In this document: positions 1 through 39,775 of the stretch, piece by piece
How positions within the stretch are numbered: the first letter of the stretch is position 1
Layout: each line of letters starts with the position of its first letter
IMG/VR virus record: IMGVR_UViG_3300009506_000567
Span: 1 to 39,775 of that record
Reading direction: 5' to 3' (one strand)
Source: a virus
DNA: 39,775 nt
Notes under the pieces: generated by a model
Seen by the model: the letters and a program-made list of their open reading frames with translations, nothing else
What the model was told of the DNA's origin: nothing
Databases searched by the model: none
Position numbers and translations under genes: made by a program

Positions 1-1
1 C

Positions 2-1645
2 ATGCTTGAAGCGCTGCTAACCTACATGTCAATGGCGTTCTTTCAAGACCCAATGTTCCAGTACGAGGGTGTGGAAGATGATGACACTATAGGAGCAATG
101 TTGCTAGAACTACTAATCCGCCTACATTGCATAAAGACCAAAGTCCCTCTCGCCGTACACACTGTCATTAGAGACTCCCTCGCCTACGGAGTAGGAATCG
201 GCTTACCTGGATGGAAACAAGTATATGGAATGGCTCCTGTCAAGTCATCTGTAATCACCCAAAGTGAACTAGGTGAATCCCAACAGTCTTACACAAACTT
301 TGTCGAATCCCTACTATTCGAAGGAAATGACCTCTCGAACGTAGACCCCTACATGTGGCTCCCTGACCCATCTGTCTCCAGCGACCACGTCCAAGATGGA
401 GAATTCGTAGGATGGGTTGACAGGGATAACTTCATGAACTTGCTGTCGGAGGAAGCACAGTCAAGAGGAACTATATTCAACGTCAAGTATGTCAAAGAAA
501 AGAAGGACAAGAGATCATCCCTATCCCGTGACCAGAGCGACAGAAACCTCAAACACGGAGGATCATCCGACGCTAGGCACGGAATGACTATGTCACTAAA
601 TCCAGTTGACACAATCAAGATGTATGTCAACCTAATCCCTAAAGACTGGAAGCTAGGCGACAGTGAGTATCCGGAGAAGTGGTTCTTCTCCCTATCAGCA
701 GACGATATAATCACTAGCTGTCACAAAGCTAACCACCATCACGGGATGTATCCTATAGCAGTAGCAAGCCCTGAGTACGATGGATACTCCATAACCCCTC
801 TAGGAAGAATGGAAGTACTATACGGACTCCAGGGAACACTAGACTTCCTATTCAACAGCCACGTCGCTAACGTCAGGAAGTCCATAAACGACATGTTAGT
901 AGTTGACCCATACTTAATCAACATCAATGATCTAAAGGACCCAGAACCTGGGAAACTAATCCGCTTAAGGAGGCCCGCTTGGGGACATGGAGTTGATAAG
1001 GTTGTTCAGCAACTTGTTGTACAAGACATTACTCGTCTTAATATTAGTGACAGTGCTTACATTACTCAGTGGATGGATCGCATCTCTGGGGCTGATCAGT
1101 CTATGCAGGGAATGGTTAGACTCGGAGGTCCTGAGAGACTAACAAAGAGCGAGTTCCAAGGAACCAGAGGATCTGCCATCAGCCGCCTACAACGGATCGC
1201 TATGATCATAGGTATGCAATTCATGCAGGACATAGGAACTATGTTCGCTGTCCATGCACAGCAGTATATGACAAAGGAAGCGTTCGTCCGAGTAGCCGGC
1301 AGATACCAGCAGCAACTCCTAAACACCTTCGGCAAGCCTAATGTGTCAGTAACCCCCTTCGACATATCCGTAAGCTACGATACAATCGTAAGAGACGGAT
1401 CAATCCCAGGTGGCAACTTCTCCGAAGCCTGGATCCAACTATTCACAACCATAGCTGGCACTCCTGAACTATACCAACAATTCGATGTGTTCAGGATCTT
1501 CATGTTCATAGCTCAGCAACTAGGTGCTAAGAACGTAGAAGACTTCCGAAGGACTGCTTCAACCACTGGCGTCCAAACTGTTCCTGATGAAGTAGCTATG
1601 GATCAAGCCCAGCGTGGTAATATAGTACCACTAGGAGCACGATAA
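2..1645 (+). CDS. Phage portal (head-to-tail connector) protein, N-terminus cut by window edge
   Basis: Probable portal protein, the dodecameric ring through which DNA is packaged and to which the tail is joined. The 547 residues visible start at an internal-looking methionine. The opening segment (LTYMSMAFFQDPMFQYEG) resembles the region about 100 residues into podoviral portals where a helix precedes the wing, so the true start probably lies to the left of the window. Acidic, amphipathic helices and the mid-protein segment with VDPYLININDLKDPEPGKLIRL fit the portal stem and clip. Its place directly upstream of scaffold-like and capsid genes supports the call. The stop TAA overlaps the next ATG (TAATG), so translation is probably coupled. 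Family assignment is by overall pattern, not by a diagnostic motif. Confidence 0.75.
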   Translation: MLEALLTYMSMAFFQDPMFQYEGVEDDDTIGAMLLELLIRLHCIKTKVPLAVHTVIRDSLAYGVGIGLPGWKQVYGMAPVKSSVITQSELGESQQSYTNFVESLLFEGNDLSNVDPYMWLPDPSVSSDHVQDGEFVGWVDRDNFMNLLSEEAQSRGTIFNVKYVKEKKDKRSSLSRDQSDRNLKHGGSSDARHGMTMSLNPVDTIKMYVNLIPKDWKLGDSEYPEKWFFSLSADDIITSCHKANHHHGMYPIAVASPEYDGYSITPLGRMEVLYGLQGTLDFLFNSHVANVRKSINDMLVVDPYLININDLKDPEPGKLIRLRRPAWGHGVDKVVQQLVVQDITRLNISDSAYITQWMDRISGADQSMQGMVRLGGPERLTKSEFQGTRGSAISRLQRIAMIIGMQFMQDIGTMFAVHAQQYMTKEAFVRVAGRYQQQLLNTFGKPNVSVTPFDISVSYDTIVRDGSIPGGNFSEAWIQLFTTIAGTPELYQQFDVFRIFMFIAQQLGAKNVEDFRRTASTTGVQTVPDEVAMDQAQRGNIVPLGAR

Positions 1646-1965
1646 TGTCACTGGAAAAGCCGAAAGTTTTTTCTACAAAAGGGGACATAGAGGAGTTCAA
1701 GAAATCTATCCTCTGGAAAGATTTTAGACGCGAGCTACTAGCATGGAAGAAAGGATTCGACAATGAGATGAAGGCGATAGTAGACAACGCAGCCTCTGAC
1801 AATCCTTCAACTGCGTCAGTCCTTCTTCACCTAGGCGACTTAAACGGCAGAGTTAAAGCTGTAGACTACTTTTTATCTATGCCTGACACATTAATCGGTA
1901 TAGTGGAGGACCAACAAAATGACCTTGAACGCGAACGAGCCGAACGACCAGAGGCTAGTGAGTGA
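1645..1965 (+). CDS. Small helical protein of the head block, function unknown
   Basis: A 106-residue acidic, mostly helical protein that starts inside the portal stop codon (TAATG). It has no motif I recognise. Small helical proteins between portal and scaffold genes occur in many podoviruses and can be head-assembly helpers, but nothing here proves that. Its 3' end overlaps the next gene by 47 bases in another frame; the next gene has its own GGAGGA site within this one. It is therefore a real, tightly packed member of the head operon with no assigned job. Confidence 0.7.
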   Translation: MSLEKPKVFSTKGDIEEFKKSILWKDFRRELLAWKKGFDNEMKAIVDNAASDNPSTASVLLHLGDLNGRVKAVDYFLSMPDTLIGIVEDQQNDLERERAERPEASE

Positions 1966-2383
1966 GATAGCTTCTTATATCAGAGAAGACAGAGCCGCCA
2001 TAAACGCTATATCTGGAGCTGGTGGTGTGGGAGTTACAGAACTGGAAGTCCCAGCCCTAACCACTTCCTTAACAATAGGAACTGAGCTGGATGACTACAG
2101 TATCGAAGTAGTAATCATCTCTGGAGACGGAGCATCTACCCTCGATTCCATCCTCGGCGGAACCCAGGGGCAGATCAAGATCTTCGTATTCCAAGATGCA
2201 AACATAGACATGACCGATGGCACTAAAGCTGATGGTGAGTTCTACCTAAACCACCTCCCTGCTCTGTCAGACTTCGACCCACAACAGGATGATGTTCTAG
2301 CACTGGTCAACGTAGGTGGTGACGCTGGTGCTACATCCGATGGATACTGGAAAGAGCTGTACAGAACTATTTCCGTGAAATAG
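1919..2383 (+). CDS. Predicted beta-rich head decoration or fibre-like protein
   Basis: A 154-residue protein with a short helical N-terminus (about 1-35) and then a beta-rich body, including GGTQGQIKIFVFQDANIDM and a glycine-rich C-terminal strand region. This style of short, strand-rich protein next to capsid genes is typical of decoration proteins or head fibre domains, which is an inference from position and composition. The start is supported by GGAGGA 10 bases upstream. The stop TAG overlaps the first base pairs of the 25-bp palindrome at 2382. Other possibilities are a minor tail or head-closure protein. Confidence 0.55.
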   Translation: MTLNANEPNDQRLVSEIASYIREDRAAINAISGAGGVGVTELEVPALTTSLTIGTELDDYSIEVVIISGDGASTLDSILGGTQGQIKIFVFQDANIDMTDGTKADGEFYLNHLPALSDFDPQQDDVLALVNVGGDAGATSDGYWKELYRTISVK

Positions 2384-2406
2384 TTGCTTAAATTATTTAA
2401 TTAACT
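2382..2406. repeat. 25-bp border palindrome, copy 1
   Basis: Half-sites AGTTGCTTAAAT and AGTTAATTAAAT (each read inward) around a central T. It overlaps the TAG of the gene ending at 2383 and precedes the GGAGGT of the scaffold-like gene. Confidence 0.9.
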
Positions 2407-2419
2407 AATGGAGGTTAGC

Positions 2420-3238
2420 ATGGGTACAAAAGAAGAGATAGGTCAAATGCTTGATTCGTTGAATAAGTTCGACACTTCACAAACAGATCCACCAATAACA
2501 GAGGCACCTGAGTCTCCATCTACCGACCCTCCAGCTGAGGAGATCGTAGACGTTGATACTCTAACCGTGCCTCCTAAAACGGAAGCCCCTGCCACTGAGC
2601 CGCCAGTGGAGGACGAACTAACTACGTACAAAAATAAAGTCGAGGCTCTTCAGAGGAGAGTGGACGAACTGTCAAAACCAAAAGCCACAAAGCCACCTTC
2701 GACGAAAGCTCCTTCTACCGATCCACCTATTTCCGAAGAGGACTTTCTCAAGGACACTGACCTGGAGGACATCTCACGTGACCCATCTGCTTTCAACAAA
2801 CTACTAAACTCTATCTACTCCAAAGCAGTAAGGACAGCTAGAGATGAAATCAGAAAGGGAAGCGAGACTACCCTCAGGTCAATCCCTGACATAGTCAAGA
2901 CCAACGTAGCCATCCAAGCTGACTTGCTAAAAAAGAGTGAAGCGTTCTACGAAAGCAACAAAGACCTAAAACCATTCAAGAAAGTCGTCGCTGCTGTGTT
3001 CGAAGAAATCTCAGCGGCTAATCCAGATAAAACCTTCGACGAGATTCTACCAGAGGTTGGAAAGGAGGCTAGGAAGAGACTAGAACTGGTTCACGAAGCT
3101 ACTCAACATAAATCTGTTGACAAAGATAACCCTCCACCTTTGCCTCGTAAGAAAGGTGGAAGAGTCCAACAACCTAAACCGGACACTAGTTCACTGCAGT
3201 CTGAAATCGAGGCAATGAACAAAGTTGTCCGACCATAA
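2420..3238 (+). CDS. Capsid scaffold-like protein with Thr/Pro-rich repeats
   Basis: About 272 residues, highly charged, with no hydrophobic core pattern in the N-terminal third. This position directly before the major capsid gene and the charged helical C-terminal half (DEIRKGSETTLRSIPDIVKTN onward, to the basic KKGGRVQQPKP tail) fit an internal scaffolding protein. Residues about 20-105 carry an unusual series of T-x-P-P or T-x-A-P units (TDPP, TEAP, TEPP, TKPP, TKAP), probably a disordered linker, with a short heptad stretch (YKNKVEALQRRVDEL) between blocks. I chose ATG 2420 rather than ATG 2408, because GGAGGT at 2410-2415 is correctly spaced only for the later codon. The scaffold role is inferred from context. 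Confidence 0.6.
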   Translation: MGTKEEIGQMLDSLNKFDTSQTDPPITEAPESPSTDPPAEEIVDVDTLTVPPKTEAPATEPPVEDELTTYKNKVEALQRRVDELSKPKATKPPSTKAPSTDPPISEEDFLKDTDLEDISRDPSAFNKLLNSIYSKAVRTARDEIRKGSETTLRSIPDIVKTNVAIQADLLKKSEAFYESNKDLKPFKKVVAAVFEEISAANPDKTFDEILPEVGKEARKRLELVHEATQHKSVDKDNPPPLPRKKGGRVQQPKPDTSSLQSEIEAMNKVVRP

Positions 3239-3251
3239 CTGGAGGTAACCA

Positions 3252-3674
3252 ATGCTTGAGGATAGATTCGCGCAACACGACAAGGAAGTCGTGGACAAGT
3301 ATCATGATCCAGTGAACGCAGACTATGAAATGTCTGTTCGGGATTATGTACTTCGTCCAAGCAACGATGTGGAGGGTGGTGGAAATATCACTGTCACACT
3401 TCCTCCTGTCGCCGAAGCCAAGGGGCGTATCTACAGTATCGTAGCTAGAAACGCCGACGCTGTAAACACTATCACTATCGAAGACAACAACGACGATAGT
3501 GAATGCTGGCTTGGCGACATAGTGATGGATGGCAAGTGCGACCGCCTCCTTCTCTACAGTGACGGCCTCTGCTGGTTCCCGATGTGGGAGCCTGGATGGC
3601 CTGGAATGGCGACAACTTCACCTCCTGGTACGAGTCATGCTCCTACGACTCTATTGACCACTGAGGCTGCATAA
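3252..3674 (+). CDS. Predicted capsid-associated beta protein with Thr/Pro tail
   Basis: A 140-residue protein. Residues about 40-115 form a strand-rich domain (GGGNITVTLPPVAEAKGRIYS, then LLLYSDGLCWFPMW). I have seen this pattern in short phage structural domains that occur alone or at the ends of fibres. The last 25 residues are rich in Thr, Ser and Pro (TTSPPGTSHAP), like the linker of the preceding scaffold-like protein. It lies between scaffold and major capsid genes with a GGAGGT site at 3241-3246, so a head decoration role is likely but unproven. Confidence 0.55.
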   Translation: MLEDRFAQHDKEVVDKYHDPVNADYEMSVRDYVLRPSNDVEGGGNITVTLPPVAEAKGRIYSIVARNADAVNTITIEDNNDDSECWLGDIVMDGKCDRLLLYSDGLCWFPMWEPGWPGMATTSPPGTSHAPTTLLTTEAA

Positions 3675-3688
3675 CCTTAACCCTTAAC

Positions 3689-3713
3689 AGATAATTAAAT
3701 CATTTAATTATCT
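3689..3713. repeat. 25-bp border palindrome, copy 2
   Basis: This is the only perfect copy: both half-sites are AGATAATTAAAT around a central C. It sits between the gene ending at 3674 and the capsid gene, upstream of AGGAGGA at about 3720. Confidence 0.9.
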
Positions 3714-3734
3714 TTCAAATAGGAGGAAACAACT

Positions 3735-5036
3735 ATGTTTCTCGGAATGCGTGGAACAGGGGATTGGGTAGACGACCAGCGTCCTGAATCTTGGAGACAG
3801 CAAATCCTCTACCTGTACCCAAACGGAATGGCTCCTTTAACCGCTATCCTCTCAATGATGGGATCTACTCGCGTAACCGACCCTCGGTTCCACTGGTGGA
3901 CTCAAGTCCAGTCCACAGTGCAAGGAGCAGTAGCAGGCGTCTACACTATCGCCGACCTCTCCGTCGCCTACGCCGGGGGCGGAGTCGCTGGTGACACGGT
4001 CTTCGTTCAAGTCACCACTGTCCTTGCTAACAGAATCAGACAGGGTCACCAAATCCTTCTCCGTGACGAGTCTGACTGGCGAGTAGATGTCAACGGCAAG
4101 ATCACCGAAGTTCATCGTGGAACTACCAACTCTGTCCTTGCCGTGAAGCTGTTGGAGGCTGACGACAACTCTCCCGACCATGATCTTCAACACTGTGACA
4201 ACTTCAAGATCATCGGTAACTTGAACCCTGAAGGCGGCGAGATGCCTGATGCAATCGCTCTAGATCCATCCGAGGTATACAACTATACCCAAATCTGGCG
4301 TACGCCTCTTTCTCTCACTCGTACCGCCCTCAAGACCTCCCTCCGCACTCCTGATGCATATCAGAAGGCGAAGTCCGAGGCTCTTGAGATGCACTCTTGG
4401 GAAATGGAACTGTCGTTCCTGTGGGGAATTCGTACTAGCAACATTGGAGACAATGGAAAGCCCGAACGAACCACTATGGGCGTCATCAACTTCATCCGCC
4501 AGTTTGCTGCTGCCAACTGTGACGACTACACCCTGAACGCTGACTACGCCGGCCTCGCCTGGAACGCAGCAGGCGGTGGTGGAACCTGGCTTCGTGCCTA
4601 CCTGGAGCAAATCTTCCGCTACGGAGCTGAAGAGAAGCTCTGCCTGGCAGGCTCTGGGGCCTTTCTCGGAATCGAAGCCCTCGCTATGGCTGAGGGTCAG
4701 ATGAACCTTCAACCTGGAATCTCCATGTATGGGATGAAGTTGAGGGAATGGGTCACTCCGTTCGGTTCGATCTACATGAAAACTCATCCGCTGTTCAGCT
4801 TCGACGCAACCACTCGCAACATGATGATTATTCTTGAGCCGAAGGAACTTGAGTACAAGTACATCGACGACACTCAGTTCTACGGTGAGAGCTCTTCCAA
4901 GTCTCACCCATCTGGCTACGGTCAGCGTCGGATTGACGGACTGAATGAGGAGTTCCTGACGGAGGCTGGACTTGAATTTGGACTACCGCAGAAATGCGCA
5001 GTCCTCAACGGAGTTGGCCTGGATAACGACCTGTAG
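3735..5036 (+). CDS. Major capsid protein (HK97-fold type predicted)
   Basis: A 433-residue protein that should build the icosahedral shell. The N-terminal segment (YLYPNGMAPLTAILSMMG) followed by DPRFHWWTQ resembles major capsid families of the DUF5309 kind, in which an N-arm leads into a beta-rich body; a later helix-rich part (about 235-310) and the strand-rich C-terminus (SIYMKTHPLFSFD, then MMIILEPKELEYKYI) fit the HK97 A-domain. Its codon use is enriched in C-ending codons compared with neighbouring genes, as expected for a highly expressed gene. It has a strong AGGAGGA site, and a rho-independent terminator follows at 5061-5086. The product is likely the most abundant virion protein. 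Confidence 0.8.
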   Translation: MFLGMRGTGDWVDDQRPESWRQQILYLYPNGMAPLTAILSMMGSTRVTDPRFHWWTQVQSTVQGAVAGVYTIADLSVAYAGGGVAGDTVFVQVTTVLANRIRQGHQILLRDESDWRVDVNGKITEVHRGTTNSVLAVKLLEADDNSPDHDLQHCDNFKIIGNLNPEGGEMPDAIALDPSEVYNYTQIWRTPLSLTRTALKTSLRTPDAYQKAKSEALEMHSWEMELSFLWGIRTSNIGDNGKPERTTMGVINFIRQFAAANCDDYTLNADYAGLAWNAAGGGGTWLRAYLEQIFRYGAEEKLCLAGSGAFLGIEALAMAEGQMNLQPGISMYGMKLREWVTPFGSIYMKTHPLFSFDATTRNMMIILEPKELEYKYIDDTQFYGESSSKSHPSGYGQRRIDGLNEEFLTEAGLEFGLPQKCAVLNGVGLDNDL

Positions 5037-5060
5037 CTAACCTCCTCCCACGGCCGACGA

Positions 5061-5086
5061 CTGGGCCTAGAATGGGCTAGGCCCAG
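5061..5086 (+). terminator. Rho-independent terminator after the capsid gene
   Basis: A perfect 10-bp GC-rich stem, CTGGGCCTAG at 5061-5070 with CTAGGCCCAG at 5077-5086, encloses a six-base loop and is followed by an AT-rich tract. It lies 25 bases after the capsid stop, as expected for a terminator or transcript stabiliser that isolates capsid mRNA. The downstream U-run is interrupted, so termination may be partial. Confidence 0.8.
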
Positions 5087-5109
5087 TTAATTAAATCATT
5101 TAAACATCT
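5085..5109. repeat. 25-bp border palindrome, copy 3
   Basis: Half-sites AGTTAATTAAAT and AGATGTTTAAAT around a central C. It begins inside the last two bases of the capsid terminator stem. Confidence 0.9.
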
Positions 5110-5122
5110 TAAGGAAACAGAT

Positions 5123-5485
5123 ATGAAAAAGATTGCTATAGCACTGATGTTGATCTTCCTAGCAGTCCAAGTAATGGCTGCTAACACAGTGGTCACTACG
5201 TTGTATGGAGTAACTATAACTGACATAGACTCTGACTACACCACAGGCACTCCTGTCAGAGTGTGGTCTATTAAATTCTATCCATCTGCGATCACTGACT
5301 ATGTCACGATCAAATTATCCACAGATGCTGGTCAGGTGATAACGGTCCTGCGTAACACCATCAGCCTTGATCCTGTGATAGAATACTTTCCTCCCGACTT
5401 CAGGGCTACCCTGGTACTAGACTATAGTGACAGTTCTATAGACACTGGTGCTGATGCTAGGGTTGTGATATTATATAGAAGGTAG
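5123..5485 (+). CDS. Small protein with Sec signal peptide, beta-rich
   Basis: A 120-residue protein whose first 19 residues are a textbook Sec signal peptide: lysines at 2-3, a hydrophobic core (IAIALMLIFLAVQVM) and an AxA-like end (VMAANT). The remainder is strand-rich (TVVTTLYGVTITDI, VIEYFPPDF). No family was recognised. A signal peptide is unexpected for a virion protein that assembles in the cytoplasm, and the next gene has one as well. It may be an exported accessory or a chaperone-like partner of the beta-helix protein. AAGGA lies 9 bases upstream. Confidence 0.65.
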   Translation: MKKIAIALMLIFLAVQVMAANTVVTTLYGVTITDIDSDYTTGTPVRVWSIKFYPSAITDYVTIKLSTDAGQVITVLRNTISLDPVIEYFPPDFRATLVLDYSDSSIDTGADARVVILYRR

Positions 5486-5501
5486 ATTGGAGACGAATTA
5501 G

Positions 5502-8108
5502 ATGAGAAGAATACTATCGCTAGCTATAATCTTGACAGTATTTATCTCCTTTTCTACAGCAGATGCTGTGGTTAAGTACTGGTACGTGCGACCGGCTACT
5601 GGAGAGTATGGGGCAGAGGATGGAACGTCTTATGCTACTGCCTGGGATGGTTTAGCAAGCATCGTTTGGGCGAGTGTTGATCCTGGAGATTACGTGTTCC
5701 TCGACCCTGACAATGGCATCTCTTCAACTGCTGGCTTCAATAATGAGTACACTGCTATGACTGTAGGAGGATCAGCTGGTAATATCACGACCATCACAGC
5801 CTACGATACATCTAATCCCCCTACGCTTAATCGGTTACAAAGTATTCCAAATACTGGGTGGGCTGGCCCTGATGGTGATGGATGCTACACTTTAACTGTA
5901 TCGCAGCCATATGCCTTCTTTGAAGATAGTATAGCTTTGGGCTACGGATACACAACTGATTCCACCCTATGGGGAGCCAATCAGAATTGGGCGTACTCAG
6001 GTGGTGTGCTTTATTACAAACCAACATCTGGGACACCTGGGAGTCATATCTTAACTGGATATGGGCACAGTGCAATAAATATATCTACTGATGTGGACTA
6101 TGTGACATTCTCCCACTTAAATTTTGAGAAGATGATGTTTGCGCTGAAGTTCCCTGGGACAACTGCCCAACTCGATGAAATTACAGTTGAAGATTGCAAC
6201 TTCAATAATGTAAAGACTGCTTTCTACGTTATACCAGATAATACTAATGCAGTCAATGATATTATTGTGCAGAGGTGCAATTTTAACTACGTTAGTCTTG
6301 GAGCTGTGACGGCGCCTGCTGGTTACGGACCTGAGCAAATAACAGGAGTGTTAATTGACAGTAATACTTTTACATATGGAGGTATAGTCAATAGCTCTTC
6401 TAGCAAAGAGTGGTACTACGCAACTTGCCGATATTATAGCGGTGCATATCAGTGCACTAATGCTGGATATATGGACCATGAGCAGATATCAGTCGCCAAT
6501 TCAAAGGATGTTGTTATCTCAAACAATTACATAAGCGGCAGGACACGCGGAATTGTTACTAACGTTCAAAGTAATATGTATGGCACCAATATAAGGATCA
6601 ACAATAACAAGCTTGTTGATGTAACCTACACTGGCATTTTTACGACTTCGGCCACGGCCGAAGTGGGCGTCGATCATTACAAAGATATATTCATCAATAA
6701 CAATCTGTTTGTAAATTGTGGCAATGGAGAAGGCATAGATGCAGGCTTCTACTCACAAAGCCAACGAGCGGCTATTCAGTTTGGAGGATATCTGGAAGGC
6801 ACAGGTGTTGATTTCGCTCTAATCGTTGGCAATACATTCTATGGCAATATTATAGGGATAAACTGGGCTAACGGATATGCAGAACATGTAACAGCAGAAG
6901 ACAATATCTTCTATAATCATGAGTACGGTGGAATAAAACTCGGAGATGACATTTCTACTTACGGATTGGATTATAACTTGTATTTCTCTAGCGACTCTGA
7001 AAAAGTACCACTTCTAATGCGTGAGTACGATGCTGCATCGCTCTTCGATAATGTTTTCCAGCTAGATGATGCCGCTGGCACATCAGCAGTAGCAAATGAT
7101 ATAGAGTGTCATAACTGTCCAACAGCAGGAGATGCAGGAACTTGGCGCAACACGTCAGACAATACTGCTAGAACAATTGTCTCTGGTGATATTGTCTCGT
7201 CTGGGATTCATGGGAGTGCACTAACTACTGGGAGTGGAGGGACTGGAGTTGCCTATGTTGAGGTTAATGATGCAGATATCATAAATTCTGGTTTCTGGTA
7301 TGAGGGTGCTGTACAGATCTGGGCACGTCCTACGTTCGCTTACAATGTATCAACATATCAAACGCTGTTTTGTGCTTACTATAGCAATGACAACAACCGC
7401 ATTCGAATTAGTTATAATTCAACTGATGACAAATTCCAGGTTGAGCACATTATTGGTGGGACTAATGTTACTCTACAAACAGCTGCTTTTACATCTGATA
7501 CTGACCTACAAAAGTGGCACCACTTTGTTCTTTACTGGGATCAGGCGACGAACTTAGTTGATTTCTTTGTCGATGGCGTAGAATATTCTAGTACGAGTCA
7601 GACAGGCTCCACGGCTGGTGTAGCAGACATGCGTGTCTATATAGGGTTAAACTACAGTGGTGCTGCATACAACACGCCAGGGGCTTATGACATTGATGAA
7701 TTCAAAGTTGGACGTGGTGCTACGCCGAGGGAACTATATTATACGTCCAGCTCATGGGCGAATTATCTAACCAAGTTTCCGAGTGATGACCAGAACTCAC
7801 TGTCTACAGACCCTGTACTATCTAGGCCATGTGAACTTATTGGTGGAGTAGTTATATGTGATCTTAGTCTAAGTCCTAGCTCGCCAGCTATTGATGCTGG
7901 TATTCCAGTCGATGGGATACACGTCTGGGGCTCTTTCAAGGACGCAGCAGGATTTGAATATATAACTGGTGCCGCTCCTGATATAGGTGCTTACGAGAGA
8001 CCATCTGGTGGAATTGCAGGATTGGACAGACAAAAGATGGGAATGTCTATGGGGCCTTCTGGGGTAGCTATTTGCCCTTCAACTGACGCAAACTGCTACG
8101 TACCATAG
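5502..8108 (+). CDS. Right-handed beta-helix protein with inserted LamG domain and signal peptide (predicted tailspike or secreted glycan-binding protein)
   Basis: An 868-residue protein. Residues 1-22 form a Sec-type signal peptide (MRRILSLAIILTVFISF, then TADA). Residues about 23-480 read as a right-handed parallel beta-helix with repeating N-rich turns (INNNKLVDV, FINNNLFVNCGN, VGNTFYGNIIGINW, AEDNIFYN). About 555-740 is a LamG/concanavalin-like jelly roll (YVEVNDADI, then KWHHFVLYWDQ, VDFFVDGVEYSS, YDIDEFKVGRGA). The C-terminus returns to a beta-helix end typical of secreted bacterial proteins (SPAIDAG, PDIGAYE). In a phage this architecture usually means a receptor-binding or polysaccharide-degrading spike, but the signal peptide is more like a captured host exoprotein. 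No catalytic residues could be identified. Confidence 0.7.
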   Translation: MRRILSLAIILTVFISFSTADAVVKYWYVRPATGEYGAEDGTSYATAWDGLASIVWASVDPGDYVFLDPDNGISSTAGFNNEYTAMTVGGSAGNITTITAYDTSNPPTLNRLQSIPNTGWAGPDGDGCYTLTVSQPYAFFEDSIALGYGYTTDSTLWGANQNWAYSGGVLYYKPTSGTPGSHILTGYGHSAINISTDVDYVTFSHLNFEKMMFALKFPGTTAQLDEITVEDCNFNNVKTAFYVIPDNTNAVNDIIVQRCNFNYVSLGAVTAPAGYGPEQITGVLIDSNTFTYGGIVNSSSSKEWYYATCRYYSGAYQCTNAGYMDHEQISVANSKDVVISNNYISGRTRGIVTNVQSNMYGTNIRINNNKLVDVTYTGIFTTSATAEVGVDHYKDIFINNNLFVNCGNGEGIDAGFYSQSQRAAIQFGGYLEGTGVDFALIVGNTFYGNIIGINWANGYAEHVTAEDNIFYNHEYGGIKLGDDISTYGLDYNLYFSSDSEKVPLLMREYDAASLFDNVFQLDDAAGTSAVANDIECHNCPTAGDAGTWRNTSDNTARTIVSGDIVSSGIHGSALTTGSGGTGVAYVEVNDADIINSGFWYEGAVQIWARPTFAYNVSTYQTLFCAYYSNDNNRIRISYNSTDDKFQVEHIIGGTNVTLQTAAFTSDTDLQKWHHFVLYWDQATNLVDFFVDGVEYSSTSQTGSTAGVADMRVYIGLNYSGAAYNTPGAYDIDEFKVGRGATPRELYYTSSSWANYLTKFPSDDQNSLSTDPVLSRPCELIGGVVICDLSLSPSSPAIDAGIPVDGIHVWGSFKDAAGFEYITGAAPDIGAYERPSGGIAGLDRQKMGMSMGPSGVAICPSTDANCYVP

Positions 8109-8131
8109 TTGTTTAAATCATTTAAACATCT
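8107..8131. repeat. 25-bp border palindrome, copy 4
   Basis: Half-sites AGTTGTTTAAAT and AGATGTTTAAAT around a central C. It overlaps the TAG stop of the beta-helix gene. Confidence 0.9.
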
Positions 8132-8140
8132 GGTGATGAG

Positions 8141-8863
8141 ATGAACTTACTAGAGCTTAGAAGAAAATTCAGAGACCTCTCAGGAAGATTCGACTTAGTT
8201 AACGAGGACGGAAGCGACAATGGGGCTAACTTCTTCATCAACGAGGGTAGGAAGTTCCTTGATCGCCTGGATGAAACTCAGAAATCCTGGGCCTCGTGTT
8301 TTAGGTTTATCAATGTAGGAGGGTTCAGTGCGCAGTTCCCCTACTGCCGCGCGATTAAGGAAGTCTGGGTCGCATCAACCACAGAGCGTTGGCAGCTTGT
8401 TAAGATAAGTCTGCAGGACCTAATAGCATCCTACATGGCTGACCTTCCAGGAGAACGTACTACTGGAACTCCAGCATACTATTCTCCTGCACTAACTAGA
8501 TACTCTCCTGCTAACGCTGACTTGGCTGACTTAGAGTCATTCCTAGGATGGGTCGATATACCGTCTGGGCCCTCTCACGAATATAATTCTATCCTGATAA
8601 ATGTACCTACTGACACAAAAATAGTGGCTGATATCAAAGGGTTATTCTATTCAGCTGAACTATCTAACGACAATGACTCTAACCACTGGTCAGTTAACAA
8701 CCCTTCACTCCTAGTAATGGCTGCTATGAGGTTTACTGAGGTATTCAACAGGAACAGACAGGGAGTTAATGACTGGGACACTGCAATAGCAGTCGAGATG
8801 AAACAACTAGGAATGGACCTTGTTGAAGAGATAATCTCCGAAGTTGATCAAATGGAGGGATGA
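8141..8863 (+). CDS. Tail tubular protein A-like adaptor (T7 gp11 type)
   Basis: A 240-residue protein that probably forms the ring joining the portal to the tail nozzle. The start (LLELRRKFRDLSGRFDLV, then ADNGANFFINEGRKFLDRL-like helix) and the C-terminal helix with MAAMRFTEVFNRN are the usual helical scaffold of this family; the middle is a beta insert with the common phrase IKEVWV. It is followed two genes later by a B-type tubular protein, the normal order. The stop TGA overlaps the next start (ATGA). Confidence 0.75.
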   Translation: MNLLELRRKFRDLSGRFDLVNEDGSDNGANFFINEGRKFLDRLDETQKSWASCFRFINVGGFSAQFPYCRAIKEVWVASTTERWQLVKISLQDLIASYMADLPGERTTGTPAYYSPALTRYSPANADLADLESFLGWVDIPSGPSHEYNSILINVPTDTKIVADIKGLFYSAELSNDNDSNHWSVNNPSLLVMAAMRFTEVFNRNRQGVNDWDTAIAVEMKQLGMDLVEEIISEVDQMEG

Positions 8864-9372
8864 TGAGACAACCTATATTCGTCAGTAATTCTCCAATAGA
8901 TGAGAAAAGAATATCTTTTATTGAAAGGACTGTGTCCAAGCTAGCTCGTAGATCAGTTAGCGTAGCTAAAGCATATCTCTCTCCTTACCCAATTTCTGGA
9001 TGTGTGGCAGGGGAGGACGTCAAAGGTGACGTACTCAAGTACATGTTTGCATCTGGAGGGAAGATAGCTAAGGGTAAGATAGTTATCGTCGACACCTTGA
9101 AACAAGGAGTTACGGTAACTATCAGAATAGAAAGTAACAAGACTGGAACCACAAAGAGCTATCTGATCGAGAAGAAGGAAATCACTGTCGAGCCAGATAT
9201 CTTGGTCAATTCTGGTGACAGACTAACAATCTCTCTGAACCCCACATCTGTTGAGGATAAGATCACGGAGGTCTGGATGTGCTTCCTTTGGGTTCCAAAA
9301 GTCAAGGATGCAGATATAAAACAATTCCTGATCGACGAGCTGGAGAGTCAAGATGATACTGAAGAACAATAG
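8860..9372 (+). CDS. Beta-sandwich virion protein, function unknown
   Basis: A 170-residue protein placed between the two tail tubular genes. A short helical N-terminus is followed by alternating strands (KIVIVDTLKQGVTVTIRIES, KEITVEPDILVNSGDRLTI) and an acidic C-terminal tail (ELESQDDTEEQ). The start ATG overlaps the preceding TGA, with GGAGG six bases upstream of the second ATG and one base before the first; either could be used. The position suggests a minor tail component; the sequence alone does not tell what it binds. Confidence 0.6.
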   Translation: MMRQPIFVSNSPIDEKRISFIERTVSKLARRSVSVAKAYLSPYPISGCVAGEDVKGDVLKYMFASGGKIAKGKIVIVDTLKQGVTVTIRIESNKTGTTKSYLIEKKEITVEPDILVNSGDRLTISLNPTSVEDKITEVWMCFLWVPKVKDADIKQFLIDELESQDDTEEQ

Positions 9373-9414
9373 CAGATGAGGTGGCCATCCCTGTCGGTCG
9401 ATAGGAGGTAGCAA

Positions 9415-9612
9415 ATGCCAGCAGCATTTAACAAGTGAGTTGCCCAAGGGGGCCGAGTTCGGACCAAGAAACTTGAGGGCGGAAAGTATGTTCACGTCTG
9501 CTTCAAAGGCGGAAAGAGTCACGCTGGAGAAGTTAAGACGAAGAAGTCTCACCACTCAGCTCAGGACGGAACGTTCCTGGAGGAGAGAAGAAGGAGGTTC
9601 AAAACCAAGTGA
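9415..9612 (+). CDS. Small basic protein gene interrupted by an in-frame TGA (codon 8)
   Basis: ATG 9415 has an excellent AGGAGGT site 6 bases upstream. The frame reads MPAAFNK, then TGA at 9436-9438, then 57 well-formed residues (VAQGGRVRTKKLEGGKY, then HVCFKGGKSHAGEVKTKK) to TGA at 9610-9612. That stop overlaps the GTG start of the tubular B gene (GTGA), the coupling seen for real gene pairs. No start codon exists in frame just after the TGA. From memory, small phage proteins of this look carry Cys at this position, one base change from TGA. Possibilities are stop readthrough, selenocysteine-type recoding, a point-mutated pseudogene or a sequence error. Confidence 0.6.
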
Positions 9613-11009
9613 GGGAACTTGAACTTACCATATATGATGCTATTAGGGCAGGGCTAAGTCCTCTAGACGTAACTCCTGTTAACTCGGACTTCCTTTCCAA
9701 ACTCCTAGGATTCAGGTGTGGAAAGGGCCAGCCAGAGCTGTATGATGGATCTAATAACCCACTACCCACTGCCACTGATCTATACTACAACTGGCCCTTT
9801 CCGCAATTTATTAGTGGAAAAAGGTACAATGTCTTGGTTGTTAGGGACTCAGTCTTCCAGCATGAAGATAAAGTGTATATAGTAAGTGACGACCACTCTA
9901 CCGTAACAGAGATCTTCGCAATCGACGCTCTGACGTTTGGCGTGGGGACGCTGATGGAAGTAGCCGACTTCGGCGCGTATGCTATAATGGTTAATGGAGT
10001 TATAATAATCTACTGGGACCCTGATATTGGGGATTGGAGAGAGATAACTGGAAGTGACAACATTCCGTTGATCAGGACTATATGTAACTTCAAGGGTCAG
10101 GCTGTAGGTGGGAATGTAGTTAACGGGTGGAAGTCGCTAGACGAGACCTTCTATGTATGGTCTAGGATAGGGTATCTAAACTTCTATCCAGAGAGAACCA
10201 ACGAAGCCGGATTTCGTAGGTGTCCTTACGGAGGAGAAGTTTACCATGCCAGAAGGTTAGGTGACTCAGTTATCGGATACTCTTCTAAGGGAATCTGTAT
10301 GATGACTCCAGTAGGTTCTCCAGCTGCGACGTTCAGGTTTGACGAACTAAGTGACGTCGGACTGATTAACCAAGGAGCTATGAATGGTAGCTTGGATGGA
10401 CAGATCTACGTAGGAAGTGACCATAGACTCTATGGGGTATCCAGACAGGGAGTTAAGGAACTTGGGTACAAGAAGTTCATCGAGGAGCTGGATGGGGAAG
10501 ATATTATAATAACTTACGACAAGGCTAATAAGGATTACTATATAGGGAACAGTGAGAAGACCTTCTTACTCTCACCTTATGGAATGTCAGAGGTCCCACA
10601 ACACCCTTCCGCTGTGTGGAGTATAAATGGTAACACCTACATGCTTCCTGATGCGGAAGATAATTACCTAGCTGAAATAAACAGTGAGGTAATCAACTTC
10701 GGCTACGGAGGGCAGAAAACTATCTTCTCAATGGAGTCAGACATATTTACTGCTATGGACCCGCAGGTTGCGGTGGACTATACCTACGACCTGATGCATT
10801 ATGAGTCGACGAAGTTCGTTCCTCTCAACTCTCAAGGTATCGCATCTATTATTGCATCAGGTAACGCATTCAGATTGAAAATTAGATTTGACCCAACCTA
10901 CTTAGGAACCAATATAAGTTACATAAAGGCCAGATACAAAATGACAGATCTCCGCGGGCTGCGTGGAATCTATGCACCGCCTCCTAGAGGACAGTCTTAT
11001 GTTGACTAA
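9609..11009 (+). CDS. Tail tubular protein B-like nozzle protein (T7 gp12 type)
   Basis: A 466-residue protein predicted to form the tail nozzle. Repeated blade-like units (VYIVSDDHSTVTEIFAID, YAIMVNGVIIIYWDP, RLGDSVIGYSSKGICMMTP, GQIYVGSDHRLYGVSRQGV, YYIGNSEKTFLLSPYGM) give the beta-propeller pattern seen in such proteins. It starts with GTG, overlapping the TGA of the upstream small gene, and has AGGAGG 11 bases upstream. It is shorter than T7 gp12 (about 790 residues), so parts of the platform domain may be missing. The A-type protein lies three genes upstream. Confidence 0.65.
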   Translation: MRELELTIYDAIRAGLSPLDVTPVNSDFLSKLLGFRCGKGQPELYDGSNNPLPTATDLYYNWPFPQFISGKRYNVLVVRDSVFQHEDKVYIVSDDHSTVTEIFAIDALTFGVGTLMEVADFGAYAIMVNGVIIIYWDPDIGDWREITGSDNIPLIRTICNFKGQAVGGNVVNGWKSLDETFYVWSRIGYLNFYPERTNEAGFRRCPYGGEVYHARRLGDSVIGYSSKGICMMTPVGSPAATFRFDELSDVGLINQGAMNGSLDGQIYVGSDHRLYGVSRQGVKELGYKKFIEELDGEDIIITYDKANKDYYIGNSEKTFLLSPYGMSEVPQHPSAVWSINGNTYMLPDAEDNYLAEINSEVINFGYGGQKTIFSMESDIFTAMDPQVAVDYTYDLMHYESTKFVPLNSQGIASIIASGNAFRLKIRFDPTYLGTNISYIKARYKMTDLRGLRGIYAPPPRGQSYVD

Positions 11010-11490
11010 GCTACTTCCAGATCAGATTTCTAGATTCTGGGACGTTATATCTTATGCGGTACAGCAGTCGCTTCCACCCACTGTGGGAGAGAATCCTAAC
11101 AAGATGAATAGGATTCTAACTTCCGCCTTGAGTGGAAAGATAGCCGTATGGGCTTCGTATGTGAAGGGTGAGGTTAATAAGTTTGAGGGAATAGTTCTCA
11201 CAAAGATACTATACGATGACTCATCTGATACGAAGAACTTATTGATATACTGCATATATGGATACAGTGATGTTGGGAAGGAGTCTTACTTAGAAGGTAT
11301 CTTTGCATTATCTAAATACGCAAAAGCGCAAGGCTGCCAGCAGGTAGTTGGTTACACTAACGTAGGATTTGTCGTGGATCTGGTTAAAGCGCTAGGTGGG
11401 GATGTCAGCTATACATTCCTATCCTTTGACGTTAACAAGATAATTAAATCATTTAAACAACTGGAGAATAAAGATGGGCAAGGGATCTAG
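10999..11490 (+). CDS. GNAT-like fold virion protein (predicted)
   Basis: A 163-residue protein starting at ATG 10999, overlapping the tubular B gene by 11 bases; GAGG at 10987-10990 supports this start over the upstream GTG. Its alternating pattern (GKIAVWASYV, FEGIVLTKILYDD, NLLIYCIYGY, then helix YLEGIFALSKYAKAQGCQQ and VGYTN) resembles the acyltransferase-like domains found next to ejection proteins in podoviruses. No CoA-binding R/Q-x-x-G-x-G/A loop is visible, so it may be structural. The 3' end contains border palindrome copy 5, translated in frame as KIIKSFKQL, and overlaps the next gene by 17 bases. Confidence 0.5.
   Translation: MLTKLLPDQISRFWDVISYAVQQSLPPTVGENPNKMNRILTSALSGKIAVWASYVKGEVNKFEGIVLTKILYDDSSDTKNLLIYCIYGYSDVGKESYLEGIFALSKYAKAQGCQQVVGYTNVGFVVDLVKALGGDVSYTFLSFDVNKIIKSFKQLENKDGQGI
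11438..11462. repeat. 25-bp border palindrome, copy 5 (inside a coding region)
   Basis: Half-sites AGATAATTAAAT and AGTTGTTTAAAT around a central C. Here no stop falls in the reading frame, so it is translated at the end of the GNAT-like gene; GGAG for the next gene follows at once. Confidence 0.9.
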
Positions 11491-12343
11491 TGGTGGAGGA
11501 GGCGGGTCTGGTATAGTTGATTATCCTGACTATATGAAAGACTGGCATGGTGATGCGCTGAACGACAGTGGTGCTGACGCCCTTACCATGTCTATCACTG
11601 ACGCCATGAATGCCTCTTTTGGTAACTCACCTTGGACTGTCCTAAGTGCATACGATCCTGACAGTGACATAGCTGAGATCATATCTGCACAGGATGACCT
11701 TCAAACAATGGTGACACTGCTTAGTTCTGGCACTACCCTGGATACCATTATAGCTAGCATCCTCGATGACACCAGGATAGATGATGAGGTAGATGCATTC
11801 GCAGCTGATTTGGATGCTAGATTGGTATCCGAAGTACTTCCTCGATTCGAAGCTGGAATGAGAGACATTAACATGGTAGTGTCAAGTGCCTTTGTGATAG
11901 GCAGAGCACTGTTAGAGGAAGGTCAGGATCGACAGGTTGCACTATACAGAGGAACACTACGCAATAAGTCATTCAGCGATGATGCTATCAGGGTAATCCA
12001 ATTGAAGTTGGAATACCAAAAGTCAGTATCCCAGATGCTAGCTGAAGCTTATCGGATCAAGATAGTTGCAAAGAAAGAACAATACGATGTTAATTCTAAG
12101 ATCGACGAAGCTGACGCTCTGTGGGATTTGGAGTTGTTCCAGTATGGTGCTAACCTACTGGCGTCTATAGGTAGTGGCACAGCAGCTCCAAAGTCGAAGG
12201 AGCCCTCCACAGCGCAATCTATGATCGGTGGAGCTATGACAGGCGCTGCGGCTGGAGCTATGGTTGGGATGGCTACAGGAGGCCCTGTTGGGCTACTAGC
12301 TATCGGTGGTGCTATCTTGGGTGCAGCCTCTGGGCTGCTTTAG
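11474..12343 (+). CDS. Virion internal (ejection-type) protein with membrane-active C-terminus
   Basis: A 289-residue protein. It opens with a glycine-rich stretch (GKGSSGGGGGSG), has a long helical centre (about 110-230, e.g. QLKLEYQKSVSQMLAEAYRIKI) and ends with a hydrophobic Gly/Ala region (GGAMTGAAAGAMVGMATGG, then LLAIGGAILGAASGLL) able to insert in membranes as GxxxG-type helices. These traits match internal proteins ejected into the host envelope to form a DNA channel. Next to two more internal proteins downstream, this role is likely. It has GGAG 7 bases upstream of its ATG. Confidence 0.6.
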   Translation: MGKGSSGGGGGSGIVDYPDYMKDWHGDALNDSGADALTMSITDAMNASFGNSPWTVLSAYDPDSDIAEIISAQDDLQTMVTLLSSGTTLDTIIASILDDTRIDDEVDAFAADLDARLVSEVLPRFEAGMRDINMVVSSAFVIGRALLEEGQDRQVALYRGTLRNKSFSDDAIRVIQLKLEYQKSVSQMLAEAYRIKIVAKKEQYDVNSKIDEADALWDLELFQYGANLLASIGSGTAAPKSKEPSTAQSMIGGAMTGAAAGAMVGMATGGPVGLLAIGGAILGAASGLL

Positions 12344-12366
12344 TTAATTAAATCATTTAAACAACT
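12342..12366. repeat. 25-bp border palindrome, copy 6
   Basis: Half-sites AGTTAATTAAAT and AGTTGTTTAAAT around a central C. It overlaps the TAG stop of the gene ending at 12343. Confidence 0.9.
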
Positions 12367-12380
12367 TGGGAGAAACAAAG

Positions 12381-13583
12381 ATGCCTAATCCTCTTGAGAA
12401 CTTGTTACTGCTACAGTACCTAAGTGGAGCTGGGTCTGCCATTTCGGCTGGCCAACCTATAGGCCCAGCAGTTAATGAGGTAACTCAGCAGAACATTTCT
12501 GCTAGAAACTATATGAAGATTCTTCAGAGAATGTTGGGAGGGAGTTTCCAGGAAGGTGAGAAGATGACTATGGATTCAAAGGGGATGAAGATAAATGTCC
12601 CTAGCCAATCAGTCAATGTCTCGCCTAACGCGCAGGATCCTACCACACAAGCTAGGGCTGGATCACTAGTGCAATCTCCTACCCAAACTGGTATTTCCCC
12701 CCAGCAGCTCCAGCAACTAATGGCTATGTTCCTCATGATGGGAGGTGGAGGTGCAGGTGGCATAAACCCTTCTTCTAGTCCTCTAGGTAACCTTTCAGGT
12801 GCCGACCTAGCAGGGCTGACGCCTCAGGATATTTCCCAGGCACTTCGGTTGAAACTTGGTAGCGAAGCTTTGGAGCAGCAGAAGAGGACTGACCTCGTAG
12901 ACATGATGTACAAGAGTGCGCTTATGCGGAAGGCCCTTGTTCCTGGCGAGGCTGACGCACGAGACCTTCCATTTGTAAAGGGTGTTCCTGGCTATGGAGA
13001 CCTAACTCTAAGGCAGTACAGTGCACTAGCTCCAAAGGATAGAGAATACGCTTCGTACGTGCTGGCTACCAGGGAACTAGGTAGGGAGCCTATGTCAAAG
13101 AGTGACTGGGAGAAAACTGACAACAAGGATAAGCTCCCAACCACTGCAATGGGGGCTGCTATAGCTGACTACTATGAACAGCATAGAAAGCTTCCTCCAC
13201 CTGAGATATTGAAGCAATGGACTGAGATGTTTAGTGAGACTCAAGAGCCTAAGCCAACTCCAGTGAACTGGAAGAATGCTGCTGACTATGTTGAGCATAG
13301 GTTTGGTCACCAAGATCCAACTGGCAGATGGGTTGTCACTCCTGAACTACAAGGCGCGCATAGAAGGGCCCAAGAAATCCTGACCGACTTGAAGGCCCAG
13401 GGAGTAGACCCACTGGTAGCAGTTAATGAGGCTGAGACCAGGGCCAGGAGTGAGTTCAAAGGTATCGAGAGAAGATACTTCGAATACCTCAAACTTGCTG
13501 GCGGAGACCAGAGTAAGATCGACAAACTCAAATCTCAGTTCTACAGACAGTACGGTTATATTCCTATAGAAGGGAAATACTAA
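12381..13583 (+). CDS. Virion internal protein, Gln/Met-rich N-terminus
   Basis: A 400-residue protein. The first 160 residues are of low complexity, rich in Gln, Ser and Gly, with a hydrophobic QQLQQLMAMFLMMGGGG stretch; the rest is helical and charged (GDLTLRQYSALAPKDREYA, ILKQWTEMF). I prefer ATG 12381 over TTG 12366, because GGGAG at 12368-12372 precedes it at a workable distance. The stop TAA overlaps the ATG of the giant downstream gene (TAATG), which suggests that the two products are made together. A role in the internal core or DNA ejection is inferred from the neighbourhood. Confidence 0.55.
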   Translation: MPNPLENLLLLQYLSGAGSAISAGQPIGPAVNEVTQQNISARNYMKILQRMLGGSFQEGEKMTMDSKGMKINVPSQSVNVSPNAQDPTTQARAGSLVQSPTQTGISPQQLQQLMAMFLMMGGGGAGGINPSSSPLGNLSGADLAGLTPQDISQALRLKLGSEALEQQKRTDLVDMMYKSALMRKALVPGEADARDLPFVKGVPGYGDLTLRQYSALAPKDREYASYVLATRELGREPMSKSDWEKTDNKDKLPTTAMGAAIADYYEQHRKLPPPEILKQWTEMFSETQEPKPTPVNWKNAADYVEHRFGHQDPTGRWVVTPELQGAHRRAQEILTDLKAQGVDPLVAVNEAETRARSEFKGIERRYFEYLKLAGGDQSKIDKLKSQFYRQYGYIPIEGKY

Positions 13584-16500
13584 TGCCAGTCTTCCTAGAA
13601 TCTGCTATTAAAGAGGGTATGAAGAAGCTTGATCCTGGAATGGTTGAGATGGGTCAATCTCAGGACCTCCCAGGTGGTGGTATAGACTGGGATAATCTGG
13701 ACTTCAGCCCTAAGGAGGAACCAGCTCCTAAGCCTACCACTAACATTCTCGACTGGGACAACTTGAGCTTCGACCCTAATGTCCCCATACCAGCTCAGGC
13801 TACTGGTCGAGAGGTAGGATTGTACCAAGGTGGTAAGGAAACTATCTTCGACAAAATAAGGGGCTGGTTCCACACTCCTGACGTCTCACCTGACAAAGCC
13901 GCTAACATAGCTGCTATGATAGAAGTCACTGGACTCCCTGCCGACGTTGTGTATAGGCACTACGACGAGCTTGCGCAGGAGATGTTCCCAGGATCAATGA
14001 CTGGTAGGAGGATGTTGAAGAGTACGGTTGATCTTGGAATGACTGCTGGGGTAGTATATGGGTTATATACTAATCCCATAGCCACTGCCATTGCCGTAGG
14101 TACGTTCCTTGGGCTAGATGAGGTTGAGAATGCTATAGTAGCAAAAGCTATAGACGAACCTTACGAGTTCCAAGGAGGCCGTGGACTATCCGACTGGCTA
14201 GCCGCAGAGGGATTGTCCAGGGATGTTGTAGACACCTTTGACTTCCTATGGAAGGTTCCCGTAGCTGGTGGGACGTCTAAGGCTGGTAGAGGTTTGATAG
14301 GAAAGATCGTCCGTAGGCTTGGTGACAAGACTTCGAAGATAGGATTTATCAATAGGCTAGCAGAGCGTATAAAGAAGTCAGGGGAAACGGAGCCTGATTC
14401 TAGGTCAATAGAAGATATGGCCTCTGACGTGTTGGAAGATATGGGAGTTCCTAGAGAGACAATAGGACTTGCAAAGGAAGACATTGCTAAGGAGGCTGTC
14501 AGTATCGAGAGGGTTCTAAAGAACGAACGGACGTCTCCTGAGAAACCTAAGGAGTTGTCTAAGCCTGCTGAGGTGGACCCAGACTACACTTTTACATCTA
14601 AGAAAGGAAACTATTACGAGAAGATAGGCAACAAGTGGTATGATCAGAAAGGTAAAGAGGTTACTAACAAGTTCATCATCGACGCTGCTGAGGGTAGGAA
14701 GGTAGAATATGGGGCTAGTGCCGAGGAGGCAGCTGAGGATAAGTTAGTTAGTGACATAGAGAAAGAGTATGGGAAGAAGATAGATGAAGTAACTGATGCT
14801 GAGATAGAAAAGTTCATCGACAAGGAGGAAAGAGCAGCTGCGCCTAGGGTTGAAGAACCTGCCCCTGAGCCTGTGACGCCTCCAGAGCAATCTGCCTTCC
14901 GTCAAACTGACAGGGAGAGGACTAAGTTTAATCTCAAGAACCTACCTACCTACGACAAGATAGATAACGCTGATTCGTTGATAGCTAGGATGGAAGCAGA
15001 GGTTAATGGCTGGATGGATGGGGAAGTTGCTGACATAAGTGCTACTAGGAAGCTTATAGAGCAGTTGTCAGATAATGCTGGAAAGTGGGCTGATGGAAGT
15101 GAGACCCCTCCAGGGATATTCGGTGACTTGACATACTCTGAGCTGTTGAACTTCTCAGAATATATTGGTAAGTTAGATAGGTGGGTTAGGAGTATAGAGG
15201 AACCGCAACCTGTTAGGCCAGTTGAGAAGGTAGTTGAGCCAACTGAAGTTGTATCAAAGCCAGAAATGGCTGTATTGTTAAAGGATGGCAGAATTATCTC
15301 TGGCAAGGAGAAGAATCATGTAGATTTGATCGAGAGAAATAAGATAGATCCAGACAATGTACAAGCATCTGGATTTGTATCTGAAGGGAAGTTTGGAATT
15401 AACACTAGGCAGAAAGGAAACAAGTGGGTACTAGAGCCAGGAAAGATTTCTGACTGGGTAGCTGAAGAGGCTAGGGCAGAAGGATATGATTTAAGGGAGG
15501 GTACAGCTACTGGAGCTAAATTAGGACGAACCGCAGGAGGATTCGGAGGTCCTGCTTATCAGTGGAAGAAGTTCGCTGATGTTCCTAAAGAACCAGCGCC
15601 TGCTAAACCAGTTGAGAGGGTAGTTGAGCCACCTAAAGCTGAGGCTAAGCCCAAGATCTCCACCGAGGAAGCAGAAGCTCTAGCCGACGCCAAGCGGATA
15701 GCAGATATTGAAGAGCACTATGGCAAGCCCATCGACAAGGTCACTGACCAGGAGATAGAAGATTATTATACCAAGGGTGCTGAGGATGTAGACTGGTTCG
15801 GTGAAGGGGAAGAGTCTAAAGGGCCCAAGGGTGGGGTTCAACTTAATGTGATGGTTCCTTTAGACAAGGCAGGACTGGAAACGGCTAGGAGGCTAAAGGA
15901 AATGTTTGGAAAGTTCACTGCATTCCTAGAAAATCCTATGGACCAGAGTCCAGCCATTAAGTTTAGAGTCGGGGAGCGGAAGACTTATGTTGAAAAGACT
16001 CCATTCACAGAACATGATCCAGTGACTGGGGCTGTTGTAAAGACAGGAATAGCAGATGAGACTAGAAGGCTATATCCGATAGAAGGCTATGATCCTATTG
16101 ATAAGCAGTGGAAGGAATATACCTGGGCTGAGAGTGAGGGTGAAGCTAAGGCTAAGATATCTGAATATAACAGATGGCTAACGGAACAGAAGGCCATATA
16201 TGGAGATGCTACGTCATTCACACTTCACGCAGGCATTCCTATCGACAAAGGAGTAGAGATATTCAACAGACTAACTGGAAGAGATAAGACGAAGGTCATG
16301 GACGAACCTCCTGACCCATTCACTGGAGTTAAGGAAGAAGTAAGAGAACTTATATTCAAGAGAACAGCACAACTAGGGTTAGCAACCTATGACACAAACA
16401 AGTTCGTAAACTCAATTGAACAGAGGACTACGAAGAAGCAAAGAGAAGTGACGCCCTTTGTTATTGAGAAGACTGGCATCCCAGATGAGGCTGGAAGGCC

Positions 16501-18625
16501 TGACCTACAAGTGGTGCTTGCTAGGGATAGAAAATACCTTGAACCAATGGCTGAGGAAGTGAAGGTACACTTCGATGCGGGGTTTAGGAAGGTTAAGGAA
16601 AACTTGAAGGACATGACTGTCAAGCAGATATGGGACTACGTGACCCACTTGTGGGACATTCCTAGGCACAAGAAGGCGGAGGCAGTCAGCTGGTTCCAGA
16701 CTCAAGATAGGTTTATGGAAAGGAGATTTATTCCTACATATGAAGAGGGGATTAAGAAAGGATTCAAACCTAAGACCCTCGATATTACAGAGATAATTAA
16801 AGTACACGATAACGTGGGGAACAGAGCTGTTGAGAATACTAAGTACCTCAAAGCCTTGCTGGACTTAGACAGGCATGGGATTAAGTTGATTCAACGTAGT
16901 GAGGATGCCCCACTTGATTGGGTGGAAGTTGACTACCCAGCTCTGACGAGAAGGATTCCGCTTAAGAAGACACAGATTAAGAGGAAGGGGGAGTTTGTTA
17001 AGGAAGTTAAAGTAAAAGTACACCCAGACCTGGTTAGGCCACTTAAAGCCATATTCGAGCAGAGGTTTGATCATCCTATCATTGGTGCCTACGAAGCGAT
17101 CAATGGAGTTATGAAGAAGTCTATGCTGACTTTATCTCTATTCCATCACGGAGCGTTGAGTGAGACTGGCCTAGCTCTAATGGGACCTGTTAAGACAGCC
17201 AAGGTGATATTTGACCCTGTTAAAATATACAAAGCACTAGTCAAGGGCGAGTATGATGTGTTTAAGAAGGAAGAGATTGCTAGAGATGGTATAGAGCATG
17301 GGTTACAGTTTGGAGCAACCGCCGATATTCCAGTGAGTAGAGTACAGGGGTACCTGAATGAGTTGGCAAGGGTCACTGAGAACATACCAGGTGGGAATAG
17401 AGTCACTAAGTTCGTTGCAGGACTTAACTCAGTCTGGGACAAGGCACTTTGGAACTACCTACATGACACACTTAAGTTGTACGGTTACGAGTCACTAGTC
17501 TCCAAGCTTGATCCTAAGCTATCTACTGAAATGGTTAAGAAGAGCAAGAGGGAGATAGCCCAGTTCGTGAATGACACCTTTGGTGGCCAGAACTTTGAGA
17601 ACATGCTATTCACTCCCAAGGAAGTCCAAATGCTGACGTGGAGTCTGCTGTCAATGGACTGGACATTATCTACAACCCGCCAAGCGTTGGCTCCTACTGG
17701 TATTGGAAGGATTTATAAAGAGACTGCAGGATTGAGGAGAGGTATGGGATTGAAGTTCTGGACTGCGGCCGCCCTGTATTTTGGTCTGGGGATGAACCTA
17801 CTTAACGTCATGTATAGACAGAAGGATATGAAGGAGAATCCTCAGTACTATGGTAACAAGGAATACTCATTTCTTGACAAGACTATGCTTGGTAACACAG
17901 TTGGGAAGAAGACTTATTTGTTCCTGGGTAGATACAAAGATGGAAGTGAGAGATATGTAAGGTGGGGGAAACAGTTTAGGGACTTCTTCGAAATGCTTGT
18001 TAATTTTAGGCCTAAGGTAGGTGGGAAGATAGCCCCTTTGCCACAGAGGATTGTCGAGTGGTTTACTGGCAGCACTTTCTCAGGATATAGAGGTGATGAC
18101 CTATATGGAAATGGAGGTTTAGAGTATGTTACTAATACAGTTAAGTACATAGGCAAGTCATTCCTCCCACTAAGTGTTAGAAAGTTCTTGCAGGAAGATG
18201 TGGAAGTTAATAAGTTAGACTTCCTCATGCAGAGTAGCAAGGGAATGTCTAGGTACTCAGCTATGGAGTATTATAAGAAGGCCATACTAACCGGAGACGT
18301 TGATATGGCTAGGGAGGTCTATACTGGGGCGCTGAGAAATAATCTACCAGCATACTCCTTGTTCACTGCAGCCTTTGGATGGGTAGAGAGTGAAGCAAGA
18401 GGTGACCTTGCTAGGACTGTTAAGGATATAGAGACAGCAAAAGCTAGGCTTGCCAGTTCGACTTCTGCGTATGATAAGAGGAGATACGGACAGTTGATTG
18501 CCAGGCTTAGCAAGGAAGCTGCTGAGAAGAAGAACGGAATGAACATGATTAGTGCGATGATCCAGAAGCTTGAAAGTTACAATGAACTAACCGGAGACAT
18601 ACCTCCGCTCCCTAGAAGGAGATAG
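13583..18625 (+). CDS. Giant internal virion / polyvalent protein (LPD38-like C-terminal part)
   Basis: A 1,680-residue multi-domain protein, the last gene of the virion operon. The N-terminus has two DWDNLxF repeats (residues about 33-58). Residues about 340-760 are Pro/Glu-rich linkers joining small modules; one module occurs twice (IEKEYGKKIDEVTDAEIEKF at about 390 and IEEHYGKPIDKVTDQEIEDY at about 708). About 755-900 is a mixed alpha/beta unit with LNVMVPLDKAGLETARRLKE, echoed later by LHAGIPIDKGVEIFNRL. The C-terminal 500 residues are helical with hydrophobic stretches (MLTLSLFHHGALSETGLALM, FWTAAALYFGLGMNLL) and resemble the large polyvalent protein-associated domain 38. Such proteins are packaged in the head and injected with DNA. 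No transglycosylase motif was found. Confidence 0.7.
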   Translation: MPVFLESAIKEGMKKLDPGMVEMGQSQDLPGGGIDWDNLDFSPKEEPAPKPTTNILDWDNLSFDPNVPIPAQATGREVGLYQGGKETIFDKIRGWFHTPDVSPDKAANIAAMIEVTGLPADVVYRHYDELAQEMFPGSMTGRRMLKSTVDLGMTAGVVYGLYTNPIATAIAVGTFLGLDEVENAIVAKAIDEPYEFQGGRGLSDWLAAEGLSRDVVDTFDFLWKVPVAGGTSKAGRGLIGKIVRRLGDKTSKIGFINRLAERIKKSGETEPDSRSIEDMASDVLEDMGVPRETIGLAKEDIAKEAVSIERVLKNERTSPEKPKELSKPAEVDPDYTFTSKKGNYYEKIGNKWYDQKGKEVTNKFIIDAAEGRKVEYGASAEEAAEDKLVSDIEKEYGKKIDEVTDAEIEKFIDKEERAAAPRVEEPAPEPVTPPEQSAFRQTDRERTKFNLKNLPTYDKIDNADSLIARMEAEVNGWMDGEVADISATRKLIEQLSDNAGKWADGSETPPGIFGDLTYSELLNFSEYIGKLDRWVRSIEEPQPVRPVEKVVEPTEVVSKPEMAVLLKDGRIISGKEKNHVDLIERNKIDPDNVQASGFVSEGKFGINTRQKGNKWVLEPGKISDWVAEEARAEGYDLREGTATGAKLGRTAGGFGGPAYQWKKFADVPKEPAPAKPVERVVEPPKAEAKPKISTEEAEALADAKRIADIEEHYGKPIDKVTDQEIEDYYTKGAEDVDWFGEGEESKGPKGGVQLNVMVPLDKAGLETARRLKEMFGKFTAFLENPMDQSPAIKFRVGERKTYVEKTPFTEHDPVTGAVVKTGIADETRRLYPIEGYDPIDKQWKEYTWAESEGEAKAKISEYNRWLTEQKAIYGDATSFTLHAGIPIDKGVEIFNRLTGRDKTKVMDEPPDPFTGVKEEVRELIFKRTAQLGLATYDTNKFVNSIEQRTTKKQREVTPFVIEKTGIPDEAGRPDLQVVLARDRKYLEPMAEEVKVHFDAGFRKVKENLKDMTVKQIWDYVTHLWDIPRHKKAEAVSWFQTQDRFMERRFIPTYEEGIKKGFKPKTLDITEIIKVHDNVGNRAVENTKYLKALLDLDRHGIKLIQRSEDAPLDWVEVDYPALTRRIPLKKTQIKRKGEFVKEVKVKVHPDLVRPLKAIFEQRFDHPIIGAYEAINGVMKKSMLTLSLFHHGALSETGLALMGPVKTAKVIFDPVKIYKALVKGEYDVFKKEEIARDGIEHGLQFGATADIPVSRVQGYLNELARVTENIPGGNRVTKFVAGLNSVWDKALWNYLHDTLKLYGYESLVSKLDPKLSTEMVKKSKREIAQFVNDTFGGQNFENMLFTPKEVQMLTWSLLSMDWTLSTTRQALAPTGIGRIYKETAGLRRGMGLKFWTAAALYFGLGMNLLNVMYRQKDMKENPQYYGNKEYSFLDKTMLGNTVGKKTYLFLGRYKDGSERYVRWGKQFRDFFEMLVNFRPKVGGKIAPLPQRIVEWFTGSTFSGYRGDDLYGNGGLEYVTNTVKYIGKSFLPLSVRKFLQEDVEVNKLDFLMQSSKGMSRYSAMEYYKKAILTGDVDMAREVYTGALRNNLPAYSLFTAAFGWVESEARGDLARTVKDIETAKARLASSTSAYDKRRYGQLIARLSKEAAEKKNGMNMISAMIQKLESYNELTGDIPPLPRRR

Positions 18626-18648
18626 ATAATTAAATAATTTAATTAACT
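18624..18648. repeat. 25-bp border palindrome, copy 7 (convergent junction)
   Basis: Half-sites AGATAATTAAAT and AGTTAATTAAAT around a central A. It fills the whole gap between the two convergent operons and overlaps both stop codons, so it cannot be a promoter for either neighbour. Confidence 0.9.
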
Positions 18649-19848
18649 TTCATCCCTCCTAAGTATCTTCACTATTGCATCTGCACTAGGTCTCTTAATA
18701 ACCTTAGCGGTTCCAGTGGCCTCGAGTGTTTCGGTTATTCTATCCAGCGTAGGTTTGTCTGCATCTCCCTCAAAGTACCTAGCGAACATGGAGTAGGGTA
18801 TCTCGTCTGACTTGGAAGTCTTAAAGAACATATTAGCTCTGAACATCAAGTCGGCTATGTCACTCTTGCCAACTCCTTTGAACGTCAGTGCCATCTTCTT
18901 CTCGACGTCTGTTAGAGTCTCAATGGCTAGCTCTAGACTATCCCTTGTTAGTACTAGGTTACTATCTCCCATCGAAGCACTCATGACCATAGCTAGTTTC
19001 ATCAGGTGAACCTTGCGCCGTCCACAGTAGCCATCAAACTTTGGGCCATGAAAAGGTGGGTTGGCCAGGTCATGCTGCCTCCAGTCGGCCCATAGATCCA
19101 TAAACCCTTGTGTCCAACTAAAGTCACCAGACAGAAGCGAGATTGCCTCCAAGTCACGTACAAGATATTCGAACAGCAACTGCTGCTCTGGACTCTCGGT
19201 GGGAAAGATAGATATAACATCTGGACAGTCTGCGTAGACAAAGATGATTCTGGAAGTAAGACCACCTCCGATAGAGTCTGGAGGAAGAGAGCTACGAATA
19301 AGGTCAGGAGTAGTACCACCAATAAGATTAACCCACACTCCGTGCACCTTCTCTTTCGATCTTTTAATTGTATCATAGGTCCAGTCCTCCTCACAATCGT
19401 ACCAGTTGCATAGGGTTGAGATTAGTTCGTTGTTCTTATATCCAAGGAAGACTGTAAATTCCTCGGAGTAGACAGTCATAGATGAGTGAAAGCTCATGGA
19501 ACCATCTTCATGAACGTCGGTTAGGTTGTTGTCCTTGAGTGACGTTATTAAGGCTTGGAGGGAAGTAGCTTGGGCTGACAGTTTGATGGCAGGGACCTGC
19601 TTGATTATGTCGAGTGCTGGTCGCATAGCTGTGCCCTTACCTGTGGCACTTCGTCCGACTAGGATTATGTACAGGTTAGGATAGAATGTCAGTGACACTC
19701 CCCAGCGGACCCTGACCTTACGCTGGAGAGCGCTAGCCAGACACATTATACCTGCCCATTTTAGGTAGATTGATGCAGTCTCGACATTCTTCGTGTATTC
19801 CATGAAAGCATCTAGCCAGTTTGGCAGCTTCCTGGTGAGATTAGGCAA
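18643..19848 (-). CDS. DUF3987-type ATPase, probable replicative helicase
   Basis: A 401-residue P-loop protein. Residues 57-75 (PNLYIILVGRSATGKGT) include a Walker A motif and match the family in which Pro-Asn-Leu precedes the P-loop; a Walker B-like strand with EE follows (TVYSEEFTVFLG, about 128). The later IIFVYADCP and helical C-terminus complete an AAA/RecA-like core. In phages this family stands in for DnaB-like or primase-helicase functions at the fork. The TTG start at 19848 is supported by AAGGAGGT 6 bases upstream, and it overlaps the end of the polymerase gene by 37 bases, so the two are co-translated. No primase domain was seen. Confidence 0.7.
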   Translation of the reverse strand: MPNLTRKLPNWLDAFMEYTKNVETASIYLKWAGIMCLASALQRKVRVRWGVSLTFYPNLYIILVGRSATGKGTAMRPALDIIKQVPAIKLSAQATSLQALITSLKDNNLTDVHEDGSMSFHSSMTVYSEEFTVFLGYKNNELISTLCNWYDCEEDWTYDTIKRSKEKVHGVWVNLIGGTTPDLIRSSLPPDSIGGGLTSRIIFVYADCPDVISIFPTESPEQQLLFEYLVRDLEAISLLSGDFSWTQGFMDLWADWRQHDLANPPFHGPKFDGYCGRRKVHLMKLAMVMSASMGDSNLVLTRDSLELAIETLTDVEKKMALTFKGVGKSDIADLMFRANMFFKTSKSDEIPYSMFARYFEGDADKPTLDRITETLEATGTAKVIKRPSADAIVKILRRDES

Positions 19849-22334
19849 CCGTAGACCTCCTTGAGTTTGTCAGCTAGAATCTCAGGTGTACCTGGGACCT
19901 GTTTGCTTTTGAGTTCTACCATTTGCTTCTTGAACATGTTGAGGCCAATGGACAGGTCGGCTGGAGTAGGTATCTCTCGCTCGTGCCAGTAGAGTGGGCG
20001 CTCTAATGACTGCTTAATGTCTAGGATCATTCTAGCGTGTTCGATCCAGGGGATTGAAAGAGGGATTTGAAACACTATGGAGTCATGGATTTGGGTTAGT
20101 AGTTCGACTGGTGCAAACTTGGATTGGTTGTAGTAGATATATTCTACTCCGAACTCGTTGATCTTGTCAGCGACAGTTGACTGGGGAAGCTGTGCGTAAG
20201 CCTCTCGGAATGTCACTAGACATGCACTACGTGGGACGGTCTGGGATGGAATGATAGGGCCGAGGAATAGTCTGCGTCGACCAAGGAGGTTAGTGACGAA
20301 GCGATTCTTCATCAGCATATCTTGGATGATAGCATGATATCCCTGGCGGATTTGAGGATAGCCCAGATGGATTCGTTCCAAGAGTTTCTTGGCAGATGCT
20401 TCGTCTAGTTCATTCTTCAACGCGAACGTCTTATATCCAACGTCGTAGTTAGTTGCGTGGTTACCTTTCTTTCCCCAGAACCTTTCACTCTGTCGGCCGT
20501 CACCTAGGGTAGAGGATCCTTCCTCCGCTGAGATTTCATCATAAGGTCTATTGAAGATAACTGAGGCGGTGAGTCGGTGGAGGTCAATTCCTGACTCGAA
20601 TGCCTGGATTTGCGATAAGACGCCTCCAACGTAGGCGACGATCCTATTCTCAATTTGAGAGAGGTCGATACTGTATCCAATATATCCTTCATCAAAGAGA
20701 AAGAATCGCAGTAGATCTCTCGGCCAGTTCTGTTGATTACCTCCAGCTCCAAATATAGTTTCGCCCGATGAGATTCGACCTGTCTCAGCTCCAACCGGCT
20801 TGTATGAACTTCTATATCTACCATCTTTATCCACCTTTCCTATTTCCAGATACGTCGAGATACGTTTGTTGAGACTACGAATGTCCAACATGATCTGGGC
20901 GGCCTTGTAGCCGCGACGAGCTAGACGTTTCATAGCGTCGACGTCAGAAGTCTCGACCCACTGGCCTTTAGTATTTCGTTTCTTATAAGGTTTGAGGCCT
21001 AGTTCCTTGTAAAAGTATCCCATCACTTGAGCTGGTGAGTTGGGGTTGAGTTCGTAGCCCACTTCCTCATGTAGTGCAGCTATACACTTGTCGACTTCAG
21101 CTTGTTGTTCTTCTTTGTATTTAGCCATCTCGTCTACGTCAACCCTAATCCCTCGCTCAGCCATGTAGATGAGAGGCTTGATTAGCTTACGCTGACGGTG
21201 GTAGGTTTCGAGATTCTGTTGTCTGATTAGTTCTTGGAGCTGCTTCGGGTGAGCTTCGTTAGGAACTATCACATCCATACCGTTGTAGTTCCACCACTCT
21301 TCCCATGAGCCAGCGCCCATCTTAATCCACTGCTTGCCGTCTTCTTTGTAATAAGGTATGTCAGTCCACATACGGCAGACTTGATCCAGGCCAGCGCCGA
21401 AGTCAGGGAAGGCTATCTTCTGAGCGATCTGGGTACAATGAAGTTCACCACGTGGAACTATTCCGTACTTGTGGAAGAGGAACTGGGTGTCGAAGATGAA
21501 GTTAGCTCCTCGCTTGGCCACTCGATCTTCACTGAGTATCTTCGTAACCAGAGCCATGACTTCAAGCTCTTGCTCAACAGTGAAATAATCACCCCTCGAG
21601 TCGCGGAAGGGGATGCTAATTGCCTCTGAACTAGAGTAGCTAAAAGAAATACAGTCGACTTCTCCACTGATAACTTCAATGTCAACGTCGATGACTTGCC
21701 CACGGAGACCGACTTCGTAACAGTATTCAAGGTACTGAACGGACTGTTCGAAGCTGGGCTTAATAATAATCTTTCGTGGTCTCCTTCTAATTTCCATGAA
21801 TTCTGCTTCATGTCTAGCCCTCGTCAAGTCCTCTACAATCTGAGGCTTGTTTAGGAAGTTGAACTTAGGTGGGATGAAAGTGGCTGGGTGAAATGTAGGG
21901 ACGACCTTGAGACCTGGCACCAAGGTTGATTCCAACACTGACCCATGCCACTTTCCAATTCCAACTCGTGAACATAGAGCTACCAACGGTATTGCGCCGC
22001 AGGCGATTATACAGTTGAGGTTGAGTGCTGATAGTTCGTCACGGAGTTCGTGGATATACTCCCACCCCTCGTCAGAGATACGCCAAGACTGTCTGTGGTA
22101 GTCGATGGATATGTAGTGTTCAAGGGGACGGTCTAGGTCTTTAATTACGTTGGTCAGATACATCTCGTGGCGGGGTATCTTGGCCATTACTAGACATTCA
22201 TCTAAACCCTGTCCAGCTGGGCCAATGAAAGGGCGAGGAGGGCGTCCGCGAACTTCTTGGATGCCAGGCTGTTCACCGCAAGCGGCTAACCTAGCATCAC
22301 GATTGCCGTAGCCAGGGACGTAGGTTTTTCTCAA
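19812..22334 (-). CDS. polA: Uracil-DNA glycosylase-like / DNA polymerase I (family A) fusion
   Basis: An 840-residue replicative polymerase. Residues about 1-175 form a family 4-like uracil-DNA glycosylase module (GEQPG at 20-24, FIGPAGQGLDE at 36-46, TNVIKD at 61-66, FHPATF at 148-153). A 3'-5' exonuclease follows with all three motifs (DVDIE at 216-220, NFIFD at 278-282, YNGMD at 350-354), then the polymerase: TGRISS at 518-523, motif A with DLSQIENR at 557-564, motif B from R618 to Y630 with K622, and motif C QIHDS at 748-752. By eye the site of E. coli Phe762 is His626. TTG start with GGAGGT 5 bases upstream; that site abuts palindrome copy 8. The glycosylase part may sense uracil in template DNA. 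Confidence 0.85.
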   Translation of the reverse strand: MRKTYVPGYGNRDARLAACGEQPGIQEVRGRPPRPFIGPAGQGLDECLVMAKIPRHEMYLTNVIKDLDRPLEHYISIDYHRQSWRISDEGWEYIHELRDELSALNLNCIIACGAIPLVALCSRVGIGKWHGSVLESTLVPGLKVVPTFHPATFIPPKFNFLNKPQIVEDLTRARHEAEFMEIRRRPRKIIIKPSFEQSVQYLEYCYEVGLRGQVIDVDIEVISGEVDCISFSYSSSEAISIPFRDSRGDYFTVEQELEVMALVTKILSEDRVAKRGANFIFDTQFLFHKYGIVPRGELHCTQIAQKIAFPDFGAGLDQVCRMWTDIPYYKEDGKQWIKMGAGSWEEWWNYNGMDVIVPNEAHPKQLQELIRQQNLETYHRQRKLIKPLIYMAERGIRVDVDEMAKYKEEQQAEVDKCIAALHEEVGYELNPNSPAQVMGYFYKELGLKPYKKRNTKGQWVETSDVDAMKRLARRGYKAAQIMLDIRSLNKRISTYLEIGKVDKDGRYRSSYKPVGAETGRISSGETIFGAGGNQQNWPRDLLRFFLFDEGYIGYSIDLSQIENRIVAYVGGVLSQIQAFESGIDLHRLTASVIFNRPYDEISAEEGSSTLGDGRQSERFWGKKGNHATNYDVGYKTFALKNELDEASAKKLLERIHLGYPQIRQGYHAIIQDMLMKNRFVTNLLGRRRLFLGPIIPSQTVPRSACLVTFREAYAQLPQSTVADKINEFGVEYIYYNQSKFAPVELLTQIHDSIVFQIPLSIPWIEHARMILDIKQSLERPLYWHEREIPTPADLSIGLNMFKKQMVELKSKQVPGTPEILADKLKEVYGCLISPGSCQTG

Positions 22335-22344
22335 GCTAACCTCC

Positions 22345-22369
22345 AGTTGTTTAAATTATTTAAACATCT
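22345..22369. repeat. 25-bp border palindrome, copy 8
   Basis: Half-sites AGTTGTTTAAAT and AGATGTTTAAAT around a central T. The TAA stop of the ParB-methyltransferase gene lies inside it, and the GGAGGT of the polymerase gene abuts it. Confidence 0.9.
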
Positions 22370-23688
22370 AATCCATGAACCTTAACCAAGAATGAATCCC
22401 TATACCCCTTCCCAAGTTCCCACCCAACAGCTGACATACCTAGCTTGTGGGCGGAGATGAGTCCATTACCTGAGCCGAGAAAGGGGATCATTACCCTCGA
22501 ACCAGGGAAGGCAAACGTGTCGTAGATTTCGGTTGTCAACTCGACCGGGCGCTCTGTTGGGTGAGTCTTCTGTTGAGCTGGAACTGGAGGGAAGGAGAAG
22601 ATGTTTAACCTACCTGGCTTGTTAAGTGCTGGCCGACCCTTCCAGGCATAGAAGAACATTTCATAGCAGTTGGCTAAGTGCATCTCAGGCCTCTTTGCTT
22701 GACCGTAGGGCTTAGCCCAGATGCCACACATGCGAGTGGATTCGAAGCCTGCTACTCTGAGGAAGGCATAGATAGACTCGAACCAGGGTTCAGGTGCGAA
22801 CCAACAGATTAGCCAGGAGTGATCAGCCATTGCACGGTAGCATTCTTGGAAGGTCTTGATTAGGAATGCTTCATACTCTCCTACATCAACCTCATTATAG
22901 TCATCTTGCGTCTGTCTATACAACCCTTCGTTCTCAGTCTTCTTCGCATGCTTCAGATCAATAGCATACGGAGGGTCTATCTCAACCAGATGCATCATAC
23001 CATCTGGGACCTTCTTCACTCCCTCAAAGAAGTCACCGAGGATGTAGCTGTTGGCGAGTTTCTTGATAGTCGTGCCAGCATTCTTGTCACGCTCAAGTTT
23101 CTCAGCTATAGTCTGCTTAATAATAGCCTCGTCCATCTTCTTAATGACATTAGTTGCATCCTTCTGAGTTTTGCACTTCTCGAACAGTTCAGGGAAGGCC
23201 TGACGAGCCTCGTGACGTTTGATTGCAGTAGATACTGAAGCTCCTGTAATTCCAAATATCTCTGCGGTGTCAGCAAGTCTATGTCCAGTATGTCCAGGCC
23301 CAGGTGCCGCAGAGCCAATAACTTCTCGTTGCAGGCGATCAATTTCTGCGACAAGTGAGTCGTATTCATAGTACTCCATATCCTTTCGGTAGAAGTTCTC
23401 AGCCTTCTCGATGATCTTCATCTGGAGTTCTGATAGTTCACCATTGTAGATGCGCACAGGCACGTCGCAGACTTGGTTGGACAAGAGGATCGTATAGCGA
23501 CGTTCCCCAGCTAGGAGGCGGAACTTCCCACCACCAGTGTCTTGGACTGCTAGTGGTTGGATGAGTCCGCTTTCCTTCAGCGAACATTCAAGGGAGGATA
23601 GGTCACCTAGCTCCTGCCTAGCGCGCTCACCCACTTCGATTGAATCAATAGGTATCATTGCAACTTTGCCAACTTCAATAGTCATCAT
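22360..23688 (-). CDS. ParB-like domain fused to a DNA N6-adenine/N4-cytosine methyltransferase
   Basis: A 442-residue fusion. Residues about 10-100 are a ParB/Sulfiredoxin-type domain (IPIDSIEVGERARQELGDL, GLIQPLAV, LLAGERRY at 58-65, the nucleotide-binding box). About 135-160 is a KorB/ParB helix-turn-helix (RLADTAEIFGITGASVSTAI). From about 215 comes a beta-class methyltransferase: catalytic DPPY at 238-241, HPTERPVEL at 376-384, and the SAM-binding FLGSGN at 403-408 near the end. It probably methylates phage DNA at a site found by its N-terminal half, for protection against restriction or for control. The stop codon lies inside palindrome copy 8, and the gene starts right after the previous stop (TAG-ATG). 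Confidence 0.8.
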   Translation of the reverse strand: MMTIEVGKVAMIPIDSIEVGERARQELGDLSSLECSLKESGLIQPLAVQDTGGGKFRLLAGERRYTILLSNQVCDVPVRIYNGELSELQMKIIEKAENFYRKDMEYYEYDSLVAEIDRLQREVIGSAAPGPGHTGHRLADTAEIFGITGASVSTAIKRHEARQAFPELFEKCKTQKDATNVIKKMDEAIIKQTIAEKLERDKNAGTTIKKLANSYILGDFFEGVKKVPDGMMHLVEIDPPYAIDLKHAKKTENEGLYRQTQDDYNEVDVGEYEAFLIKTFQECYRAMADHSWLICWFAPEPWFESIYAFLRVAGFESTRMCGIWAKPYGQAKRPEMHLANCYEMFFYAWKGRPALNKPGRLNIFSFPPVPAQQKTHPTERPVELTTEIYDTFAFPGSRVMIPFLGSGNGLISAHKLGMSAVGWELGKGYRDSFLVKVHGLDV

Positions 23689-23901
23689 CTAGCCCTCTAT
23701 CATGTCTAGTAGTTCCTTGATAGACTGTTTATCAAGGTTCTTCGTTGCCTTCTTTGCAACTGATTTGGATGTAGTCTTGCGTGTCGCAGGTGGTTTGGTG
23801 GGAGTTCGACGACTCAAGCGTATCTGGCGAAGATGCTCGAGTGCCTCGTCCTGATTCATGTCGGAGATAGATTTATAGCCCAGATCGTCAAGGGTTGCCA
23901 T
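23689..23901 (-). CDS. Small basic protein, function unknown
   Basis: A 70-residue protein with a helical N-terminus (MNQDEALEHLRQIRLSRR), a Lys/Thr/Pro-rich middle (PTKPPATRKTTSKSVAKK) and a helical end (SIKELLDMIEG). This resembles a nucleic-acid-binding tail flanked by interaction helices. GGAGG precedes the ATG by 7 bases. It abuts the ParB-methyltransferase gene with no gap and could be a partner, which is inference only. Confidence 0.65.
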   Translation of the reverse strand: MATLDDLGYKSISDMNQDEALEHLRQIRLSRRTPTKPPATRKTTSKSVAKKATKNLDKQSIKELLDMIEG

Positions 23902-24103
23902 TTTTTTCCTCCCTCTTCCTCCTTAGCCAACCACTAGCAGTCCAATTAATGTCAGAACATACTGTGATATTAGAAGTCTCATTATCTCTGGGCGTGTTGA
24001 GGATAATAGCTCTTAACTTATGCATGTAGTCTGCTAAGGGATTCTCTTTATGGGCGTGCACTAGTCTTTCATGTATCCATATTAGAAATTCTCTATCCTT
24101 CAA
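23888..24103 (-). CDS. Small conserved-looking phage protein, function unknown
   Basis: A 71-residue protein. The first 35 residues (REFLIWIHERLVHAHKENPLADYMHKLRAII) are a helical pattern that I associate with small phage proteins in replication regions. The end is basic (GWLRRKREEKNG). It begins with TTG and overlaps the genes on both sides (11 and 14 bases), so it is probably translated by coupling. No function can be given. Confidence 0.6.
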   Translation of the reverse strand: MKDREFLIWIHERLVHAHKENPLADYMHKLRAIILNTPRDNETSNITVCSDINWTASGWLRRKREEKNGNP

Positions 24104-24338
24104 CTTTCTTCACCGTCCTTTCTACCCTGGCTAGAGAGGGGATAATCTCCTTGAGGCTAGTCTCACTATCCAGGATAATGCCGAAGACTATCTGCCCATG
24201 CTTGTCTACCATGTCCATGATCTCGTCGAGGATGATAGACATGACAGCCTTTCGTTGGCCATAGTAAGGGAACACGCGAAGGGCACGGATTCGCTGTTCC
24301 TCTGAGATTTCGAAGGAGAACTTAGCTTTGTCACTCAC
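24093..24338 (-). CDS. Small protein, possible DNA-binding, function unknown
   Basis: An 81-residue protein starting with GTG, with GGAGG 7 bases upstream and adjoining palindrome copy 9. A short beta segment (KFSFEISEEQRIRALRVFP) followed by two helices is compatible with a ribbon-helix-helix arrangement, but spacing and key residues are not convincing. It is the first gene after the SQD1-like gene in this operon. Confidence 0.6.
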   Translation of the reverse strand: MSDKAKFSFEISEEQRIRALRVFPYYGQRKAVMSIILDEIMDMVDKHGQIVFGIILDSETSLKEIIPSLARVERTVKKVEG

Positions 24339-24351
24339 TGTAGGTTCCTCC

Positions 24352-24376
24352 AGTTGTTTAAATTATTTAATTATCT
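24352..24376. repeat. 25-bp border palindrome, copy 9
   Basis: Half-sites AGTTGTTTAAAT and AGATAATTAAAT around a central T. It contains the TAA stop of the SQD1-like gene, and GGAGG for the next gene follows. Confidence 0.9.
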
Positions 24377-25534
24377 CCACGTTGTAGTAGGCATGATGAC
24401 TTCCTTCTTTACCATGTCTTTGTAAGGAAGAATGTCACACATAAGTTTTGTTATCTCACCCTGGAAGTCAGTAGTTGGAACATAACCTAGGTCAAACAGG
24501 CCCTGGTAGGTAGGGCTGTAGTAGTGTTTGTCAGCTTCAGTTCGTGGGTTAGGGATATGGTCGCAGCGGACTGGAATGCCTAGTTCATCAGCAGCCTGGA
24601 AGACTGTGAGAGCTATCTCGTTTATTGAGTGGAGGCTCTCGAATTGGTTGAAGACTCTATATTCCCCAGGGTCAGGTGGGTTCTCGATGACTAGAGCTAG
24701 ACATTGGATGGAGTCCTTTAGTGGGATGTAGCCACGTATCTGCTCACCGCTGCCGTAGATGGTAAGCGGGTGGTGTATGATAGCTTGAGCACAGAAGCGA
24801 TTGATGACTGTGCCAAAGTACTGGTCGTAGTCGAAGCGAGTCAGTTCGTCAGGCATCTCCGACCCACTTACCTTCACCCCAAACACAGGACCCTGCATTA
24901 TATCTGTGGAACGGAGGCCCCAAGTCTGGCATGCAAAGATGATATTGTGAGTGTCGTGGACTTTGGACAGGTGATAGAAGGAACCTGCAGAGCGGGGGAA
25001 AGGGAGGCCGGCCATAGGGCACAGTAAGTTCTTATCATCCATGCAGTGGGTAGGGATTGAACCCTCTGGAATCTCACACTCTGGCGTCCCATACTCGCCC
25101 ATAGTACCTAGCTTAACTAAGTGTGCGTCAGGACAGTACTCCTTCATTGCCCACAACAGTGACAGTGTACCAGCTACATTATTTACCTGCGTATCAATAC
25201 AGGCTGGAGTGTTTCGCATAGACCAGGGTGCAGAAGGCTGCTCGGCTAGATGAACTATCACATCAGGCTTGTGGTATTCTATGACAAACTTCAGCATGTA
25301 GTGGTCTTTCAAGTTGACCCTCGCCACTTGGTCTATGAAGTTAGGGTGTGACCTTAAGTGTCGTTCTCTGTCTGGTGCTGGAAGGATTGGAGTTAGTGAA
25401 TCACTCCCAGCTGCCTTGACTAACTCGCGGCGTGAGTAGTTGTCGATGCCACAGACTTCGTAACCCTTGTTTAACAAGTGAAGGGCAAGTGGATAACCTA
25501 TGTATCCATCTATTCCTGCAACGAGTATTTTCAT
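24371..25534 (-). CDS. SQD1-like UDP-sulfoquinovose synthase family enzyme (extended SDR)
   Basis: A 387-residue NAD-dependent sugar-nucleotide enzyme. The Rossmann motif GIDGYIG is at 7-13. Several long phrases match my memory of plant and cyanobacterial SQD1, which makes UDP-sulfoquinovose from UDP-glucose and sulfite: SLTPI, VIVHLAEQPSAPWSM, HLVKLGTMGEYGTPE, SFYHLSKVHDTHNI, RFDYDQYFGTVINRFCAQA, EYRVFNQFESLHSINE, IPNPRTEADKHYY and a closing YKD-IMP-TTTWR. The catalytic Thr (144), Tyr (187) and Lys (191) are kept. Where SQD1 has EQRSAPYSM, this protein has EQPSAPWSM, near the proposed sulfite site, so the substrate could differ. ATG 25534 is preferred because AGGAG is correctly spaced for it. 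It may modify host lipid or surface glycans. Confidence 0.8.
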   Translation of the reverse strand: MKILVAGIDGYIGYPLALHLLNKGYEVCGIDNYSRRELVKAAGSDSLTPILPAPDRERHLRSHPNFIDQVARVNLKDHYMLKFVIEYHKPDVIVHLAEQPSAPWSMRNTPACIDTQVNNVAGTLSLLWAMKEYCPDAHLVKLGTMGEYGTPECEIPEGSIPTHCMDDKNLLCPMAGLPFPRSAGSFYHLSKVHDTHNIIFACQTWGLRSTDIMQGPVFGVKVSGSEMPDELTRFDYDQYFGTVINRFCAQAIIHHPLTIYGSGEQIRGYIPLKDSIQCLALVIENPPDPGEYRVFNQFESLHSINEIALTVFQAADELGIPVRCDHIPNPRTEADKHYYSPTYQGLFDLGYVPTTDFQGEITKLMCDILPYKDMVKKEVIMPTTTWR

Positions 25535-25601
25535 AGCCATCTCCTAGTTGTCTCTTCAAATTTTTTCTAAAGTTTCGAAAAATGATCGGTGTTGGGAAAT
25601 G

Positions 25602-25706
25602 TGCTGGCAGGCAGGACTTGGACCTGCACGGACATGACCACTATCATCCTACGGGGCGCTGCCATACCCTACCCGCTGTAGCGTCTGTATTTCGCCACTG
25701 CCAGCA
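25602..25706 (-). tRNA. tRNA-like element, class II (Leu-like) pattern, anticodon not resolved
   Basis: On the minus strand, TGCTGGCAG at the 5' end is perfectly complementary to CTGCCAGCA at the 3' end, giving a 7-bp acceptor plus two extra pairs. Next comes TGGCGAAAT, then AGACGC, which is the D-arm signature of leucine tRNAs but without the GG of the D-loop. A T-arm GCAGG/CCTGC with loop TCCAAGT sits exactly 5 bases plus 7 before the end, and a variable-arm-like hairpin (GGATGA, then TCATGTCC) precedes it. The anticodon region is about 12 bases too long and I cannot form a 5-bp stem with a 7-base loop. It may be a degenerate tRNA, one with an insertion, or a tRNA mimic. Confidence 0.4.
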
Positions 25707-25714
25707 CACACTTG

Positions 25715-25792
25715 CTAGAACGGAAAGTCATCTGGGTGAATAATCTTCGCAGCCTCGGGCCCAGTTACCCACGGCCGCTGGGTCATTTTGGG
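25715..25792 (-). other. Predicted -1 ribosomal frameshift site and -1 frame SSB tail
   Basis: Read on the minus strand, the slippery heptamer C-CCA-AAA (25786-25792) lies directly before the zero-frame TGA (25783-25785). A -1 slip gives CCC-AAA-ATG and an open frame of 23 codons to TAG at 25715-25717. The extension ends HPDDFPF, the acidic aromatic tip typical of bacterial SSB proteins. A possible stem (CAGC with GCTG, enclosing GGCC with GGCC) starts 5 bases after the heptamer. The alternative is a one-base insertion in the assembly or a natural frameshift mutation. Confidence 0.6.
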
Positions 25793-26223
25793 ACTATGTA
25801 CCGTGACACTCCGTTCTTGTCAGGGTACTCGCCAGTCTTGTCCTTGACTACCTTCAGCACCACCCAGCCTTCTAGTCCAGGGAGATCATCTTCCCAGCTG
25901 AAGGGACGTGAGTAGTCGAGGTTAAATGCTTCAGCGAAGTCACGGAACTGACGAAGGGCTGCGGCATACTGTTTGGGATCGAGTTTGTCACGTGAGTTCA
26001 GGTCCCAGAAGAAGTCATTGAACATGGGACAGTTGACTTCAGATGGAACGTCGTAGGTGACCGAATGCCACTCGGCGCCGTAAGAGTTCTTAGCCTCGTC
26101 GTCAATGATGCCACTGTCGACTCGAACTATTCGCACTTTAACCTCACTCTTTGCTGGAAGAATCTGAAGTTCCGGCGCGTCCTTGATTTCCCTTTCAATA
26201 TCACTATAATCGGTGAGAGACAT
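25783..26223 (-). CDS. ssb: Single-stranded DNA-binding protein (DUF669/SSB-like)
   Basis: A 146-residue zero-frame product, predicted to coat single-stranded DNA during replication and recombination. The N-terminus (LQILPAKSEVKVRIVRVDSG) and the body with EWHSVTYDVP and LEGWVVLKVV follow the pattern of phage DUF669-like OB-fold proteins: a Pro-Ala-x-x-E/Y phrase, then five strands. It lies in the recombination block next to a Sak4-like ATPase and a RecB-type nuclease, where an SSB is usual. The zero frame lacks the acidic tail, but the -1 frame supplies one (see the frameshift entry), giving 169 residues. AAGGAG lies about 10 bases upstream of the ATG. Confidence 0.7.
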   Translation of the reverse strand: MSLTDYSDIEREIKDAPELQILPAKSEVKVRIVRVDSGIIDDEAKNSYGAEWHSVTYDVPSEVNCPMFNDFFWDLNSRDKLDPKQYAAALRQFRDFAEAFNLDYSRPFSWEDDLPGLEGWVVLKVVKDKTGEYPDKNGVSRYIVPK

Positions 26224-26241
26224 AGTTGTTGCTCCTTCCTT

Positions 26242-26433
26242 TTAGGTTAGTAGTTCTTTGTACTCTTCCTTCTTCCACTCTTTTTGAAGCTCCTTTACCT
26301 TCTCTTCGCCCACTGTCGTGATCAAGCTTCGCAGGGCCTCAGTGGTTGTCATACCTTCCGGGATAGGCCACTTCATGAGCTTCTTGTAGGCCAAGTGGAC
26401 TTCTCCCACGGTCAGGCATATGCCCAAGTTCAT
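26242..26433 (-). CDS. Small helical protein, function unknown
   Basis: A 63-residue protein (KKLMKWPIPEGMTTTEALRSL, then a Glu/Lys-rich helix VKELQKEWKKEEYKELL). AAGGAGGT is immediately upstream; ATG 26433 is used here, although GTG 26436 is possible. It lies between palindrome copy 10 and the SSB-like gene in the recombination block. It has no recognised family. Confidence 0.6.
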   Translation of the reverse strand: MNLGICLTVGEVHLAYKKLMKWPIPEGMTTTEALRSLITTVGEEKVKELQKEWKKEEYKELLT

Positions 26434-26448
26434 CACCTCCTTTCGTTT

Positions 26449-26473
26449 AGGTATTTAAATCATTTAAACAACT
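26449..26473. repeat. 25-bp border palindrome, copy 10
   Basis: Half-sites AGGTATTTAAAT (the most divergent arm) and AGTTGTTTAAAT around a central C. It contains the TAA stop of the Sak4-like gene. Confidence 0.85.
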
Positions 26474-27279
26474 AATCGAGGCTTATCTTCCCAATCCAGT
26501 CCAACCTTCTTCAGCAACGCCTTGATGTTGGGCTCTTCCTCAGCAGCCAGCTTCCCACTCCCTTTCAATCTACTCCTCGCAATGTATTCGCCTAGTGAGT
26601 CAACTAACATCCTTCGCCTGGGATTTACCCCCTTGCCAACGATGACGTATAGTTCATCAAACAGCAAGGGGACGGTGATGACTGCTTGACCTGTAATGTA
26701 GAGGCGATAGGTCACTTCCTCTTGCTTCGCCCCACTGGATTTATCTACACTTATTAATCTTCTCTCCTCCCTTAAGTGCCCAGTGATGATGAAGTCACAA
26801 GGGAGGTTCATCAGACGTCGGATTCTATTCTCGATCTCGACTTTCTGCGGGTTGTAGTCTTGACGATGTAGTGGGGCTTCACCAGCTCTACCCTTCGAAG
26901 CGAGTTGGAAGTTCATAGCTGCCTGAGCGAAAGTTGTCAGACCATCTATTCCATAAGTCCCGAATTGATTGAAGTATCCGATCTTCAATCTAATCTCATT
27001 CACCTTCTTCCACTCAGCGTAGACCTTAGGATCAAATGGGTCTTCAGTTTCCCACTGGGTGTCGGCCACTATGTCACCTGACTCAATCCACTTCCTCAAA
27101 CACTTCGTCCCGCCGGGATCGAAGCTGTCTAGGTGAACAGGGAAGCGAGCGGTAGAGAATAGGTAGGTCTTCCCACTGTTTGTTTCTCCAGTGACGATTG
27201 CAGAGAATCGCTTCTGCATTGGATCGTTGGCGTAGTGCTTTTTCACCTTTTCAAGTTCTGCCTTTGCGTCGTAGGGCAT
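26464..27279 (-). CDS. Sak4-like RecA-fold ATPase (phage recombination)
   Basis: A 271-residue P-loop ATPase of the kind used for phage single-strand annealing or strand exchange. Walker A is at 31-38 (GETNSGKT). VHLDSFDPGG follows, then a central GIDGLTTFAQAA and a hydrophobic strand ending in FIITGHLREE, the usual Walker B and sensor region of this family. The C-terminal part (RRRMLVDSLGEYIARSRL) resembles the conserved arginine-rich end of Sak4-type proteins. GGAGGTGA is 7 bases from the ATG. The SSB-like gene downstream and PD-(D/E)XK nuclease upstream form a typical recombination set. Confidence 0.75.
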   Translation of the reverse strand: MPYDAKAELEKVKKHYANDPMQKRFSAIVTGETNSGKTYLFSTARFPVHLDSFDPGGTKCLRKWIESGDIVADTQWETEDPFDPKVYAEWKKVNEIRLKIGYFNQFGTYGIDGLTTFAQAAMNFQLASKGRAGEAPLHRQDYNPQKVEIENRIRRLMNLPCDFIITGHLREERRLISVDKSSGAKQEEVTYRLYITGQAVITVPLLFDELYVIVGKGVNPRRRMLVDSLGEYIARSRLKGSGKLAAEEEPNIKALLKKVGLDWEDKPRLVV

Positions 27280-27283
27280 TAGA

Positions 27284-28279
27284 TCACCTCCATTCTAACT
27301 TCATCTTATTCCTCGAGTCTCGGTCACGAGGGTCCCAGAACTCCTGCCTAAACCCATAAGGTGGCTCGTGACACTGGCGAAGTGGGTTCGGCCACAGCTG
27401 ACAGAAGTCGTGAAACTCGCAGCCACGGTACTTGGAGCAACCCTCAGGGTTTAGTGGAAAGGCCATCAGGACAGGGTCGTTCTCGCTAGAGTGTGCTAAG
27501 CGGTCCATGTCCCTGTCGATATCGTTTAGTTTATCCAGCGTGTTCCACAACCAGACGTTCATTTGGTCTGGAGAACGAAAGGCAGGGATTCTCTTAAGTG
27601 TGGAATAGTAACCAGCAGGCCTAGCGCTAGAGCCGCGGCTAAGGTATTCGAAGCCGGTGCCGCAGAACTCGACTCCCAACACCTGGTCGATTGGGAAGAT
27701 GCAATAGAGACAGTGAGTGTAAGTTCCATTCTGATTTGCGAGTGAGAATGTCATATCACTAAAGTAGTTATTCATCCACCTGGCGTTCGTAGTCTTATGA
27801 TCCCATGAGAAGATCATTCCATCTTCTCTCCGACGAAGTATCGAGTCCATTCGGAAGTGTAACACTCGCCTTTCATCAACTGGGACGGTGCCAGAGATTT
27901 CCGTGAAAGGTTCGTTGGTCTCTGGGTTGCGGAGCAGCTCGTTGTCATACAGGTCGGATGGATAGGTGACACCAAAGTTAAGCAGCGCCTGATAGACACC
28001 CTCGGGAGTTTTGGGACGGAAGTTCACGTCACTTGATTCGGGATATACTTCCCGGTAGTGGTTGAGGAAGACTTGGTACGCACCTTCGATTTCCTCATAG
28101 CCATTGATTAACTGGTATTCCCTAGCCATGTGCCAGCACTCGCCGAAGTACAGGTCGTGGCTAGGGACGTCCAGACGCCAGCCTAGGATGTGGGAATAGA
28201 AATAGTAGCGATGACATCTATCCCAGTCGTCCAGTTTTGACGAATCTCGAATTTCCCAACTAGGATGTTCAAGAATCAC
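27284..28279 (-). CDS. PD-(D/E)XK nuclease, Cas4/RecB family, with Fe-S cysteines
   Basis: A 331-residue exonuclease probably acting on DNA ends. Nuclease motifs: His49 in GECWH, Asp145 in FRMDSIL, and Asp160-x-Lys162 in SWDHKTT. Four cysteines fit the iron-sulfur arrangement of Cas4 and AddB: Cys22 in DRCHRYYFY, and Cys281, Cys287 and Cys293 in the C-terminal CSKYRGCEFHDFC. It starts with GTG, 4 bases after a GGAGGTGA site, and lies 4 bases from the Sak4-like gene, so the two are one translation unit. It likely resects ends for recombination-dependent replication. Confidence 0.8.
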   Translation of the reverse strand: MILEHPSWEIRDSSKLDDWDRCHRYYFYSHILGWRLDVPSHDLYFGECWHMAREYQLINGYEEIEGAYQVFLNHYREVYPESSDVNFRPKTPEGVYQALLNFGVTYPSDLYDNELLRNPETNEPFTEISGTVPVDERRVLHFRMDSILRRREDGMIFSWDHKTTNARWMNNYFSDMTFSLANQNGTYTHCLYCIFPIDQVLGVEFCGTGFEYLSRGSSARPAGYYSTLKRIPAFRSPDQMNVWLWNTLDKLNDIDRDMDRLAHSSENDPVLMAFPLNPEGCSKYRGCEFHDFCQLWPNPLRQCHEPPYGFRQEFWDPRDRDSRNKMKLEWR

Positions 28280-28463
28280 TGGTCACCTCCTTGTTGAAGT
28301 TGACTAGTGCCTGAAGCACTGGAGGTTCTAGGTAGATTCTATCTGTTGGCCTCAGATGGTCGTTTGCGTGAAGCCAGATTCCGTAGCCGTCGAAGATGGC
28401 ATATACACCATCTCCAAGGTAAGATGCTGGGACTTTCCGTCCTTCCCATTCAATCGTTCTCAT
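28269..28463 (-). CDS. Small phage protein, function unknown
   Basis: A 64-residue, beta-leaning protein (ASYLGDGVYAIFDGYGIWLH, then IYLEPPVLQALVNF). The phrase GDGVYAxxDGYGIWL is one I associate with small proteins in phage early regions, with no known role. It overlaps the nuclease gene by 11 bases and starts in the stop of the upstream gene (TAATG), so it belongs to the recombination operon. Confidence 0.65.
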   Translation of the reverse strand: MRTIEWEGRKVPASYLGDGVYAIFDGYGIWLHANDHLRPTDRIYLEPPVLQALVNFNKEVTSDS

Positions 28464-28648
28464 TAGCTTTTTCTCCTTATAATATACTGGTCAATTAGTT
28501 CCTGAGTCATCTGAAGAACTTTGTTGATGTAGGACTCTGACTCAGTCGCACTTCCCAACACTCCACCTGACTCACTTCCTTCCTGAGCCTTTTTATGGTG
28601 AAGTGCTTCCTTTCTCCACTTAACCAATGTCCTGTAGGAAATACCCAT
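28463..28648 (-). CDS. Small helix-turn-helix-like protein, function unknown
   Basis: A 61-residue protein beginning GISYRTLVKWRKEALHHKK, which looks like the recognition helix of a helix-turn-helix or resolvase-like fragment, followed by a polar helix (INKVLQMTQELIDQYIIRRK). GGAGGTGA is 5 bases from the ATG and lies just after palindrome copy 11. The DNA-binding idea rests on one short helix only. Confidence 0.55.
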   Translation of the reverse strand: MGISYRTLVKWRKEALHHKKAQEGSESGGVLGSATESESYINKVLQMTQELIDQYIIRRKS

Positions 28649-28659
28649 AGGTCACCTCC

Positions 28660-28684
28660 AGACGTTTAAATTATTTAAACAACT
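28660..28684. repeat. 25-bp border palindrome, copy 11
   Basis: Half-sites AGACGTTTAAAT and AGTTGTTTAAAT around a central T. It overlaps the TAG stop at 28683-28685, and GGAGG for the next gene follows it directly. Confidence 0.9.
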
Positions 28685-28976
28685 ATTCAAACAAATGATT
28701 ACGCTCTATGTACTCACCTTCTTTATACAGCAACAAGTTCAATGTCCCATGCTTCCTCGCAAACACAGAACATGCTATAGCGTTCATGACAGAAAGAGCG
28801 CAGAGAAGCACGTAATCTTCCTTGCACGAGTTCCGCATCGCGTCGCTAAACTTGCGTACCATGTCGTTGGTTGCAAAGCGGTTCATGCGTCCTTCGGTGC
28901 AGAAGACTAACTTACCATACTTCTCTGCGCTCGAAAAGTCGTGACTACTCTTGTTTACCACATAGACCTTAGCCAT
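28683..28976 (-). CDS. Conserved-looking phage protein, function unknown
   Basis: A 97-residue protein (VYVVNKSSHDFSSAEKYGKL, FCTEG, then YVLLCALSVMNAIACSVFAR and LNLLLYKEGEY). I recall this pattern from uncharacterised proteins of several unrelated phages; it looks like a compact alpha/beta domain. GGAG is 7 bases from the ATG. It leads the small-gene part of the operon and overlaps its upstream neighbour by 8 bases. Confidence 0.65.
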   Translation of the reverse strand: MAKVYVVNKSSHDFSSAEKYGKLVFCTEGRMNRFATNDMVRKFSDAMRNSCKEDYVLLCALSVMNAIACSVFARKHGTLNLLLYKEGEYIERNHLFE

Positions 28977-29184
28977 CTGTAGCTCCAGTCAGAGATTTCA
29001 GCTTACCTTCTGGAATATCTTTGAACTTATAGATGATGGGATTTAGGACCTCCAGTGATATATACCTAGCCCCACACTCAGCGCAACAGTATCTTCTGCT
29101 CACCGTCTGCACATGATGGTTAGCGTCTGTTCTGGTATCCATGCAGTACAAAGACCCCTTGCACCCACTAGCCCTACACCTCAT
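28969..29184 (-). CDS. Small zinc-ribbon protein (Ogr/Delta-like)
   Basis: A 71-residue protein with paired cysteines: Cys3 and Cys8 in MRCRASGC, then CCAECGARY about 30 residues later. The spacing and the intervening RTDANHHVQTVSRRYCC are close to Ogr/Delta or zinc-ribbon transcription factors, which bind RNA polymerase or DNA. ATG 29184 is chosen over 29205, because AAGGAGG is correctly spaced only for the later start. A regulatory role is an inference. Confidence 0.55.
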   Translation of the reverse strand: MRCRASGCKGSLYCMDTRTDANHHVQTVSRRYCCAECGARYISLEVLNPIIYKFKDIPEGKLKSLTGATDG

Positions 29185-29512
29185 CGTCGCCTCCTTCCAT
29201 GTCATCTAATGTATGCTTAGGTACGGAGGGAGTCCTGAGCTTGATTCCTTCTAGAATACCCAGTGGAGCCGTAGACTTCACATGCTCCTTTGGTCTCCTG
29301 TCACTGAACTCCATTCGTGGGAGAGGTTGCCTGGCCTCTTCTTTCTTAGCTACAGGCTTACTATCCTCTGCGTCAGTGATGTTTTCCAGATTGGAAGCAT
29401 CACAGACATGCGGATCTACGAGCTCCACTATGATACGCTTGTTCTTCAACGCCTTCCTAGACGAACGTACCATAGTCCCACAGCGAGAACAGAATAGCTC
29501 ATTCTTCATCAT
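29174..29512 (-). CDS. Zinc-finger-like small protein with acidic tail
   Basis: A 112-residue protein. The N-terminus has a zinc-binding pair (LFCSRCGTMV) and a later VCD cysteine; the middle is polar and the end acidic (DDMEGGDDEV). ATG 29512 and ATG 29509 are both near GAGGAGG. It overlaps genes on both sides by 11-14 bases. It is possibly an adaptor that recruits proteins through a zinc knuckle; no family was recognised. Confidence 0.55.
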   Translation of the reverse strand: MMKNELFCSRCGTMVRSSRKALKNKRIIVELVDPHVCDASNLENITDAEDSKPVAKKEEARQPLPRMEFSDRRPKEHVKSTAPLGILEGIKLRTPSVPKHTLDDMEGGDDEV

Positions 29513-29819
29513 CCCCCTCCTCGTCAGGCCAGATGGCCACTTTCAGCTGTGCCCAGGGCTTCTCCGCTGGGTTGACCTCTGTGACAACACAGATCAGAGG
29601 TCTAATAGACAGCTCTGCAGACACGTCAGCTGACAACTTAGCTGGTACATAGCCGACCATGAAGTCGCCGAAGTGAAGCTTGATAGCGTTTGGGTCGTAC
29701 TTGTTCGTCGGCTCTGGCTCCATAGGCAGGCTGTCACCAACTTTGATGTTATCTATACACTTATGAAGTTCGTGGAACTTCACTCCTGCCACGTAGAACT
29801 CGTACAGTCCTTCACTCAT
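29499..29819 (-). CDS. HIRAN-domain protein
   Basis: A 106-residue stand-alone HIRAN domain. The family signature is visible: YVAGVKFHE, then KVGDSLPMEPEPTNKYDPNAI and MVGYVPAKLSAD. HIRAN domains bind DNA ends, notably 3' ends at stalled forks, and occur in HLTF-type helicases as well as in phage early genes. The acidic tail (DEEGDDEE) overlaps the next gene. Placed with ligase and nuclease genes, it probably assists replication or repair. Confidence 0.75.
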   Translation of the reverse strand: MSEGLYEFYVAGVKFHELHKCIDNIKVGDSLPMEPEPTNKYDPNAIKLHFGDFMVGYVPAKLSADVSAELSIRPLICVVTEVNPAEKPWAQLKVAIWPDEEGDDEE

Positions 29820-29832
29820 CTGTTACCTCCTT

Positions 29833-30087
29833 TCAGATAATCGGTCTGCCTTCCTTATCGACCAGTTCCCACTTCCTCATCACCTCCATGTAAGCACTCT
29901 CTCCATAAGGAGGTGTAAGGTCTGCTACCGCCGCAGACATATTCTCTGCATTCATTCCTAGACACTCACTATGACACGCTAGCACTTTGGAATGCACGGC
30001 CAGCAATGCTACGTGTGCAGCTAGAAAGGCAGAAATCTCGGATGGGTCTGCGTCACTTACCATTTCGGCTATTTCATTAACTATCAC
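29833..30087 (-). CDS. Small helical phage protein, function unknown
   Basis: An 84-residue, mainly helical protein (FLAAHVALLAVHSKVLACHSE, then LGMNAENMSAAV) with a conserved-looking PPYGESAY turn. It starts with GTG after a GGAGGTGA site and overlaps the ligase stop by 11 bases. Paired His and Cys residues could hold a metal, but there is no recognised motif. Confidence 0.6.
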   Translation of the reverse strand: MIVNEIAEMVSDADPSEISAFLAAHVALLAVHSKVLACHSECLGMNAENMSAAVADLTPPYGESAYMEVMRKWELVDKEGRPII

Positions 30088-30919
30088 TCGTCACCTCCAC
30101 AAATACAGGGAATCTAGGAACTCCCTTCCCTGCTGTTAAGTGTTGGTATTTAACTCTAGCAATTCTTCCTTTAAGTACTTCACGATTGCGCCACAAGTCT
30201 TCTCTAGTTCTTCTATCAAAACCTGTGCCGACTCGAAAGACTCCTCCGTCCCCACTTCTAAGTACCAGCGCACCGAGGGAATCTTTTGGGGTTCCGTCTG
30301 CCGATACTTCCTCTTCACTTCCCAGGATAACATACTCATCCTCCTTCTTTGGCTTAAACTTCATCACCCACGTGGAGCGTTTACGCTCGTAGGGTGCATC
30401 TGCGTGACGAACTATAATCCCCTCAAATCCTAGCTTGATAAAGTTATCATATACCTTCATCACGTCGTCTAACGACTCAGCTACAGAGAACGTAGTTCGC
30501 CACAGTGGTTCATCCATCTTCACCGTCCACAAACTCCTCAATCTTTCAGCTTGTGACCCTTCATCTATAACATCGAAGATGTGGTACTGGATGGATTCAA
30601 AGTCTGGATGAACATTTGTGGTTCGACTGGTGATGGAAACTATCTGCTCGAAACTATACCCGTGACAATATAGTTCTCCATCAAACTCCTTGTGAGGCAG
30701 CTGTATTTTACAGGCTTGGTTTATATGAGGGACGGAGAAGATGACATTTTCCTCAGACGACAACAGTAAGAAGTCACCATTCTCCAGTGGCACTGCCCTA
30801 CACCGTACTCCATCATACTTAGGTTGGACGATGTAGGGAGGTTGCCACTTTGCTAGCCTCTTTTCTTCGAAGGGATAAGCTTTCATTATCCCTTTCCAAC
30901 GCTGCCACTTAGCTGTCAT
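30077..30919 (-). CDS. ATP-dependent DNA ligase
   Basis: A 280-residue minimal nucleotidyltransferase ligase. Motif I is PKYDGVR with the AMP-accepting Lys34; motif III EFDGELY; IIIa YHIFDV; IV EGIIVR; V WVMKFKP. An OB-fold domain follows (GALVLRSGDGGVFRVGTGFD, RVKYQHLTAG). It should seal nicks in replicating phage DNA. I prefer ATG 30919, because AAGGAG is 7 bases upstream of it, while the 30943 start lacks a site. It overlaps the preceding small gene by 11 bases. Size and motifs are like T7-type phage ligases, with no extra DNA-binding domain. Confidence 0.85.
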   Translation of the reverse strand: MTAKWQRWKGIMKAYPFEEKRLAKWQPPYIVQPKYDGVRCRAVPLENGDFLLLSSEENVIFSVPHINQACKIQLPHKEFDGELYCHGYSFEQIVSITSRTTNVHPDFESIQYHIFDVIDEGSQAERLRSLWTVKMDEPLWRTTFSVAESLDDVMKVYDNFIKLGFEGIIVRHADAPYERKRSTWVMKFKPKKEDEYVILGSEEEVSADGTPKDSLGALVLRSGDGGVFRVGTGFDRRTREDLWRNREVLKGRIARVKYQHLTAGKGVPRFPVFVEVTSDS

Positions 30920-31142
30920 AGCTACTCTCCTTAAGCTCCTCATAGGCCTGCACGAGGGAGTCTCTAAACTCGACTAGGTCTTTCTCGGATTGGATATAAA
31001 GAGTAATACATGGATGTTCGTAGTGTTTGCCAGAACTGGTTATCCTGACTGTTATAGGCCAGCCGCCGGAGGGATCAAGAGAGATTGATGCTTTGGGTGG
31101 ACTTCCTGCGTCACAGAAGAATGATACTTCGTAGAACCTCAT
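30909..31142 (-). CDS. Small beta-rich protein, function unknown
   Basis: A 77-residue protein (RFYEVSFFCDAG, ASISLDPSGGWPITVRIT, then helix LVEFRDSLVQAYEELKE). It is the first gene of the long replication operon after the terminator at 31236-31276, with AAGGAG 8 bases from its ATG. No family was recognised. Confidence 0.6.
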   Translation of the reverse strand: MRFYEVSFFCDAGSPPKASISLDPSGGWPITVRITSSGKHYEHPCITLYIQSEKDLVEFRDSLVQAYEELKESSYDS

Positions 31143-31164
31143 TGCTTTTTCTCCTTATATAACA

Positions 31165-31189
31165 AGTTAATTAAATCATTTAAACAACT
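31165..31189. repeat. 25-bp border palindrome, copy 12
   Basis: Half-sites AGTTAATTAAAT and AGTTGTTTAAAT around a central C. It lies between the minus-strand terminator (31236-31276) and the first gene of the replication operon, not on a stop codon. Confidence 0.9.
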
Positions 31190-31235
31190 TCATCCAATCA
31201 CCGTTCTAACTCGTCTTTGATCATTTATTGACACT

Positions 31236-31276
31236 TAAAAACCCCTGGAGAGCTCCGGTTAGACTCCCCAGGGGTT
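31236..31276 (-). terminator. Rho-independent terminator
   Basis: On the minus strand, a 13-bp stem (AACCCCTGGGGAG with CTCTCCAGGGGTT, one G-U pair) with an 11-base loop is followed by TTTAAG. It lies just after the stop of the Ala-rich gene and insulates it from the replication operon. Confidence 0.85.
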
Positions 31277-31298
31277 CGCCCAAGGAGGTGAACTACCG

Positions 31299-31679
31299 CT
31301 ATTCGATTGTCTCCGCCATCTTGAGAAGATCGGCTCGCATCTTCTTCCTCTCAGCTGGCGTAGCGGCCTGGAAAGCGGCAAGCCAGGCCTGCTTTGGATC
31401 AATGGCTGCCTTCGTGGCAGCCACTCCCATTTTCAACCCACCCAGTCTAGCTTGCAACTGGGCTTGTGTCTCTCCACGTTTTAGGCCTCCGCGGATCGTA
31501 GATTGAATTGTCACTGTCCAGTTGGCAAGAGCATTGGACAGCACCGCGGCGTCTCCAAACATCTCGATTGCTTCTTTGGCACTCTCAGGTGCCTTCACCA
31601 AGACACTTGCTGGCCCAAGCTGTGGTGTACCCTTCTGCGCGTTAGCCGGAACTTGTGCTGTTACCTGGAGGTCTTTCAT
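31299..31679 (-). CDS. Ala/Gln-rich small protein in its own transcription unit
   Basis: A 126-residue, mostly helical protein rich in Ala, Gln and Lys (VPANAQKGTPQLGPASVLV, then QAQLQARLGGLKMGVAATKA and AATPAERKKMRADLLKMAE). It is bounded by its own TTGACA promoter with an operator-like inverted repeat (31735-31764) and a strong terminator (31236-31276), the layout of a moron-like or strongly expressed early gene. GGGAG lies 7 bases upstream. The codon use is more GC-rich than its AT-rich surroundings. The product is unknown; it might bind nucleic acid or a host protein. Confidence 0.7.
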   Translation of the reverse strand: MKDLQVTAQVPANAQKGTPQLGPASVLVKAPESAKEAIEMFGDAAVLSNALANWTVTIQSTIRGGLKRGETQAQLQARLGGLKMGVAATKAAIDPKQAWLAAFQAATPAERKKMRADLLKMAETIE

Positions 31680-31734
31680 ACGTCTTCTCCCTTCTTCATA
31701 GGTTATTAGTTATGAATGGACGGAATTGACGACT

Positions 31735-31764
31735 ACCATATCACATCTTTGATATGATTGTCAA
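31735..31764 (-). promoter_or_regulatory. Sigma70-type promoter P1 with operator-like inverted repeat
   Basis: Minus strand TTGACA (31759-31764), 18-bp spacer, TATGGT (31735-31740) preceded by TG one base upstream (extended -10). Between the boxes lies a perfect 7-bp inverted repeat, CATATCA/TGATATG (31737-31743 and 31750-31756), well placed for a repressor. Confidence 0.75.
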
Positions 31765-31782
31765 TGGTAAATTCCGATCATT

Positions 31783-31983
31783 TCATTCGGCTAACATTAA
31801 ACTTTTAACCCCAAGTTTAATACCTCCTCTCATGAAGAAGTACTCTTCTCCCTCATACAGACCTTCCCGGGAGTATAGCGGGTCAGAGGTCACTTCTATG
31901 TTATTAGTTTCGAGGAACTCTAATATATCCTCCTTCAACGTGCTCATTAGAAATGCTGCTTCTATCACATCCTCTCTACTCAT
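31783..31983 (-). CDS. Small acidic protein, function unknown
   Basis: A 66-residue protein (SREDVIEAAFLMSTLKEDILEFL, then GLYEGEEYFFMRGGIKL). ATG 31983 is used because GGAGG abuts the alternative ATG at 31989 too closely. It overlaps the upstream gene by 8 bases. No family was recognised. Confidence 0.6.
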   Translation of the reverse strand: MSREDVIEAAFLMSTLKEDILEFLETNNIEVTSDPLYSREGLYEGEEYFFMRGGIKLGVKSLMLAE

Positions 31984-32278
31984 CTTCATCCTCCTCTTCC
32001 ATCTCCAGCTCTTCCAACAAATTCAAGAGCTGTCTTTTTGTTAACCCACAGACTCCATACTTCTTCTTCCCACTCTGGCCAGGCTGGCAGGTGGTCACTT
32101 TAGTCGCTTCCGCTATCTCCCTGTCTGCTTCCCTATACGCCTGCTGCCTGGATATGAGTTGACACCTGAGCTTCGAAGTCTCTAGTTCAAACCACTTAAT
32201 CTTCTCCTTCAGCTCAAGTATCTCGGTGTAATACGCGGCTTTTGCGTCTTTTAACTCACTCAGTTCGTCATCGGTCAT
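31976..32278 (-). CDS. Coiled-coil small protein with acidic tail
   Basis: A 100-residue protein. Residues 1-60 are a continuous amphipathic helix (ELKDAKAAYYTEILELKEKI, then ETSKLRCQLISRQQAY), probably a coiled coil. A short YGVCGLTKRQLLNLLEEL module and a run of acidic residues end the protein. The start has GGAGGTGA 4 bases upstream. It could act as a DNA mimic or adaptor; this is speculation. Confidence 0.6.
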   Translation of the reverse strand: MTDDELSELKDAKAAYYTEILELKEKIKWFELETSKLRCQLISRQQAYREADREIAEATKVTTCQPGQSGKKKYGVCGLTKRQLLNLLEELEMEEEDEDE

Positions 32279-32281
32279 CTA

Positions 32282-32497
32282 TCACCTCCCTGTCACTTCT
32301 ACCTTCTCTTTTGTCACATAGTTATACATCTGCCCCAGACCTGTCCCCAAGCCTCTTCCGTAGGAACTGAAGCACTTAGGACACATCAGGGCCCAAGGCC
32401 CCATCATAGTTGCTCCATCTACGAACCACTCATGCTCCTCTAGCTTACCTTCGCAGATGTCACAACTATCTGCTTCCCCTAACCATTTCTTCGTCAT
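32282..32497 (-). CDS. Small zinc-binding phage protein
   Basis: A 71-residue protein with CDIC (12-15) and CPKC (about 39-42) pairs and the phrase FVDGATMMGPWALMCPKCF, which I recall from small uncharacterised phage proteins; Gly-rich LGTGLGQMY follows. It is a probable zinc ribbon. The start overlaps the previous stop (ATGA) with GGAGGTGA upstream. Confidence 0.65.
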   Translation of the reverse strand: MTKKWLGEADSCDICEGKLEEHEWFVDGATMMGPWALMCPKCFSSYGRGLGTGLGQMYNYVTKEKVEVTGR

Positions 32498-32679
32498 AAC
32501 TCACCTCCCTCCCACGTTTGGAGGAGATAAACTAACTTCTCCTCCTCCGAGTAAACTCTACACTTCCCAGGCCTCTCAGCCCGGGCCTGAGTTCTCTGCC
32601 GCTTCTTAGGAAGTGGACACTTATACATCCACTTCCTCTTCTTCTGCACTTCCCTCATCTCATCTATCCATTCTTTCAT
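32494..32679 (-). CDS. Small basic protein, function unknown
   Basis: A 61-residue, strongly basic protein (KKRKWMYKCPLPKKRQRTQAR) with two cysteines and an acidic end (EEEKLVYLLQTWEGGEL). It has AGGAGGT 4 bases from the ATG. It is likely a nucleic-acid or host-protein binder of the early region, with no family assigned. Confidence 0.6.
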   Translation of the reverse strand: MKEWIDEMREVQKKRKWMYKCPLPKKRQRTQARAERPGKCRVYSEEEKLVYLLQTWEGGEL

Positions 32680-32687
32680 AGCACCTC

Positions 32688-32882
32688 CTATCCCATGACT
32701 AGTTCCACCTTACCCTCTTCCACCCTTGCATACCATCCGAATGATAGTGTGTGCATGTCAGATGTAGAGGGCTCTTCTATATAATACAAGTACACGTCTA
32801 CTTTGTTTGCCACAGCTCTGACAGCAAACTCCATTGCGTCAGCTGCGTCACCTAGAAAGCACACGTCGTAGTTCTTGTTCAT
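32688..32882 (-). CDS. Small alpha/beta protein, function unknown
   Basis: A 64-residue protein (YDVCFLGDAADAMEFAVRAV, VDVYLYYIEEP, FGWYARVEEGKVELV). The strand-helix-strand order suggests a compact ferredoxin-like fold. AGGAGG precedes the ATG by 5 bases. Function unknown. Confidence 0.6.
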   Translation of the reverse strand: MNKNYDVCFLGDAADAMEFAVRAVANKVDVYLYYIEEPSTSDMHTLSFGWYARVEEGKVELVMG

Positions 32883-32891
32883 GTTGTCCTC

Positions 32892-32960
32892 CTATCTCAA
32901 AATCAGAAATGCCACACTTACCAATGCGACTATTACCCCTACCCAGTCGACTATGTTCAT
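32892..32960 (-). CDS. 22-residue single-pass membrane micropeptide
   Basis: A short frame starting at ATG 32960 with a strong AGGAGGT site 7 bases upstream, inside a tightly packed operon. It encodes M-N-I-V-D-W followed by an almost continuous hydrophobic stretch (VGVIVALVSVAFLIL) and a terminal Arg, i.e. one transmembrane helix with a positive inner end. It fills a gap that would otherwise be empty between two genes. Small membrane peptides of this sort often alter host membrane proteins or help in lysis; the role here is unknown. Confidence 0.6.
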   Translation of the reverse strand: MNIVDWVGVIVALVSVAFLILR

Positions 32961-32972
32961 ATGATCTACCTC

Positions 32973-33260
32973 CTAATCTCCACAGAACAACTTTTTCAGT
33001 GATACAAGAACCGTCTTCAACTCTTTATCACTCATCTTCTCACACGCCTTTAGGAAGTCCGACCACTCAGGTATAACAACCTGTCCCCTCAACTCGTGTA
33101 GGTAATCGAAAAGTTCGTCATGAACTGCGTCACTCTCCTCTGCTGGATAGCCGTGGTCGAAGTCTGTGTACCCACAGATCCATCCTTCTAACCACGAACT
33201 ATCTCCAGTCTCCTCGAATTGCTCCTTAATATACCTCTTTGCGTCTTCTAAGTCTAACAT
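32973..33260 (-). CDS. Small acidic protein, function unknown
   Basis: A 95-residue acidic helical protein (LEDAKRYIKEQFEETGDSSW, then ELFDYLHELRGQVVIPEWSD). The leader is GGAGGTAGATCATG, the same as for several neighbours. No family was recognised. Confidence 0.6.
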   Translation of the reverse strand: MLDLEDAKRYIKEQFEETGDSSWLEGWICGYTDFDHGYPAEESDAVHDELFDYLHELRGQVVIPEWSDFLKACEKMSDKELKTVLVSLKKLFCGD

Positions 33261-33282
33261 GATCTACCTCCTTTACAAGGGT

Positions 33283-33495
33283 CTACAAATACTTCACAAG
33301 CAGCGTGCCAGGAGCAACTGCTTTCAAAGTATCGTGGGTTGACTGTGGATGGGCCAGCAGCAACTCGGCCATCTTGAACGTGCCACTAGGACGATTGTAC
33401 ATTCTACATTCCTTGGTTGGCGTTATCTTCTTATATATACTACAATTCGCCCTGTCACACCTGTTGCAGTTGGACCTTTTAATAAAGTGTTTCAT
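33283..33495 (-). CDS. Small cysteine-rich protein (probable zinc binding)
   Basis: A 70-residue protein with four cysteines in CNRCDRANCSIYKKITPTKE followed by C-RMYN, a spacing (C-x2-C-x4-C-x11-C) that could hold zinc. The rest is not distinctive (FKMAELLLAHPQSTHDTLKA). It has the same AGGAGGTAGATC leader as its neighbours. Confidence 0.6.
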   Translation of the reverse strand: MKHFIKRSNCNRCDRANCSIYKKITPTKECRMYNRPSGTFKMAELLLAHPQSTHDTLKAVAPGTLLVKYL

Positions 33496-33507
33496 GATCT
33501 ACCTCCT

Positions 33508-33532
33508 AGATGTTTAAATTATTTAAACAACT
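33508..33532. repeat. 25-bp border palindrome, copy 13
   Basis: Half-sites AGATGTTTAAAT and AGTTGTTTAAAT around a central T. It contains the TAA stop of the gene at 33519, and AGGAGG for the next gene abuts it. Confidence 0.9.
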
Positions 33533-33671
33533 TCTTCCACAATCTATTCAACTCCCTTTCCGAGTTACCTCTCCTCGACCTCACTAGGTCAATCTTCTCT
33601 GAGTCTGTTAGTCTGTCATACCTCTTTTGTCTCTCTTCTGCCTCGATCCTCTTTTGCTCTTTGGACTTCAT
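33519..33671 (-). CDS. Small charged helical protein, function unknown
   Basis: A 50-residue Arg/Glu/Lys-rich helix (KSKEQKRIEAEERQKRYDRL, then DSEKIDLVRSRRGNSERELN). ATG 33671 is preferred over the upstream GTG/ATG choices, because AAGGAG lies 8 bases before it. It overlaps the previous gene by 56 bases in another frame, which is a long overlap, so one of the two may have a different end in reality. Confidence 0.5.
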   Translation of the reverse strand: MKSKEQKRIEAEERQKRYDRLTDSEKIDLVRSRRGNSERELNRLWKKLFK

Positions 33672-33813
33672 CGGCTGTCTCCTTTCCACCTTTATAACAC
33701 ACACTAACATTCAACCCCTTCTCGTTCTTACAACTTTGACAGCAGTTGTAAAGACGACCTTGGTCATCTCGGCAGGTTATGTGAGTGACCTCCCCACAAA
33801 ATGCACACTTCAT
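33616..33813 (-). CDS. Small cysteine-rich zinc-finger-like protein
   Basis: A 65-residue protein with CAFC at 3-6, then CR, NCCQSC and a further Cys (about 39), which fits a treble-clef or zinc-ribbon fold in the first 30 residues. The tail (DEVQRAKEDRGRRETKE) is charged and overlaps the next gene. GGAGGTAGATGA is upstream. It is the first gene after promoter P2 (33886-33914). Confidence 0.6.
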   Translation of the reverse strand: MKCAFCGEVTHITCRDDQGRLYNCCQSCKNEKGLNVSVCYKGGKETADEVQRAKEDRGRRETKEV

Positions 33814-33885
33814 TTCATCTACCTCCTTCCTTCCTAGATTTTAACCAACTAGTGTTGTGTCACTGTCCACCATTATCACGTGAAC

Positions 33886-33914
33886 ATCATACCGTAAAAA
33901 CCACTAGATGTCAA
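33886..33914 (-). promoter_or_regulatory. Sigma70-type promoter P2
   Basis: Minus strand TTGACA (33909-33914), 17-bp spacer, TATGAT (33886-33891). It is preceded by AAAAAGTTATTGACATCTA, the same upstream sequence as promoter P3. Confidence 0.8.
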
Positions 33915-33928
33915 TAACTTTTTGCACT

Positions 33929-33955
33929 CGAAATGAACAAGTTGACGAAATGAAC
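33929..33955. repeat. 10-bp direct repeat upstream of promoter P2
   Basis: CGAAATGAAC occurs at 33929-33938 and again at 33946-33955 (17-bp period). It lies upstream of the P2 -35 box and might be an activator site. Confidence 0.5.
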
Positions 33956-33976
33956 TAGCCAACTCGTCACTATTGT

Positions 33977-34183
33977 CTAGGTCCAATCTTCCATCACGCT
34001 TCCTTCTCTAGTCTTCCTACACAGTTTCAGCCAGTAGTACATCTCTTTACCCTCGTGACATGGGATTCTAACCGTGCAGGCGAATCCCTCTATCACGGCC
34101 TGAAACCTTACCTCGCCAGAGCCAATAACTGGATCGACTAGCTCAGGATGAGGTATAACTGTTTTTGCCACCAATGTTTTCAT
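33977..34183 (-). CDS. Small beta-rich protein, function unknown
   Basis: A 68-residue protein (KTLVAKTVIPHPELVDPVIG, VRFQAVIEGFACTVRIPC). ATG 34183 is preferred because AGGAGGTGACT precedes it; GTG 34189 is too close to the site. It is a single-gene unit between P3 upstream and P2 downstream. No family was recognised. Confidence 0.6.
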   Translation of the reverse strand: MKTLVAKTVIPHPELVDPVIGSGEVRFQAVIEGFACTVRIPCHEGKEMYYWLKLCRKTREGSVMEDWT

Positions 34184-34225
34184 AGTCACCTCCTAGAGTT
34201 AATTGTGAGTTTCGCCCCATTTCTA

Positions 34226-34264
34226 ATCATACCACATCATATCACATTTTCGATTAGATGTCAA
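34226..34264 (-). promoter_or_regulatory. Sigma70-type promoter P3 with two -10 boxes
   Basis: Minus strand TTGACA (34259-34264), 17-bp spacer, TATGAT (34236-34241); a second TATGAT lies at 34226-34231. The sequence before the first -10 is TGTGA, shared with P1, P4 and P5. Confidence 0.8.
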
Positions 34265-34303
34265 TAACTTTTTCACCTCCATTTAACAACCTCACGCATT
34301 TAA

Positions 34304-34328
34304 AGTTGCTTAAATAATTTAAACAACT
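34304..34328. repeat. 25-bp border palindrome, copy 14
   Basis: Half-sites AGTTGCTTAAAT and AGTTGTTTAAAT around a central A. It overlaps the TAG stop of the gene at 34327. Confidence 0.9.
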
Positions 34329-35034
34329 ACATATCCTCCAACTTCTCATCTGCCTCCTTCATCCTCCTAACATTCTCCTCAACATCTACAGTGGCCTCAT
34401 CCTTCCTATATGGCTTACTAGGATCATACAAAGGTGTGTTGTCTGGCTCTCTCTGTAACCTGTCCCTAACCTTCTCGGCTTGCAACTTTCTATCCAACTC
34501 TCTTATCTCTCCTCTACTCATCCCCGTAACCTTCTCATACACTTCATCAGGTACATATTCACTTCTACTCTCGTGAACTGCTATCTCCCTCATATCCCTA
34601 CTACCCTCACCCCTAACAACGCTTCCAGCTATTTCTCTCCTTTGCTCTGTCAACACTGCATTGTGTAGTGTATTATTCTTCCCTCTACTCCCATACTTAG
34701 TATCCTCCAACTTTATCCTATACTTCCACCTCAGCATATCTCTAGCTGCCACTGAATCATCTACCATATCTACCTCACCACTTCTTACTAAATGATCTAC
34801 TAACACCCTAATCCCTTCCTGTACTACTTCACTCAGATACTTCGTCCTCTCATTTGCATCTAGCCATACACTAAGCGTAGCCAGATATCTACTCTCCATC
34901 CATACTTGCACGGGTACGTCTTTCTTATACGATACTGGCATAATCATAGCATTACCCCTAGTCTCGTTCTCTACCCTGACACGCTGTCTATATCTCCTCT
35001 GCCTAACTCTATTACTCTCTGCATAGTCACTCAT
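34327..35034 (-). CDS. Possible ribbon-helix-helix DNA-binding protein
   Basis: A 235-residue, highly charged protein. The N-terminus is Arg-rich (RVRQRRYRQRVRVENETR). Residues about 38-85 read strand-helix-helix (VPVQVWMESRYLATLSVWLD, then TKYLSEVVQEGIRVLVDHLV), as in ribbon-helix-helix repressors or plasmid partition regulators. The C-terminal 120 residues are polar and probably helical (SRGEIRELDRKLQAEKVRDR). It could be an early regulator of phage promoters or a binder of the 25-bp palindromes, which is a guess. GGAGGTAGATT precedes the ATG. Confidence 0.5.
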   Translation of the reverse strand: MSDYAESNRVRQRRYRQRVRVENETRGNAMIMPVSYKKDVPVQVWMESRYLATLSVWLDANERTKYLSEVVQEGIRVLVDHLVRSGEVDMVDDSVAARDMLRWKYRIKLEDTKYGSRGKNNTLHNAVLTEQRREIAGSVVRGEGSRDMREIAVHESRSEYVPDEVYEKVTGMSRGEIRELDRKLQAEKVRDRLQREPDNTPLYDPSKPYRKDEATVDVEENVRRMKEADEKLEDM

Positions 35035-35314
35035 AATCTACCTCCAATCTAAGCTTTTTATACCTACCTATCCTCAGCGGAATACTCAATCCTCTCACCT
35101 CATGTAAATAGTCCCTAACCCCCTTCAACACCCTCTGGTCACTATCATACCACCATCTATCTTCAATAACCAAGTTAACTCCTTCTACTATCCACTCTAA
35201 CCTCGCTCCGTACTCAGAAAACTCCTGTATACACCAGACTATCAATCTCCTCCCACGAGTTCTCCCTACCTTCCCATACACTTCTCCTACTATCTTATCC
35301 AATGATTCGTCCAT
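35027..35314 (-). CDS. Small protein, function unknown, downstream of P4
   Basis: A 95-residue protein (SLDKIVGEVYGKVGRTRGRRL, LEWIVEGVNLVIEDRWWYD, then RVLKGVRDYLHEVRGLSIPL). ATG 35314 is used because AGGAGGG lies 6 bases upstream; frames extended upstream would translate the CATTGACA repeats. It overlaps the next gene by 8 bases. No family was recognised. Confidence 0.6.
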   Translation of the reverse strand: MDESLDKIVGEVYGKVGRTRGRRLIVWCIQEFSEYGARLEWIVEGVNLVIEDRWWYDSDQRVLKGVRDYLHEVRGLSIPLRIGRYKKLRLEVDYE

Positions 35315-35332
35315 AGATGTCCCTCCTATACT

Positions 35333-35360
35333 CATTGACACATTGACACATTGACACATT
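35333..35360. repeat. Iteron-like tandem repeat, 3.5 units of CATTGACA
   Basis: Three exact 8-bp units (35333-35340, 35341-35348, 35349-35356) plus CATT. They lie just upstream of the ribosome binding site of the gene starting at 35314 and beside the AT-rich core. Confidence 0.85.
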
Positions 35361-35366
35361 AACCTA

Positions 35367-35539
35367 TTGAGTAACGTTAGAGGTGCGTCGGTTTTATTGG
35401 TTGGGAAGTGTAAACAACCTAATAATACTCTTCTTTATAGTCTATTGAAGTACGTAAATTATTATTTTTTTAATTAACTACGCTCAACTATAATGAACTA
35501 GTGAGTCAATAAACCCCACACCCCTCTAACGTTACTCAA
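35367..35539. repeat. 17-bp inverted repeat flanking an AT-rich core
   Basis: TTGAGTAACGTTAGAGG (35367-35383) and its exact complement (35523-35539) are separated by 139 bp. Each arm contains the small palindrome TAACGTTA. Confidence 0.85.
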
Positions 35540-35575
35540 TCGCACAATATGTCAATGATACAATGATATAATGAC

Positions 35576-35605
35576 ACAATATCACATCTACCAACCTAGT
35601 GTCAA
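35576..35605 (-). promoter_or_regulatory. Sigma70-type promoter P4
   Basis: Minus strand TTGACA (35600-35605), 18-bp spacer, TATTGT (35576-35581). Like P1 it has AAATGATCGG and AATT upstream and AGATGTGATAT across the -10. It would drive 35314 and 35034 through the inverted-repeat region. Confidence 0.65.
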
Positions 35606-35730
35606 CCATAATTCCCGATCATTTGCTTCTAGTATCCATCTATCTAGCACGCTAGAGAAGGTATCCATGAACTGGAAAGTGCCATGCATTGCCATATACC
35701 CATATTCCGATATGGTAATATATAGACAAT

Positions 35731-35757
35731 AAAAAAACCTAGCACAAACGTACTAGG
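35731..35757 (-). terminator. Rho-independent terminator
   Basis: Minus strand stem CCTAGTAC with GTGCTAGG (one G-U pair), loop GTTT, then seven T. It follows the gene ending at 35787 by 30 bases. Confidence 0.9.
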
Positions 35758-35786
35758 CTAGTTTGATCTAGACATGGTGTTCTAGG

Positions 35787-36188
35787 TTATTCATTAAATG
35801 CGGCTAGTTGCTGTGTGATGTACTCCGCTAGTGCTTTGTGGTCTTTCACGTCCACACCAGCAGCCACGGCAGACCGGAGCATTGCGGACCTAGGATCCTC
35901 GCTAGGTGCAGCAGCAGGTTTGAGCCACTTCACCTTGATTACAGACCCGTCGGTGATTTTGTGATAGTCCTTCCTAGCTCGTCCGTTCTGATACCTAATC
36001 ACGATGGTAGACATCGTGCTTTCGGCTAGAGACCGAATAGTTGCATCCATGTATTCAATTTCTAGCGTCACTGATTTGGACTCGGTAGATTCCTTGGATG
36101 GTTTGAACGAGCACTTTTTCCTCAGGGTGAACGTGTCTATTGGAAGCATCCAATGGTCACGGTTCAATCTAGTCAATTTGTCGGTCAT
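35787..36188 (-). CDS. Protein of unknown function with structured leader
   Basis: A 133-residue basic protein (HWMLPIDTFTLRKKCSFKPS, SVTLEIEYMDATIRSLAEST, then IVIRYQNGRARKDYHKITDG). The C-terminal 35 residues look helical and Ala-rich. It forms its own unit: promoter P5, a leader of about 190 bases with three or more hairpins, the gene, and a terminator at 35731-35757. Its ribosome binding site GAGGTGAAC can pair with GTTCACC further upstream in the mRNA, so translation may be controlled. CTAG is strongly enriched in and around it. No family was recognised. Confidence 0.65.
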   Translation of the reverse strand: MTDKLTRLNRDHWMLPIDTFTLRKKCSFKPSKESTESKSVTLEIEYMDATIRSLAESTMSTIVIRYQNGRARKDYHKITDGSVIKVKWLKPAAAPSEDPRSAMLRSAVAAGVDVKDHKALAEYITQQLAAFNE

Positions 36189-36189
36189 A

Positions 36190-36361
36190 GTTCACCTCGC
36201 CTAGATGGTTGGTGAACACCATGCCTAGACCCCGGATTTGCGTTGCTAGCGCTCGGCTAGGTCGTAAACCAACCTAGCCATCATAAATTGTCAATGAACG
36301 CCATCGGAACTAGACACATGCTGGTCTAGCCACGGCTCTAGGCCGATGTTCAATCCGATGG
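36190..36361 (-). promoter_or_regulatory. Structured mRNA leader with sequestered ribosome binding site
   Basis: Hairpins in the P5 transcript: GTTCACC/GGTGAAC (36190-36196 and 36211-36217) covering the ribosome binding site; GGCTAGGT/ACCTAGCC (36255-36262 and 36272-36279, loop 9); CTAGAC/GTCTAG (36310-36315 and 36324-36329); and an enclosing CCATCGGA/TCCGATGG (36301-36308 and 36354-36361). All stems are perfect. This could be a riboswitch, a protein-bound leader or an RNA thermometer. Confidence 0.6.
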
Positions 36362-36389
36362 TTTGTCAATGAGCTATGTTTATGATTCC

Positions 36390-36417
36390 ATCATATCACA
36401 ACCAACTAGTTTGTCAA
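36390..36417 (-). promoter_or_regulatory. Sigma70-type promoter P5
   Basis: Minus strand TTGACA (36412-36417), 16-bp spacer, TATGAT (36390-36395) preceded by TGTGA as in P1, P3 and P4. Confidence 0.75.
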
Positions 36418-36559
36418 CATATATTTTCGCTAGGCCGATGGGGGTAGTTCGTCCCATCTCGGCCCGGGTTAGCTCCCCCACATTTTGTAAGAAGTTTTAG
36501 ACAAATTACCATCATCGGGAAATTACACCGACTGCCACGCGTTCCGCGTGACACACGTT

Positions 36560-36584
36560 AGATGTTTAAATAATTTAAACAACT
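36560..36584. repeat. 25-bp border palindrome, copy 15
   Basis: Half-sites AGATGTTTAAAT and AGTTGTTTAAAT around a central A. It lies between the divergent transcription units, 25 bases upstream of the plus-strand -35 box. Confidence 0.9.
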
Positions 36585-36609
36585 TCGTAGAAATGTTCGT
36601 GTAATTTCG

Positions 36610-36638
36610 TTGACAGACCTTCATTCCCGTGGTATAAT
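36610..36638 (+). promoter_or_regulatory. Perfect-consensus sigma70 promoter for the terminase/glycan block
   Basis: TTGACA at 36610-36615, exactly 17 bp, TATAAT at 36633-36638. This is the only plus-strand promoter I can see; transcription would start about 36645, 35 bases before the first gene. Confidence 0.9.
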
Positions 36639-36679
36639 TGGGTATGATTGAAGGTATCCTCTAACTCGTTTGGTGAGAT

Positions 36680-37225
36680 ATGGAAACTGCCGAGACCACA
36701 CTTTACGGATTCAAAGTTCGCGAACCAGATCGGAGACGAGAGAGGTCGAATGAAGATGGTTCTCGTCGCTTCGACATTAAGCAGCTCTGGCAGCGTTCGC
36801 ATGAGATACTTAACCTCGCCCTACTTGGTCACAAGCAGACTGACATTGCTAGAATGCTATCTATCCATCCTCAGACTGTTTGCAACACCCTTAACTCCTC
36901 TCTAGGAATGGAAGTCCTATCCGACAAACGAAGGTCACGTGATGACGAGTATGAAGAACTCCACGACGAGGTTATGGAGTTGACCAGAAAGTCACTCAGC
37001 ATCTACAGGCAAATCTTGGACAACGAAAGTGAGGGGACCAAGCTAAGAAAGGAAACTGCCGACACAATAGTGCTCGAGCTATCTGGAATAAGGGTCCCAA
37101 CCAAGATCGACAGCCGCTCTGTCAACATGACCTTGTCGGCTGAGGAGATAGCAGAATTCAAGCGACGCGGATACGAGGCTGCTAGGGCATCTGGAAGGTT
37201 AGTAGAAACAGACGATGGCTCCTAG
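36680..37225 (+). CDS. Small terminase-like DNA-binding protein
   Basis: A 181-residue protein. Residues about 38-72 form a helix-turn-helix (LNLALLGHKQTDIARMLSIH, then PQTVCNTLNSSLG), followed by a long charged helix region (DDEYEELHDEVMELTRKSLS, TADTIVLELSGIRVPTKIDS) and a polar end. This order (helix-turn-helix, central oligomerisation helices, C-terminal tail) fits small terminase subunits that mark phage DNA for packaging. The position after a strong promoter and upstream, on the circular map, of portal and head genes agrees; the large subunit is not in the window. The only site before ATG 36680 is a weak GGTGAG. Confidence 0.55.
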   Translation: METAETTLYGFKVREPDRRRERSNEDGSRRFDIKQLWQRSHEILNLALLGHKQTDIARMLSIHPQTVCNTLNSSLGMEVLSDKRRSRDDEYEELHDEVMELTRKSLSIYRQILDNESEGTKLRKETADTIVLELSGIRVPTKIDSRSVNMTLSAEEIAEFKRRGYEAARASGRLVETDDGS

Positions 37226-37241
37226 CGACTGGAGGGCCAAG

Positions 37242-38054
37242 ATGGTCGACTACTTGGTAACAGGAGGTCTTGGATTCATAGGCACCAATCTAGTCAACTA
37301 CCTAACACTCAAAGATAGGACCGTTAGAGTAATCGACCTATCCGACAAACCTTCCAACCTCCTAACCTCCGCAGACGTATCGGTCACTATTCCAAATATA
37401 CAGTGTGACACCCTGGTCCACCTAGCCTCTGAAACTAACGTCAGAGACTCTATCGTCAACCCAAGAAACACTATCGAGAGAAACATCTCTGGGATTCTAA
37501 ACTGCTTGGAAATGGCTAGGTTAAATGATGTAAGGAGGTTCATCTTCACATCATCTCTAAGCGCCCCTCTATCCTCGTCACCTTACCTAGCGTCCAAGAT
37601 GTCCTGCGAATCCATATGCTACGCATATCGCAGATCATACTCGCTCAGCACGTTCATCTTAAGGTTATCAAACGTCTACGGTCCACACTCGACTCACAAA
37701 CAAAGTGTGGTCGCCAGATTCATCAAAAACTGCCTAAACAAAGAACCTCTAACCGTCACAGGTGACGGATCACAGCAGCGAGACTTCATCCACGTAGACG
37801 ACGTAGTATCTGCCATCTATAATAAGGTCATAGGTAACATTTCCACTGGAATCCTAACCGGAATAGGCACTCTAGCCAACATGATCTCCGAGATTTCATT
37901 AAAGTTGATCAATTACAAGCCTCGCATAACCTATGTGCCCAAGATTAGGGGAGAAGTAGACAAGCAAAGATTCATCGACTCTGACATAATCGCTCCTATT
38001 CCGTTAGAAAAAGGCCTAACTGACACCTTCAAATGGTTCATGAAGAACTACTAA
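37242..38054 (+). CDS. Sugar-nucleotide epimerase/dehydratase (extended SDR)
   Basis: A 270-residue NAD-dependent enzyme of the UDP-glucose 4-epimerase / dTDP-glucose 4,6-dehydratase kind. The Rossmann motif GGLGFIG is at 7-13; VHLASETNV and FTSSLSA carry the active-site Ser region; the YLASK tetrad motif is present (Tyr-x3-Lys); RLSNVYGP and QQRDFIHVDDV follow as in the family. ATG 37242 is chosen because GGAGG lies 6 bases upstream. It is shorter than typical members (about 310-330), with a compact C-terminal substrate domain. The stop overlaps the methyltransferase start (TAATG). It probably feeds a sugar to the glycosyltransferases downstream. Confidence 0.8.
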   Translation: MVDYLVTGGLGFIGTNLVNYLTLKDRTVRVIDLSDKPSNLLTSADVSVTIPNIQCDTLVHLASETNVRDSIVNPRNTIERNISGILNCLEMARLNDVRRFIFTSSLSAPLSSSPYLASKMSCESICYAYRRSYSLSTFILRLSNVYGPHSTHKQSVVARFIKNCLNKEPLTVTGDGSQQRDFIHVDDVVSAIYNKVIGNISTGILTGIGTLANMISEISLKLINYKPRITYVPKIRGEVDKQRFIDSDIIAPIPLEKGLTDTFKWFMKNY

Positions 38055-38677
38055 TGTCACCTATAAATGTCTGGGATGCTGAGCAAGTTAGTCGTGCTGA
38101 AAGGGTTTGGGGAAGGAAATTCCCTCCCTACACCAGAGAAATGTTCAATTTTGCCACTACAGACGCAAAAAGCTGGCTCGATCTAGGCTGCGGATTCGGT
38201 AGATTCCTAGAATTCCTCCTAACCAAGTTTGACGAACCCAACTACATCGCCTACGACTCGTCCAAAGACATGGTTAACAGGATGAACACTAAATTCCCAG
38301 AGTTCCTGGGACGAGTCTTCGTCAAAGACATCACTTCGCCAATAACTCATAACCAAGAATCTATCGTCTGTAGCGCAGTTTTCATCCATCTTACCGAAAA
38401 AGAGCAGCTAAAAGTCCTTAAAAACCTACGCGACATGACTCGCAAGCCTAAATCCATAGTATTTGACATAAACTGCTACGAAATGTCAAGATATGCGGCT
38501 AGATCTTACTTTAGAGAGGAAATATCTAAGTATAATTTTCGCTTAACTTACCAATCTCCTAACGAAACACTCAAGCTACTCAACAGCTTATTCCACGACT
38601 ATTCGATTAAAGTTAAGAAATATAGGATGCCAAAAAGAGTTTTTAAAACAGTTTTTCTTATGACTAGGGACAATTGA
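38054..38677 (+). CDS. SAM-dependent methyltransferase (class I)
   Basis: A 207-residue Rossmann-fold methyltransferase. Motif I is SWLDLGCGFGRFLEFL, motif II YIAYDSSKDMV (acidic residue binding the ribose), then VKDI and the motif IV-like strand ESIVCSAVFIHLTE. The C-terminal half is short (FKTVFLMTRDN). It starts inside the stop of the epimerase gene and overlaps the next gene, so it belongs to the glycan cassette and may methylate a sugar or a lipid-linked intermediate. A DNA target is unlikely because no DPPY-type motif is present. Confidence 0.75.
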   Translation: MSPINVWDAEQVSRAERVWGRKFPPYTREMFNFATTDAKSWLDLGCGFGRFLEFLLTKFDEPNYIAYDSSKDMVNRMNTKFPEFLGRVFVKDITSPITHNQESIVCSAVFIHLTEKEQLKVLKNLRDMTRKPKSIVFDINCYEMSRYAARSYFREEISKYNFRLTYQSPNETLKLLNSLFHDYSIKVKKYRMPKRVFKTVFLMTRDN

Positions 38678-39636
38678 AACTATCAATAATCATATCTAAC
38701 AGAAACGACATAGTTCTGCTAAACGTGACCCTTAATAGCCTACTAGAAGCTATTAAATCGGTCAACTATGAGTGTGAAATTGTAGTAGTCGACAACTCTG
38801 ACGAGTCCATCTGGGCCTTAATAAACCGTACGTTTCCAGCTTTCCTGGCCCATAGTGGAATCAGATTCTTCCACGAGTCAGATTTCTGCTTCACGAAGGC
38901 AAGAATGATAGCTGCAAGAGAGTCCGCAGGAGAGTTCATCTTCTGTATCGACTCTCACGTGTTAATAGGCAATAGAACGCTAGGTCGATCCATAGAATTC
39001 ATGCACGATCATCCAGATATCGGCTTTGGTCACCCACCTATGAGATGGGCGAAGGATGGGCCAGGCCAGTTACGCCAAGAGATGCACCCAACTAAGGAAG
39101 GCTCTCCTTACGCGCGCCTCCTTAACACTGGAACACTGGACCATGATAAGAAGATTTTCTGGAAATTCATGCCTTGGATCTGCAGACGTGAGTGGTACTT
39201 AGACACTTTACAAGGATACGGCTCACACGCAGAGCATAGCATAAGCTGGGGTGGTGCAGAACTACTACAACAAATAAAGGGATGGATGTTAGGGTACGAA
39301 AACTGGTACATTCACACAGACCCAGTCATCCATATAGGGCCTTACAATAGAGAAGTATACAAAACTGGTCAGACTGTACGCAGAACCTACGAGTCAAGTG
39401 GAAACTTCCCAGTCGGCTTCGGGATACTCCTCGCACTGTACATCTTGGCTGGTGAAGAGGAAGGACTGAGGCAAGTTAGATTAGCCAAGAAACGATTAAA
39501 GATAATCCACAAACTCGATATCGAACACTTCTGGCCAAAAGCGATAGAATTGGGCAAAGCCGAACACGAGTGGCTGGCCGAGCGTCAGAAATATAGCTTC
39601 CCAGAACTTATGAAAAATAGGCCTTGGAGTATATGA
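38674..39636 (+). CDS. Family 2 glycosyltransferase (GalNAc-transferase-like)
   Basis: A 320-residue GT-A glycosyltransferase. It begins KLSIIISNRNDIVLLNVTL, the nucleotide-binding strand, then IVVVDNSDES; the metal site is CIDSHV (D-x-H, as in polypeptide GalNAc-transferases rather than D-x-D), and SWGGAELLQQIKGWMLGYE matches the acceptor-side WGGE-type loop of that group. It starts with TTG inside the preceding TGA and ends within the start of a second, closely similar glycosyltransferase (ATGA). It probably decorates a virion or host surface glycan. Confidence 0.8.
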   Translation: MKLSIIISNRNDIVLLNVTLNSLLEAIKSVNYECEIVVVDNSDESIWALINRTFPAFLAHSGIRFFHESDFCFTKARMIAARESAGEFIFCIDSHVLIGNRTLGRSIEFMHDHPDIGFGHPPMRWAKDGPGQLRQEMHPTKEGSPYARLLNTGTLDHDKKIFWKFMPWICRREWYLDTLQGYGSHAEHSISWGGAELLQQIKGWMLGYENWYIHTDPVIHIGPYNREVYKTGQTVRRTYESSGNFPVGFGILLALYILAGEEEGLRQVRLAKKRLKIIHKLDIEHFWPKAIELGKAEHEWLAERQKYSFPELMKNRPWSI

Positions 39637-39775
39637 AACTTTCAATAATCATCTCCAACCGTAACGACATAGTCGTTTTCAACATCACTATCAACAACGC
39701 GATAGAGATGCTGAAGACAGTCGACTTCGATGGAGAGATAGTAGTCGTAGACAATTCCGACCAGAAGATCTACGA
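39633..39775 (+). CDS. Second family 2 glycosyltransferase, 3' part beyond the window
   Basis: Only 47 residues are visible. It opens KLSIIISNRNDIVVFNITI and EIVVVDNSDQK, nearly identical to the N-terminus of the preceding enzyme, so the two are a tandem duplication. Its ATG overlaps the upstream TGA. Donor and acceptor cannot be judged from this part. Confidence 0.8.
   Translation, partial: MKLSIIISNRNDIVVFNITINNAIEMLKTVDFDGEIVVVDNSDQKIY

Follow-up and report, generated by a model that had tools for sequence, protein, structure and literature searches.

The window analysed here, a stretch of 39,775 nucleotides, is a complete IMG/VR record of the class linear, a class that often corresponds to a fragment. 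It contains 15 exact matches to the 25-bp interrupted palindrome AGNNNNTTAAATNATTTAANNNNCT, and tolerating up to three mismatches adds no further copies. A sequence-only reading had described fifteen such palindromes, all of which we confirm at the positions listed below, including the AG start and TTAAAT end in 30 of 30 half-sites and the restriction of perfect symmetry to the copy at 3689; the middles of the half-sites include TTGC, GTAT and ACGT in addition to those it named. In shuffled sequences the motif occurs 0.23 times on average (sd 0.47, maximum 2) and none of 100 shuffles reaches 15 copies, hence the palindromes are not a product of chance. A megablast search of positions 1-20000 against named phages gave no match. 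The palindromes have no strand and are listed together with two other features.

2382..2406, no strand, site 1: interval between ORF 1919-2383 and a gene start near 2420; overlaps a stop codon
3689..3713, no strand, site 2: 5' of the major capsid gene; the perfectly symmetric copy
5085..5109, no strand, site 3: 3' of the major capsid gene
8107..8131, no strand, site 4: overlaps the stop codon of a gene for an 868-aa lectin-domain protein
11438..11462, no strand, site 5: within the 3' end of ORF 10963-11490, directly 5' of ORF 11474
12342..12366, no strand, site 6: overlaps the stop codon of ORF 11474-12343
18624..18648, no strand, site 7: convergent junction of a 1680-aa gene and a primase-type gene; overlaps both stop codons
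22345..22369, no strand, site 8: overlaps the ParB-methyltransferase stop codon and lies 5' of the DNA polymerase gene
22360..23688, minus strand, predicted reader gene: ParB fold, helix-turn-helix (HTH) and N4/N6 DNA methyltransferase in one chain
24352..24376, no strand, site 9: overlaps the stop codon of an epimerase-like gene
26449..26473, no strand, site 10: overlaps the stop codon of a Sak4-like gene
28660..28684, no strand, site 11: overlaps the stop codon of ORF 28683-28976
31165..31189, no strand, site 12: 5' of ORF 30909-31142, which precedes the ligase gene
33508..33532, no strand, site 13: amid small minus-strand ORFs; overlaps the stop codon of ORF 33519-33710
34304..34328, no strand, site 14: overlaps the stop codon of ORF 34327-35034 (ribbon-helix-helix candidate); a sigma-70-like promoter (34264-34236, minus) lies 39 bases downstream
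36560..36584, no strand, site 15: divergent region; a consensus promoter begins 25 bases on
36610..36638, plus strand, sigma-70-like promoter: 12 of 12 consensus bases; separate from the palindromes

The earlier count of ten copies overlapping a stop codon is reproduced with plausible ORFs (the copies starting at 2382, 8107, 12342, 18624, 22345, 24352, 26449, 28660, 33508 and 34304). ORF 33519-33710 among these is small, and the count rises to eleven only if the doubtful ORF 36575-36802 is included. The copy at 18624 indeed fills a convergent junction.

A palindrome of this kind is a shared property of the related phages. Each of 32 phage records, whole or nearly whole and including the window, carries a 25-bp interrupted palindrome in 6-24 copies. 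For this set 28 relatives were fetched, taken from 36 records that had been chosen for length, mostly from loci already showing a palindrome family; its partial records are G023 (40,000 of 40,491 bases) and two IMG/VR contigs (42,666 of 44,804 and 41,911 of 45,757). In the first search fewer than three copies were found in 33 of 148 loci of at least 6 kb, 16 of those 33 being among the 108 loci of at least 12 kb, and the distant relatives Mel-JY34, VS-ABTNL-3, PaP2 and Kuura have no comparable family. The palindrome sequence is common within one phage and usually different between phages, with no cross-hit in 924 of 992 ordered genome pairs. The proposal that the motif is a conserved linker for module exchange consequently finds no support.

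With crude gene calls in genomes that are related to one another, 397 of 483 copies lie at gene borders and 86 inside genes. Against a background of 27%, the favoured borders are those 3' of the primase (22 of 32) and capsid (23 of 30) genes and those 5' of the polymerase gene (18 of 32) and of TerS (16 of 26); the border 5' of the portal gene, where 0 of 31 have a site, is uninformative, because the portal gene of the window is incomplete. The median gap between sites is 2.7 kb. Over the 32 genomes the coefficient of variation (CV) of the gaps averages 0.53, compared with 0.90-1.08 under three null models, and it is lower than the 5% level of these nulls in 26, 30 and 32 of the 32 genomes, respectively. 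With a minimum-spacing null, greater evenness than expected is seen in only 23 of 32 genomes. The four genomes with 6-9 sites are even under the uniform and border nulls, but three of them are not under the minimum-spacing null. Expressed in gene counts the CV is also low (0.60), and the size of transcription units could account for part of the evenness.

A candidate reader of the palindromes is encoded beside site 8. The protein combines a ParB nucleotide-binding fold that contains GxRR and ENxxR boxes (PF02195, aa 9-94), an HTH within aa 115-200 with predicted helices at 138-145 and 149-164, the latter being the recognition helix, and a methyltransferase domain (PF01555, aa 233-431) in which DPPY (238-241) is followed by FxGSG. 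Its profile matches Noc (1.4e-17). The methyltransferase fold and motif order are those of the beta class, and the best Foldseek matches are CcrM and N4C methyltransferases. The methyltransferase takes the place of the usual C-terminal dimerisation domain. The same ParB-HTH-methyltransferase architecture is present in 36 of 36 relatives searched. DPPY is kept in 51 of 53 phages, and conservation reaches at least 94% for each of the GxRR, ENxxRK and GSG residues; the conservation of the catalytic motifs argues that the methyltransferase domain is used.

The strongest link between this protein and the palindromes comes from covariation. Among 66 sources, 64 had the protein and 53 remained after an 85% identity filter, polymerase-centred loci being admitted only with at least four copies. 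In these 53 non-redundant phages, residue 149 follows position 7 of the half-site: Gln goes with A (6 of 6), His or Arg with G (7 of 8, the His-G rule being broken by G036) and other residues with T (39 of 39). Likewise, Lys at residue 150 pairs with G at position 8 (3 of 3) and Asp at residue 148 with G at position 9 (3 of 3). When about 1,777 alignment columns from five proteins were compared for half-site positions 3, 6-10 and 12, residues 149, 150 and 148 ranked highest for positions 7, 8 and 9, with z scores of 10.8, 6.7 and 10.3 against 9.2, 6.0 and 9.1 for the best controls, the margins for 150 and 148 being small. At position 6 a polymerase column is slightly ahead (8.1 versus 7.0), and at positions 3, 10 and 12 the best column belongs to other proteins. 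On a tree built without the HTH, with residue classes picked after inspection of the table, 8 of the 10 changes of class seen for residue 149 share a branch with a change of base 7 (p = 2.7e-8) and 5 of 7 changes coincide for residue 150 and position 8 (p = 1.2e-5), whereas the signal for residue 148 and position 9 is weak (p = 0.049).

In a hand alignment, residue 149 coincides with the residue that sets specificity in the structures of ParB (R173) and Noc (Q158). Because the HMMER alignment of the reader to Noc is poor in the HTH, this equation relies on aligning IGKSRSHVAN of ParB with the family pattern GxSxxxV and on the predicted helix start. The Gln-A and Arg-G pairings are alike in both systems, as are the ParB nucleotide-binding fold with an HTH and the palindromic site, and the scatter of sites in these phages resembles that of Noc. 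The bases that set specificity in parS, which we take to be 13 bp apart, compare with 12 bp in the present 25-bp site with its central base. Differences are that no ParA was found, that the methyltransferase replaces the C-terminal domain and that site specificity usually varies between phages. According to passages of PMC7383237, guanine 1 of parS is bonded by R173 in Caulobacter ParB, and adenine 1 of the Noc-binding site by the Gln matching R173 in Noc. Together with the covariation in 53 phages, these likenesses support the earlier suggestion of the ParB-like protein as a dimeric reader acting at the DNA level. We therefore predict that the palindromes are, very probably, ParB/Noc-type binding sites of the phage's own ParB-methylase.

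How such a protein might act can be modeled on its relatives. The sequence evidence supports a reading of each half-site by the HTH, with residues 149, 150 and 148, at the start of the recognition helix, matching positions 7, 8 and 9 of the 12 bases. By analogy with ParB, Noc and KorB, two subunits would load at the palindrome, close up as a nucleotide-gated clamp and then travel along the DNA. We infer this CTP-gated behaviour from the motifs. According to parts of PMC12704722, ATP is bound by some ParB folds that are fused to a methyltransferase, and no NTP was bound by 17 of the 28 ParB-fold proteins tested, so clamp action is not assured. Since the sites are roughly evenly spread, clamps from adjacent sites would cover the entire genome, and the sites probably act as spaced loading stations. 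In the least certain step, the methyltransferase would be the cargo, and only DNA with the phage's own address would become fully methylated, possibly as a protection from host or rival nucleases. The even spacing, the self-specificity and the intact catalytic motifs together suggest that clamp loading could spread methylation over the phage's own genome, yet self-methylation as the purpose is proposed tentatively. Equally tentative is the picture of a self/non-self system, in which each phage would hold a private, evenly spaced address where alone its clamp methylase loads before sliding and marking only its own genome, over the full length; that the address code diverges from phage to phage by way of the residues which open one helix is a possibility of the same modest standing. 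As a whole, docking sites for the phage's own clamp methylase are the best explanation and a reasonably probable one.

A function as operator or stoperator-type sites is unlikely by comparison, but it is the most probable of the alternatives. The same protein would then serve mainly to block or insulate transcription where genes meet, with the methyltransferase domain secondary, in agreement with the location of most sites at borders, often on a stop codon and adjoining the next ribosome site, with the enrichment at the primase, capsid, polymerase and TerS borders, and with the precedents of KorB and mycobacteriophage Rep. Most sites of the window are nevertheless far from strong promoter-like sequence, the genomes with only 6-9 sites are still even under two of the nulls, and a site lies within 250 bp of the estimated start of the reader gene in only 1 of 32 genomes. 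Profile searches for tyrosine integrase, ParA and RNA polymerase covered 31 of 37 records; no tyrosine integrase was found above the cut-off in these 31, and lysogenic immunity is thus not indicated. It is improbable that the dispersed sites instead organise, tether or condense replicating phage DNA in a Noc- or nucleoid-like manner, with the methyltransferase mainly serving dimerisation or regulation: even spacing, mostly intergenic placement, the Noc-like fold and the scatter resembling Noc-binding sites would fit, but conserved catalytic motifs argue for a domain in use. The earlier suggestion of partition-like sites finds no support, as PF13614 (ParA) exceeds the cut-off in none of the 31 records (possibly fragments), with one weak partial match in G016 and controls positive in 14 of 14.

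Signals for transcription, either promoters of a phage RNA polymerase or RNA hairpins acting as terminators or processing sites, are very improbable. Like the palindromes, T7-like promoters have a common sequence in any one phage and vary from phage to phage, and two weak 9-of-12 promoter-like matches overlap site 2; however, the four strongest sigma-70-like promoters of the window stand apart from the palindromes, contrary to a role as transcription start signal. PF00940 (T7-type RNA polymerase) was found in 0 of 31 records, possibly fragments, with the T7 control positive (1 of 1), and no promoter is needed at the convergent junction of the window or near the primase 3' end, where 22 of 32 genomes have a site. 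The earlier case against an RNA hairpin stands: among the 409 of 665 unique sites that were oriented (ten named loci with doubtful motif sets and even-length sets left out), sense-strand A.C mismatches outnumber G.U by 336 to 165. Neither this comparison nor a structure-only scan supports a hairpin, and Rfam gave no match in the window. ParABS partition, T7-type promoters and RNA hairpins are all disfavoured.

The proposed docking of a clamp methylase has partial counterparts in other systems. KorB of RK2 is likewise a ParB-type clamp acting at a distance from its operators, and its reach to promoters up to 1.5 kb away is about half of the 2.7-kb median gap; in contrast, KorB is a repressor working with KorA and is not known to carry a methyltransferase domain. 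Cluster A mycobacteriophages have 20-30 genome-wide stoperators with one consensus per phage, and reader and site diverge together there as well. Stoperators are 13-14 bp long, without dyad symmetry, bound by a monomer, mostly oriented with transcription and found in temperate phages, whereas the sites described here are palindromes, neither asymmetric nor transcription-oriented, and are paired with a ParB-methyltransferase. Fusions of ParB-CTPase and N6_N4 methyltransferase, the identical domain pair, are frequent in phages and perhaps have an anti-defence or phage-host role (Kaljevic et al., 2025; PMC12704722), but the accessible part of that paper gives no cognate DNA sites, HTH code or spacing rule. 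Such fusions now gain a predicted site, and the 53 diverged protein-site pairs provide a natural recognition code and many natural examples for studying how DNA-binding specificity evolves. The hypothesis that a clamp delivers methylation to the phage's own genome also makes the even spacing a quantitative handle on the working range of the clamp.

A genome scan for a host yielded four loci, all in metagenome-assembled genomes (two labelled 'bacterium', one Brevinema, one Micrarchaeum); these are probably misbinned phage contigs, and for this reason no host is claimed. Parts of a paper on a named relative assign hosts via CRISPR and link the MD01 phage to Desulfofustis by a spacer of less than 80% identity. 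At the level of single borders, L125 carries its own palindrome at the location equivalent to site 5 of the window and also has a site at the border of the Sak4-like gene that matches site 10.

The fifteen 25-bp imperfect palindromes (two 12-bp half-sites around one base) proposed in a sequence-only reading of the window were all recovered in place, and ten of them indeed overlap a plausible ORF at its stop codon. Over 100 shuffles the pattern averages 0.23 matches and never reaches 15, and no extra copy occurs in the window at up to 3 mismatches. The window is an entire IMG/VR phage record of class linear, encoding portal, SU10-type capsid, primase-type, DNA polymerase A, Sak4-like and exonuclease-like proteins, a ligase and a ParB-N/methyltransferase fusion. 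No tRNA was found in it by ARAGORN and no Rfam family matched. The window features discussed here are:

5123-8108, plus strand: two-gene module (small ORF and 868-aa Laminin_G_3 protein) flanked by two palindromes
19812-22334, minus strand: DNA polymerase with a uracil-DNA-glycosylase superfamily domain (PF03167, aa 7-170) before the exonuclease and polymerase A domains
22360-23688, minus strand: ParB-HTH-methyltransferase
29499-29819, minus strand: stand-alone HIRAN domain protein of 106 aa, matched in many relatives
36390-36638: divergent sigma-70-like promoters (12/12 plus, 11/12 minus) flanking palindrome 15, adjoined by a TerS-like HTH gene

Among viral contigs, the strict window pattern is present in 114 stretches, 65 of which match a window protein at more than 60 bits by tblastn. 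The slightly wider pattern AGNNNNTTAAANNNTTTAANNNNCT yields 183 exact matches in 46 contigs (45 relatives and the window, with 15 in the latter), a set including some near-duplicates, and none in shuffled sequence. At least two copies are found in 36 of the 46 contigs, the presence of one copy per locus being a selection effect since the loci were found by the motif itself. Relatives carry copies at the same borders, among them the upstream side of the polymerase gene, the flanks of the capsid gene and the convergent junction that follows the primase gene. In several relatives gene 9 comes directly after the capsid gene, with one site between them and no Laminin_G_3 module, which could be an insertion that carried in its own site. 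Contigs of this phage family (loci L366-L369) also turn up in MAGs named 'bacterium', Brevinema and Candidatus Micrarchaeum, probably through misbinning.

The nearest named relative, Desulfofustis phage LS06-2018-MD01 (OP947158; identity of 49% for capsid, 44.5% for polymerase and 42% for ParB-methyltransferase), lacks the window's motif and has nine copies of its own palindrome, CTATGTCCCAANTTGGGACATAG. Three occupy borders that also bear a site in the window: next to the Sak4-like gene, at the 3' end of the primase gene and within the gene 12 homologue, at its 3' end; a fourth, upstream of the portal gene, marks a border used by the window's relatives and outside the window record's reach. 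In a wider, motif-free search for repeated palindromes in the best 80 loci each for the polymerase and capsid profiles, at least three copies of one family were present in 115 of 148 loci of at least 6 kb and in 92 of 108 of at least 12 kb (shuffled sequence, 0-4). All 32 genomes of a set that includes 28 G-numbered phage records, chosen on record length and mostly for a locus already showing a palindrome family, have such a family, with 6-24 copies each (shuffled seeds reach 1-6). The weight matrix is largely private to each phage: 924 of the 992 ordered genome pairs give no cross-hit, and some phages with alike motifs give up to 20. In Vibrio phage VS-ABTNL-3 (locus L127, MF497422), CAATCG-N6-CGATTG occurs at 174, 6569, 23360 and 38801, one copy at a convergent junction; these are possibly terminators or that phage's own version of the site.

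The 483 copies in the 32 genomes fall mainly at gene borders (397, with 86 inside genes, by a crude gene caller), and their spacing is even. The mean gap CV is 0.53, compared with 0.90 for uniform placement (26 of 32 genomes below the 5% level), 1.02 for random gene borders (30), 1.08 for borders with a strand change or a gap of at least 15 (all 32) and 0.86 for borders with minimum spacing (23); these tests are not independent because the genomes are related. The minimum-spacing null is not rejected for three of the four genomes that have 6-9 sites. The median of 451 gaps is 2,665 bp. In 26 of the 32 genomes the spacing is more even when measured in bases than in numbers of genes, by a small margin (CV 0.53 vs 0.60).

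The comparative sequence evidence supports reading of the palindromes by the ParB-HTH-methyltransferase. This protein is present in 36 of 36 relatives searched, which by selection also share the search baits, capsid or polymerase. In 53 non-redundant phages, Gln at residue 149 accompanies A at half-site position 7 (6/6), His or Arg accompanies G (7/8; the exception is phage record G036) and all other residues accompany T (39/39). G at position 6 goes with Lys, His or Pro at residue 149 (37/37), at position 8 with Lys at residue 150 (3/3) and at position 9 with Asp at residue 148 (3/3). For site positions 3, 6, 7, 8, 9, 10 and 12, some 1,777 columns from the ParB-methyltransferase, polymerase, primase, Sak4-like and exonuclease proteins were ranked by covariation. 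Residue 149 is the top column for position 7 (z 10.8; best control 9.2), residue 150 for position 8 (6.7; 6.0) and residue 148 for position 9 (10.3; 9.1). For position 6 a polymerase column ranks first and residue 149 second, and for positions 3, 10 and 12 the best columns lie in other proteins. Since covariation partly reflects shared ancestry, changes were mapped onto a tree built from just the methyltransferase domain. Of 10 class changes at residue 149, 8 fall on the same branch as a change of base 7 (p = 2.7e-8), as do 5 of 7 at residue 150 with position 8 (p = 1.2e-5) and 6 of 15 at residue 148 with position 9 (p = 0.049). Whether the outer pair is AG or CT goes with residue 158, but also with the main clades.

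An AlphaFold2 model (mean pLDDT 80.7, pTM 0.56, 25 sequences) predicts helices at 138-145 and 149-164, so that residue 149 would open the recognition helix. By Foldseek, one part of the model resembles N4/N6 methyltransferases and the other Noc and ParB. The family profile matches Noc over positions 2-193, with poor HMM alignment around the HTH region. Aligned by hand with ParB IGKSRSHVAN, residue 149 appears to be the counterpart of ParB R173. That arginine bonds to guanine 1 in parS, and the equivalent Gln of Noc to adenine 1 in NBS (PMC7383237). The same Gln-A and Arg-G pairing is seen at residue 149, and it emerged from covariation before this comparison was made. DPPY is intact in 51 of the 53 ParB-methyltransferases and the GSG residues are conserved.

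Other readings of the palindromes fare less well. The initial idea of a transcription signal gains no support in the form of promoters: all four sigma-70-like promoters that match at 11/12 or better fall between 33.9 and 36.6 kb (one 25 bases from site 15, another 39 bases from site 14), and matches elsewhere in the window reach at most 10/12 at near-shuffled counts, two 9/12 matches overlapping site 2. We infer that most palindromes lie within long transcription units. The T7-type polymerase test PF00940 found nothing in 31 records and detected the T7 positive control. Sense-strand A.C mismatches outnumber G.U (336 to 165 in 409 oriented sites), which speaks against an mRNA hairpin and agrees with the original argument. 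The 31 records also yielded neither a ParA above cut-off nor a tyrosine integrase. The promoter, hairpin and ParABS readings are disfavoured by the PF00940, mismatch and ParA results; of the proposal of sites for a ParB-like protein, predicted binding gains from the covariation and partition is not supported. The main rival is that the palindromes act as roadblocks to transcription, in the manner of stoperators (PMC6550527).

For the ParB-methyltransferase we propose that a clamp would load at the palindrome and then slide, by analogy with ParB, Noc and KorB. For KorB, promoters as much as 1.5 kb distant are within reach (PMC11790492), a range roughly half the median gap between the palindromes. 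Less certainly, the methyltransferase part may methylate the phage's own genome. ParB-methyltransferase fusions are described as frequent in phages, with anti-defence or phage-host roles suggested, in PMC12704722, where 'parS-like' and 'palindrom' are absent from the main text; titles and abstract openings of the other open-access papers found describe no DNA sites for such fusions. Two distant relatives, phage records G026 (36875-37393) and G035 (23193-23609), have a second, shorter ParB-like match in an open frame separate from the ParB-methyltransferase.

Follow-up and report, generated by a model that had tools for sequence, protein, structure and literature searches.

A likely programmed −1 frameshift at the end of a phage SSB-like gene, with a layout that recurs in three lineages of its family

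Introduction

Most of what is known of frameshifting in phages concerns tail and capsid genes. In the lambda G/GT tail-assembly chaperones and in the capsid genes of T7 (gene 10), T3, and A2, a slippery site near the end of the gene gives rise to a minority product with a C-terminal extension, the ratio of the products being set by the slip (PMC5009743). A frameshift site has also been predicted in the tail genes of corynephage phi16. Outside these structural genes, bacterial dnaX provides two forms (tau and gamma) of a DNA-replication protein from one gene, and for some candidate species it is reported that slipping yields the longer dnaX form and that a stop directly follows the site (PMC5009743). 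As for the SSB proteins, E. coli SSB ends every subunit with the tip DDDIPF. The HK620 protein of the DUF669 type, a small OB-type phage protein adjoining sak4, has been demonstrated to be an SSB. Published work presents it as a single protein whose C-terminal tail is ordinary and carries an acidic Phe-ended tip, and its last six residues, NDYPPF, are required to bring Sak4 onto SSB-covered ssDNA (PMC5928155).

Herein, we describe an SSB-like gene that touches on all of these systems. It lies in a 39,775-nucleotide stretch of viral DNA (IMG/VR record IMGVR_UViG_3300009506_000567), the whole of which was analyzed and is called the window below. Like the tail and capsid genes, it has a slippery site near its end and would yield a minority product with a C-terminal extension, at a ratio set by the slip. 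Unlike them, it encodes a predicted DNA-binding protein of replication/recombination, and the slip would add a short motif for partner binding rather than a structural domain or part of a chaperone. With dnaX it shares the stop directly after the site and the prospect of two forms of a replication protein from one gene; the proteins are unrelated, however, and the dnaX extension makes up about one third of the protein. The HK620 SSB is matched in size, OB-type fold, neighboring sak4, and kind of tip, but here the tip lies in the −1 frame and there is no DUF669 profile match. The type of tip and its position at the very C-terminus recall E. coli SSB, whereas only frameshifted subunits would carry it in the window.

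What is new is thus the kind of gene and of product, while the mechanism of −1 frameshifting is already known. We found no report of frameshifting in any SSB in the literature searched (which left out most subscription papers), and SSB is mentioned neither in the sections consulted of the review cited above (PMC5009743) nor in the PRFect paper.

The slip site and the −1-frame tail

All features of the gene lie on the minus strand. The frame-0 ORF (25783..26223) starts with ATG and encodes the tip-less form, an SSB-like protein of 146 aa that ends ...VSRYIVPK* (codons GTC CCA AAA TGA). The slippery heptamer CCCAAAA (25786..25792) is read in frame 0 as C CCA AAA; across the 11 codons where both frames overlap, it is the sole in-frame heptamer of the X XXY YYZ form. 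It is abutted by the stop TGA (25783..25785), the position of which matches the stop of tip-less relatives; in two of these, L004 and L018, the ORF ends CCT AAA TGA, with the stop at the same place.

From the heptamer, the −1 frame (25715..25786) adds 23 codons, MTQRPWVTGPEAAKIIHPDDFPF, followed by TAG. It begins ATG ACC CAG and ends GAT GAC TTT CCG TTC TAG, with the stop at 25717-25715, and it supplies an SSB-type C-terminal tip: the acidic HPDDFPF, ending in PF, is found at the C-terminus of the −1-frame form only. The shifted product is predicted to be 169 aa long, versus 146 aa for the unshifted one. Downstream, a spacer of 7 nt (25779..25785, stop included) separates the heptamer from a putative stimulatory stem-loop, GCGGCC.GTGGG/CCCGAGGCTGC, with a 6-nt loop (25749..25778) and a predicted energy of -20.9 kcal/mol (z about -2.3 to -2.8). 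Upstream of the slip site, no well-placed Shine-Dalgarno-like stimulator was seen. This sequence architecture is demonstrated, and most of the original prediction, made from the sequence alone, held: the heptamer directly before the TGA, the 23 further codons ending HPDDFPF, and the presence of a predicted downstream stem were all confirmed. Its spacing of 5 bases failed, as 7 nt lie between the heptamer and the stem.

An OB-fold protein next to sak4

The window protein has no match in Pfam, and in PHROGs it is matched only by phrog_2300, a family of unknown function. AlphaFold2, run with 60 relatives, yields a confident OB-fold model (pLDDT 93.7). Among solved structures, this model best matches that of PrgE from plasmid pCF10 (Z 10.6 over 115 residues); bacterial SsbA is among its Foldseek matches, and phage DUF669 models dominate its matches in the viral structure library (BFVD). 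A sequence search of the whole PDB with the family profile returned no match. Against the DUF669 Pfam profile (PF05037) the window protein has no match either, with 1 of 60 members at E 0.071. We consequently do not file the protein as DUF669, the likeness being limited to the fold and the sak4 neighborhood.

This neighborhood is directly observed. A Sak4-like annealing protein (26464..27279, minus strand; phrog_124, E 5.6e-15), likely the partner of the tip, is encoded just upstream of the SSB-like gene with one small ORF in between, and a Sak4 homolog is present at 70 of 73 related loci. The label "SSB-like" is accordingly supported by the fold and the neighboring sak4, not by a sequence-profile match. 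That the protein is an SSB is a strong inference from these two features and the HK620 precedent, without ssDNA-binding data.

By analogy with HK620, the phage's own Sak4 annealase is the most likely partner of the tip, and host SSB-interacting proteins are possible as well. Partner binding is inferred, with the caveat that it is drawn from HK620, whose protein has no detectable sequence similarity to that of the window.

Tips among the relatives

Searches of IMG/VR and bacterial genomes, together with one named phage, gave 74 distinct family genes, the window included. Among named phages there is no close homolog; the only match, in a Desulfofustis phage (26%), is tip-less and was left out of the tally of the remaining 73. 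In these, the gene ends without a tip in 57 cases (one, L391, is truncated by its contig end), with an in-frame tip in 12, and with a −1-frame tip in 4. In-frame tips occur in L001 and L003 (close relatives of the window), in L047, and in others, and their presence in 12 other members means that the family does use tips. A tip is absent from L029 (74%) and L335 (about 71%), the two relatives closest to the window, so it is dispensable in the family. In no family member does a tip occur in frame +1, or past the stop in frame 0, within 450 nt.

The four genes with a −1-frame tip are those of the window, L056, L093, and L078. Both L056 and L093 end in frame 0 with ...SKYVSGK TAA and continue in the −1 frame as VTKPRMVEDDEIPF, with the tip EDDEIPF. 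The site reads G GGA AAG TAA in L056, with an 11-bp stem 7 nt on, and T GGA AAG TAA, a degenerate heptamer, in L093, with the same stem at the same distance. L078 (to which L079 is identical across the 500 bases compared) ends ...KYIAPKK TAA, with the site A AAA AAA TAA, a stem of about 16 bp 5 nt on, and the −1 frame ITEHYTKNWALTPPEDDIPF, tip PEDDIPF.

Single-frame relatives, which the original prediction had named as refuting it, were thus found in part: L001 and L003 have a single-frame tip and many members have no tip. The same comparison revealed two more phylogenetically separate lineages with a heptamer before the stop, a stem 5-7 nt on, and a DD-x-PF tip in the −1 frame. This recurrence is demonstrated, and it supports the proposal of a programmed −1 frameshift that yields SSB with and without a tip; slippage itself remains an inference.

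How unusual is the layout?

Leaving aside the genes whose tip is in frame, perfect heptamers stand immediately before the stop in 3 of the 4 genes that have a −1 tip, compared with 0 of the 56 that lack one (Fisher p = 1.2e-4). As a base rate, such a heptamer precedes the stop at 4 of 625 other ORF ends in the family's contigs. When each ORF end in these contigs was tested in each frame (934 tests), a tip of the form [DE][DE]..PF occurred four times, always in this gene and always in the −1 frame; on this control, −1-frame tips in the SSB-like gene exceed the chance expectation.

The two diverged contigs L056 and L093 can be compared directly. Over the 414 nt of the core they differ at 20 positions (12 synonymous and 3 non-synonymous codons), and over the 42 nt of the tail at 1, a synonymous TTT-to-TTC change that keeps the stem pair (G-U to G-C). 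The window tail is a single sequence without close orthologs, so selection on it is not measurable.

The stems deserve a more cautious reading. All four predicted stems, 7, 7, 7, and 5 nt past the site in the window, L056, L093, and L078, lie within the distance of about 5-9 nt that is characteristic of programmed −1 sites. In L056, L093, and L078 the stem takes in much of the tail-coding sequence and closes just past the tail stop. Since the tip-less L035, L074, and L364 also carry long hairpins (stems of 11-15 bp, perfect or nearly so, that lie 7-9 nt past the SSB stop and enclose loops of about 37-59 nt), a stem alone is not diagnostic and serves as supporting evidence only. Possibly, such a post-gene hairpin was the raw material from which slip sites evolved, although this is an inference.

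In the maximum-likelihood tree, which was built on few columns, the −1 tip needs at least three changes, and these are forced by well-supported branches. The window groups with the tip-less L335 and L029, L078 with the tip-less L083, and L056 with L093, all of which are among the supported groupings. The three −1-tip clades are thus separate, each with tip-less relatives nearby; in-frame tips also require three changes. Independent gain of the −1 tip is the simplest reading; an ancestral state that was lost repeatedly remains possible.

Proposed mechanism

In our view, the phage SSB gene of the window likely ends in a site of programmed −1 ribosomal frameshifting. There are no expression data, and slippage, its rate, ssDNA binding, and the tip partner are all inferred. 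Most ribosomes would read GTC CCA AAA and halt at UGA, giving the tip-less SSB of 146 aa. In a fraction of them, the Pro and Lys tRNAs would move back one base on C CCA AAA to CCC AAA, while the stem 7 nt downstream would hold the ribosome during the slip. Ribosomes that slipped would pass over the UGA and extend the protein by 23 residues, the last of them HPDDFPF. The mix of both forms would then set the number of partner-recruiting tips on SSB-coated ssDNA, most likely for Sak4. In relatives with an in-frame tip, every subunit would have one, and in tip-less relatives none would.

A bolder reading, toward which we lean with some reserve, is that phages repeatedly evolve a frameshift as a dosage switch for a short interaction motif. 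Tip-less SSB would coat the ssDNA, and a set minority of tipped SSB would recruit the annealase or host repair proteins. If true, the frameshifted genes would represent an intermediate stage in evolution, lying between SSBs without tips and SSBs that are fully tipped.

Frameshifting would here control the number of tips on SSB, a hub of replication and recombination. The locus would offer a natural way to ask how many tips SSB-coated DNA requires, with three convergent cases that can be compared with tip-less and fully tipped relatives. As gene callers miss −1-frame tails, tip-less phage SSBs in databases merit re-inspection.

Alternative explanations

ALTERNATIVES: sequencing or assembly error is the first rival, whereby a base was lost in CCCAAAA and the true gene is a single ORF of 169 aa. 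In its favor, there is only one contig of the window phage, and in two close relatives, L001 and L003, the tip is in frame. Against it, the frame-0 stop lies where the tip-less L004 and L018 stop, a comparison with the proteins of relatives over roughly 9.2 kb of the window shows no other broken gene, and the window contains no N. Moreover, the same layout is common to three lineages, and in the L056/L093 lineage two diverged contigs have it; base-calling error is therefore no explanation for it. We regard this rival as unlikely.

A natural one-base deletion may instead have severed a once in-frame tip, leaving the −1 frame as an untranslated, decaying remnant. The tip has often been gained and lost in the family, and indels arise readily where one base is repeated. 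However, after each of three independent deletions a slippery heptamer at the stop and a stem 5-7 nt on would have to remain. The tails are, furthermore, free of stops, and that of L056/L093 has one synonymous change versus 20 changes in the core. This scenario, too, has little going for it.

Less plausible still is that the 23 codons form a separate small gene, translated by coupling from the ATG that overlaps the stop (ATGA). The overlap exists and could apply to the window only; no ATG, GTG, or TTG is found at the matching place in L056, L093, or L078. There is no Shine-Dalgarno-like sequence at the usual distance, and an SSB tip is meaningful only when attached to SSB.

Slippage of the RNA polymerase rather than the ribosome is likewise improbable as the source of the fusion: the run of seven A in L078 speaks for it and could apply to L078 only, whereas CCCAAAA and GGGAAAG are too short for known transcriptional slippage and stems 5-7 nt downstream fit ribosomal frameshifting. 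Stop readthrough and a +1 shift are ruled out as a general route by the absence of tips in those frames within 450 nt.

Other observations

Beyond the family, IMG/VR pattern scans for heptamer, stop, and tip and a narrower A6G scan returned mostly chance matches or ordinary in-frame tips. One unrelated phage SSB (phrog_1192; L210, reverse strand, about 9162-9916) ends A AAA AAG TAA and continues in the −1 frame as VKPDNDSDDLPF, with the tip DDLPF. It is possibly the same trick in another SSB family. We did not count it: its run is A-rich (eight A), a search for close relatives gave none, and the gene ends differently in two named phages of its family. In L191 (7988-9837, plus strand), a RecB-like/Sak4-like fusion ORF (phrog_8097) has a C-terminus rich in Lys/Arg; it stops in frame 0 at ...KRESK TAA and continues in the −1 frame as VKTPFDGGTIEISDDDLPF, but its site, GTCAAAG, is not a canonical heptamer.

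About 11 of the 74 loci have, behind the SSB gene, a tRNA-like sequence with a class II (Leu-like) acceptor, a D-arm, and a T-arm. In the window this sequence lies at 25599-25707 on the minus strand; the others, also just after the SSB gene, are in L004, L005, L011, L017, L018, L026, L036, L064, L077, and L078. Those of L004, L011, L018, L064, and L077 seem to have odd anticodon arms and a D-loop insert of some 50-75 nt closed by TGGCAAG/CTTGCCA. ARAGORN called no tRNA among these tRNA-like sequences, and Rfam gave none in the window.

Two further minus-strand genes of the window are domain fusions. At 19812-22334, an N-terminal uracil-DNA-glycosylase-like domain (PF03167, E 2.6e-13) is joined to a DNA polymerase A with an exonuclease domain, and at 22360-23688 an ORF of 442 aa fuses a ParB N-terminal domain to an N6/N4 DNA methylase domain.
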